Assembly: GCA_016278485.1 (NCBI GenBank) | Contig: JADQBT010000032.1 | Coordinates: 1-34,548, forward strand | Direction: 5' to 3' | DNA from: Halanaerobiales bacterium | GTDB lineage: Bacteria; Bacillota; Halanaerobiia; Halanaerobiales; Halanaerobiaceae | DNA length: 34,548 bases | Shown here: positions 1 to 34,548 of the stretch, piece by piece | Position numbering within the stretch: position 1 is the first letter of the stretch | How the letters are laid out: every line of letters begins with the position of its first letter | Made by a program: the position numbers and the translations under genes | The notes under the pieces: model-generated | Database searches by the model: none | Told to the model about the DNA's origin: nothing | What the model saw: only the letters and a program-made list of their open reading frames with translations

Positions 1-83
1 GAATCAGGATGCATTCAACCCTGGATTATAAAAGTCCAGAAAACTATGAAAAAGAGAGAAAAACATCTAAACTATGTGTCTAA
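1..83 (+). CDS. IS3-family transposase OrfB, C-terminal end only
   Basis: Reading from base 3, the frame gives a C-terminus containing RMHSTLDYKSPENYE followed by a basic tail and a TAA stop at 81-83. The pattern R-x-H-S-x-L-x-Y-x-S-P-x-x-Y/F is the usual end of the integrase (rve, DDE) domain of IS3-family OrfB transposases. Everything upstream lies outside the window, so the state of the catalytic residues cannot be judged. The element runs in the same direction as the genes that follow. Family assignment is fairly sure from the motif; the IS subgroup is not. Confidence 0.75.
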   Translation, partial: IRMHSTLDYKSPENYEKERKTSKLCV

Positions 84-107
84 TTAAATGGGGGAACCTC
101 AGTATAG
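1..107 (+). mobile_element. Right end of an IS3-family insertion sequence
   Basis: The transposase stop is followed by a short G-rich stretch (about 92-107, tgggggaacctca) that resembles the terminal inverted repeat of IS3-group elements, which often end just after orfB. Directly beyond it an in-frame piece of a CPBP protease gene begins, so I place the junction near 107. The left terminus and any target-site duplication lie outside the window, so the exact end is inferred. Confidence 0.5.
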
Positions 108-442
108 ATATAAAAACTTTACTGGAGAATACTACTAATTATTTTTATATGAAAAATTTTATACAAAAATTATATTATCCAAGTATAGTAGAAGAAGTAC
201 TCTTTAGAGGATTTTTCTTAAGTGGTTTGCTTGCATTTGGAATTAGAGAAGATAAATCTAATATAATTCAGTCTATTATTTTTGGTATAATCCATGTGTT
301 GAGTCACAATGAAGTTTCTATAATTATTATTTTATCTACTTCTTATCAAATGTACATAGGATTTATATTAGGTAAAATTTATTTAAGAACAAAAACGTTA
401 ACACCATGTATATTTTTACATGCACTTATAGATACGATATAA
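74..442 (+). pseudogene. CPBP intramembrane metalloprotease, 5'-truncated
   Basis: The translation carries the three CPBP (Abi, PF02517) motifs: EEVLFR (glutamate pair and arginine, residues 40-45 of the open frame), an F-x-x-x-H in FGIIH (70-74), and H-x-x-x-D in HALID (116-120). The helices between them are hydrophobic. Members usually have 200-300 residues with several N-terminal membrane helices. Here only the catalytic C-terminal half remains, and its first codons (74 to about 107) are the end of an IS3 element. The gene was therefore probably cut by the insertion. The first internal ATG (149) has no convincing ribosome binding site. CPBP proteins process prenylated proteins in eukaryotes or act in bacteriocin immunity; this copy is probably inactive. 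Confidence 0.7.
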
Positions 443-480
443 AGTACTAGGGTATACTTCTTGGGTCAAGCGACTACTTC

Positions 481-595
481 ACCTAACACAGGGTTTACGG
501 TTTTGCTCCTTACGTCGCTGCACCCAAATTAATACACCAAGGGCAGCCGCCCTAAGGTTCAGGAACTTCGGCAATACGGATACGTTATCTGAAAT
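481..595 (+). repeat. attC-like cassette repeat, copy A (long type 1)
   Basis: The left box ACCTAAC (481-487) fits the integron R'' consensus RYYYAAC. The right box GTTATCT (584-590) is followed by the family-wide gaaat tail. Inside, AGGGC (540-544) pairs with GCCCT (549-553) across a 4-base loop, next to a second small hairpin, ggttcaggaactt. It begins 38 bp after the CPBP stop and ends 50 bp before the rsgA start. Sequence similarity to copies B, D, F, G and Q is visible along the whole length. Confidence 0.75.
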
Positions 596-645
596 GAAAA
601 CATGTGATATTAATTAGTGGGTTAAAAAACGTATAAGAGGTGAAT

Positions 646-1653
646 ATGAATTTGCATTTAAAGAAATTAGGATGGAATGATTTTTTTCAGTGTTTATTTG
701 CAGAATATCAAAATGATGACTTTATACCTGGTAGAGTAGTTATAGAGCACAAAAATTATTATCGTGTATTAACAGAACATGGTGAGTTATTAGCAGAAGT
801 AACAGGAAAGTTTAATTTTAATGCCGAAAGTAGATCTGATTATCCAGCGGTTGGAGATTGGGTAGTTTTAAGACCACATCTTAATCAAAAAAAAGCCAGT
901 ATTCATGCTATCTTAAATCGAGATAGTAAATTTATCAGAAAAATGGCTGGTAAAAAAACAGATGAACAAATTATCGCAGCTAATATAGATACTATTTTTA
1001 TTGTCAGTTCATTAAATAATGATTTTAATGTTAGAAGGTTAGAGAGATATCTAACACAAGTTTGGGATAGTGGTTCAAATCCTGTTATTATTTTAAATAA
1101 ATTAGATCTTTGTGATAATGTAGATAAAAAAATAAAAGAAGTAGAAAAAATAGCTTTTGGGGTTCCTATTATAGCAATTAGCTGTGTAGATAGAATAGGA
1201 ATTGAAAAACTGAATAATTACTTAAAAGAAGGTGAAACTATAGCACTTGTAGGATCTTCAGGAGTAGGAAAATCTACAATTATAAATATCTTTATGGGCA
1301 AAAAAGTCCTTAAAACAAAAAATATTAGAGAAGATGATAAGGGCAGACATACTACAACTCATCGGGAATTATTAATTTTACCATCTGGTGCTATTATAAT
1401 AGATACTCCGGGAATGAGAGAACTCCAACTTTGGGATGAGGGTGAAGGTATTAGTGGAGCCTTTTCTGATATAAAAATGTTAGCTAGTCAATGCAAATTT
1501 ACAGATTGTAAACATGATACTGAGCCTGAATGTGCTGTAAAAAAAGCAATTGAGGAAGGTAAACTAAGTAAAGAAAGATATAAAAGCTATCAAAAAATGT
1601 TGCGTGAATTAAGATATCTAGAATTAAAAAGAGCAGGCAAGAAAGTTACATGA
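646..1653 (+). CDS. rsgA: Ribosome small-subunit-dependent GTPase A (RsgA/YjeQ family)
   Basis: RsgA is a circularly permuted GTPase that works in late 30S subunit maturation. The protein (335 aa) has an N-terminal OB-fold (VGDWVVL near residue 70), then GTPase motifs in permuted order: NKLD (about 151), P-loop GSSGVGKS (about 203), a DDKGRHTTT switch region and DTPG (about 253). A C-terminal zinc site C-x4-C-x-H-x5-C follows (about 283-296). I prefer ATG 646 over GTG 640 because the GTG lies inside the Shine-Dalgarno AGAGGTG. It lies alone between repeats A and B, away from the usual housekeeping neighbours (stp, prkC, rpe). It may therefore be an accessory second copy. All catalytic motifs look intact. 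Confidence 0.9.
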   Translation: MNLHLKKLGWNDFFQCLFAEYQNDDFIPGRVVIEHKNYYRVLTEHGELLAEVTGKFNFNAESRSDYPAVGDWVVLRPHLNQKKASIHAILNRDSKFIRKMAGKKTDEQIIAANIDTIFIVSSLNNDFNVRRLERYLTQVWDSGSNPVIILNKLDLCDNVDKKIKEVEKIAFGVPIIAISCVDRIGIEKLNNYLKEGETIALVGSSGVGKSTIINIFMGKKVLKTKNIREDDKGRHTTTHRELLILPSGAIIIDTPGMRELQLWDEGEGISGAFSDIKMLASQCKFTDCKHDTEPECAVKKAIEEGKLSKERYKSYQKMLRELRYLELKRAGKKVT

Positions 1654-1710
1654 TTACTTTAGGATTACTTAAAACATTTTATGCTATGAATTGTGGCCAA
1701 TTGTCACTTC

Positions 1711-1827
1711 AGATAACAATATATTTCCGATTTCGTTCCTTCGTCACTGCATCCAAATCCATCAACCCAAGATAAGAGCTAACTAAGGGTTGCTGGACTT
1801 CGGAAATGCGGTTAAGTTATGTGAAAT
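1711..1827 (+). repeat. attC-like cassette repeat, copy B (long type 1)
   Basis: The left box AGATAAC (1711-1717) and right box GTTATGT (1816-1822, then gaaat) are inverted repeats with one mismatch. Internally ATTTCCGA (1723-1730) is perfectly complementary to TCGGAAAT (1800-1807), which corresponds to the L''/L' arms of an attC site. An apical AACCC (1764-1768)/GGGTT (1787-1791) stem is also present. This copy shows the dyad most clearly. It starts 57 bp after the rsgA stop. Confidence 0.78.
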
Positions 1828-1944
1828 AGCTAAGTTTAATATTATGATAATAAAATATATAGTGTATAATTAAAAAATTAAATTTAAAATATCTACGATA
1901 TTAGGATAATTTTATTTAGAAAAAAATATGGAGGAAATGAACTT

Positions 1945-2424
1945 ATGAAATTCTTGATTATATATTATTCTGATTATAAGAATAATACTGAAAAAATAGC
2001 ACATGTTTTTGCTAACGAAATAGATACGGAGTTAATAAATATAAAGGATGTTAATGATGTTGATATAAAAGATTATAACTTGATTGGATTTGGTTCCGGT
2101 GTATACAGGGAGAGGCTGTCACCAAAGTTATTTAAATTAGTAGATAAATTGAATTTACGAGATGAAAATGTTTTTGTATTTTCAACCAGTGGAATTGGTA
2201 TGAAATTCTATAATAAGAAATTAATTAAGATTCTTGAATCTAAAGGAGCAATAATCAAGGGTAACTTTGCTTGTAAAGGTAGTTTTGTTGCACAGGAAGT
2301 CACTAATAATAATCTTTTTGGTATTATTTTTGCTATTCTAGGTAGATTATCACAGGGGCATCCAAATGATAAAGATTTTAAAAAAGCAAAAGAATTTATT
2401 GAGGAGGTAGTGGATCTACTTTAA
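1945..2424 (+). CDS. Flavodoxin-like protein
   Basis: Small FMN-binding electron-transfer protein of about the usual flavodoxin length (159 aa). The first beta strand and phosphate loop are visible (FLIIYYSDYKNNTEKIA, residues 3-19; the typical form is Y-S-x-T-G-N-T). Later come GFGSGVYRE (about 49-57) and FVFSTSG (about 78-84), which in the family contact the isoalloxazine ring. The loop departs slightly from consensus (SDYKNN for S-x-T-G-N). A GGAGG ribosome site precedes ATG 1945. The gene stands alone between repeats B and C. The redox partner cannot be told from context. Confidence 0.82.
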   Translation: MKFLIIYYSDYKNNTEKIAHVFANEIDTELINIKDVNDVDIKDYNLIGFGSGVYRERLSPKLFKLVDKLNLRDENVFVFSTSGIGMKFYNKKLIKILESKGAIIKGNFACKGSFVAQEVTNNNLFGIIFAILGRLSQGHPNDKDFKKAKEFIEEVVDLL

Positions 2425-2438
2425 ATTTCCGCTACTTC

Positions 2439-2591
2439 ACATAAAACAGAGGGTTCCCGTTACACCGAAGAACGGGCTACTCTTCGAGACTTGCTCTCTT
2501 TCACAGAGTCTGCAATGAATGAGATAAGTTGTTGGGTAGCAAACTTTGTGCCAGGCCTACGGCACGAGCAAGTCGGGACGTTATCTGAAAT
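2439..2591 (+). repeat. attC-like cassette repeat, copy C (long type 2)
   Basis: It begins with a diverged left box (acataaaac) 14 bp after the flavodoxin stop and ends in GTTATCT (2580-2586) plus gaaat. The interior differs from type 1 and matches copies H and M: ggttcccgt, then gctactcttcg, tgcaatgaatgag, gcaaactttg and cacgagca-gtcggga. The left TTCCCG can pair with the right CGGGA. A 63-codon open frame crossing it is a translation of the repeat, not a gene. Confidence 0.75.
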
Positions 2592-2776
2592 CATCCCTGC
2601 GGGTTTCAGTAATTATGAAATGATAAAATCAATATATGTAAAGTATAAAAATTATAAATCAAGTCAAAATGCTCTACCCTAAAATTTTAGCTGGTTAAAA
2701 AAGATTATATGAATTCATTAGTATAGTTATTTCATATATTTAAATTATGGTGATTTGAATTAGAAAGGAAGAAACT

Positions 2777-3208
2777 ATGATCAAAGTAGAGTTTTACGAA
2801 AAAGAAGAAATAAAAGAAAAGGATATAAAGTTTGCTGTAATAATGGCATTTTATAAAGATAAAATAGTTGTTGTTAGACATAGAGATAGAAATACTTGGG
2901 AGATACCAGGTGGACATAAAGAAGAAAATGAATCTAGTCTTGATGCTGCCAAAAGGGAATTATTTGAGGAAACAGGAGCAAAAGTATTTGATTTAAAATG
3001 GATATGTTCATATTCTGTTAATAGAGGAGAAAATAATTCGTTTGGTAATCTTTATTATGCTGATATAAAAGAATTGGGAAAATTACCTGGGTATGAAATA
3101 GAAGATGTAAAGTTAGTAAAAGAATTACCAAAAAATCTTACTTATCCTTTAATACAACCTCATTTGTATGAAAGAGTAAATAAATATATTGCAGGTGTAA
3201 CGGGATGA
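2777..3208 (+). CDS. Nudix hydrolase
   Basis: Nudix enzymes hydrolyse nucleoside diphosphates linked to another moiety, often damaged nucleotides. The 143-residue protein has a complete Nudix box that fits G-x5-E-x7-R-E-U-x-E-E-x-G-U: it begins at G46 and contains E52, REL (60-62) and EETG (64-67). The preceding strand IVVVRHRDRNTWEIPGG is typical of MutT/8-oxo-dGTPase-like members. AGAAAGGAAG precedes ATG 2777. The stop is only 4 bp from the left box of repeat D. The substrate cannot be predicted. An antisense open frame over this gene is a shadow. Confidence 0.88.
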   Translation: MIKVEFYEKEEIKEKDIKFAVIMAFYKDKIVVVRHRDRNTWEIPGGHKEENESSLDAAKRELFEETGAKVFDLKWICSYSVNRGENNSFGNLYYADIKELGKLPGYEIEDVKLVKELPKNLTYPLIQPHLYERVNKYIAGVTG

Positions 3209-3212
3209 CGTC

Positions 3213-3326
3213 AGATAACAAAATATTGCCGATTTCGTTCCTACGTCACTACATCCAAATTCCATCACCAAGGGCAGTCGCCCTAAGGTTCTGGAACTTG
3301 GGCAATACGATTACGGTATCTACAAT
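3213..3326 (+). repeat. attC-like cassette repeat, copy D (long type 1)
   Basis: The left box AGATAAC (3213-3219) pairs with GGTATCT (3315-3321) with one mismatch; the tail is acaat instead of gaaat. The inner arms tattgcc (left) and ggcaata (right) are complementary. The apical hairpin AGGGC-AGTC-GCCCT is like copy A but has a changed loop base. It directly abuts the Nudix stop codon. Confidence 0.75.
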
Positions 3327-3367
3327 AACGGCTAAGTCTATAATAAATATTAGGAGTTGATTTAATA

Positions 3368-4396
3368 ATGATAAATTACCCAACACCTTTAAAAAAAGGA
3401 GATACAATTGGGATTACAGCTCCATCATCTGGTGTAACTGGTGTTATTGTTAAGAAATTGGAAAATGCTAAAAGTCAGTTGAACAATTTAGGCTATAATT
3501 TTATTGAAACTGATTCTGTTAAAAACCAAAGTAAATTAACCAGTGCCCCTTCAAGTATTAGAGCTAAGGAATTCACATCATTATATTTAAATGAGGATGT
3601 AAGGGCAATAATTCCTCCTTGGGGGGGAGAATTTTTAATGGATATGTTACCTTATTTAAATTATGAGAAACTAAGGGAAGCTGAACCCAAGTGGATATTA
3701 GGATTTTCCGATATAAGTACATTATTGTTTACTTTAACATTAAAACTTAATATTGCTACAGCACATGGACCTAATTTACTTGATTTTGGTAATACACCAA
3801 TTCATGAATCAGTTTTGGAAACTTTAAATATTTTGAACAAAGAAAAAGGAGAGAATTTTGTACAACATAGTCTAGATCGATATCAAAAAGAGTGGTTGGA
3901 AGTTACAAAGAATAATATCCCTCCTTATAACTTAACAGAAAAAGTAGAGTGGAAGAATTTGGGTAATAAAAAAGAAGTTGAATGTAGTGGAAGACTGATG
4001 GGAGGAAATTTGGATGTAATATGTAAATTGATAGGAACTCCATATGATTTAGTAGAAAACTTTATAAATATGCATAACTCAGATGGGTTTATTTGGTATT
4101 TTGAGAGTTGTGAAATGGATTCATCTGATATATATAGAACTTTGTGGCAAATGAAAATGAATGGATGGTTTGAAGAGTGTAAAGGTATATTATATGGAAG
4201 AGCAGAAGGATATAGTGATGTAGAGGATTTCACATTAGTTGACTCATTAGAGTATTCTTTATCTGATTTAGATGTTCCTGTAATATATAATGTTGATTTA
4301 GGACATATGCCTCCTCAATTGGTATTTATCAATGGAGCATATGCAACTGTCAATGTAAAAGAAGGAGAAGGAGAAATAAAACAAGAATTAATTTAA
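3368..4396 (+). CDS. S66 family peptidase (LD-carboxypeptidase / MccF-like)
   Basis: Serine peptidases of family S66 include LdcA (murein tetrapeptide recycling) and MccF (microcin C7 self-immunity). The 342-aa protein starts with the family N-terminus L-K-x-G-D-x-I-G-I-x-A-P-S-S (residues 8-21). It has the nucleophile elbow GFSD with Ser114, the IIPPWGG segment (81-87), a glutamate region WYFESCE and the histidine region VDLGHMPPQ near the C-terminus. All expected catalytic positions are present. Full length and a GGAG ribosome site support an active gene. The MccF-like branch is often found as a stand-alone accessory gene, which fits a cassette; LdcA function remains possible. Confidence 0.85.
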   Translation: MINYPTPLKKGDTIGITAPSSGVTGVIVKKLENAKSQLNNLGYNFIETDSVKNQSKLTSAPSSIRAKEFTSLYLNEDVRAIIPPWGGEFLMDMLPYLNYEKLREAEPKWILGFSDISTLLFTLTLKLNIATAHGPNLLDFGNTPIHESVLETLNILNKEKGENFVQHSLDRYQKEWLEVTKNNIPPYNLTEKVEWKNLGNKKEVECSGRLMGGNLDVICKLIGTPYDLVENFINMHNSDGFIWYFESCEMDSSDIYRTLWQMKMNGWFEECKGILYGRAEGYSDVEDFTLVDSLEYSLSDLDVPVIYNVDLGHMPPQLVFINGAYATVNVKEGEGEIKQELI

Positions 4397-4416
4397 TATA
4401 TAGTCGCAGTTACTGC

Positions 4417-4476
4417 AGATAGCATGGTATTTCCGTTACGTAAAGACCAGCTACTCTGCGGGACGTTCAGCGAAAT
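4417..4476 (+). repeat. attC-like cassette repeat, copy E (short, 60 bp)
   Basis: A compact version: left box AGATAGC (4417-4423), then ggtatttccgttacg, gctactctgcggg, and right box GTTCAGC (4465-4471) with gaaat. The long internal section of the other types is missing, but both ends are kept. A length of 60 bp is close to the shortest known attC sites. Copies J and L are of the same short class. Confidence 0.65.
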
Positions 4477-4524
4477 GGGACTATGTTAGTATATATGGAA
4501 ATTAAAAAGAATTGGAGAATTAAA

Positions 4525-5364
4525 ATGATATTTGAAATTGAAAAAGACAACTTTAAATCTATTTATGGTCTATTAGATGATAAGGTGGATAATGTAGAAA
4601 TAAAAGCAGTTATTGAAGGAAATAATCCGGGCTGGATTTTTGTAGATTCTATAAAATCACCTCATACTGCAATGATTTGGTCAAAAGGTATTCAAGGATT
4701 CTATTTTGTTGGAGATGAAAACAATCCGGAATTTAATAATTATATTAGTGATTATATAGATAAAGAAATTGAACCAAGAGCAATTAAAGAAAACTTAAAT
4801 CGTTTTGAATTTAGTGGGGAAACTGAAAAATGGTGCTCGATACTAGAAGAGGTATTTAGTGGTAGAGAATTAAACAAGTCTAAACAATATATATATAAGT
4901 TTAAGTATGATTCATGGCATGATTATAAAAAACGTAAATTGAATGATAAGTTTGTGTTAAGAAAAATTAATATTGAATTATTAAATGATAAAAATATAAA
5001 AAACTTGGATTATATAGTTTCAGAAATTTTACGTTGGTGGAATTCTTGTGAGGAATATTTAAATGAAACATTTGGTTATTGTATAGTTTCTGATAATATA
5101 ATAGTAAACTATTGTTTATGCAATTTTGTATATGATGATATTCATACAATGGGAATTGAAACTCTTGAAGAGTATAGAAGAAATGGATTTTCACAAGTTA
5201 CAACAGAAGCTTTTGTAGAAACATGCATAGATAAACAATTAAAACCTCACTGGGAATGTATGGGGAGTAATATACCATCATGGAGTTTAGCTGAAAAATT
5301 AAACTTTAATAGAGAACATATTTATACACTATATTCATTTCCATTTAAAAAAGAAATAAATTAA
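4525..5364 (+). CDS. GNAT family acetyltransferase, two-part
   Basis: Acetyl-CoA-dependent N-acetyltransferase by fold. About 279 aa if translation starts at ATG 4525, which has TTGGAG at the right distance; the upstream ATG 4483 has none. The N-terminal half (IEGNNPGWIFVDSIKSPHTAMIWSKG) resembles the PF12746 type. The C-terminal half holds IVSDNIIVNYCLCNFVYDDIHTMGIETLEEYRRNGFSQVTTEA, corresponding to motif A, with a relaxed R-R-N-G-F acetyl-CoA loop in place of R/Q-x-x-G-x-G/A. It ends in a LAEKLNFNRE segment typical of the last GNAT strand. The acceptor is unknown. Confidence 0.75.
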   Translation: MIFEIEKDNFKSIYGLLDDKVDNVEIKAVIEGNNPGWIFVDSIKSPHTAMIWSKGIQGFYFVGDENNPEFNNYISDYIDKEIEPRAIKENLNRFEFSGETEKWCSILEEVFSGRELNKSKQYIYKFKYDSWHDYKKRKLNDKFVLRKINIELLNDKNIKNLDYIVSEILRWWNSCEEYLNETFGYCIVSDNIIVNYCLCNFVYDDIHTMGIETLEEYRRNGFSQVTTEAFVETCIDKQLKPHWECMGSNIPSWSLAEKLNFNREHIYTLYSFPFKKEIN

Positions 5365-5397
5365 GTGATAGCAAATATTGTGGGTTAGTCCCACTTC

Positions 5398-5508
5398 GCT
5401 TAATTAAAATATTGCCGGTTCTGCTCCTTCGTCGCTCCACTCAAATTCCTTCACCAAGGGCTGTCTGACTAAGGTTCATAAACTTTGGAAACTCAAGTTA
5501 TATGACAT
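5398..5508 (+). repeat. attC-like cassette repeat, copy F (long type 1)
   Basis: The left end is diverged (gcttaatt). The right box is GTTATAT (5497-5503) with tail gacat. The interior aligns with A, B and D: attgccggttctgctccttcgtcgct, then caccaagggctgtct and aaggttcataaactt. The apical GGGC stem is partly lost. It begins 33 bp after the GNAT stop. Confidence 0.7.
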
Positions 5509-5594
5509 AGTGTGGCTAGTTAAATAATTGTAGTATAGTATTTATTATATAGATATTTTATCGAGAAACCATATAAAATCATGTGAGGTGGAAC

Positions 5595-5992
5595 ATGGAA
5601 TTATTAAAAGAAATAAATCATAAAGAGCAATTAAATAAAAAAGGCAGATTAATTACTCGAGAAGCTGTACGAGGTATTATTTTAGATAACGAAAAGGTTC
5701 TTATGATATTATCTACTGAAAATGGTGATTATAAATTTCCTGGTGGAGGAAATGAAATTGGAGAGACCAAAGAAGAAACTCTTATTATTACATATGTATG
5801 GTAGAGGAAAATTTTTGCAAACAAAATCATGATCAATATGAGGAAGAGTTAGAATTTAAACCTGTTTGGGTTGATATTGATGATGCAATTCAAAAAAATA
5901 ATTTGATACTTAATTCAAATTCTGAAAAAATTCCTAGGTGGACAAAAAGAGAAACATATGTATTAGAATACATTAAAGAAAGTGAATTTTGA
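5595..5992 (+). pseudogene. Nudix hydrolase, internally deleted and frameshifted
   Basis: Two overlapping frames form one broken gene. Frame 1 (from ATG 5595, behind GAGGTGG) gives AVRGIILDNEKVLMILSTEN, then FPGGGNEIGETKEETL, the first half of a Nudix box, and stops at 5804. Frame 3 continues with VEENFCKQNHDQYEEELEFKPVWVDIDDAI and ends at 5992. In related proteins the catalytic REUxEExG helix and about 30-40 residues lie between these parts; here they are absent. So an internal deletion that also shifted the frame removed the active site. Its stop falls in the middle of a repeat unit (copy G). Confidence 0.78.
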
Positions 5993-6069
5993 TGCACCAA
6001 ATTTCTTCACTAAGGGCAATCGCCCTAGAGTTCGGGAACTTCATAAATACGCGGGACGTTATGGGAAAT
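5993..6069 (+). repeat. attC-like cassette repeat, copy G (right half only)
   Basis: It starts abruptly at the position that corresponds to the middle of copy A (tgcaccaaatttcttcac), keeps the AGGGC/GCCCT hairpin and the ttcgggaactt segment, and ends in GTTATGG (6058-6064) plus gaaat. The left box and the left arm are missing. The break coincides with the end of the damaged Nudix gene, so deletion or illegitimate recombination joined the two. Confidence 0.7.
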
Positions 6070-6094
6070 GCCTTTTATTGGAAGGGAGAGTAAA

Positions 6095-7090
6095 GTGGTT
6101 ATACAAAATAAAATGCTTGAATTTATAGATAAATTAAATAAAGTAAATGGGAGAAAAAATATATTTTATGAAACAACTAAATATAAAAAAATTCCTCCTT
6201 TAGGTAAATATGTTGTTGATTATATAATATCTCATCAACAAGAAATAATTGAATATATTAATTCTACTGAAGAATTTCAAACTAAAAAATTTATTAGAAA
6301 AGTAGTAGAATATTCTACTGATAAAATAATTGCAACTCTATTTAATTTAAATCAATATGCAGAAATAAATGATGAAATAATTAATAAAATCAATGCTCTA
6401 TATTATAATTTTGTGAATGAGGTATTTAATAAATTAAGATTAAATCAGGCTATTAATTTAGAATGGATAAATATACTTGTAATTGAACATCAAGTTCGTT
6501 TAAGAGAGATTTTAGGAGAAATTGATGAATTAAAAATTTTTTCTAAAGATAAAAAATATTTAGATCCTATCCCCTGTTCAGAGTATAGTGCAGTTTTTCA
6601 ACTAGAAATTTTAAATATTAATGTAGAGAAAATTTGTGAACCAGTTTTAGATGTCGGTTGTGGTTCTAGTGCTAAATTAGTTCATTATTTACGTGCTCAA
6701 GGTATAAAAGCTTATGGTATAGATAGAAGTATAGAAAAGAAATCATCTTATCTTATAGAAACAGATTGGTTTGAATTTAAAATGAAACCAAATTATTGGG
6801 GAACTATTATTTCACACTTATCATTTACAAATCATTTTAAAAGAAATCATTTTAAAAAGAATGGAAATCATATTATTTATGCTAGAAGATATATGGATTT
6901 GCTTAATTCTTTGAAATTAGGTGGCAGCTTTTTTTATACTCCTGATTTAGCTTTTATTGAACAATTTTTAACTTCTGATTTATATGATATTAATAAGAAA
7001 AAAATTAATAACGAAAAATTAAGTCTTATGAAAAGAAAAAATAACATGAACATTTATTCTGTACAAATAAATAAATTAAATAATAATTAA
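6095..7090 (+). CDS. SAM-dependent methyltransferase with a long N-terminal helical region
   Basis: A class I methyltransferase fold lies in the C-terminal half: motif I PVLDVGCGSSAKLVHYLR, then the acidic end of strand 2 in AYGIDRS. A late GGSFFYTPDL strand corresponds to motif IV/V. The N-terminal 170 residues are charged and helical with no domain I recognise. GTG 6095 has GGAAGGGAG upstream and is preferred. The open frame from ATG 6068 would begin inside the preceding repeat. AT content is high, with long runs of Lys, Asn and Ile. The substrate is unknown. Confidence 0.7.
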   Translation: MVIQNKMLEFIDKLNKVNGRKNIFYETTKYKKIPPLGKYVVDYIISHQQEIIEYINSTEEFQTKKFIRKVVEYSTDKIIATLFNLNQYAEINDEIINKINALYYNFVNEVFNKLRLNQAINLEWINILVIEHQVRLREILGEIDELKIFSKDKKYLDPIPCSEYSAVFQLEILNINVEKICEPVLDVGCGSSAKLVHYLRAQGIKAYGIDRSIEKKSSYLIETDWFEFKMKPNYWGTIISHLSFTNHFKRNHFKKNGNHIIYARRYMDLLNSLKLGGSFFYTPDLAFIEQFLTSDLYDINKKKINNEKLSLMKRKNNMNIYSVQINKLNNN

Positions 7091-7126
7091 AAAAGCATTA
7101 TGTTAATAATTGTATTGGAGGTAAAA

Positions 7127-7183
7127 ATGAAATACATATGCGCTTTATTTGTGGTTGATGATATAAAGGAGATCTTGAAATGA
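7127..7183 (+). pseudogene. N-terminal remnant of a VOC (glyoxalase-fold) gene
   Basis: Eighteen codons after a good TTGGAGG ribosome site read MKYICALFVVDDIKEILK and stop. The pattern M-K-x-I-x-x-L-x-V-V-x-D-I is the usual first beta strand of VOC-superfamily proteins, which continue with a SRKFY-like helix. Here the frame ends at the point where the next gene begins; stop and start overlap as ATGA. It is probably the stump of a deleted gene. It could now serve as a translated leader that couples to the downstream gene. Confidence 0.5.
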
Positions 7184-7641
7184 AAAATGGAACTATACTT
7201 ACTATAATTGTTTTACTACCTAATTTAATCGTATTAATTTTTCCTCCTAAAGAAGAACCACCTAAATATGAGGAAAGTATGGTTTTAAGGGGAATGACGG
7301 TTATAGAGCAGATAGGACGCGCAATTGTATTTATTACTCCGTTATTTTATTCAATTAATTTTAATACTAATTATCAATTATTTAGTTTATATTCTTTAAT
7401 TATTGCAATTGCTTTTTATTATGTTGGCTGGTTAAGATATCTTTTGTACGGTAGACTATATAAACTTCTTTTTGAGCCTATGCTAGGAGTTCCTATTCCT
7501 ATGGCTATTAGTCCAGTCATTTTTTTCTTATTTAGTAGCATAGTTTTGGATACTTGGTTATTATTTATCGGAACAATCTTTTTAGCAGTGGGGCATATTT
7601 ATGTCAGCTATCACTCATATAATCAAATAAAAAATGTTTGA
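7180..7641 (+). CDS. Small integral membrane protein, unknown function
   Basis: A 153-residue hydrophobic protein with about five predicted membrane segments (roughly 5-20, 46-60, 66-88, 102-122 and 124-143). A charged proline-rich stretch PPKEEPPKYEE follows the first helix. I recognise no catalytic motif. Its ATG overlaps the stop of a VOC stump by 4 bp, so translation may be coupled; AAGGAG at about 7167 also gives it its own site. It shares a unit with the upstream methyltransferase and ends 18 bp before repeat H. Confidence 0.6.
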   Translation: MKNGTILTIIVLLPNLIVLIFPPKEEPPKYEESMVLRGMTVIEQIGRAIVFITPLFYSINFNTNYQLFSLYSLIIAIAFYYVGWLRYLLYGRLYKLLFEPMLGVPIPMAISPVIFFLFSSIVLDTWLLFIGTIFLAVGHIYVSYHSYNQIKNV

Positions 7642-7659
7642 GAGTTAACAACGTTCTTC

Positions 7660-7782
7660 GTCTAACAGAGGGTTCCCGTCACGCTAGAGTTCAAGCTATT
7701 CTGCGGGACATGCTATCCAAACTTTGCGGCAGGTCCTAGTGGACATGAGCACATCGGGAAATCTGGGGATGTTAAGCGTAAT
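7660..7782 (+). repeat. attC-like cassette repeat, copy H (type 2)
   Basis: The best match to canonical integron core sites: the left box GTCTAAC (7660-7666) fits RYYYAAC and the right box GTTAAGC (7771-7777) fits GTTRRRY. The interior is ggttcccgtcacgc, ctattctgcgggacatgct, aaactttgcggcagg, then gacatgagcacatcggga, as in copies C and M. The tail is gtaat. It starts 18 bp after the membrane protein stop. Confidence 0.75.
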
Positions 7783-7836
7783 AACTTCAGTTTATATTGT
7801 ATAGAAAAAAATAAATTAATGCTTTGGAGGGATAAG

Positions 7837-8835
7837 ATGAAGATATTAAAGATAGCTGGAAAGATTGTAATATTTGGTGGTGGAATAATAGTAGTACTTT
7901 TAGTATTATCTGCATTATATCATAAATATGAACTAAGGAATGAAGCTAAAAAATATCCTCCACCGGGGGAATTAGTTCAAGTAAATAATAATAAAATGCA
8001 TGTATATAGTGAGGGACAAGGAGATTTTACACTTATTTTTATGTCTGGCCATGGCACTAGTTGTCCAACTATAGATTTTAAACCTTTATGGATGAGAATG
8101 ACGGATGAATATAGAATAGTAGTAGTAGAAAAAGCAGGTTATGGTTGGAGTGAAACATCATCAAGTTCAAGGGATATAGATACAATGCTCGAAGAAACAA
8201 GAAAAGCATTAAAGCTTTCAGGAGAAGATGGGCCATATGTACTTGTACCTCATTCAATGTCAGGTTTGGAAGCGATTTATTGGGCTCAAAAATATCCAGA
8301 TGAAGTAAAAGCAATTATAGGACTTGATCCAGCGATTCCAGATGTTTATCTAAATTCTTCTTTTGTATTACCCCAAAAAAGCGAATTATTTTTTATGTAT
8401 TTAATATCAAGAATAGGTTTATCCAGGTTTATGGGTAAGGATGAATTAGAAAAAAATCTTCCTTTACTCAAATCTGAAGAATTATCGAAGGAAGATAAAG
8501 AAAAACTTAAAGCAACCTTTTACAAAAGTTCTTTAACAAAAACCATGTTGAATGAAGTCAATTATATTCAGGAAAACGCCAGGAAGGTAAAAACAAATGG
8601 TATTCCTATTAATATTCCCATGTATTTTTTTATTGCTGAGGGTAGTGTTAATATTATACCGGATTGGAAGAAAAAATTGTCTGAGTACGTTACAGAAATT
8701 AATTTTGGGAAGTTTAAATTATTCAACAGTGGTCATTATATACATCATGAAAAATCGGATATTATAGCTAATGAGATTAAAGACTTTTTGATGGAACAGT
8801 TCGTATCCAAAATCAACGTAACCATAAAATTATAG
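7837..8835 (+). CDS. Alpha/beta hydrolase with N-terminal membrane anchor
   Basis: Hydrolase of the alpha/beta superfamily. Residues 8-28 form a membrane anchor (IVIFGGGIIVVLLVLSALYH). The oxyanion segment is MSGHGTSC (69-76), the nucleophile elbow is VPHSMSG with Ser140, and the catalytic His lies in NSGHYIHHE near residue 306. ATG 7837 has TTGGAGG upstream; ATG 7819 lies before that site and is rejected. The last 12 residues (about FVSKINVTIKL) do not look native. They come from reading out of frame into an ICMT gene fragment, so the C-terminus was replaced by a deletion junction near 8800. The catalytic core is complete. The substrate is unknown. Confidence 0.82.
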   Translation: MKILKIAGKIVIFGGGIIVVLLVLSALYHKYELRNEAKKYPPPGELVQVNNNKMHVYSEGQGDFTLIFMSGHGTSCPTIDFKPLWMRMTDEYRIVVVEKAGYGWSETSSSSRDIDTMLEETRKALKLSGEDGPYVLVPHSMSGLEAIYWAQKYPDEVKAIIGLDPAIPDVYLNSSFVLPQKSELFFMYLISRIGLSRFMGKDELEKNLPLLKSEELSKEDKEKLKATFYKSSLTKTMLNEVNYIQENARKVKTNGIPINIPMYFFIAEGSVNIIPDWKKKLSEYVTEINFGKFKLFNSGHYIHHEKSDIIANEIKDFLMEQFVSKINVTIKL

Positions 8836-9014
8836 ATAATGGACCATATAAATATATCCGGCATCCAGGTAATTTAGGAATGATATTAGCATCTTTCGTT
8901 CAACCATTAATTGTTGGGCCTATATATGCATTTATACCAGGTTTTTTTGCCGCACTTTTAGTAGTTATAATAACTAAAATGGAAGATGGAATTTCTCCTA
9001 AATTTAGAGAATAA
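8802..9014 (+). pseudogene. Isoprenylcysteine carboxyl methyltransferase (ICMT)-like, 3' fragment
   Basis: A different frame from the hydrolase gives RIQNQRNHKIIDNGPYKYIR, then HPGNLGM and two hydrophobic stretches, stopping at 9012-9014. G-P-Y-x-Y-I/V-R-H-P is the SAM-binding signature of ICMT/PEMT-type membrane methyltransferases. In these the R-I-Q...H-K-x-I-x-x-G-P-Y run is typical. The first ~100 residues are absent and no start codon precedes the fragment, so it is a remnant joined to the 3' end of the hydrolase. Confidence 0.72.
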
Positions 9015-9045
9015 GAAAAGATCAGTTCAAAAAAGGAGTGTAATC

Positions 9046-9813
9046 GTGAAATCAAATCAAGTAAAAGAACAGTATAATTCTATGGCTTTTTTCTATGATG
9101 TATTATATGCTAATTATGATCTTAGTGAATTTGAAAATGAATTTATTAATGAGCATAAAGAATTACTTGCTTCAGTATCTAATGAGGCAAAAATATTAGA
9201 TAGTTCTTGTGGAAAAGGAGTTCAAGCTGTTGCATTAAAAAAACAAGGGTTCAATGTTACAGCCACTGATATTAGCCAAGAAATGATAAAATTAACACAA
9301 ATTTATGCTAAGGATAATAATTTATCTATACCTTTAAAACGTTTAGCCTGGAGTGAATTACCTTTAGAATTTGATGATATATTTGATATTGTTTTTTGTT
9401 GGGGTAATTCAATAAGTCACAGTCTTGGAAAAGAAGATATGCTTAAAAATTTATCATCTTTTCACAAAATAGTGAAAGATGGTGGTAAGGTAGTTATTCA
9501 TACAAGAAATTGGGAAAAGATATTAAAAGAAAATCAGAGATTTCAGTCATTACCAATAAGAGAATATAATAATAAGAAATACATACCGTTATATATTTGG
9601 AATTTGTCTGGTTTTGATAAAATAAATTATGTAGAAATTATATTTGTTAAGATTATGCAAGATGGAAGTACAAGTTGTACTTTATTTAGATTAGATTTTG
9701 TACCTTTTTCTCATATTGACTTGATTGACCGCTTGAATACTACTGGTTTTAAGATATTTTATGATAATTATGATATAAATAGTGACTTTTATTATATTGT
9801 AGCTGAGAAGTAG
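9046..9813 (+). CDS. Class I SAM-dependent methyltransferase
   Basis: Motif I reads ILDSSCGKGVQAVALKKQG, strand 2 ends in VTATDIS, and the motif IV region is FDIVFCWGNSISH, close to glycine/sarcosine N-methyltransferase-like and UbiE-like proteins. Motif I has S-S-C-G-K-G instead of D-x-G-C-G-x-G. That is common in one branch of these enzymes and still gives a glycine-rich loop. GTG 9046 is preceded by AAAAGGAG and is chosen. The longer open frame from 8986 would start inside the ICMT remnant. Length 255 aa is normal. Substrate unknown. Confidence 0.8.
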   Translation: MKSNQVKEQYNSMAFFYDVLYANYDLSEFENEFINEHKELLASVSNEAKILDSSCGKGVQAVALKKQGFNVTATDISQEMIKLTQIYAKDNNLSIPLKRLAWSELPLEFDDIFDIVFCWGNSISHSLGKEDMLKNLSSFHKIVKDGGKVVIHTRNWEKILKENQRFQSLPIREYNNKKYIPLYIWNLSGFDKINYVEIIFVKIMQDGSTSCTLFRLDFVPFSHIDLIDRLNTTGFKIFYDNYDINSDFYYIVAEK

Positions 9814-9828
9814 GCACAGGGAAACATC

Positions 9829-9888
9829 AGATAACATGAGATTTGAGATTCCGCTACGCTCCATTCAAAACCCTATATACTGTTAAAC
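9829..9888 (+). repeat. attC-like cassette repeat, copy J (short)
   Basis: The left box AGATAAC (9829-9835) lies 15 bp after the methyltransferase stop. It is followed by gagattccgctacgctcc, and GTTAAAC (9882-9888) fits GTTRRRY. The gaaat tail is absent; the Shine-Dalgarno of the next gene starts at once. Length is 60 bp, like copies E and L. The right end is less certain than the left. Confidence 0.55.
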
Positions 9889-9903
9889 CGGGAGGAAATA
9901 AGA

Positions 9904-10725
9904 ATGAAAACAGAAATCATAGAAAGATTACCTAATGTAAGTAAAAGTGAGTTAGTTAAATATTTCCCTAAAATTGATGTTAAAGAATATCCAGAGTTAA
10001 TTAATTATTCATGGGAAGACTGCCATAAAGGGTCGATGGGAGCAGGGGATTTATTTTTAACAAATGAATTAACTAAGAAAATAAATATTAAAAAAGGTAT
10101 GAGGATACTTGAGTTAGGAGCTGGGAATTGTTTAAGTGCTATATTTCTAGCGAAAAAATATAATGTAGAGATTATTGCAGCTGATTTATGGATTGATCCG
10201 ACATCAAATTGGCAAAGAATAAAAGATGAAGGGGTAGAAAATTATGTTAAGCCAATAAAAATGGATGCTAGAAGTATACCATTTCCCAAAGGATATTTTG
10301 ATGTTGTTTTTTCTATGAACTCTTATTTTTATTTTGGTACAGATGATTTATATCTCCCATATTTATTAAAATATATAAAAGAAACAGGAATTATATGTAT
10401 AGCTAGTCCTTGCTTTGCATCTGAATTCAAATATAAAATTCCAGAAGAATTCTTATTTGATCCTCCTGAATTTAAAGAGTCTTATTCAATTCATTCGCCT
10501 AATTGGTGGAGAAAACATTTTGAAAAAGTAAAACAAATTGAAGTACTTGAATGTTTCAAACATCCGAAAGGGAGAGAATTTTGGTTAGATAGTATACGCT
10601 GGCAAATTGAATCCGGTCGAAATATTAATGACTTTTTAAAAGATATAACTATGCTGTTAAAAGATGAAAATGAATATCTAACATATTTTACTTTGATAGC
10701 TAAAAAAACAAAAACAATAGACTAA
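9904..10725 (+). CDS. Class I SAM-dependent methyltransferase
   Basis: A 273-residue protein with motif I ILELGAGNCLSAIFLAKKY, strand 2 end IIAADLW, motif II-like KMDARSIPFPKGYFDVVFSM and a later IICIASPCF strand. The WRKHFEKV and WIDPTSNW segments resemble SAM methyltransferases of small accessory clusters. GGGAGG stands 8 bp before ATG 9904, directly after the right end of repeat J. The C-terminal 60 residues are more divergent and may carry substrate specificity. Family sure, acceptor unknown. Confidence 0.8.
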   Translation: MKTEIIERLPNVSKSELVKYFPKIDVKEYPELINYSWEDCHKGSMGAGDLFLTNELTKKINIKKGMRILELGAGNCLSAIFLAKKYNVEIIAADLWIDPTSNWQRIKDEGVENYVKPIKMDARSIPFPKGYFDVVFSMNSYFYFGTDDLYLPYLLKYIKETGIICIASPCFASEFKYKIPEEFLFDPPEFKESYSIHSPNWWRKHFEKVKQIEVLECFKHPKGREFWLDSIRWQIESGRNINDFLKDITMLLKDENEYLTYFTLIAKKTKTID

Positions 10726-10733
10726 TGGGTACT

Positions 10734-10750
10734 TCAGACGAACATGGGGG
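10734..10750 (+). repeat. attC-like repeat, copy K (left end remnant)
   Basis: cttcagacgaacatgggg lies 9 bp after the methyltransferase stop and matches the left end of copies J and L (cagataacatg, ggataacatggg). No right half follows. The next gene's start region begins immediately, so this site was cut down. Short and therefore weak evidence. Confidence 0.35.
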
Positions 10751-10758
10751 TTTGAATT

Positions 10759-11721
10759 TTGGGTATTAAATTCATTTTTGATCAATTAGAGGCTGTATTG
10801 CAGATTTTAGAAAAGCAAAATAATAATATATCAATAACTAATACTGATTGGGAAGACTTATTTACAAGCAAAGGTTATAAATGGTTAGTAAAAAGAGAAA
10901 ATGATATGGGAAATAAGTTTAGCAAAAATGATTTTAAATCATTCCTACATAATAAAAATCAGGTAAATAGTTATGAAAATTTTAAGAAGTCTAGGAAACT
11001 GTTAAAAGATCTTGAATTAAATAAATTGTTATCGATAACCAAAAAATATCTTCCTAAAGGCGCAAAATTTGATACAACCATAATTCCAGTTATAAAACCA
11101 CAAGATAATAGTTTTGTTCATGAAATAAATGATGAACTGGTTTTATTTATATATTTAGAACCCGGCATATCTAGGGCTAAATTAGAAAATAAATTAATAC
11201 ACGAATTACATCATGTTGGATTTGATGATATTTATAGTCCAGAAAAATATAATTATTTATTACAGCAAGCTCAACAGGTAATTGAGTGGACAAATGCATT
11301 TGGTGAAGGTTTTGCAATGTTAGCTGCAGCTGGTGGACCTAATAATCATCCTAATTATTTTGATGAAGAATTAGAACAAAAGTGGGATTCAAATATTGAA
11401 AGGTTTAACGAAGATTTTGATTTGATAGAGGAGTTTTTTGTAAAGATTTTAAAAAAAGAATTTTTTAATGAAAAAGAATTATATAAAAGAGGATATGAAT
11501 TAATGATGAACAATGGTGGTCAGGGATCATGGTATACAGTTGGTTGGAAGATTGCAGTGGTTGTTGAAAAAATAAACGGGAAAGAAGTTTTGTTAGATTG
11601 TATGTTGGATTTGACTAAGTTGTATCCAATATATAATAAAGCAGTAAAAAAATATAATAAAAAATTCAATGAAAACCTAAAAAGTTGGTCAGACATAATA
11701 ATAAATTCTTTAAAAGAGTAA
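10759..11721 (+). CDS. Putative zinc metalloprotease (DUF5700/DUF2268-like)
   Basis: A 320-residue cytoplasmic protein with HELHH at 148-152, the gluzincin HExxH signature. A glutamate about 30 residues later, in NAFGEGFAML (E183), is a likely third zinc ligand. The strand before the motif (ELVLFIYLEPG) and the FGEGFA helix are typical of the putative zinc-dependent peptidases grouped in DUF5700/DUF2268. No signal peptide is seen. The start is TTG 10759, behind GGGGG at moderate distance, at the edge of the truncated repeat K. The exact start is uncertain and substrates are unknown. Confidence 0.65.
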   Translation: MGIKFIFDQLEAVLQILEKQNNNISITNTDWEDLFTSKGYKWLVKRENDMGNKFSKNDFKSFLHNKNQVNSYENFKKSRKLLKDLELNKLLSITKKYLPKGAKFDTTIIPVIKPQDNSFVHEINDELVLFIYLEPGISRAKLENKLIHELHHVGFDDIYSPEKYNYLLQQAQQVIEWTNAFGEGFAMLAAAGGPNNHPNYFDEELEQKWDSNIERFNEDFDLIEEFFVKILKKEFFNEKELYKRGYELMMNNGGQGSWYTVGWKIAVVVEKINGKEVLLDCMLDLTKLYPIYNKAVKKYNKKFNENLKSWSDIIINSLKE

Positions 11722-11736
11722 AAACAATCTAATGTT

Positions 11737-11798
11737 GGATAACATGGGATTCCCGTGACGCAAAAAATCGTGCTACCCTTCGGTACGTTATCTGACAT
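11737..11798 (+). repeat. attC-like cassette repeat, copy L (short)
   Basis: The left box GGATAAC (11737-11743) and right box GTTATCT (11787-11793, tail gacat) are inverted repeats with one mismatch. The interior is gggattcccgtgacg then gtgctacccttcgg. It is 62 bp long, starts 15 bp after the protease stop and ends 24 bp before the next ATG. Confidence 0.7.
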
Positions 11799-11822
11799 TG
11801 GACATAGGAAAGGGGATTAAAG

Positions 11823-12677
11823 ATGCATATAAAAACTTTAACAAATGAATTACTTCATGATTTTCTTGAATATTGTAATAAATATGGAAAAGAGCATGAT
11901 GAATCTTACTTACCAGATGGAGATTTTAAGCTAAATTCAGAAAATCCCACGTATTTGTTATATAACAATTCAAACGAATTAATAGGTGTAGTTTCATTGA
12001 TGCTTAATGAGGGGAGATTTAGGATTTTTCATTCAATTGAAGCTAAATTGCTTAATTATAGATGTTTGTTTGATAAAATATTACTTGATACAAATAGATT
12101 GAAGAAAATACATCTTTTTCTTCCAGAAGGAAAGATAAAGGTAAGAGAAATATTGAAGAAATTAGATTTTGTCGAACAAAGATATTCTTGGTATTTAGAA
12201 AAAAATAATACTAAGATAAATAATATTGAATTACTAAATGTATATAAAGTGAAATCTATAAAGTGGAACAAAGAAGAAAATATATGGTGCAGTCTTATAA
12301 ATAATAATTTTAAAGAGCATCATGGTTTTTCTAAATTAAAAATAGATGATGTTAAAAAAATGAAAGGCCAAAACGGAAAATTGTTTATATTATGGAGAGG
12401 TAAAAAACCTATAGGGACAATACAATTAAATATAAATATTGAGAATGGTATTAAATTTGGTTTTATATCATGGCTAAGTATAAATAAACCATATAGAGGA
12501 ATGGGATTAGGGAGAAATTTACTAAGATATGCAATAAAATTAGCAAATGAAAACATGGCAGAAAAAACAGGATTAGTTGTACATTCAACAAATAAAAATG
12601 CAGTACAATTGTATCAAAATGAAGGATTTAAGAAGATTGAGTCTTTTATTTGTTTTAATAAAAAACTCAATTTATAA
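11823..12677 (+). CDS. GNAT family acetyltransferase, tandem domain
   Basis: The C-terminal GNAT domain is clear: KKPIGTIQLNI, then FISWLSINKPYRGMGLGRNLLRYAI (motif A with the acetyl-CoA loop R-G-M-G-L-G) and NKNAVQLYQNEGFKKIES (motif B). The N-terminal half (ELIGVVSLMLN, ILKKLDFVEQRYSWYLE) looks like a second, degenerate GNAT domain without a P-loop, so the 284-residue protein resembles mycothiol-synthase-type duplicated GNATs. GAAAGGGG precedes ATG 11823. The substrate is unknown. Confidence 0.82.
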   Translation: MHIKTLTNELLHDFLEYCNKYGKEHDESYLPDGDFKLNSENPTYLLYNNSNELIGVVSLMLNEGRFRIFHSIEAKLLNYRCLFDKILLDTNRLKKIHLFLPEGKIKVREILKKLDFVEQRYSWYLEKNNTKINNIELLNVYKVKSIKWNKEENIWCSLINNNFKEHHGFSKLKIDDVKKMKGQNGKLFILWRGKKPIGTIQLNINIENGIKFGFISWLSINKPYRGMGLGRNLLRYAIKLANENMAEKTGLVVHSTNKNAVQLYQNEGFKKIESFICFNKKLNL

Positions 12678-12692
12678 AGAATGCCCAACGTC

Positions 12693-12855
12693 AGTTAACC
12701 AGATATTTCCGCTACGGACTAGCAGCCTGCCTTCGGGACATGCTCTCTGACACAAAGCTTGAAATGAATGAGGGGGTAATACAGCCGTCGTCAAACTTTG
12801 CGTCAGTTTATATCGACACGAGCACGTCGGGAACAGTTGATACGTTAAGTGAAAT
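12693..12855 (+). repeat. attC-like cassette repeat, copy M (long type 2)
   Basis: The left box AGTTAAC (12693-12699) lies 15 bp after the GNAT stop. The right box GTTAAGT (12844-12850) fits GTTRRRY and is followed by gaaat. The interior matches C and H: tttccgctacg, cttcgggacatgctctctgacacaaagcttgaaatgaatgag, then caaactttgcg, gacacgagcacgtcggga. At 163 bp it is the longest copy. Confidence 0.78.
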
Positions 12856-12928
12856 TTTGCCATCTATTATTGGTATTTTCCAAAAGTTGTATGATCTATA
12901 AACAAATATTAGAAAGGAAGAAGGATAA

Positions 12929-13783
12929 ATGATTAAAAAATTAACAGATAGAATTTATTATATGCCACACAAAGAGGACACGGATAGACCTTCCCTAGGA
13001 CTTATCTGTGGTAACAAATATAGTCTGATAGTTGACTCAGGAAACTCTCCGAGTCATGCAAAAGAGTTTATTTCAGAAATAAAGTCAATGGATATTCCAC
13101 CATTGAAATATCTAGTTCTTACACATTATCATTGGGATCATATTTTTGGGATACGAAAGATGAACCTAATAACCATTGCTAACAAAAATACAAAAGAAAA
13201 AATAGATGGAATGAAAAAATTAAAGTGGGATGATGCATCATTAGAAGAATATCTTGATAGTGAAAGATTTTCTGATTTTACTATTGAATGTATAAAAAAG
13301 GAAATACCCAAAAGAGATAGGTTTGCAATAGGTGATTTAGATATTATATATAAGGATAGTATTGAAATAGATTTAGGAGAATTAAAATGTATTGTTAAAG
13401 AAATTGGAGGGTCGCATACTGATGATTCGTCTGTCATCTATATTCCTGAAGAAAAAGTTTTATTTTTAGGAGATTGTATTTATGGTAGAAGATATAATGG
13501 AGTATATGGTTATACCAAAGAAAAACTATTTCCTATGATTGATGAGATTGAAAAGTACGATGCTAATTATTATATTATTTCACATCAGGATGTATATAAT
13601 AAATCTCAGATACATGAGCTATGGAATCAATTAAAATTAGCCGAACAGATAGTAGGAAAAAATTGGTCTATTGAAGATATAAAAAAAAGATTTTCAGATA
13701 AATTTAATGAATTACCTTCTGAAGATGTTAATTTTTATATTAAGTGTTTTGCAAATGTAAATAAGGCATTATCAAAATCATAG
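12929..13783 (+). CDS. Metallo-beta-lactamase fold hydrolase
   Basis: A 284-residue MBL-fold protein. The dinuclear metal motif H-x-H-x-D-H is THYHWDH (residues 65-71). The next histidine is in GGSHTDDS, the bridging aspartate in LFLGDCIYG and the last histidine in IISHQD. The glycine-rich start LGLICGNKYSLIVDSGNS is usual for the family. AGAAAGGAAGAAGG precedes ATG 12929. Members include glyoxalase II, lactonases, quorum-quenching enzymes and beta-lactamases. The THYHWDH context and GDCIYG resemble the broad MBL hydrolase group rather than class B lactamases. Confidence 0.88.
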   Translation: MIKKLTDRIYYMPHKEDTDRPSLGLICGNKYSLIVDSGNSPSHAKEFISEIKSMDIPPLKYLVLTHYHWDHIFGIRKMNLITIANKNTKEKIDGMKKLKWDDASLEEYLDSERFSDFTIECIKKEIPKRDRFAIGDLDIIYKDSIEIDLGELKCIVKEIGGSHTDDSSVIYIPEEKVLFLGDCIYGRRYNGVYGYTKEKLFPMIDEIEKYDANYYIISHQDVYNKSQIHELWNQLKLAEQIVGKNWSIEDIKKRFSDKFNELPSEDVNFYIKCFANVNKALSKS

Positions 13784-13811
13784 TTGAAGTAATAACAAAA
13801 GCCATGCACAA

Positions 13812-13959
13812 CCATAACGGGATGGTAACATAGGAAATACTAGGAACATTAATCGTAAGTGTAAAATTGTTGTATCTTTGCACAATTATAGTGTAAATAA
13901 GCAAGGTTCTATGAATAAGGAAGCTTCGTGGACTTGTCCTGTGGAGCGTCAAACGAAAC
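13812..13959 (+). repeat. Possible diverged attC-like site, copy N
   Basis: Between the MBL and GNAT genes, CCATAAC (13812-13818) and GTCAAAC-gaaac (13948-13959) occupy the expected left and right ends, and ggaagcttcgtggacttgtcc resembles the ggaacttcg arm. Primary sequence similarity to the other copies is weak. It may be an alien or decayed site. Listed because it sits exactly where a site is expected. Confidence 0.3.
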
Positions 13960-13987
13960 CGCTAATTTATAGAGGGAGGAAATTAAA

Positions 13988-14545
13988 TTGATAGAAGGTA
14001 ATAAAGTGATAATCAGACAGTTAGAATCAGGTGATGAAGAATTACTACATAAGTGGAGGAATAATGCTAGGGGTAATCTATATTGTGGTTTTAAATATGG
14101 TTTCTTATTGAGTAAGGAATCTTTTAAATTACAAGTAAAGGATGAAATAGAAAGTAAAGAAGTCTTTCCCAATGAAAAATTATTTATTATTTGCAAAAAA
14201 GAAGATGCAACTCCTATAGGAGATATATCTTATCGTAACTGGAGCAAGAGAAATAGAAGTGCAGAATTTGGAATAGAAATAGGAGAGATTAAGGAAAGGG
14301 GTAAGGGCTATGGGTATGATGCCCTAAGTAATTTCATTACATTTATGTTTAATTTCCTTAATTTAAATAGAATTGAGTTAACAACATTAGCAGATAATAA
14401 AAAATCAAAAAATTTATATGAAAAGCTGGGATTTAAAAAAATAGGTCTAATGAGGGAAGCTAGTTTTGATAGTAGAGTAGGCACCTACTCAGACGTTTTG
14501 TATATGGATTTATTAAGAAAAGACTGGGAAGAAGTGAAGAAATAA
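13988..14545 (+). CDS. GNAT family acetyltransferase (RimJ/RimL type)
   Basis: A 185-residue protein of the Acetyltransf_3 group, which acetylates protein N-termini, polyamines or antibiotics. The N-terminus IEGNKVIIRQLESGDEELLHKW is typical of RimJ/RimL. It is followed by TPIGDISYRNWS, EFGIEIGEIKERGKGYGYDAL (motif A with R-G-K-G-Y-G loop), and NRIELTTLADNKKSKNLYEKLGFKKIGLMREA. GGGAGG lies 8 bp before the TTG start. All GNAT landmarks are present, so it should be functional; the acceptor cannot be deduced. Confidence 0.87.
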   Translation: MIEGNKVIIRQLESGDEELLHKWRNNARGNLYCGFKYGFLLSKESFKLQVKDEIESKEVFPNEKLFIICKKEDATPIGDISYRNWSKRNRSAEFGIEIGEIKERGKGYGYDALSNFITFMFNFLNLNRIELTTLADNKKSKNLYEKLGFKKIGLMREASFDSRVGTYSDVLYMDLLRKDWEEVKK

Positions 14546-14550
14546 AAAAA

Positions 14551-14638
14551 TTCCCCAAAGTATTATCTGGTGACTTTATTGTATTTTTAACGTGGGGAGG
14601 CCTCATAACAATGAGTTTACGGTTACGTTATCTGAAAT
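14551..14638 (+). repeat. attC-like repeat, copy O (rearranged)
   Basis: The right end is perfect (acGTTATCT at 14627-14633, then gaaat). The left part is not: there is a second attatctgg-like box at 14562-14570 and a cataac at 14604-14609, as if two site ends had been joined. ttcccc (14551-14556) can pair with gggga (14594-14598). Probably a deletion product of one or two sites. Confidence 0.5.
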
Positions 14639-14675
14639 AACCGCTAAAATAAATAATATAAAGGAGTTGGTTGTA

Positions 14676-15218
14676 ATGGAAATAATATTTTTTATTGTTG
14701 TTGTAATTTTGATTGTCTTAGGTATTTTTAGTATTATATCAGGGCTCTTTTCATCAGTGAGAATAAAAGAAAAAGTCATGGGACCATTTAAATTGGTGTA
14801 TAAAGAACATATAGGTCCTTATAAAGAAACCGGAAAGATTCAAGATGAAATTTATCATAAGTTGTTAAATGAAGAAAATATTGAAACTTATAGCGGCTTT
14901 GGAATATACTATGATGACCCTCAAAATACTCCTCAGAATGAATTAAGAAGTAAAAGTGGTTGTATTCTTGAAGAGAAGGATTACAATAATATTCATCAAT
15001 TAGATGATAACTATAATTTTATGGAATTAGAAAAGCAGAAATTTATATATACTGAGTTTCCTTTTAAAACAAAATTATCAATTATTTTGGGTACTTTTAA
15101 AGTTTATCCTAAAATTGAAAAACATGTTGAAGAGAAAGGTTATGAAAAAAGAGAAGTAATGGAAATTTATGATGTGCCGAATAAAAATATTATTTATTTA
15201 ATGCCAATTGAAGAATAA
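14676..15218 (+). CDS. Membrane-anchored GyrI-like (TEX264-like) protein
   Basis: About 180 aa from ATG 14676, behind AAGGAG. The longer frame from 14592 begins inside repeat O and is rejected. Residues 1-25 form a single membrane helix (IIFFIVVVILIVLGIFSII). The soluble part has the GyrI-like small-molecule-binding pattern: MGPFKLVYKEHIGPYKETG, then FGIYYDDPQN and a late EFPFKTKLSII strand. One N-terminal membrane helix plus a GyrI-like domain is the layout of eukaryotic TEX264. The domain family includes transcription-factor effector domains and gyrase inhibitors; a catalytic role is also known in some members. Function here is unknown. Confidence 0.7.
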   Translation: MEIIFFIVVVILIVLGIFSIISGLFSSVRIKEKVMGPFKLVYKEHIGPYKETGKIQDEIYHKLLNEENIETYSGFGIYYDDPQNTPQNELRSKSGCILEEKDYNNIHQLDDNYNFMELEKQKFIYTEFPFKTKLSIILGTFKVYPKIEKHVEEKGYEKREVMEIYDVPNKNIIYLMPIEE

Positions 15219-15369
15219 AACAAAACCTTTTATAAAAAAGAGGATTTTGAAATTAAGGTAATTAAAGTTTGGAGTACTTTACATAAATTAAAAAGGTGTG
15301 GATTAACTTCTACTTATGTATTGTTAAATTTATAACAAAGATCTACACTTAATTCAGGAGGGATATAAG

Positions 15370-16533
15370 ATGAAATTTAAAAAACATACAATAATTATTT
15401 TTGCTCTTATATCAGTCGTCTTAGTTACAACTTCAATATATTTTTTTAGTAGAGAAGATGATTCTATTGATGTTAGCCAAAAAGTATCAGTTTCTTTTTC
15501 AACCCAATTTTCAAATCAATATATTGAAAATAATAGAGGTAAGATAATGGTAGAGATACCTGAGGTTTACGAGCTTTTGAATATAGTGATTGCATTATCA
15601 AATATTGATAAGGATTATTCGTCACTTACTAATAAACAAACTCGATATTATCAGTCTGTTATTGAACATTTTGGAGAATATAGGAATCATCCGATTGTTG
15701 ATGAAATAGAATCAGCCAATAAGAATATGGGTTATTCAAATGTCAGGAATCTATTTATTTATAGTTTTTCTGATGATTCTATAGTTCATGGGGGAATATA
15801 TACAAATAATTATATACAGGAAAGGACTGATAAGTATATAGAACAACTACAAGACTTCGCAAAAGTTAGTGGGTTTAGGCAATTTTATGATGAACACAAA
15901 GATTATTATCGAGAACAAATTTCTATATTTAAGGATATAGTCCCTGTTAGAAATATGTGGCGTTGGTTGGAGATGAATTTTCCAATCCAGCATGACACAT
16001 ATAAGATTATTATGTCACCTTTGACAGGTGGATCACATAATACATTTAATTACAGAGATAAAAACAATAATTATAGTGAAATTGTTATGTTTATTTCTGC
16101 GCCTAATATTATTGATTTTAGTCAAAATTCTCAAAGAGTAGTTGAAGGTTTAATTTCACGAATGCTTTTTACAGAAATTGATCACAATTATGTAAATCCA
16201 ATTACAGATCTTGATAAAAATATAATGGATGTGGTTGAAGCTTTCTCCAATTTAGAGAAGTGGAACAAAGCCTCAAGTTATGGTCGTCCGGCATTAACAT
16301 TTAATGAATATATGACATGGGGAGTATTTATGCTATATGCTCATGATATTTATAATGGAAAAGACTTGGCAGAAATCGAAAAAGTTACTGTAGATATTAT
16401 GAACTATAGGGGATTTGTCCATTTTCAACAATTTTATAATGAACTTTTGGACCTGTATGAAGTCAAGGAGGATAGTAAAACAGTTGCAGATTTATTTCCA
16501 AATATAATAGAATGGTGTAAAAAATATAAATAG
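15370..16533 (+). CDS. DUF4932-family protein with variant TEIDH metal motif
   Basis: A 387-residue protein with an N-terminal membrane or signal segment (about 6-25, IIIFALISVVLVTTSIYFF) and an extracellular remainder. Segments such as YYQSVIEHFGEYRNHPIV, VPVRNMWRWLEMNF, DTYKIIMSPLTGG and LFTEIDHNYVNP match the layout of the DUF4932 protein at 28766-29995. In that protein the corresponding motif is LHEWGHSFINP. Here the first metal histidine is replaced by threonine (T268-E-I-D-H272). GGAGG lies 8 bp before ATG 15370. Either a variant metal site or a non-peptidase paralogue; the cargo and target are unknown. Confidence 0.65.
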   Translation: MKFKKHTIIIFALISVVLVTTSIYFFSREDDSIDVSQKVSVSFSTQFSNQYIENNRGKIMVEIPEVYELLNIVIALSNIDKDYSSLTNKQTRYYQSVIEHFGEYRNHPIVDEIESANKNMGYSNVRNLFIYSFSDDSIVHGGIYTNNYIQERTDKYIEQLQDFAKVSGFRQFYDEHKDYYREQISIFKDIVPVRNMWRWLEMNFPIQHDTYKIIMSPLTGGSHNTFNYRDKNNNYSEIVMFISAPNIIDFSQNSQRVVEGLISRMLFTEIDHNYVNPITDLDKNIMDVVEAFSNLEKWNKASSYGRPALTFNEYMTWGVFMLYAHDIYNGKDLAEIEKVTVDIMNYRGFVHFQQFYNELLDLYEVKEDSKTVADLFPNIIEWCKKYK

Positions 16534-16631
16534 AAGATAGATTCTAATTAAAACAAAAGTACATTCAATAAGAATTATACTGAGAGTTGGTTAGAAATGG
16601 ATAACATAGAAGTGATCTTTTCTTTACACTT

Positions 16632-16672
16632 GTTGTGCCTCATTATGAGAAAAATTGTATTTAGGACACAAC
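16632..16672. terminator. Possible stem-loop between convergent genes
   Basis: GTTGTGCCT (16632-16640) can pair with AGGACACAAC (16663-16672) with one bulge and a 22-base loop, followed by tctttt. It lies between the DUF4932 gene and the convergent minus-strand membrane gene, where a terminator would be expected. The loop is long and the U-run short, so this is tentative. Confidence 0.3.
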
Positions 16673-16776
16673 TCTTTTAGAAACTTAATCATAATTTATT
16701 TCAGTAAGTTTAAATGACATAATAGTTAAATATTGTATCAGTTAGTATTAAGTAAATAATTTAATAATGGAATTTA

Positions 16777-17274
16777 CTAAGGTAATATAAAAAAGTCCTT
16801 ATATTTGATTAATAGTATGATTACAATTGATAAAGAAAGTGTAAAAGAAAAAACTATTGTGCCCAAGTGTATAATAATTCGATTTTTAGGTTGAAAGTGA
16901 ACAAAATTTAATTTCAATTTTTCACTAACAATTACTGTCGTTCCTAAAACTATAAAGAAGATAGTTGTAGGAAAAGGAAGTATTAATTTAACTGTAGCTA
17001 AAATTATCAACATTATTGGTAAATCATGAAGTAAAAACCCTGAAGCCAAAAATGTGATTAACATAGATATGCTATTTGGAAGTATTTTTTTCAAAGGTCT
17101 GTAAATATATTTTGTAAGAAAATAATTATAAACCGGGTTCCAATACCACCAAAACTTCCTATAAGAGCTTGCTTGAAAAGATTTTTTAAACATAACTTTT
17201 AGTTGTTCCATTTCAGGCAAGTTGCCTAATCGCATATTGACATATCTCTGTAATTGAGTTTCTTTATTTTTGAT
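16777..17274 (-). CDS. Membrane protein, possibly MBOAT/wax-synthase-like; likely ATC start
   Basis: A hydrophobic protein, the only minus-strand gene in the first 30 kb. SYRKFWWYWNPVYNYFLTKY and a later FLASGFLLHD resemble the W-x-x-W/R-H and conserved-histidine regions of membrane-bound acyltransferases. It is much shorter than that family (152-165 aa against 350+), so this is only a suggestion. The first ATG (17235) has no good ribosome site. Thirteen codons upstream ATC (17274-17272) follows AAAGAGG at 7 nt and gives MKNKETQLQRYVN, which is plausible. Four or so membrane segments follow. Direction and lack of a flanking repeat suggest it was not a standard cassette gene. Confidence 0.45.
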   Translation of the reverse strand: MKNKETQLQRYVNMRLGNLPEMEQLKVMFKKSFQASSYRKFWWYWNPVYNYFLTKYIYRPLKKILPNSISMLITFLASGFLLHDLPIMLIILATVKLILPFPTTIFFIVLGTTVIVSEKLKLNFVHFQPKNRIIIHLGTIVFSFTLSLSIVIILLIKYKDFFILP

Positions 17275-17288
17275 AGTTTAACCTCTTT

Positions 17289-17753
17289 CCATTTATGATA
17301 TAACATTTGTCTGTCTCGCTTGTGAACATTTTAATGGCCATGATTCAATGACTAAGTTAATAACAAAAAATAATACTATTTCAACTGATACATTTAAAAA
17401 TATATTTTTTTGCCATTGTTCTTAAAATATTTATAATATTATTATATCATATTCATGTTTACGTTTAAAAGATATAGTTTTAATGAACATTACTATATTA
17501 ATGGTTAAAATTAATTAACAGGTATAGATTAAAATAAAATATCCCTTTATTCAAATATTATTTAAAATCAAATAAACCTTTTGTTCTTGTTTAGTTAGAA
17601 AAAGTGCAGAGGTATGGGAACATTATTTCACATTTTATATTATTAATTGGTTAAAGGATATTAAGATCTAATTTGAAAGATTATAAACATGTTGTTTTTA
17701 TAATGATTGTAGGAAAAAAAGTAAGAAAAGCAAACATAATAGTATCACTGTGG
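17289..17753. other. Gene-free AT-rich stretch
   Basis: No open frame, RNA gene or repeat is supported here. It is very AT-rich and lies upstream of the minus-strand membrane gene and before repeat P, so it may hold the promoter of the former. I see no consensus -35/-10 pair that I would stand behind. Confidence 0.4.
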
Positions 17754-17864
17754 GTAAAGCACAGTACAGCTCGGGTCCTTCCTCGGTACCTAAATCCTGC
17801 AACCTAAGATAGGAGTTATCTTAGGGTTGCCGGACTTCGAAAATAAGGATACGTTATATGACAT
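17754..17864 (+). repeat. attC-like cassette repeat, copy P (long type 1)
   Basis: The right box GTTATAT (17853-17859) has tail gacat; the left end is diverged (gtaaagcac). The apical hairpin is the strongest in the array. AACCTAAGATA (17801-17811) pairs with TATCTTAGGGTT (17817-17828) over 11 bp with one bulged G. At the same place copies A and D use AGGGC/GCCCT. The ggacttcg arm is also kept. Confidence 0.72.
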
Positions 17865-17969
17865 TGCTTATTATTCGAGTTTCAGTTTTTGTTTATAAAC
17901 CAAAACTATACTAATGATTTAAAATAAATTGGTAGAATAATAATTTATATATTAAAAGGAGCATGGGAT

Positions 17970-18389
17970 ATGAAAATAAAACAAGATGATTATTTAATAA
18001 CGGACAATAAAGAAAATATTGACATAGATTTTATTATTAGGTCTTTGCAAGAAACTTATTGGGCAAAAAATAGAAAAAAGGAAGTTATAATAAACTCAAT
18101 AGATAATTCTATTTTAATATCAATGTTTAAAAAGAAACAGCAAATAGGTTTTAGTAGAATAGTAACTGATAAAGCTGCATTTGCATGGGTTGCTGATGTA
18201 TATATTGATAAAAAATATAGAGGAAAAGGTTTGGGAAAATGGCTTGTCAAGAACACTACAGATCATCCAGATATAAAAAATGTATTTTTACAACTATTAA
18301 AAACAAAAGATGCCCATGGTGTATATGAGAAATTTGGATTTAAAAGAGATGATTGTTTAACTAAAAGAAAGATTTCAGAAGAATTATAA
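17970..18389 (+). CDS. GNAT family acetyltransferase, compact
   Basis: A 139-residue single-domain GNAT. The order is: ETYWAKNR near the start, QQIGFSRIVTDKAAFAWVADVYIDKKYRG, the acetyl-CoA loop R-G-K-G-L-G (about 90-95) and VYEKFGFKRDD at the end. The E-T-Y-W and F-A-x-V-A-D-V-Y-I features are characteristic of a large group of short bacterial GNATs of unknown substrate. AAGGAG precedes ATG 17970. It is complete. Confidence 0.87.
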   Translation: MKIKQDDYLITDNKENIDIDFIIRSLQETYWAKNRKKEVIINSIDNSILISMFKKKQQIGFSRIVTDKAAFAWVADVYIDKKYRGKGLGKWLVKNTTDHPDIKNVFLQLLKTKDAHGVYEKFGFKRDDCLTKRKISEEL

Positions 18390-18410
18390 TATGACTGATT
18401 CAAAATAAGA

Positions 18411-18650
18411 ATGAAATCCAAGCAACGTCATATAGTGATTACCTACCATTTGTCGAATACAGTAGATGTAAGGTACACTGTATCAGAAGAAAACAAGGCA
18501 AAATGGACGAAAGAAAACCGTCTAAACTTGATGGGAAGCTCATTACTAATAAATCTACTAATTTGGAGGTCCAAATCTATGAGAACTATGGTAAACGGGG
18601 AGGAGTACTTTATTGAATTCAAATATATAAAAGGACAAAATTTAACTTGA
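18411..18650 (+). other. Degenerate stretch with unassigned open frame
   Basis: An open frame of 79 codons starts just after the GNAT stop but has no ribosome site and I cannot match it to a family. A second frame over 18510-18615 gives a hydrophilic stretch beginning ERKPSKLDGKLITNKSTNLE that looks more protein-like, so the region is probably the remains of a coding sequence with frameshifts. A transposase origin is possible but unproven. Confidence 0.25.
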
Positions 18651-18663
18651 TACCCTCCCAACG

Positions 18664-18744
18664 ATGAAAAAAGCACAAGAACTATATAAATCAATAGGGT
18701 TCTACGATATTGATCCTTATACATATAATGAAGTCAAATTAAAG
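18664..18744 (+). pseudogene. C-terminal remnant of a GNAT acetyltransferase
   Basis: [25 protein letters not shown] is the recognisable end of a GNAT domain (A-x-x-L-Y-x-S-I/L-G-F then P-Y-x-Y-N-x-V). After it the frame continues straight into repeat Q with no native stop. No N-terminal part is present upstream. It is the leftover 3' end of a cassette gene, still attached to its repeat. Confidence 0.65.
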
Positions 18745-18767
18745 TGTTGTTTAATTGACGGGAATTC

Positions 18768-18874
18768 ACATAAACATGGTATTTACAGTTCCACTATCGT
18801 TATTCCCAAATTACCTCATCAAGAGCACCCCAGGATTCAGGAACTTCGTAAATGCCTAGTAGGTTATTTAAAAT
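18768..18874 (+). repeat. attC-like cassette repeat, copy Q (decayed type 1)
   Basis: cacataaacatgg at the left, attcccaaattacctcatcaagagc in the middle, caggattcaggaacttcgtaaatgcc, and GTTATTT-aaaat (18863-18874) at the right. It aligns with copy A over its length but with many changes. This is the last copy with both ends visible and marks the 3' border of the array. Confidence 0.65.
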
Positions 18875-18909
18875 ACCAGCTTAGTAAATAAATCTAATGG
18901 GGGCATACA

Positions 18910-19050
18910 ATGAATACGTTAATTGTTAGTGGTTTTCCAAGAAAAGATGGAAACACTGAAATTTTATTATTTTTTTAAAATTGTCTACAAGGAATATTAT
19001 AAATAAAAAGATTTGCAGAAAATATTGCCTGGTTAATAAGAAAAAATTGA
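18910..19050 (+). pseudogene. NADPH-dependent FMN reductase / flavodoxin, internally deleted
   Basis: The N-terminus MNTLIVSGFPRKDGNTEILL (18910-18969) is the FMN phosphate-binding start of the FMN-reductase family (S-G-S-P-R-x-x-G-N-T). The frame then hits a TAA at 18976-18978. A short downstream frame (19003-19050) reads IKRFAENIAWLIRKN and stops, matching the usual C-terminal helix of the same family. About 130-150 residues in between are missing. Both ends of one gene thus survive around a deletion. Confidence 0.7.
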
Positions 19051-19062
19051 GGGGGAAGTTTA

Positions 19063-19359
19063 GTGAGAAAAGGGGATAAATTATTTGTAAGAATTGATTA
19101 TAGAAATAAAGATAAAGAATTTGGATCTAATGATTTTGAGGAACATATAGATTACTTGAAAAAAGTTGCAAAGGAGAGATATTTTATTGGTGGCGGATTT
19201 GAGAATGAAAAAGGTGGGATGATAATTTTTAAAGCTAATGATATAAAAAAAGCCAAAGAAATTGCAGAAAATGATCCTATCATAAAAAGGGGTTTATATA
19301 CTTATAAAATATATGAATGGAATTTGGCATTATTATCAGAAAAAACTGAAGAGTATTAA
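19063..19359 (+). CDS. YciI-like (YCII-related) protein
   Basis: A 98-residue protein of the YCII-related dimeric alpha/beta fold. Key features are FVRIDYRNK at the start, the EEHIDYLKKVAKERYFIGGGF segment, and KANDIKKAKEIAENDPIIKRGLYTYKIYEW, where the N-D-P-x-x-x-x-G-L region contains the conserved Asp of the fold. GGGGGA precedes the GTG start. The biochemical role of these proteins is mostly unknown. It follows the FMN-reductase remnant by 12 bp. Confidence 0.82.
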   Translation: MRKGDKLFVRIDYRNKDKEFGSNDFEEHIDYLKKVAKERYFIGGGFENEKGGMIIFKANDIKKAKEIAENDPIIKRGLYTYKIYEWNLALLSEKTEEY

Positions 19360-19388
19360 GTAATAAATCGCCGGCTGGTATAGCATAG

Positions 19389-19484
19389 CTGGCTAATAGG
19401 GTTGGCGAAAACCTCGATTTCAGTTATCCAAAAGAGTTGGATCAAGAGGTGACTGAATTATGTATCAAGTTTAAGGAGAGTTAA
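19389..19484 (+). pseudogene. C-terminal remnant, aminoglycoside 6-adenylyltransferase-like
   Basis: An open stretch without a start codon reads ANRVGENLDFSYPKELDQEV then TELCIKFKES and a stop. A-x-x-V-x-x-x-L-x-F/Y-x-Y-P-x-E/x-D-x-x-V-T is close to the C-terminal end of ANT(6)/AadK-like adenylyltransferases. A TAG directly precedes it in frame, so the rest of the gene is gone. It overlaps the ribosome site of the next GNAT. Assigned by pattern from a short piece only. Confidence 0.4.
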
Positions 19485-19485
19485 A

Positions 19486-19974
19486 ATGAAATATATTATA
19501 AAAAAGATGGATCCTAAGATAGCTGAAAAAATATCAAGATGGCAATACATGGAGCCATATTCTATATACAGCTTTGATGGCAGTAAAGAAACAATCAATG
19601 AGTTTATGAATGGTTCATATTTTTCTGTACAGCAAAAAGATAAAATTGTTGGATATTTTTGTTTTGGTGAGTCGGCTCAGGTTCCTACTGGGAATCAGGT
19701 GGAAGCATATCAGAATCAAAACTTATTAGATATTGGATTGGGTTTGCGGCCTGAATTAACAGGTCAGGGATATGGTAGTAATTTTCTCCGGTATGGATTG
19801 GATTATGCTGTTGATATTTTTTCCAAAAAAGACTTCCGTTTGACTGTGGCTCAGTTTAATAAGCGGGCCATTAAAGTATATAGAAAAATTGGTTTTAAGG
19901 ATACAGGTCTCAGGTTTAAGGGTAAAGATGGTGAGGTTGAATTCATTATTATGATTTTGAAGAATTGGGAATGA
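19486..19974 (+). CDS. GNAT family acetyltransferase
   Basis: A 162-residue single-domain GNAT. It has a W-x-Y-x-x-P-Y-x-x-Y segment near residue 20, GYFCFGESAQVP, LDIGLGLRPELTGQGYGSNFLRYGLDYA (motif A with T-G-Q-G-Y-G) and FNKRAIKVYRKIGFKDTG (motif B). The W-Q-Y/E-P-Y and G-L-R-P-E-L-T-G-x-G features place it with the short GNATs of Bacillus and clostridia. AAGGAGAG precedes ATG 19486. It is clearly paralogous to the N-terminal domain of the fusion protein at 20279. Confidence 0.87.
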   Translation: MKYIIKKMDPKIAEKISRWQYMEPYSIYSFDGSKETINEFMNGSYFSVQQKDKIVGYFCFGESAQVPTGNQVEAYQNQNLLDIGLGLRPELTGQGYGSNFLRYGLDYAVDIFSKKDFRLTVAQFNKRAIKVYRKIGFKDTGLRFKGKDGEVEFIIMILKNWE

Positions 19975-20278
19975 AACTAGTTAGTCAGATTAAATTCCTA
20001 TCGGTACGATTAGGGGCCAAGATACTGCCAGGTACTGGAAGTTGGGAGAAAATATATTGCAATTAGTTTATAAGCATGGCAATAGGACCATTTTGATTTA
20101 TAATTGGCCTTAATTCATGATAGGATATTTTAAAAATCAGTGGCCCATAATAACCAGTTAAAGTATTAGATTATAATATTAATAGTTTGCAATAAAGGTT
20201 ACTTTTTGCAGGGGATTAACTGTTATGATGGAATTATAATACTAAATGTTTATCTGAAATTCATATATTGGAGTTGGT
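19975..20278. other. Intergenic stretch with a possible repeat-end remnant
   Basis: No complete gene. At 20248-20260 gtttatctgaaat matches the conserved right end of the cassette repeats (gttatctgaaat) with one extra T, 19 bp before the next gene. No left half is visible. A short frame around 20030-20117 (ending in LIYNWP and a stop) may be a gene scrap that I cannot assign. Confidence 0.35.
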
Positions 20279-21577
20279 ATGTTTATGAAATACATTTTTG
20301 TACAGATGAATGAAAAGTACGCAAATGAAATTGCATTTGATTGGAAATATGAAGGTAGTTATTCTTTTTATGATATGACTGCTGATAAACAAGATTTAAA
20401 AGAATTTTTGAATCCAAAGCACTGGGAATATGAGTTTGCAGTTCTAGATGAATTTAAAGAATTAATTGGTTTTTATTCATATAATTTTGAAAATGGTATT
20501 ATGTGGATCGGTTTTGGCTTAAAACCTGATTTAACAGGAAAAGGGTATGGTTCTGATTTTGTAATGTCTGGAATTGAGTTTGGAATAAAAAGATATAATT
20601 ATGACAAAGATTATTTGATGTTAGCAGTTGCAAAGTTTAATCAACGTGCAATTAAAGTATATCAGAAAATAGGTTTTAAGATAATGGAAGAGTATTTACA
20701 GGAAACTAATGGAGGAAAATATAAATTTGTAAAAATGAAGAAGGAAGTTAAAGAGGAAAAAATGGGAAAAGAAATAAAGGATTATACAAAACAAAATAAA
20801 AAAGCCTGGGATGAAGTTATGCCAAAACATCAAGCAGCATCGAAAGAGTTATTAGACCAATTGTTTTCTACACCTGGTTATATCTGTCAAAAAAATGAAA
20901 ATTTATTACAGGTATTTGATAAAATTAATGTTCAAGGTAAAGACATTATACATCTATGTTGTAATAACGGGTCAGAATTACTGTCCTTAAAGAACATGGG
21001 TGCAGTGAGATGTGTTGGTATTGATTTTTGTGATGAAGCAATAGATGAAGCAAAAGAAAAAGCAAATAAGTTTAATATTAACTGCGAATTTATATGTTCT
21101 GATGTCTATGATATTTCGAAAGAGCTTTATGAATCTTTTGATATTGTTCATCTGACAGCGGGTTGTATTGGATGGATACCAAATTTGAATAAGTTTTTCA
21201 AAATTATTTATAACTTGTTAAGAGAAAATGGTGTAGTTCTTATCCATGAAATTCATCCCTTTAGTGAAATGTTACCGTTTGATGATAGCAATATTAAAAA
21301 CAAATTACAAATCATTGAACCATATTTTAGAGACGAACCTATTGAAGAAAATAGTAGTTTAGATTATGTAGGTGGAACAGATTATTATGCTGAAACACAA
21401 TATTGGTTTGTTCATACAATTTCAACAATAATCATGGCATTGCGAGATAATAATTTGGCAATTGAGCAATTTTCTGAGTATCCTGACGATGTATCTGCCG
21501 GTCATAAAAAGCAAGAAGAATTAGAAGCAAAAATTCCATTAAGTTATATTTTAGTTGGTAAAAAACAATTGAAGTAG
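20279..21577 (+). CDS. GNAT-methyltransferase fusion protein
   Basis: A 432-residue protein with two complete enzymes. Residues 1-155 are a GNAT paralogous to the preceding gene (WIGFGLKPDLTGKGYGSDF, KFNQRAIKVYQKIGF). Residues 165-432 are a class I SAM methyltransferase (DIIHLCCNNGSELLSL motif I, VGIDFCDEAI, DIVHLTAGCIGW). At the junction, in frame, AAGAGG (20751-20756) lies 5 nt before ATG 20762 (residue 162). The methyltransferase can therefore probably also be made alone. The linker KMKKEVKEEKMGKEI looks like the C-terminus of a GNAT read through into a former 5' leader. TTGGAG precedes ATG 20279. Confidence 0.82.
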   Translation: MFMKYIFVQMNEKYANEIAFDWKYEGSYSFYDMTADKQDLKEFLNPKHWEYEFAVLDEFKELIGFYSYNFENGIMWIGFGLKPDLTGKGYGSDFVMSGIEFGIKRYNYDKDYLMLAVAKFNQRAIKVYQKIGFKIMEEYLQETNGGKYKFVKMKKEVKEEKMGKEIKDYTKQNKKAWDEVMPKHQAASKELLDQLFSTPGYICQKNENLLQVFDKINVQGKDIIHLCCNNGSELLSLKNMGAVRCVGIDFCDEAIDEAKEKANKFNINCEFICSDVYDISKELYESFDIVHLTAGCIGWIPNLNKFFKIIYNLLRENGVVLIHEIHPFSEMLPFDDSNIKNKLQIIEPYFRDEPIEENSSLDYVGGTDYYAETQYWFVHTISTIIMALRDNNLAIEQFSEYPDDVSAGHKKQEELEAKIPLSYILVGKKQLK

Positions 21578-21602
21578 ATAGGTATATTGGAGGAGAGGCA
21601 TA

Positions 21603-22244
21603 ATGGCTAATAAATTGATTGATTTAAGTCATACAATAAGAAATGAGATGGATGTACATCCTTATGACGACCCAGTGAATCTATATCAGGATAAGTTTCT
21701 AGAAAAAGACAAATATAATAATTTCAAACTTGAGATCGGTATGCATGTCGGTACTCATCTTGATACACCTATGCATCTTACTGAAAGAAAAACATTGGTG
21801 AGTGACATTCCTTTAGAAAGGTTGATGGGCAGAGGGTGTTTACTCGATGTAAGAAATGAAAAGGTAATTGCTTTTAAAGAAAAATACCGGCAGATGGTAA
21901 ACAAGAATGATATTGTATTATTATATACAAATCATAGTGAAAAGTATGGAACTAAAGAGTATTATAATAACCACCCAGTAGTTGATGATGAGTTAGTTGA
22001 CTTTTTTATTAAAAGAGAAATAAAAATGTTGGGTATGGACTTGCCTTCACCTGATAATTTCCCTTTTGAAATACATAAAAAATTATTTAATAATGATATT
22101 TTAATCCTAGAAAACTTAAAAAATTTGTTCAGACTATTGGATGCAAGAAGTTTTGAAGTGATGGTTTTTCCTCTAAAAATTGAAGCAGAAGCTGCTCCAG
22201 TCAGGGTAGTGGCAGCAAAAAATATTGGGAGTGAATTCAAATGA
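21603..22244 (+). CDS. Cyclase family protein (kynurenine formamidase-like metal hydrolase)
   Basis: A 213-residue protein of the putative cyclase family (PF04199), which includes kynurenine formamidase and isatin hydrolase. The metal motif H-x-G-T-H-x-D-x-P-x-H is HVGTHLDTPMH (residues 48-58). L-I-D-L-S-H-x-I at the N-terminus and GMDLPSPDNFPFEIHKKLF are standard. GGAGGAG precedes ATG 21603. It overlaps the racemase gene by 4 bp (ATGA), so both are translated together. With the racemase and P1 aminopeptidase it may belong to an amide or amino-acid derivative degradation run; the substrate is not determined. Confidence 0.88.
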   Translation: MANKLIDLSHTIRNEMDVHPYDDPVNLYQDKFLEKDKYNNFKLEIGMHVGTHLDTPMHLTERKTLVSDIPLERLMGRGCLLDVRNEKVIAFKEKYRQMVNKNDIVLLYTNHSEKYGTKEYYNNHPVVDDELVDFFIKREIKMLGMDLPSPDNFPFEIHKKLFNNDILILENLKNLFRLLDARSFEVMVFPLKIEAEAAPVRVVAAKNIGSEFK

Positions 22245-22933
22245 AAACAATAGGTTTGATCGGAGGAATGAGTTGGGAATCTTCTCTTGAATATTATCGT
22301 TTGTTAAACAAAATGGTTAAAGAAAAATTAGGTGAACCACATTCCTGTCAGTGTATAATGTACTCGGTTGATTTTGCAGAGTTCGAGAGATTACAACATG
22401 AGGCTAAATGGAAAGAGTTAACAATTAAAATGATTGATATTGCTAAAAAATTAGAATTGGCAGGGGCGGAACTAATTGTTATTTGTACAAATACTATGCA
22501 TAAAATGGCTGAAGATGTAAAGATGAATTTAAAGATACCAGTATTGCATATTGCAGATGCGGCTGCAGGAGAAATCATTGATAAGCAGATGAAAAAAGTA
22601 GGACTTCTTGGCACAAAGTTTACTATGGAAGAGGATTTTTATAAGAAAAGGTTAAAAGTAAAACACGGTATAAATGTTATTACTCCTGATGAGCAGGAAA
22701 GAGAAATTATTCATAATGTCATTTATAAGGAACTGATATCCGGTATATTAAATGATGAATCCCGGAATAAATTCAAAAAGATAATTGATCATCTTAAAAC
22801 AAGGGGTGCCGAAGGAGTTATTTTAGGTTGTACTGAAATTCCGCTTTTAATAAAAGGAAAAGATAGCTCAATTCCTGTTTTTGATACAACACTCCTACAT
22901 GCTAAAAAAGCTGTAGAGTTTGCTTTAAATTAA
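22241..22933 (+). CDS. Aspartate/glutamate racemase family protein (YgeA-like)
   Basis: A 230-residue cofactor-independent two-cysteine racemase. The N-terminus IGLIGGMSWESSLEYYRLLN is the YgeA signature. The two catalytic cysteines are in VICTNTMHK (about 85) and LGCTEIPLL (about 195). Length is normal. YgeA-type enzymes interconvert amino acids such as L/D-homoserine and, in some cases, Asp or Glu. The overlap with the cyclase gene implies translational coupling. Confidence 0.9.
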   Translation: MKTIGLIGGMSWESSLEYYRLLNKMVKEKLGEPHSCQCIMYSVDFAEFERLQHEAKWKELTIKMIDIAKKLELAGAELIVICTNTMHKMAEDVKMNLKIPVLHIADAAAGEIIDKQMKKVGLLGTKFTMEEDFYKKRLKVKHGINVITPDEQEREIIHNVIYKELISGILNDESRNKFKKIIDHLKTRGAEGVILGCTEIPLLIKGKDSSIPVFDTTLLHAKKAVEFALN

Positions 22934-22946
22934 TGGGGGGAGAAAA

Positions 22947-23303
22947 TTGAAACCTAAATTAGAGTCAGCATATATTTGTGTAGAAGAACTGGATAGAGCC
23001 ACGCGGTTTTATGAATGGTTTTTAAAAAGGGAAGGTACTAAAAAAGGAGAGAGCTTATATCTCTTTGATGTTGATGGATTTAGATTATTTTTATTTGATC
23101 ATAACCATGAAAATGAAAGTGTTAGATATGGTGATAACTGTTTACTCAGTTTTAAAGTAGAGGATGCTGAAACCTTAAAAAAAGATTTAATAGAGCGTGG
23201 TCATAAAATTGTCTTCCCGATGAAAAAGATTTTAAATAATCTTGTCTTTGAATTTGAAGATACTGAAGGTAATCACATTGAAGTCTATTCTGAAATTAAA
23301 TAA
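22947..23303 (+). CDS. VOC (glyoxalase/bleomycin-resistance fold) protein
   Basis: A 118-residue VOC-fold protein with the two beta-alpha-beta-beta-beta modules: LESAYICVEELDRATRFYEWFLKRE, then LFDVDGFRLFLFDHNH, LLSFKVEDAETLKKDLIERG and VFEFEDTEGNHIEVYSEI. The last stretch carries the D-x-x-G-N-x-I-E-V-Y end with a metal-type glutamate. GGGGGGAG precedes the TTG start. It lies 13 bp after the racemase, in the same run. Whether it is a lyase, isomerase or binding protein cannot be told. Confidence 0.85.
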   Translation: MKPKLESAYICVEELDRATRFYEWFLKREGTKKGESLYLFDVDGFRLFLFDHNHENESVRYGDNCLLSFKVEDAETLKKDLIERGHKIVFPMKKILNNLVFEFEDTEGNHIEVYSEIK

Positions 23304-23349
23304 AAAGTGGCTGTGATTAATTTTGCCAGTTAATAGATTGGGGATGAAG

Positions 23350-24423
23350 ATGACTGATCAGTTAAGAATAAGAGATTATGGAATTAAAATTGGTGAGTTT
23401 AAACCAGGTGAGTTAAATAAAATTTCAGATGTTGAAGGGGTAACAGTTGGACATGCGACACTTGATACTGATATTTATAAAACTGGTGTAACAGTGATTA
23501 ATCCATCTGAGAATAATATTTTTTTGCATAAGTATGTTGCTGCTTCTCATGTTTTAAATGGTTTTGGAAAGACAACAGGACTTATACAGTTAAATGAATT
23601 AGGACAACTGGAAAGTCTGATTGCTTTAACAAATACATTGAATGTAGGTAAGGTACAGGATGCACTTGTCGAATATATGTTGGAAAAAACTAGGAAAGAA
23701 GGAGTAGAAATTACTTCTCTTAATACTGTTGTGGCAGAATGCAATGATTCTTATTTAAATAAAATAGCTGACCGCCCAGTAAGTCGAAAAGATCTTTTAA
23801 ATGCTATTGATAATGCCAGTAAAGATTTCCAGGAAGGAGATATTGGTGGTGGCAAGGGGATGTCATGTCATCAATTGAAAGGTGGCATTGGTTCCGCCTC
23901 AAGAGTTTTCGACCTGGCTGGTCATCAATATACAGTAGGAGTTTTAGTACAGTCAAATTATGGTCAGTTAAAAGATTTAAGTATTAATGGTAAAAAGATT
24001 GGAATTCAGATTAATCAGGATTTACAGCTTAATAATGAGGAAGATAAAGGTTCAATAATCATAATTGTGGCCACTGATTTACCGGTATCTTCCAGACAGT
24101 TGCAGAGAATCTGTAAAAGAGCAGGGATTGGGCTGGCCAGAACAGGTTCATATATGGGACATGGAAGTGGTGAAGTAATTATTGCATTTTCAACAGCTAA
24201 TCTACTACCTGGCCCCAGTAAAAATGATGATAATTGTGTTTTTGCATTAAAAGTTTTGCAGGAAGATAAAATAGATCTTGTTTTTAGAGCGACGGCAGAA
24301 GCAACTGAAGAAGCAATTTTAAATTCTATGATCACTGCCAGAGAGGTTATTGGATACAAGGAGCGTAAACGAAACAGTCTTAAATCCTATTTGCATTTAT
24401 TAAGAAAAGAATTTGATGATTAA
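23350..24423 (+). CDS. P1 family aminopeptidase (DmpA/BapA-type, self-processing)
   Basis: Ntn-like self-cleaving N-terminal nucleophile peptidase of family S58 (DmpA, BapA, L-aminopeptidase/D-esterase). Landmarks: ISDVEGVTVGHATL near the N-terminus, IGGGKGMSCHQLKGGIGSAS in the middle, TDLPVSSRQLQRICKRAGIGLART, and HGSGEVIIAFST, where cleavage before the serine would expose the nucleophile. About 357 aa, normal length. I prefer ATG 23350 (or 23344), since homologues begin close to L-R-I-R-D; TTG 23323 lacks a good site. Position after cyclase, racemase and VOC genes fits use of D-amino-acid or beta-peptide-like substrates. Confidence 0.88.
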   Translation: MTDQLRIRDYGIKIGEFKPGELNKISDVEGVTVGHATLDTDIYKTGVTVINPSENNIFLHKYVAASHVLNGFGKTTGLIQLNELGQLESLIALTNTLNVGKVQDALVEYMLEKTRKEGVEITSLNTVVAECNDSYLNKIADRPVSRKDLLNAIDNASKDFQEGDIGGGKGMSCHQLKGGIGSASRVFDLAGHQYTVGVLVQSNYGQLKDLSINGKKIGIQINQDLQLNNEEDKGSIIIIVATDLPVSSRQLQRICKRAGIGLARTGSYMGHGSGEVIIAFSTANLLPGPSKNDDNCVFALKVLQEDKIDLVFRATAEATEEAILNSMITAREVIGYKERKRNSLKSYLHLLRKEFDD

Positions 24424-24458
24424 AGAGTTAACTATGTTAGATTTTACGTAAGAAAGGG

Positions 24459-25331
24459 ATGAGTAAAATAACTATCTGCCTAAAAAAATTAATTGACAAA
24501 AATGATCACATAAAAATAAACGAACTTAAAGAGATATGTAAAGAAAAAGAAGATATCTTTTTAAAATTGGAACTTGAATATAAACTTAGGATGAGTCAGG
24601 ATAAAGAAGAATCTTTTGAACATACAAATGAATTCTTTTATTATTTTGAAGATCTACTCATTGGATATTTAGGAATATTTACTTTTGGTGGGGAAAAGGC
24701 TGAATTAACTGGAATGGTTCATCCCAGTTATAGAAGAAAAGGGATCTTTAAAAGGCTTTTTAATTTGGCGATTGAAGAATGCAAAAGAAGAAATTATAAG
24801 AAAATTTTACTTGTTTGCGATAACAGATCTTCTTCTGGTTTAGAGTTCATTAAAGCTACAGGTGCAGTTTATGCGTTTTCAGAATATGAGATGAGAATGG
24901 ATAACAAAGGTGTATCTCAAGAAGAAAAAAGTATATTATTAAGGAAAGCTAGAAATTCAGATGCTGGTGAGATAGCTAGACAAAATTCTATTTGTTTTGG
25001 GATTACTAGTGGAATAGCAATAATGCCAGAAGATAGTGAAAAGGAAAATATTATAACATATATGATTGAGTTGAACTCCCAGATAATTGGTAAGATTAGA
25101 GTTGAGGTAAATAGAAATAAAGGGCTCATATGTGGCTTTGCAATATTGCCCGAATTTAGAAAGCAAGGTTATGGAAAACAAGCATTAAAATCTGCTATAA
25201 ATCAACTTAATAAAAATGAAATTTATGATGTAGCCTTAGAGGTAGAAGTAAAAAATATAAATGCTTTAAATTTATACAAGTCCTGCGGATTTGTAGAAGA
25301 ATCTGTAACAGATTATTATGAAGTTTACTAA
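24459..25331 (+). CDS. Tandem GNAT acetyltransferase
   Basis: Two GNAT domains in 290 residues. The first has LIGYLGIFTFGGEKAELTGMVHPSYRRKGIFKRLF (motif A, R-R-K-G-I-F) and ends in SGLEFIKATGAVYAFSEYEM. The second has IIGKIRVEVNRNKGLICGFAILPEFRKQGYGKQALK (R-K-Q-G-Y-G) and NINALNLYKSCGFVEESV. Both acetyl-CoA loops look usable, unlike the duplicated GNAT at 11823. The ATG at 24459 lies almost on its AGAAAGGG site, so the true start may be slightly further downstream. Substrate unknown. Confidence 0.85.
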   Translation: MSKITICLKKLIDKNDHIKINELKEICKEKEDIFLKLELEYKLRMSQDKEESFEHTNEFFYYFEDLLIGYLGIFTFGGEKAELTGMVHPSYRRKGIFKRLFNLAIEECKRRNYKKILLVCDNRSSSGLEFIKATGAVYAFSEYEMRMDNKGVSQEEKSILLRKARNSDAGEIARQNSICFGITSGIAIMPEDSEKENIITYMIELNSQIIGKIRVEVNRNKGLICGFAILPEFRKQGYGKQALKSAINQLNKNEIYDVALEVEVKNINALNLYKSCGFVEESVTDYYEVY

Positions 25332-25416
25332 GCCCCACAAACGATGATACCTATTATACTAAGAAAATGGAATTGATGAGTTGATTAATGAAATTTATAA
25401 TAAGGGGGAGTTATAA

Positions 25417-26019
25417 TTGAATAATTTTTTAGGGAATGATAAATTAATTATTCGTTTTATTAGTTTATATGTTATAGGATTAATACTATTTTTTATTAGT
25501 TGGACTATAGCCTATTTTTTATTTCCTGAAGGGTTGTTAAAAGGCATTGGTCTACTTGATAGTTTTGCTGGAGATACAGCTGCAGAGTCGCTACATAAAG
25601 AATTTATGAAAATATTTTTCTTGAATGCATTTGGATTTACATTAATTATCCTTGGAAACTATATTTTACGTGTAAGATATTTTTCATTTGGGTATTTGGT
25701 ACCATTAGCTTGGATGATTATGTATGCTGTAATATTAGGAACAAATTCTTTTTCCATTCCAATGGAAACAACTATGGCACCTTCATTTGCTGTGTTTACT
25801 CGCAGTGGGCTTTATGAAATGATGGCTGGATTCCTTTTAGCTGTAGCAACCGATACTATTGCTATTAATCAATCTGAGAGCTTCTTTTCTGCATCTAAAC
25901 CTATTCCTAAAGATGACCGGGTACCTATGAAAAGAAATCAATGGATTGCGATAGGTGTTGCATTTTTAATACTTGCTATGGCAGCTTTTCGAGAAGCTTA
26001 TATGATTATTAATTACTAA
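25417..26019 (+). CDS. Integral membrane protein, SpoIIM-like layout
   Basis: A 200-residue protein with about five membrane segments (roughly 10-33, 64-85, 92-110, 132-150, 176-195). NAFGFTLIILGNYILRVRYFSFGYLVPLAW and GLYEMMAGFLLAVATDT recall the stage II sporulation M/DUF95-like fold (an F-x-x-N-x-x-x-x-x-x-x-G pattern in the membrane). I do not see enough to call SpoIIM itself. GGGGGAG precedes the TTG start at 6 nt. Function unknown. Confidence 0.55.
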   Translation: MNNFLGNDKLIIRFISLYVIGLILFFISWTIAYFLFPEGLLKGIGLLDSFAGDTAAESLHKEFMKIFFLNAFGFTLIILGNYILRVRYFSFGYLVPLAWMIMYAVILGTNSFSIPMETTMAPSFAVFTRSGLYEMMAGFLLAVATDTIAINQSESFFSASKPIPKDDRVPMKRNQWIAIGVAFLILAMAAFREAYMIINY

Positions 26020-26112
26020 AATATTTTTATTAAACAAAAAAGATTATTTTAAAATGAATAAGATACAAGAAAAGGAGTAGATTATTATGAATTTATGCAA
26101 AGGGGTGATCAT

Positions 26113-27041
26113 ATGTTAAAACTATCTAATAAATCCTTTCTTTCAATTAGCCGTTTATTAAAAGATAAAGCAAGAAATCTTGATAAATATTTATTTGAAT
26201 ATAATTTTCAGAAAGGAAGCAGTAAAAATTATTAGAGGAATTAAAAAAATATCAAAATGAAGATGGTGGGTTCGGAAATGCTTTGGAGCCAGATTTTAGA
26301 CTACCATTTTCATCACCTATGGCTACTTCAATTGGTTTAAGACATTTATCTAAAGTTGAAGGCTATAAAAATGAGGAAGAGATCATAAAACCAGCAATAA
26401 ATTATCTTGAATCAGAGTTTAATGAAAGTAGAAATGGTTGGTTTGCAATGAGCCAAGAAGTTAATAATTATCCCCATACGCCCTGGTGGCATTATGATGA
26501 GCAAAAAGGTATGACTGTAATAGATAATAACTGGGGAAATCCTTCTGCTGAATTATTATCATATTTATATAAATATAAAGAATATCTAAGTAAAATAGAT
26601 GTAGATTATATTGTTGAATATGCCATTCAGTATATTGAAAATAAAGTTACTTTTGCATCAGAGAATGAACTTTTTTGCTATATAAAATTGTTTGAGGTAT
26701 TGCCTGATGAAAAAAAGAAAAAATTAAAGTATAATATTGCTGACGGCATATCACAAGTCATTGAATATGACCGAAATAAGTGGAAGGAGTATGTGCCGCT
26801 TCCATTAGATTTTGTACCTAGTCCTGAAAAAGAGAGTTTTGGCGTGAAAGATTCTAAAATAGAAGAAAATCTGGATTATTATATTGAGTTAATAGAGGGT
26901 AGTGAAGAAGGATTGTTAATACCACCCTGGGGAGATAGTTTTTATCAAGATGGTTTAAAGCCAGCATACAAGGAATGGCAGGGAATTTTAACATTAGAGG
27001 TATTGAAAAGATTAGATAATTATAATCGGATAGATAAATAG
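26113..27041 (+). pseudogene. Alpha-toroid (terpene cyclase/prenyltransferase-like) protein, frameshifted
   Basis: One gene split by a frameshift. From ATG 26113 (behind AGGGGTGATC) the frame gives SISRLLKDKARNLDKYLFEY, then NFQKGSSKNY and TAG at 26233-26235. The other frame continues with EELKKYQNEDGGFGNALEPD and onward to 27041. Adding one A to the A5 run at 26224-26228 restores a continuous protein (...GSSKKLLEELKKYQNEDGG...). QNEDGGFG is the repeat signature of the squalene-cyclase/prenyltransferase toroid fold; catalytic DDTAD-like acids are not seen. Either a real inactivating deletion or a homopolymer sequencing error. The TTG at 26283 is not a real start. Confidence 0.72.
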
Positions 27042-27182
27042 AGACATCTTATCGAACAATTTATTCCTGAGGCGGCTAAAGACTTGCCTAACATGCGAGA
27101 TATATAGTCCTTTGAGATTGTAGATATTTAGAGTAGTAGAATATGCACTTAAGTGTTTAGATAACTTCAAGGAGGAAATGAA

Positions 27183-27662
27183 TTGAAAACAGTAATAATA
27201 AAAGAATGTGATGGCATCGAAATTCCAGATGTTTATACATTTGATTTAAATAAAGAGGCCGTAAAAAATTGTATTGGTTGTTGGTCTTGTTGGTGGAAAA
27301 CACCTGGCAGATGTACCTTTGCTGATTTAAATGAATTCTATCATCATTATATTACAGCAGATAAGGCTATTTATTTTGCAAATGTTACAAAAGGATTTGT
27401 TAGTGGTAATTTGAAAACTCTTTTTGATAGAATGATACCACTGTATCTTCCATATACCACCTATAAGACGGGTGAATCGATGCATGTTCCTAGATACGAA
27501 AATTATCCGGATATTGAGTTCTACTATGAAGGAAATTTTGAAAGAACCTCTAGTCGACAAATATTTGAAGATTATATAAATCGTGTATTTTATCAGTTCT
27601 ACTCCAAGAATATTATAATCAAGCCTATCAGGGAATTTGCAGATAAAGGTGATAGCAAATGA
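27183..27662 (+). CDS. Flavodoxin-like / NADPH-FMN reductase family, Cys-rich loop
   Basis: A 159-residue protein of the flavodoxin_2/FMN_red group. It starts unusually: the typical G-S-P-R loop is missing, but CIGCWSCWWKTPGRC (about 30-44) is the cysteine loop often found after it in this family. Further features are DKAIYFANVTKGFVSGNLKTLFDRMIPLYLPY and a C-terminal YQFYSKNIIIKPIREFADKG. TTG start behind AAGGAGG. It overlaps the next flavodoxin gene by 4 bp (ATGA). The two may form a heteromeric or paired redox module. Without a standard phosphate loop FMN binding is uncertain. Confidence 0.75.
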   Translation: MKTVIIKECDGIEIPDVYTFDLNKEAVKNCIGCWSCWWKTPGRCTFADLNEFYHHYITADKAIYFANVTKGFVSGNLKTLFDRMIPLYLPYTTYKTGESMHVPRYENYPDIEFYYEGNFERTSSRQIFEDYINRVFYQFYSKNIIIKPIREFADKGDSK

Positions 27663-28303
27663 AAACAATAATTCTAAATGGTTCTCCTAAAGGAAAATCT
27701 AAAAAAAGCAATTCACAAATATTTGCAGAAAAGTTTATAGAAAAAATGGAAAATCCCTGTGAAATCAAATGTATTGCCAATAATTCTTCTGAAGAACTTG
27801 CCCATTATATTAAGGACTATGACACAATAATATTTATCTTGCCACTTTATATTCATGCTATGCCAGGAATTGTTATGAAGTTTATTGAAGAGTTGGAACC
27901 AGCAACTTATGAAGGTAAACACATTGGATTTATTGTTCAAGCAGGATTTATAGAAACTGCCCAACATAAGTATCTTGAACGTTATTTTGAAGAATTGGCA
28001 AGGCAATTAAATTACGGTTATCTGGGCACAGTTGTAAAGGGAGAAGCAGCTGGAATATATATGTATCCGCAAATGTTTAAAAAAGTACTTAAATTAATTT
28101 CTAATTTAGGTGTGGCTTTTGAAAAGACTCATGCTTTTGATAAGGAAATTGTAGAAAGACTAGCCAGACCATATGAGTTATCAAAATTAAAGTTAATAAT
28201 CCTTAGGTTAATTAATAAAGTAGGATTAGGTAACATTGGATGGCATAAAATGTTAAGGAAAAATAATTCTATGGATAAAAGATTGGATAGACCATTTTTA
28301 TAA
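27659..28303 (+). CDS. NADPH-dependent FMN reductase / flavodoxin-fold oxidoreductase
   Basis: A 214-residue flavodoxin-fold protein with the complete phosphate loop LNGSPKGKSKKSNSQ (6-20), a middle TIIFILPLYIHAMPGIVMKFIEEL and GFIVQAGFIETAQHKYLERYF. The last 60 residues are basic and helical (KLIILRLINKVGLGNIGWHK). Its ATG overlaps the stop of the preceding related gene, giving translational coupling. It keeps the FMN loop that the upstream partner lacks, so the pair may be complementary halves of one system. Confidence 0.82.
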   Translation: MKTIILNGSPKGKSKKSNSQIFAEKFIEKMENPCEIKCIANNSSEELAHYIKDYDTIIFILPLYIHAMPGIVMKFIEELEPATYEGKHIGFIVQAGFIETAQHKYLERYFEELARQLNYGYLGTVVKGEAAGIYMYPQMFKKVLKLISNLGVAFEKTHAFDKEIVERLARPYELSKLKLIILRLINKVGLGNIGWHKMLRKNNSMDKRLDRPFL

Positions 28304-28326
28304 AATGAGAAAAGAGGTTTTAAATA

Positions 28327-28725
28327 GTGGACCGTGAGATGCTAAGAGAGCATATTTTTGCATTAGAAAATAGTTTATTGCAACCGGAAGTACGTAAATC
28401 TGCAGAAAAAATAGCTGGATTACTAGCAGATGATTTTATTGAATTTTGTAGTTCAGGAAAGGTATATAAATATGAAAGAGGTGATTTTTTTGCTGATGGG
28501 ACTAATATAGATGCTTTAAAATGGGAGATCGAGGATTTTTCTGTTGATCTTATTGCCAATGACATCATCTTAGCAAAGTATAAAGTGATTAAATACAGTG
28601 AATTAGAGGAGAATAAAAAATATTCTCTTCGAAGCTCTATATGGAAGTGCACAAATAGTGAATGGAAGATGATTTTTCATCAGGGGACATTAACAAAGCA
28701 AAGATATTATAGATCAAATGGCTAA
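28327..28725 (+). CDS. NTF2-like protein (DUF4440 family)
   Basis: A 132-residue NTF2-like alpha+beta cone fold. [50 protein letters not shown] is the characteristic DUF4440 N-terminal helix pair plus the D-F-x-E-x-x-S-x-G segment; [14 protein letters not shown] and [19 protein letters not shown] form the sheet. Typical roles are small-molecule binding or hydrolysis, often in resistance or stress loci. AGAGG precedes the GTG start at about 9 nt. It follows the flavodoxin pair by 23 bp. Confidence 0.82.
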
Positions 28726-28765
28726 TACCCGTATTGAGAATTAAAATTTTTTGGAGGTTATAAAA

Positions 28766-29995
28766 ATGGCTTTAATAAACAAGTCTTTTCTTATGCTTTT
28801 ACTTTTATGTTTAGTGGTTTTTCAGGGAGTAGTTAAAGCAGATGAAGTTTATGAGCCAGTAAAATTAACTGATACTCCGCAGAATGTTTATGTAGAAATA
28901 TTACCGCGAGTTGAATTGTTATCTGGTGTATTGAGTCAAACGTCTTGGATAAAGAGAAGGGGTCCTCAAGGTAGGGGGAATAATTACTATCGTGAGTTAA
29001 AATCATTTTTTGATCAATATAAAGAGCATGAGGCAGTTAAAATAGCTCAAAATTTAACTAATAAAGGTTTTACATATGATGCCCCACCAAATTATATTTT
29101 AAGTTTAGGACCATTACCTGAGTTAGAGCTAGAAAATGAATATAGTGATTATTTGTTGAGAAGAGCAGGTGATAAGCAGGTCCTAGAAGATTTTAGGATT
29201 GCATTGATTGATTTAGCTCACCAAGCAAATTTCAAAAGTTTTTTTAAAGATAAAAGAAATAAACTTTTAAAAGATATTGATAGTACAATAAATTATTTTG
29301 ATGCCAAAAAAGTAATTGATTGGGAGAGAAAGTTTTTTGGGTGGTCTGGTGATGAATTTCATTTAGTTTTTGCTCCTGCAATGTTTCCCGGTGGTGGATA
29401 TGGAGCTACAATTGCAAAAGGTAATGGAAGAAAAATTGTATATCAAGTAATTAGAGAAAATGGTAGTAGTATAACTGAACCAGAATTTCCAACAGGAACT
29501 TCTCTTGAATTACTTGCCTTACACGAATGGGGACATTCTTTTATTAATCCTTCTGTAGCAAAATATAACACTTTAATTGATGTGTTAAATTTATCTGATT
29601 TTTATAAACCTGTAAAGAAAATTATGCGTAAACAAGCTTATGGAAGTGTTGAAACTTTTTTTAATGAACAATTATTAAGGGCAGTAACTATCCTGGCTGT
29701 AGGAGATTTATATGATGAACAATTATATAATAAACGTTTAACTTATAATATTGAAAAAGGATTTTATTTAACTGAATTTACAATTGAACAGTTAAAATAT
29801 TATCGTAATCATAGAGATGAATATAAAACTTTTGACGAATTTATACCTTATTTATTCATGAAGTATAATGAAAATCAGCAAGATCTCTTAAAAGTAGTTA
29901 AATATAATAATTGGGTTTTAAAAGAAGGTATTTTATTATTTGCAATAATTATATTCTTAGTATATTTAGTAAGTTGGCAAAAAAAGAAGGAGTAA
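28766..29995 (+). CDS. DUF4932-family putative secreted metalloprotease
   Basis: A 409-residue protein. Signal peptide at about 1-25 (KSFLMLLLLCLVVFQGVVKA, cleavage near VKA-DE), a large extracellular domain, and a C-terminal membrane helix (about 385-403, GILLFAIIIFLVYLVSW) followed by QKKKE. HEWGH at 253-257, in LALHEWGHSFINP, is an HExxH zinc site. GGAGG lies 8 nt before ATG 28766; TTG 28751 lies on that site and is rejected. The DUF4932 protein at 15370 is the same family with a changed motif. Anchored on the outer face by its C-terminus, it could be a surface peptidase; the target is unknown. Confidence 0.78.
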   Translation: MALINKSFLMLLLLCLVVFQGVVKADEVYEPVKLTDTPQNVYVEILPRVELLSGVLSQTSWIKRRGPQGRGNNYYRELKSFFDQYKEHEAVKIAQNLTNKGFTYDAPPNYILSLGPLPELELENEYSDYLLRRAGDKQVLEDFRIALIDLAHQANFKSFFKDKRNKLLKDIDSTINYFDAKKVIDWERKFFGWSGDEFHLVFAPAMFPGGGYGATIAKGNGRKIVYQVIRENGSSITEPEFPTGTSLELLALHEWGHSFINPSVAKYNTLIDVLNLSDFYKPVKKIMRKQAYGSVETFFNEQLLRAVTILAVGDLYDEQLYNKRLTYNIEKGFYLTEFTIEQLKYYRNHRDEYKTFDEFIPYLFMKYNENQQDLLKVVKYNNWVLKEGILLFAIIIFLVYLVSWQKKKE

Positions 29996-30065
29996 TAAAA
30001 TGTAGTTAAAATTATTAACTAAATTAGGATTTGAATTAGATAAATAAATAAGATGGGTAAAAGTA

Positions 30066-30602
30066 TTATAAATAAATATGAAGACTAGCAAGAAAAGCTC
30101 CAATAATATTAAATATTAGATCTAGATTTGTATCAACAAGACCTAATTGGCTATGTGATGAGGGTTTATTAAATAGATCATAAAGAAACTCAAATAATTC
30201 AAAAACTGTACCAATAGCTATTCCCAATGAAATTATTAAAATTATCTCTCTAATGTTAATAGAATTAGGTTTGGGTGAGAAGTGATTTAACAAACTGTAA
30301 TAGAATAGAGTAAAAGAATAAGTTCCGAAAAGATGTAATAATAGATCGAACGTCTCCGATTTATGATACAGATTTAAATAAGTTCCAAAGTAACTATGTA
30401 TTAACATAGTTAAGAGGATTAATATTCTATGATAGTTAGTTATATATATATTATATTTTGATTCTAAATAAATATAAATCAGGTAGATTAGAGAAGAAAA
30501 AATAATGATAAAGAGGCTGTCATTACCATTATTAATTAATTTTACTAAAATTATCGATTGTATTAAGAAGAAAAGAAGATTTATATATTTTTTTAAATTG
30601 AT
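30066..30602 (-). CDS. DUF2238 (YjdF-like) membrane protein; likely ATC start
   Basis: Inner-membrane protein of the DUF2238 family. Diagnostic segments: LLHLFGTYSFTLFYYSL, SLGIAIGTVFELFEFLYDL and LGLVDTNLDLIFNIIGAFLAS (the G-x-x-D-T-x-x-D-L-x-x-N-x-x-G pattern). The first ATG in frame (30407) falls inside the family domain. Upstream the frame stays open for 65 more codons with two or three hydrophobic segments and ends at ATC (30602-30600), 8 nt after a perfect AGGAGG (30611-30616 on the complement). That gives about 178 aa, close to family size. No ATG, GTG or TTG is present in frame in this extension. Function unknown. Confidence 0.7.
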   Translation of the reverse strand: MNLKKYINLLFFLIQSIILVKLINNGNDSLFIIIFSSLIYLIYIYLESKYNIYITNYHRILILLTMLIHSYFGTYLNLYHKSETFDLLLHLFGTYSFTLFYYSLLNHFSPKPNSINIREIILIISLGIAIGTVFELFEFLYDLFNKPSSHSQLGLVDTNLDLIFNIIGAFLASLHIYL

Positions 30603-30765
30603 TTTCTTTGCCTCCTATATATAATTTTTTCAATATTATTATTAACTAGTTAAAATATTTTATAACACTAATTATTTTTTTCATTATGTATATGTGATTA
30701 ATAAATTAGTAATTATATATATTTAAAAGAAGATGAGAAGGTTGCTCCACAAAATTTACCTGAAT

Positions 30766-30810
30766 AGTAATTATTTTAGGCCAAAGTTTTTTTGGCCTAA
30801 AATAATTACT
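30766..30810. terminator. Perfect 20-bp inverted repeat, probable bidirectional terminator
   Basis: agtaattattttaggccaaa (30766-30785) is perfectly complementary to tttggcctaaaataattact (30791-30810) with a 5-base loop. It begins at the stop codon of the minus-strand DUF1540 gene. The core GGCCAAA/TTTGGCC flanked by A/T runs would act as a terminator read from either side. There is no long U-tract after the full stem. It separates the DUF1540 and DUF2238 genes. Confidence 0.6.
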
Positions 30811-31069
30811 ATACATTTGTCCCCCCTTCACCTCGTTGATAAGTATCTCTTGGTACGAAAGTTTTACAACAACTTTGAAAACATTCTGTAATCGGTGATA
30901 ACCCTTTTTGTTCTATAATTTGATTAGTCTCCTCAACATCCATTTCATTAGGAAGTTGTCTGGCGAAATCATCACTTACAACTAAGAGTTTCTCAGCAAT
31001 ACAAAGATTGGGCGCTTCCCACCATTGACAATTCTCTACTGTACAATGTACATGAGATTTTTGAGTAAT
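30809..31069 (-). CDS. DUF1540 small Cys-rich protein; ATT or ATA start
   Basis: A gene without any ATG, GTG or TTG start, found by reading the complement: TQKSHVHCTVENCQWWEAPN, then LCIAEKLLVVSDDFA and TECFQSCCKTFVPRDTY, stop at 30809-30811. The spacing C-x4-C...C...C-x3-CC and V-H-C-x-V-x-N-C-x-x-W are the DUF1540 signature (probably metal-binding). AGGAGG (31079-31084 complement) lies 9 nt before ATT 31069 and 6 nt before ATA 31072. Either gives about 86-87 aa, with homologues usually beginning close to this point. It is divergent from the tetR promoter. Role unknown; the family is common in spore-forming and anaerobic Firmicutes. Confidence 0.75.
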   Translation of the reverse strand: MTQKSHVHCTVENCQWWEAPNLCIAEKLLVVSDDFARQLPNEMDVEETNQIIEQKGLSPITECFQSCCKTFVPRDTYQRGEGGTNV

Positions 31070-31179
31070 TATTTTTTACCTCCTTTCTGAGTCACTTGTT
31101 AATATTTCCTTAAATATAAATTTAATTATGGTAATTTTATCATTATCAAATATATAATAGTTAATTTAAAATCTAATTA

Positions 31180-31208
31180 TTGACATGAGGATAAATTATT
31201 TATACAAT
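31180..31208 (+). promoter_or_regulatory. Consensus sigma-A promoter of the tetR-ABC operon
   Basis: TTGACA (31180-31185) and TACAAT (31203-31208) are separated by exactly 17 bp. This is a near-perfect vegetative promoter. Transcription would start near 31215, just before the palindrome and about 70 bp ahead of the TetR start. The divergent DUF1540 gene starts 111 bp upstream. Confidence 0.82.
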
Positions 31209-31218
31209 ATGACTATAG

Positions 31219-31246
31219 ATTCATATGAATGTGAATTCATATTCAT
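31219..31246 (+). promoter_or_regulatory. Palindromic operator, probable TetR autoregulatory site
   Basis: Positions 31225-31246 form a 22-bp near-perfect palindrome centred on GAATTC (20 of 22 positions symmetrical), overlapped by a perfect ATTCATATGAAT palindrome at 31219-31230. The block sits directly downstream of the -10 box, where a bound TetR dimer or dimer pair would block transcription. Assignment to the adjacent TetR regulator is by position. Confidence 0.7.
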
Positions 31247-31288
31247 TTAGATATAGTTAAAAAATCAATTAAGAAAGGATATTAACTT

Positions 31289-31921
31289 ATGCCTAAAGAT
31301 ACTTATTTTAATTTAGCTGAAGACAAGCGTAAAAGAGTAATAGATGCTGCAATAGAAGAATTTTCAACACATTCCTATCATAAGGCTAGAATAACTGCAA
31401 TAGCTGAAAATGCTGGTATAGCAAAAGGTAGCTTCTACCAGTACTTTAAGGATAAAAAAGATCTCTTCAAGCACATTATAGATTTAACTGTAGATAAAAA
31501 ACTTGAATATATTAATCAAGATATGATGAAAAATATAAAAAATCATGGGTTTTTTCAATTGCTGCAAGAAACTTATCTAAGTGGAGTCCGCTTTGCTAAA
31601 GATAATCCACGCTTACTTGCAATTGGGGTTAAACTTACAAATAATAAAGATCTTCAACGTGAGGTTTGGGGAGATCAACAAGATAAAACGTTAAGTTTTT
31701 ACAAACAGCTATTGGAAGTAGGCATAACAAAAGGGGAATTAGAATCTGATATAGATATAGAGCTTGTTTCTAGGTTATTATCAGGTCTTAATTATTCTTT
31801 GATTGATATTGTATATAAAGATGGAAAAATAGACTTAGATGGTCTAGTTAATGAAAAAGGAATAGTTGATAAGATGATTTCCTTTATAGAGAATGGCATT
31901 AAGAAAAACAATAATGAATAG
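31289..31921 (+). CDS. TetR/AcrR-family transcriptional regulator
   Basis: A 210-residue repressor. N-terminal helix-turn-helix: KRKRVIDAAIEEFSTHSYHKARITAIAENAGIAKGSFYQYFKDKKDLF (12-59), with the S-F-Y-Q-Y-F recognition helix end typical of TetR/AcrR. The C-terminal ligand domain is divergent, as usual, so the inducer cannot be told. AAAGGAT precedes ATG 31289. It is first in the operon, 19 bp before an ABC ATPase, and follows a palindrome at its own promoter. It probably represses the exporter genes and itself until a ligand binds. Confidence 0.9.
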   Translation: MPKDTYFNLAEDKRKRVIDAAIEEFSTHSYHKARITAIAENAGIAKGSFYQYFKDKKDLFKHIIDLTVDKKLEYINQDMMKNIKNHGFFQLLQETYLSGVRFAKDNPRLLAIGVKLTNNKDLQREVWGDQQDKTLSFYKQLLEVGITKGELESDIDIELVSRLLSGLNYSLIDIVYKDGKIDLDGLVNEKGIVDKMISFIENGIKKNNNE

Positions 31922-31940
31922 ATAATGGGGAGGTAATAAA

Positions 31941-32645
31941 ATGGCTTTATTGGAGTTATACAATGTTAAGAAAATTTATCAACAGGGAAAAATAGAGGTG
32001 CCAGCTTTACGGGGAATTGATTTAACTGTAGAGAAGGGTGAATTTACTACTGTTTTTGGTCCTTCGGGTTCAGGAAAAACAACTATGTTGAATATGATTG
32101 GTTGCTTAGATAAACCAACCAGTGGTAGTATAAATTTTAATGGTCAAGAGCTAGAAGACTTGGATAAAAAGGGTCTGGCCATGCTGAGAAGACATAATAT
32201 TGGCTTTATCTTCCAAAGTTATAACCTGATACCTGTTTTGACTGCTTATGAAAATGTGGAGTTTGCAATCAGATTAGTTGATAAACATAGCAAAAAGGAA
32301 CTCCGGGATAAGGTAATGAATATACTTGCAAATGTTGGACTGGATGGGTTAGAAGCAAGAAGGCCTAATGAATTATCTGGTGGACAAAAACAGAGGGTAG
32401 CAATAGCCAGGGCACTGGTAAAAGAACCAAAATTAGTCTTAGCAGATGAACCTTCTGCAAATTTAGACTCAAAAACTAGTGAAGAGGTCCTGGAATTAAT
32501 GGTTAAAATGAATGAAGAGTTAGGAACAACTTTTATCTTTTCTACCCATGACCCACAGGTAATGGATTATGCACATCGAATGCTGGAAATTAGAGACGGG
32601 CTGATCTCTGAAGATAAGAGGGGGAAAAGTTATGTTTCTGACTAA
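31941..32645 (+). CDS. ABC transporter ATPase (MacB/LolD type)
   Basis: A 234-residue ATPase with Walker A GPSGSGKT (39-46), Q-loop FIFQSYNLIPVLTAYENVEF, signature LSGGQKQRVAIARAL, Walker B LVLADEPSANLD and H-loop FSTHDPQVM. The Q-S-Y-N-L-I-P-x-L-T-A-x-E-N-V run and length are those of the LolD/MacB group that works with FtsX-type permeases rather than of classic importers. GGGGAGG precedes ATG 31941. It overlaps the permease gene by 14 bp. It should energise extrusion or extraction of a lipid, peptide or drug; the substrate is unknown. Confidence 0.93.
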   Translation: MALLELYNVKKIYQQGKIEVPALRGIDLTVEKGEFTTVFGPSGSGKTTMLNMIGCLDKPTSGSINFNGQELEDLDKKGLAMLRRHNIGFIFQSYNLIPVLTAYENVEFAIRLVDKHSKKELRDKVMNILANVGLDGLEARRPNELSGGQKQRVAIARALVKEPKLVLADEPSANLDSKTSEEVLELMVKMNEELGTTFIFSTHDPQVMDYAHRMLEIRDGLISEDKRGKSYVSD

Positions 32646-33876
32646 ATTAGCTTTTAAGAATTTAATCCGTCACCGTAATCGAACAGTAGTAACAGCTATT
32701 ATTATAGCATTTGCAATTTTTATCTTTATTTTGATGGATTCCATGATTGGTGGAATGACTGAAATGTCTTATAATAATATTATTGACTATGAGGCAGGAC
32801 ATCTCCAACTAGTAAATCAAAAGTACTGGGAAGCGGAAGAAGAACTGCCCTTAGAAAACTTGATGGTTGTGAATCAGCAAGTTATGACAAAGACTGAAAA
32901 TATACAAGGGTATCAAGCAAGTTCACCTGAACTGAATTTCTCTGCACGTCTTAATAATGGGACTAATGAATTACCGGTAATAGGAAAAGGGATAATTCCT
33001 AATAGATTAATGCAAGTTTTTGAACTGCAGGATCAGTTTGTAGTCGGAGAAATGTTTTCTCCAGGAGAATATAAAGCAGTTATGGGAAAAAGACTGGCTG
33101 ACCTGCTTAAATTAGATAAAGGTGATTATATTACACTTTTGGTTAAAGATAAAAATGAAACGTTTAATACAATTGACGCAGAGATAGCAGGGCTACTTCA
33201 TACAGGAAATCCTAATATTAATAACAATATTGTTTATCTACCACTTGATATAGTTCAACAATCACTTAATGTAGACAATCAAGTAAGTAAGGTAATAGTT
33301 AGATTAGAGAATAAAGATTTAGCTCTGGGAGTTGCTAATCAGTTAGAAAACAATTTGAAAGCAATTAATGATAACTGGTCTGTATATTCCTGGGATGAAT
33401 TGGAGGCAGTATCAGTTGCTGGTGCTAAAGAGATGGGGAACCAAATGATTCTAGCAATTATTTTGCTGATTGCAGCAATAGCTATCATAAATACAGTTAT
33501 TTTAGCTGCCTTAGAGAGAATGAAAGAGATAGGTATGATGAAAGCAATGGGTTTACAAAGAAAAGAAATTATATATACCTTTGTTTTAGAATCAACTGGG
33601 ATCGGTATATTGGGAGGAATAGTTGGTTTAATTTTAGGTGCTTTTGGTGTTTGGATATTTACTATTTATGGTATAGACTTCGGTACTATAATGGGTTCAA
33701 ATATCGAGATGGCTTCCTTTGGTATACCTGTAATTGGTAAAATGTACGGGGTTTGGAATCCGGAATCCTTTCTTTTAGTCTTTAGCTTTGGAGTTATTGT
33801 TTCTTTTTTATCCAGTATTTTACCAGCTTATTGGGCAGCAAGTAAAGATCCAGTTGAGGCTATTTATCATAGTTAA
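32632..33876 (+). CDS. ABC transporter permease (FtsX/LolC-E/MacB type)
   Basis: A 414-residue permease: one N-terminal membrane helix (about 18-38, VVTAIIIAFAIFIFILMDSM), a long extracytoplasmic MacB-PCD-like domain (about 45-265), then three membrane helices in the FtsX domain (about 271-295, 315-345 and 383-405). LERMKEIGMMKAMGLQRKEI is the FtsX coupling-helix signature that contacts the ATPase. It ends in PAYWAASKDPVEAIYHS, a typical LolC/E-like C-terminus. The start overlaps the ATPase gene by 14 bp, with GGGGGAAAAG as ribosome site. Confidence 0.92.
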   Translation: MFLTKLAFKNLIRHRNRTVVTAIIIAFAIFIFILMDSMIGGMTEMSYNNIIDYEAGHLQLVNQKYWEAEEELPLENLMVVNQQVMTKTENIQGYQASSPELNFSARLNNGTNELPVIGKGIIPNRLMQVFELQDQFVVGEMFSPGEYKAVMGKRLADLLKLDKGDYITLLVKDKNETFNTIDAEIAGLLHTGNPNINNNIVYLPLDIVQQSLNVDNQVSKVIVRLENKDLALGVANQLENNLKAINDNWSVYSWDELEAVSVAGAKEMGNQMILAIILLIAAIAIINTVILAALERMKEIGMMKAMGLQRKEIIYTFVLESTGIGILGGIVGLILGAFGVWIFTIYGIDFGTIMGSNIEMASFGIPVIGKMYGVWNPESFLLVFSFGVIVSFLSSILPAYWAASKDPVEAIYHS

Positions 33877-33887
33877 GGAGGTTAAAA

Positions 33888-34548
33888 ATGAAATTTCTTG
33901 TAAAATTAGCTTATAAAAATTTATTTAGACATAAATTGAGAACCTTTGTTTCAATTATAGCCATAGCATTTTCAGTAATGATAGTTGTTTTTGCCAGGGG
34001 ATATGTAGTTGGTATGGTTGACGCTGTTTTCGCTGACCATATTCAATATAATTCAGGACATATCAAGATAATTAACCGAGAATATCATCAAAAGGAACGC
34101 TTACTACCGCTTAACTATCCCGTGGGTGAATATAATGAGCAAGGGTTAAATGAGCTGGTGGCAAGTTTAAAAGAAATTGATGAGGTGGAGATGGTTATCC
34201 CTAGACTGAAGTATGGGGCCATGGTCAGTACAGAAAATGAACTGGTAACAATGCATGGTTGGGGGGTTAATCCAGATCAGGAAATTAAATTTACTGATAT
34301 TGAAAAAAAACTGGTAGAGGGTAGAATGGTGAAAAACGGGCAGCTTGAAGTAGTCATGGGAACAGACCTCTTAAATAAATTAGATCGTCAGATTGGTGAT
34401 ACAGTTACAATTTTATCTAATACAGCTTTTAATTCTTTAACTGGTATTACCTTCAAAATAGTAGGGAGAATAAAAAGTGGTATTAAAATGCTGGATGAGA
34501 TTGTTTTCTATCTACCACTTGATCAAGCCCAACGTATATTATATATGG
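33888..34548 (+). CDS. Second ABC permease of the same type, truncated by window end
   Basis: From ATG 33888 (behind AAGGAGG at 7 nt) an open frame runs to the window end without a stop: MKFLVKLAYKNLFRHKLRTF, one membrane helix (VSIIAIAFSVMIVVFARGY), then the start of a periplasmic-type domain (HIQYNSGHIKIINREY, VVMGTDLLNKLDRQIGDTV). It is paralogous to the permease just upstream (LxKLAFKNLxRHxxRT; YEAGHLQLVN vs YNSGHIKIIN). Two different FtsX-type permeases with one ATPase form a LolCDE-like heterodimer arrangement. The C-terminal FtsX domain lies outside the window. Confidence 0.9.
   Translation, partial: MKFLVKLAYKNLFRHKLRTFVSIIAIAFSVMIVVFARGYVVGMVDAVFADHIQYNSGHIKIINREYHQKERLLPLNYPVGEYNEQGLNELVASLKEIDEVEMVIPRLKYGAMVSTENELVTMHGWGVNPDQEIKFTDIEKKLVEGRMVKNGQLEVVMGTDLLNKLDRQIGDTVTILSNTAFNSLTGITFKIVGRIKSGIKMLDEIVFYLPLDQAQRILYM

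Follow-up and report, generated by a model that had tools for sequence, protein, structure and literature searches.

The cassettes of classical integrons obey a G/TT cut rule. In the portions of the literature consulted, the IntI-specific patch served as a criterion when selecting integron integrases (Nemergut 2008, PMC2426708), and a study recognizing an 'integron-like' subgroup of tyrosine recombinases deemed the insertion essential to integron function (Smyshlyaev 2021, PMC8138268). Integrons are described there as extremely rare in Firmicutes, with a single complete integron and a few CALINs found by IntegronFinder 2.0 (PMC9024848). Archaeal integrons have cassette arrays and an attI immediately 3′ of intI (Ghaly 2022, PMC9668308), and in Treponema denticola and T. 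succinifaciens intI is read towards attI, along the cassette direction (PMC3607928); the attI of T. brennaborense has the R′ sequence GTTAGGT.

Here we analyse a 34,548-nt stretch of a Halanaerobiales genome (the window), which on sequence evidence holds a real, partly decayed integron-type cassette array in a salt-loving member of the Bacillota. Between positions 471 and 18,874, an attC-like imperfect palindrome recurs 14 times in a single orientation; nine copies (A to F, H, J and K, with E and J short) are intact or nearly so and five are decayed (Table 1). A strict end-motif scan of the window recovered the main copies at the positions given in a preliminary description of this DNA, and ten 2-nt block shuffles yielded 0–2 matches each. 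A first, lax end scan was dropped because it gave 109–124 matches per shuffle, and a generic stem scan, which recovered none of the window copies, served as a lead only. Covariance models R1 and R2, trained on copies from the window and its relatives, found 11 sites, all on the same strand, and 10 sites, nine of them on the array strand; the tenth R2 site (340–378) is at chance level (E = 0.79) and lies beyond the array limits. Four window copies were used to train R1 and three to train R2, so their matches follow by construction. The decayed copies G, O and P trained neither model and reached E values of 1.9e-9 to 4.2e-16, and the short copy J, also in neither training set, reached E = 4.8e-5 with R2; two of the decayed copies are weak, I (E = 0.06) and M (E = 0.045). 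Measured against a hand-set gene list drawn from the open reading frames (ORFs), the nine intact copies start 0–53 bp past a stop codon and end 7–186 bp ahead of the next start. The preliminary description had reported an array of this extent in a single orientation, which is borne out, and distances of 4–57 and 15–190 bp, to which those measured here are close; repeats lying away from gene 3′ ends or in random orientation, which it had named as evidence against an array, were not what we found. It had also assigned the DNA to a low-GC Gram-positive: the Halanaerobiales are Bacillota, but can stain Gram-negative, as stated for one species in the part of the source consulted (PMC10536098).

Table 1. 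Features of the cassette array, in coordinates of the window
Feature	Position	Strand	Evidence
attC-like site A, complete	476..595	+	end-motif scan; R1 108.5 bits (training copy)
Cassette gene, RsgA-type GTPase	640..1653	+	Pfam PF03193
attC-like site B, complete; R″ agrees with start of the cassette behind A, 12/15	1706..1827	+	end-motif scan, R1, hand-set ends
Cassette gene, flavodoxin	1945..2424	+	
attC-like site C, complete, long type	2434..2591	+	R2 127.9 bits (training copy); end matching
Cassette gene, NUDIX	2777..3208	+	
attC-like site D	3208..3326	+	R1 118.1 bits (training copy); end matching
Cassette gene, LD-carboxypeptidase S66	3368..4396	+	
attC-like site E, short	4412..4476	+	R2 16.6 bits (weak); end matching
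Cassette gene, GNAT acetyltransferase	4483..5364	+	
attC-like site F	5393..5508	+	R1 81.2 bits (training copy); end matching
NUDIX-like gene, apparently broken (overlapping ORFs 5583-5804 and 5798-5992)	5583..5992	+	NUDIX by eye only
attC-like site G, left half decayed	5970..6069	+	R1 42.6 bits
Two genes, neither matched in Pfam; intervening boundary probably lost	6068..7641	+	
attC-like site H	7655..7782	+	R2 83.3 bits (training copy); R1 19.5 bits
Cassette gene, alpha/beta hydrolase	7819..8835	+	
Methyltransferase gene	8986..9813	+	
attC-like site I, left half only	9824..9910	+	R1 15.6 bits (weak)
Methyltransferase gene	9904..10725	+	
Putative zinc peptidase DUF5700 gene	10759..11721	+	
attC-like site J, short	11732..11798	+	end-motif scan; R2 25.2 bits
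Cassette gene, GNAT	11823..12677	+	
attC-like site K, complete, long type	12688..12855	+	R2 123.6 bits (training copy); end matching
Cassette gene, metallo-beta-lactamase fold	12929..13783	+	
Cassette gene, GNAT	13988..14545	+	
attC-like site M, right half only	14600..14638	+	R1 16 bits (weak)
GyrI-like gene; true start probably inside ORF, past site M	14592..15218	+	
DUF4932 gene	15370..16533	+	
attC-like site O, left end decayed	17763..17864	+	R1 40.8 bits
Cassette gene, GNAT	17970..18389	+	
attC-like site P, decayed, last copy seen; overlaps 75-aa ORF	18763..18874	+	R1 63.3 bits

The repeats are attC-like in form: imperfect palindromes with R and L boxes, predicted to fold into a hairpin. 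Mean fold z-scores for three site types are −3.9, −4.5 and −3.5, and compensatory pairs number 23/38, 25/45 and 8/23, with several window copies folding hardly better than their shuffles (A, z −0.2; F, 0.2; H, −0.1; K, −0.8). The bottom strand gives the better fold in 15/15 and 16/19 sites of two types; the third shows no such preference (10/19).

With hand-set ends, the ends around one gene agree at 12–13 of 15 positions in all six testable single-gene intervals of the window, against about 6.5 of 15 expected per pair from permutations. Two intervals that hold two genes apiece break the matching (7/15 for 6069–7655 and 4/15 for 7782–9824), so a boundary has apparently been lost in each. Core triplets are identical in five of six pairs with hand-set ends and in one of four by automatic scan, which placed the left end of copy C wrongly and paired ends on either side of boundaries that had been lost. 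Position-resolved matching over 297 pairs shows a strong excess from +4 to +18 and none that is clear upstream of the G; in the positive control, the known superintegron of Vibrio sp. HDW18 (47 pairs), the excess runs from +4 to +10. Because ends match by gene and with this Vibrio-like shape, we take the units to be integron-type cassettes, bounded by TT...G and with an R″ complementary to their own 5′ core, whose crossover falls within GTTA. Three integrase-bearing loci of the first set lack matching ends (L111, 0/9; L095, 0/8; L092, 0/4), where the real sequences hold 10, 10 and 5 sites and a single shuffle of each yielded 9, 4 and 0.

Short palindromic repeats of this size, many per genome, could also be MITE- or REP-like elements that a transposase has scattered and that are simply tolerated behind stop codons. 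A transposed palindrome, however, would own its matching ends, and here they flank genes instead: in 102 of 206 pairs in the first set of loci (9.1 by chance; the set includes the loci where the rule was noticed and counts G051 and G053 twice each) and in 174 of 254 in stretches of relatives outside rule-finding (27.7 by chance), against 12 of 319 and 51 of 313, respectively, for ends flanking a repeat. Since cassettes and genomes share kinship and are not independent, these permutation figures overstate certainty. With matching ends that belong to gene units and not to repeats, a single orientation in the window and identical gene-plus-repeat units in different species, we rejected transposition as very improbable. 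Even less probable is that the repeats are transcription terminators or hairpins of conserved regulatory RNAs at the ends of genes, a reading that would account for the position behind stop codons and for a stable hairpin in most copies; the window repeats match nothing in Rfam above gathering scores, and agreement between the start and end of a gene unit, absent within a repeat, would go unexplained. The terminator and riboswitch readings were rejected on these two grounds.

Whole cassettes have also passed between genomes, which the preliminary description had proposed to check by comparing cassette order. Three consecutive cassettes of G003 (1037, 428 and 1734 nt) recur at 100% identity in G010, with the last two side by side in swapped order and the first on another contig, and 516 pairs of similar full cassettes occur among 310 units. 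A lack of exchanged gene-repeat units, another outcome that the description had set against an array, is thus not what the comparison between species shows.

A search of the window's contig (C27) for a tyrosine-recombinase match found none and, with at least two attC-like sites and no integrase, the contig is CALIN-like, as first described. The absence of an integrase holds for the contig but not for the whole genome, which retains, on another contig, a deleted 53-residue remnant (86 bits, the best match in this genome to the A1 integrase profile) followed by an attI and a matching first cassette. At 41 of the 48 loci that could be tested, this remnant included, attI and the first attC have the same core triplet, against 3.6 by chance (maximum 11 in 5000 randomizations). 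The 48 come from 105 loci examined, 57 of which were not scorable; L053 and L058 (duplicates of G053 and G051), L006, L007, L035, L039 and L186–L195 were left out beforehand, and two of the seven unmatched cores match at a second candidate. Separately, L026, L035 and L039 were excluded, by eye and tree, as IS91-associated or other recombinases. At most testable loci an attI with a first cassette thus adjoins the integrase. Integrases stand directly ahead of attC-like sites in G003, G006, G007, G008, G013 and G026 (split in G005), and arrays with an intact enzyme of this clade at their head are found in related Halanaerobiales, in Paenibacillaceae and in other groups. Within the class Halanaerobiia, 37 of 59 genomes carry at least one attC-like site at E ≤ 0.01, so the remark in the preliminary description that integrons are rarely or never reported in Firmicutes does not extend to this class. 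At least five sites occur in 19 of 29 genomes with a clade integrase or remnant against 6 of 30 others (Fisher p = 5.7e-4), or in 19 of 27 against 6 of 32 when G014 and G045, which look IS91-type, are set aside (p = 7.9e-5).

A conventional, patch-bearing IntI from elsewhere might instead have moved these cassettes, leaving an ordinary CALIN with the patchless neighbours as bystanders. The few CALINs and one complete integron that IntegronFinder 2.0 reports for Firmicutes (PMC9024848, as far as consulted) are compatible with this, as are the six genomes, G020 and G021 among them, with at least five sites and no clade integrase detected. We nevertheless consider it improbable: TIGR02249 exceeds its cut-off in 0 of the 59 genomes of the class, and clade integrases precede arrays whose first cassette matches the attI core. 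At E ≤ 1e-30, TIGR02249 had made one family (f1) look integrase-free until the A1 profile found its integrases. We favour the reading that the window is very probably part of a sedentary chromosomal integron served by a patchless, IntI-related recombinase, mostly one bearing a HARP-like domain; on this reading it is a patchless variant that is an integron in its mechanism and probably also in its ancestry.

The array-head recombinases are close relatives of IntI. Their best PDB match, by sequence and by Foldseek, is the IntI structure 2A3V (VchIntIA), and they end in an SPLD-like tail, as IntI does. This best match in both sequence and fold disfavours an unrelated system that converged on the same form, one of two origins initially considered. 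The search for an IntI-type integrase suggested at the same time yields IntI relatives at the array heads of related genomes, without the IntI-specific patch. In a quick tree of 100 rows (ORFs below 300 bits or 260 residues omitted, references excepted; L053, L058, L095, L052, L102, L109 and L101 dropped), four IntI references cluster (97) outside 89 of 90 patchless rows (93), L092 being the one left unplaced. The patch is missing from clade enzymes by an alignment of seven members and by motif spacing: GKG-KxR and HxLRH lie 55–63 residues apart in 101 of 107 patchless-group ORFs, IS91-type included, against 99–101 in four IntI and 68–69 in six Xer references; among the remaining six, one over-long ORF has 78 and five are unmeasurable. 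The first A1 member matches TIGR02249 in two stretches at 251.5 bits (cut-off 265) and NCBIfam NF040815 (recomb_XerA_Arch) at 242 (cut-off 220), a model that all ten A1 members match.

Several described systems share parts of this organization. Archaeal integrons resemble it in attI location and cassette arrays, although their enzymes reportedly have the IntI-specific additional domain that clade enzymes lack (PMC9668308, in part). In Treponema chromosomal integrons, the direction of intI relative to attI and cassettes is, by the published excerpts, as here, and the T. succinifaciens gene at 716056–717288, with 411 codons, matches in length the long form found in this work. Integrases of the patchless group also occur in Brucepastera and in a Treponema MAG; if the published Treponema IntI proteins lack the patch, they would be earlier known members of the same lineage. 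The Vibrio sp. HDW18 superintegron shares the end-matching signature from GTT onwards and the SPLD-like tail, but its enzyme (L191) has the patch, with 101 residues between the motifs, and no HARP-like domain; its intI diverges from the array, unlike the codirectional integrase here, and its terminal complementarity spans about 10 nt against about 18 nt. IS91-associated tyrosine recombinases nest in the same tree, patchless and mostly with an SPLD-like tail, yet a HARP-like domain occurs in the same ORF in 0 of 8 (L094 has an upstream-frame copy) and a matching attI with cassette in 0 of 6 examined. The consulted passages of PMC8138268 tie no cassette array to 'integron-like' recombinases without the insertion, whereas here arrays adjoin patchless enzymes. 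Full-text searches of one open-access library found no description of a patchless integron variant.

Clade enzymes mostly carry, besides lacking the patch, what appears to be an N-terminal HARP-like domain. Of 41 integrase ORFs with a matching attI and cassette, 37 have it (five in an upstream frame; 14 of the 41 helped build the domain profile), against 0 of 4 IntI and 0 of 6 Xer references. The match to the Pfam HARP model PF07443 is moderate: with E allowed up to 1, it is hit by 16 of 27 members, the best at 4.7e-6. A PDB profile search gave the HARP domain 4o66 (E = 0.0012). Foldseek with this domain gave no E under 0.001; structural Z is 4.6 to 4o66 and 8.1 to T4 UvsW, where about 8 may reflect a common arrangement. 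There is nearly an even chance, in our judgement, that the integron is as proposed but the domain plays no part in recognizing sites and, for instance, regulates or dimerizes the enzyme, with the patch simply dispensable. The domain's distribution argues against this; in Brucepastera (L118), however, it goes unrecognized and yet five of six pairs obey the matching rule, although the attI core there did not match. A broader reading, somewhat less likely than not, is that these enzymes define a second major integron lineage spanning Bacillota (Halanaerobiales, Paenibacillaceae and Clostridiaceae), Spirochaetota, Nitrospirota, Bacteroidota and some archaeal bins. Its enzymes would have lost the patch or never acquired it, and folded single-stranded attC would be recognized by an N-terminal DNA-structure domain of HARP/UvsW/XPB-like type; a terminal inverted repeat of about 18 nt, specific to each cassette, would make the attC of an excised circle fold better than that of the array, favouring capture over loss.

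In the mechanism we propose, a cassette unit starts with TTANNNGANAT..., mostly holds one gene and ends in an attC-like hairpin (R″-L″-variable loop-L′-G). It would leave or enter as a circle by recombination between the G and TT of the R′ core; the data place the crossover within GTTA, and the cut is presumably exactly at G/TT. Incoming circles would join at attI, which directly follows the integrase gene, so that array and integrase share a reading direction. The enzyme, from a tyrosine recombinase group close to IntI without the patch and mostly with the N-terminal domain, may take the bottom strand of attC, once folded, as its substrate, and the HARP-like domain may help it read folded DNA instead of the patch. 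Because its own integrase is a 53-residue remnant, the array here would be frozen and decaying unless an enzyme works in trans.

Arrays headed by patchless enzymes would imply that patch-based surveys overlook a large cassette pool. They would also open to experiment the question of how folded single-stranded DNA is read by a recombinase that has no patch, with natural enzymes available to compare two solutions to one recognition problem. Relatives of the enzyme from genome contigs were the best 80 of 586; those in viral contigs number 289, and a Chryseobacterium plasmid (L276) has two matching end pairs.

The window is the complete contig C27 (34,548 bases), one of the 39 that make up a genome of 2.86 Mb. 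A strict scan for ends of the form ANNTCNNNTAAC...GTTANNNGANAT with an inner G+C of at least 38% recovered the main repeats where the preliminary description had placed them, and ten block-shuffled versions of the window gave only 0-2 matches each. Two covariance models of attC-like sites, R1 and R2, were trained on copies from the window, other contigs of the same genome and two relatives, such that the window copies used in training match by construction. With both models we find 14 copies in the window, 2 of them weak, and all lie on one strand, in keeping with the single orientation reported earlier. The described spacing to neighbouring genes also held up: each of the nine better copies starts 0-53 bp 3' of a stop codon and ends 7-186 bp 5' of the next start.

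An integron cassette begins, after G|TT, with sequence complementary to R'' of its own attC because both meet in the excised circle. We compared the ends that flank one gene, using the ends that flank a repeat as a control. In the window, all six intervals with both ends and a single gene follow this matching rule at 12-13 of 15 positions (chance is ~6.5, the sum of permuted values in a 297-pair analysis), and two-gene intervals break it, at 7/15 and 4/15 positions. An automatic scan of the window found only one of four pairs identical, as one end was mis-set and pairing ran across lost boundaries.

The rule extends well beyond this contig. In a first locus set, which includes the loci where the rule was noticed and counts genomes G051 and G053 twice, three variable bases were identical in 102/206 gene-flanking pairs (chance 9.1; no permutation out of 20,000 reached this count), compared with 12/319 repeat-flanking pairs; some loci, such as L111 (0/9) and L095 (0/8), had no match. 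A further 37 stretches, some from the same genomes as the first set, played no part in finding the rule, and here 174/254 gene-flanking pairs match (chance 27.7, maximum 46 in 5,000 permutations), with 51/313 in the control. By genome, the share in these further stretches ranged from 7/7 in G007 and 41/51 in G005 to 3/19 in G021 and 0/2 in the genome of the window (two stretches). Resolved by position over 297 pairs from the window and 46 loci, the excess is strong at +4 to +18; left of the G there is no clear excess, the largest value being +0.10 at -9, which is also present in the repeat control. The array of Vibrio sp. HDW18, our positive control, shows the same pattern at +4 to +10 (47 pairs); its repeat control has a clear excess in the L box only. 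Terminal inverted complementarity spans ~18 nt per cassette here, compared with ~10 nt in Vibrio.

The genome of the window also retains part of an integrase. A C-terminal remnant on contig C10, a 53-residue open frame, matches TIGR02249 with 61 bits at model positions 267-315 and is followed by GTTATGTGAAAT and then by a first cassette whose attC matches GTTATGTGAAAT. A start-like MKLLVNENDKK, seen by eye upstream, suggests that the remnant arose by internal deletion. Across the class, taken to be the one that includes Halanaerobiales, matches of at least 230 bits (a threshold of our choosing) to A1, a profile of the patchless integrases to which the remnant relates, occur in 26 genomes, and three more have remnants. 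Two of the 26 (G014 and G045) carry what looks like an IS91-type integrase. The integrase lies directly 5' of attC-like sites in G003, G007, G008, G013 and G026, and in G006 it precedes one single detected site.

Among 105 integrase loci, 48 have a candidate attI core no more than 450 nt from the integrase stop, with an attC-like site after it. The core matches the first attC in 41 of these 48, and two further loci, L044 and L045, give a match with their second candidate for the core. Matching loci come from Halanaerobiales, Paenibacillus, Saccharibacillus, Cohnella lupini and Clostridiaceae, and from bins, whose labels may be wrong, titled Bacillus, Nitrospirae, Nitrospinae, Atribacteria, Aminicenantes, Spirochaetae, Bacteroidetes, Deltaproteobacteria, Thermotogae and Altarchaeum.

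By both profile and fold (model pLDDT 79.7, pTM 0.50), the closest solved relative of this enzyme is the integron integrase structure 2A3V. The IntI-specific patch block is missing in all seven patchless members aligned. The spacing from GKG-KxR to HxLRH is 55-63 residues in 101/107 patchless-group ORFs (of the other six, one has 78 residues in an over-long ORF and five could not be measured), compared with 68-69 in Xer references (n=6) and 99-101 in IntI references (n=4). An SPLD-like tail is present in 97/107. A quick tree of 100 rows unites the four IntI references (97) and places them outside 89 of the 90 patchless rows (93), with the remaining row, L092, on neither side of the split; the 19 labelled Halanaerobiales enzymes cluster with G001 and two rows from Clostridiaceae (87).

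Most patchless integrases carry an N-terminal HARP-like domain. With E up to 1 allowed, Pfam HARP matches 16/27 members, the best at 4.7e-6, and the top solved relative of the domain profile is a SMARCAL1-type HARP domain (E=0.0012). In structural alignment, a stand-alone domain model (pLDDT 88.8) reaches Z 8.1 against T4 UvsW, about 6 against XPB and 4.6 against SMARCAL1 HARP, in a listing that also holds unrelated CASTOR1 and eIF1 rows; Foldseek with this model returned nothing at E <0.001. The domain was sought in 41 integrase ORFs whose attI and cassette match (39 scored as matching, together with L044 and L045, and leaving out L020 and L134), 14 of which contributed to the profile. It lies in the same ORF in 32 of them and in an upstream frame in 5 more; it was found in 0/4 IntI and 0/6 Xer references. 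We infer that it reads the folded attC. Two Treponemataceae integrases of the patchless group, L118 (Brucepastera parasyntrophica) and L130 (a Treponema MAG), have no significant match to the HARP-like profile. The L118 array follows the matching rule in 5/6 pairs, with a mismatched attI core.

Treponema integrons, as PMC3607928 describes them, have the same-direction layout seen here, and may share a lineage with these arrays. For Firmicutes, IntegronFinder 2.0 gives one complete integron (Limnochorda pilosa) and a few CALINs (PMC9024848). Searching the full texts in one open-access library, we found no description of patchless integrons, nor of integrons in either Halanaerobiales or Paenibacillus.

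Three types of site were compared as folded DNA. Paired positions are changed on both sides in 23/38, 25/45 and 8/23 cases, and the bottom strand is the more stable, under DNA parameters, in 15/15, 16/19 and 10/19 sites. The first two types agree with bottom-strand recombination, the mode that integrons are known to use, whereas the third type disagrees with it.

At E<=0.01, 32/59 class genomes have sites by R1 and 37/59 by R2, counts that cover the site types other than the third. At least five sites by either model occur in 19/29 genomes with a clade integrase or remnant versus 6/30 others (p=5.7e-4); with the two IS91-type cases set aside, the figures are 19/27 versus 6/32 (p=7.9e-5). Among 310 cassette units, 516 pairs are alike over most of their length. 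G010 carries copies, at 100% identity, of three consecutive G003 cassettes (1037, 428 and 1734 nt); its 1734 and 428 nt copies sit side by side on one contig in swapped order, and its 1037 nt copy is on a different contig. Separately, the two arrays of G005 share several 100% identical cassettes.

Between the window copies, Pfam identifies RsgA, flavodoxin, NUDIX, S66 peptidase, four GNATs, two methyltransferases, alpha/beta hydrolase, DUF5700, MBL, GyrI-like, DUF4932 and an MBOAT fragment; two array genes have no Pfam match.

Coordinates of individual features in the window and at integrase loci elsewhere
Feature	Location	Strand	Observation
DUF4932-type gene	window 15370-16533		Inside array
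MBOAT fragment	window 16777-17235	-	Sole minus-strand entry in array gene list; probably a pseudogene
432-aa ORF	window 20279-21577		Outside array; by eye resembles GNAT + methyltransferase in one frame
ORF	window 28751-29995		Outside array; by eye resembles the DUF4932 type inside it
Clade integrase, L134	G005 (complete genome), L134:8389-10731		Heads large array; gene interrupted by an apparent IS3-type insertion (orfA/orfB, judged by eye)
Second tyrosine recombinase, L039	G026:C1 near 1596208		IS91-associated type, within attC array 1516163-1642007; longer A1 match contains one internal stop
Integrase relative, L276	Chryseobacterium sp. SNU WT5 plasmid, 8980-18448		41% identity; cassette ends 3' of integrase match in two pairs; genes include IS110 transposase and group II intron reverse transcriptase; may represent a patchless integron that is mobile

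The arrays of G005, G009, G010 and G001 (L133-L165) contain many short, similar cassette units of ~420-510 nt, some of which perhaps lack the usual gene.

Follow-up and report, generated by a model that had tools for sequence, protein, structure and literature searches.

Worn attC-like sites in a Halanaerobiales genome point to an integron-type cassette array and to IntI-related recombinases lacking I2

The window analysed here, a stretch of 34,548 nt that comprises all of contig C27 of a 2.86 Mb Halanaerobiales genome in 39 contigs, carries repeats that on sequence grounds are real attC-like sites, worn copies of integron-type cassette recombination sites. Homology to the sites of related genomes, taken together with the covariation, bottom-strand bias and GTT breaks found in those relatives, identifies the window as a degenerate cassette array. 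We consider it probable (roughly 80%) that the window represents such a worn array and that an IntI-related tyrosine recombinase lacking the I2 region, in the ancestor and still in relatives, moves these cassettes via folded sites.

Repeats and genes of the window

Between ~0.4 and 19 kb, the window holds small plus-strand genes, most of which are directly followed by a palindromic repeat. To compare these repeats with sites of known context, we used a covariance model (R1) with nine integrase-linked seed sites, all taken from genomes of the order other than the host's. The loci of relatives were picked by IntI-like recombinase genes, which clear attC-like sites adjoin; named relatives in the comparison set include Halonatronum and Halanaerobacter. 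The host itself is probably a halophilic, anaerobic bacterium. Aligned as bottom strands, the nine seed sites show changes on both sides in 19 of 34 predicted pairs. The attC-like sites of the window are listed with their R1 scores and with the z of the bottom-strand DNA fold against shuffles.

479–592, +: site A, after a CAAX-protease gene; R' GTTATCT at 584; degenerate; R1 62 bits, E 2e-12; z about −0.5 to 0
1709–1824, +: site B; R'' 1711–1717, L'' 1723–1730, L' 1800–1807, R' 1816–1822; R1 71 bits, E 1.5e-14; z −1.9
2432–2588, +: site C, of the longer class, with R' GTTATCT at 2580; repeat families D5/D10; z −2.3
3211–3323, +: site D; crossover triplet GTT mutated to GGT at 3315; R1 78 bits, E 3e-16; z −4.2
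4410–4480, +: site E, truncated, recognised by sequence; z −2.9
5396–5505, +: site F; R1 46 bits, E 1.1e-8; z 0.0
5953–6066, +: site G, missing its 5' part, with R' GTTATGG at 6058; R1 31.5 bits, E 3e-5
7658–7779, +: site H, TCTAAC...GTTAAGC; R1 15 bits, E 0.25, weak; repeat family D5; z +0.1
9827–9885, +: site I, left half only; repeat family D6; R1 25 bits over 9827–9935
11735–11795, +: short remnant GGATAAC...GTTATCT (copy L of the original prediction), recognised by sequence
12691–12852, +: site L, of the long class, with R' GTTAAGT at 12844; R1 14.7 bits, E 0.3, weak; repeat D10
14600–14635, +: remnant, R' half; GTTATCT at 14627; repeat family D2
17732–17861, +: site O; R1 26 bits, E 7e-4; z −3.2 over 17750–17861
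18766–18871, +: site P, the last one found in the window; R1 60 bits, E 7e-12

The original prediction held that the repeat ends are inverted and that inner arms pair, as in folded attC sites, and the pairings it named are in place. In copy B, the outer boxes AGATAAC (1711–1717) and GTTATGT (1816–1822) are complementary at six of seven positions, and the inner 8-mers ATTTCCGA (1723–1730) and TCGGAAAT (1800–1807) are fully complementary. Copy D (3211–3323) contains TATTGCC/GGCAATA as claimed, and GGATAAC/GTTATCT is present around 11737 and 11787.

The generic R-plus-L geometry yields no excess in this AT-rich window, with 13 matches compared to 23 in shuffles at a loose threshold, and we therefore dropped geometry alone as evidence. 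A scan with the R' 12-mer was swamped by chance matches in AT-rich DNA. What exceeds chance in the window is homology to the sites of relatives, not geometry: sites D, B, A, P and F match R1 at E 3e-16 to 1e-8, sites G, O and I at E 3e-5 to 1e-3, and sites H and L weakly, so that copy B and seven other window sites reach E ≤ 0.001. Over the host genome, R1 finds 23 sites on seven contigs (C27, C10, C19, C30, C3, C5 and C32); within the order, sites occur in 20 of 38 genomes, with 45 in genome G025 alone.

The genes between the sites are of the types GNAT, NUDIX, methyltransferase, GyrI-like, YCII, flavodoxin and metallo-beta-lactamase fold (Pfam). The following cassette genes were annotated.

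640–1653, +: RsgA-type GTPase (PF03193)
1945–2424, +: flavodoxin (PF12724)
2777–3208, +: NUDIX hydrolase (PF00293)
3368–4396, +: LD-carboxypeptidase S66 (PF02016/PF17676)
4483–5364, +: GNAT acetyltransferase (PF12746)
6068–7090, +: methyltransferase-like, no Pfam match; tblastn finds a 66% identical protein in genome G025
8986–9813, +: SAM methyltransferase (PF13649)
12929–13783, +: metallo-beta-lactamase fold (PF00753)
17970–18389, +: GNAT acetyltransferase (PF13508)

Recent transfer of cassettes between the window and relatives was considered and rejected, as there is a single distant homologue (66%) without a site of the same class nearby. Known RNA elements were likewise set aside after an Rfam scan of the window returned no family match, and a tRNA search of the window found none. 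The remainder of the window (~20–34.5 kb) contains zero matches to R1. In this part, a GNAT acetyltransferase and a methyltransferase are apparently fused in one reading frame (20279–21577), and inverted arms of ~15 nt, 161 nt overall, surround the start of a small minus-strand gene (30285–30445); the latter score highly in the geometry scan, yet lie outside the array.

Single window copies fold weakly (z about 0 to −4), most of them no better or little better than shuffles, and they show hardly any strand bias (copy B, −13.9 for the bottom and −13.1 for the top strand). On contigs C10 and C19 of the same genome, the sites fold well, mostly at z −3 to −6, and since most window sites do not, the window is the worn part of the array. 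The attC-like architecture originally proposed for the window thus stands strongly in the homologous sites, but most window copies are too degenerate to fold well.

Fold, strand bias and cassette movement in relatives

We aligned 58 distinct sites and derived a common fold, which stands at the level of the family although several single window copies do no better than shuffled sequence. The covariation score is 0.445, compared to 0.05–0.09 for slid partners, and 93.7% of structure cells are paired; since the sites were aligned to fit the structure, the absolute covariation figure leans high. Doubly changed cells number 321, against 105 in shuffled data. The bottom-strand bias foreseen for the window copies is small there and resides in their homologues, where the bottom strand is the more stable one in 55 of the 58 sites. 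In the structure-fitted alignment, variable pairs include 56 G.T and 30 A.C, and G.T forms only on the bottom strand; at two near-invariant G.T pairs, the other strand would have A.C mismatches.

The spacer between R and L measures 5–6 nt on the R' side and 2–3 nt on the R'' side, with a difference of 3–4 in 54 of 58 sites. As very few class 1 sites served for comparison with classical attC, we take this asymmetry for a consistent trait of the class and claim no measured difference from classical attC. The GAAGT sequence that follows the L stem is conserved, and 71 of 74 sites carry GTT as their crossover triplet. R''/R' boxes together with a foldable bottom strand are found in the relatives and on C10 and C19, and are degenerate in most window copies. 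In two respects the sites depart from the classical attC invoked earlier: R–L spacers are unequal, and the linked integrase is without the I2 region that in the classical case reads the extrahelical bases.

Traces of cassette movement are found outside the window, in the relatives. In genome G025, one cassette lies directly after attI, after an attC-like site 2 kb on, and after another ~40 kb away, with a further copy in a second array at a distance of ~0.9 Mb; the copies hardly differ between the bounding GTT triplets, and their flanks are unrelated. Other cassettes with identical GTT-to-GTT borders occur in genomes G005, G011 and G022. Throughout the G025 arrays, 14 of 80 distinct duplication ends fall within 8 nt of the predicted crossover, where 0.5% would be expected. 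These copy borders correspond to mobile cassettes bounded by G/TT.

Most relatives have a single GTTAnnnG(A/C)AAT site 56–150 nt after the integrase stop, the predicted attI. The host genome contains a site of the same type after an integrase scrap, followed by cassettes. By its sequence and position, the predicted attI lies beside the integrase gene. Several attI regions have perfect or near-perfect palindromes before the crossover (L036 11060–11170, L020 9650–9700, L062 11020–11090), for example ATTAACGACATATGTCGTTAAT in Halonatronum; these may be candidate integrase binding sites.

Group II introns of ~1.9 kb (Rfam RF02005/RF00029, with a reverse transcriptase ORF) occupy many attC-like sites of G025 (L234:515–2250; array positions 12362, 40501, 57441, 64193, 103618 and 127906 in L232–L238). 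They are inserted either in the loop of the head hairpin or immediately behind R', reminiscent of the attC-seeking introns of classical integrons. A group II intron with an RF02005 match at its 5' end also lies near attC-like sites on host contig C5 (L175:1470–3004). Reverse-complemented, the end of host contig C10 is identical to the beginning of C3, and C19 and C5 are related likewise, which indicates that the assembly breaks at repeated array stretches.

Integrases lacking I2 and the competing explanations

The integrases of the relatives comprise ~361 aa. Their alignment to the integron integrase profile falls into two parts that skip positions ~181–231, and the alignment to IntI4, whose structure is known, is interrupted there too. 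From the first catalytic Arg to HxxRH, this clade has 89–94 aa, compared to 128–136 aa in classical IntI and 98 aa in Xer. The sequence alignment shows that the I2 region is missing, and we therefore describe the system as a new integron variant and not as an integron in the strict sense. Across 20 aligned members, the catalytic residues R, K, H, R, H and Y do not vary. In a tree of 69 proteins, read as unrooted, the clade forms one branch (92/92), classical IntI another (99/98) and Xer a third. An AlphaFold2 model (pLDDT 87) predicts an extra N-terminal domain of ~65 residues and matches both IntI4 and XerA. The best-fitting family for the clade is NCBIfam NF040815, 'tyrosine recombinase/integron integrase'.

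With Xer (XerA, XerD; NF040815) the clade shares the domain order, the near-Xer R-to-H distance and the best model fit; it differs in that it forms a separate clade and is linked to attI and cassette arrays, not to dif. This likeness raises the possibility that the enzyme works in a Xer-like manner on double-stranded DNA and that the hairpin potential of the sites is a by-product of symmetric binding arms. The missing I2 and the closeness of the modelled structure to XerA would agree with this, as would the palindromes in some attI regions, and double-strand reactions are still possible for classical IntI (PMC4792948). Covariation, however, reaches into head stems far from the arms, and both stability and G.T pairs favour one strand. 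We regard the double-strand explanation as less likely, but as a serious rival.

The presence of arrays follows the presence of the integrase. Scoring genomes for the integrase and for at least two strong sites, we obtained both in 13, sites only in 3, integrase only in 3 and neither in 19 (Fisher p 4e-5). The sites without an integrase match belong to the host, G006 and G035; among the three genomes with an integrase in which no site was found, at least one is an incomplete assembly and one has a shorter integrase. In G001, an insertion element that encodes an IS3-type transposase interrupts the integrase gene (L022:8714–9894).

The host genome retains a ~50-residue C-terminal integrase scrap (L016:11430–11583) on a contig other than the window; the frames upstream of it are unrelated and full of stops, and no other integrase of the clade was found in the host assembly. 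Since the integrase is reduced to this scrap and many window sites are degenerate, the window array is probably immobile. The window resembles a CALIN: sites between 479 and 6066 lie less than 4 kb apart, and no intact integrase was found in the incomplete assembly (E 1e-40). It differs from a CALIN in that the host's site class fits a model derived from I2-less systems and in that an integrase scrap lies beside attI on another contig.

The array could in principle be a CALIN of an ordinary integron, the classical, I2-bearing IntI having been missed or acting from elsewhere. R boxes, the GTT crossover, cassette contents and bottom-strand bias are all classical-like, and an assembly that is 96% complete in 39 contigs leaves room for a missed gene. 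This explanation is nevertheless unlikely: the host and its relatives have no classical IntI above the profile cut-off (0 of 41 related genomes, among them single-contig genomes with large arrays such as G025), and one I2-bearing IntI was found among 199 genomes of the phylum. In their occurrence, the arrays follow the I2-less clade, and their spacers are unequal.

Clade members with co-oriented downstream arrays occur in Bacteroidetes, Spirochaetes, Nitrospirae and Firmicutes. Counted up to 10 kb from 80 clade integrases of several phyla, asymmetric attC-like sites are downstream and co-oriented in 42 instances, downstream and opposite in 2 and upstream in 1, compared to ~0.5 to 1 site in all for shuffled controls. 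The integrase gene is hence not divergent from the cassettes (42 co-oriented sites to 3). R1 gives 27 matches close to integrases of other groups (Brucepastera, Fusibacter, Paenibacillus and relatives, Flavobacterium and G038); every one of them is co-oriented with the integrase, and the class 1 and class 2 integron loci yield none. A reading of the repeats as scattered elements unrelated to cassettes (REP-like sequences, MITEs or terminators) that lie between genes by chance is very improbable: they are intergenic and palindromic, and short inverted repeats are common in AT-rich DNA, but their single orientation, their occurrence at mostly one per gene, the GTT borders of duplicated cassettes, the attI and the linkage to one integrase clade all speak against it.

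Under the cassette-array reading that we prefer, small genes, mostly each with an attC-like site of 57–170 nt after it, would be mobilised as follows. In the folded bottom strand, an uneven internal loop would separate the R stem from the L stem, with a branched head beyond, and the enzyme would bind at R and L of this strand by analogy with integrons (PMC3053210, PMC7790495). Cleavage would take place at the GTT of R', and the cassette would be joined to the single attI just downstream of the integrase gene or to another attC. We infer that recombination acts on the folded single strand itself and that the I2-less integrase makes the cut. The Holliday junction would, as in classical integrons, be resolved by replication, and the uneven spacer and the conserved GAAGT junction, possibly together with the N-terminal domain, would stand in for I2.

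Relation to known integrons and evolutionary meaning

Like the classical integron (for example class 1 and the V. cholerae superintegron, with IntI structure 2A3V), the system has single-gene cassettes arrayed in one orientation, attC of the form R''/L''...L'/R', the GTT crossover, the bottom-strand bias and an attI next to the integrase gene. It differs in that the relatives' integrase is without I2 and the neighbouring region (~40 aa shorter), forms a separate clade, carries an extra N-terminal domain of ~65–80 aa and is transcribed in cassette direction, and in that the spacers are unequal. The spirochaete reverse integrons likewise have the integrase gene and the cassettes in the same direction; their IntIs are treated as typical and reversed (PMC9668308), whereas I2 is absent in the present clade.

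I2 is regarded as a requirement for cassette capture and is credited, as an evolutionary innovation, with enabling single-strand recombination (PMC7790495), and the co-evolution of I2 and attC has been described as a chicken-and-egg problem that functional intermediates could solve (PMC4792948). The IntI insertion is not fully conserved in the integron-like subgroup of tyrosine recombinases (PMC8138268). According to reviews and IntegronFinder 2.0, integrons are very rare in Firmicutes, and the latter reports one complete integron there, in Limnochorda pilosa (PMC9024848). In the openly searchable journal literature we found neither a description of attC-like arrays tied to I2-less enzymes nor a paper on such arrays in Halanaerobiales, Paenibacillus or Flavobacteria.

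Whether the clade as a whole represents phylum-spanning integrons, in which an IntI relative without I2, whether from the start or by loss, uses folded attC-like sites by another recognition mode, we consider evenly balanced. The present results suggest that searches requiring classical IntI undercount integrons, and they place a widespread cassette system in Firmicutes. I2-less integrases beside covarying, bottom-strand-biased arrays in several phyla are candidate functional intermediates that can be cloned, by which an open question on the origin of integrons becomes testable. If the proposal is true, the phylum-spanning I2-less class would be a living form of the intermediate asked for by models of integron evolution.
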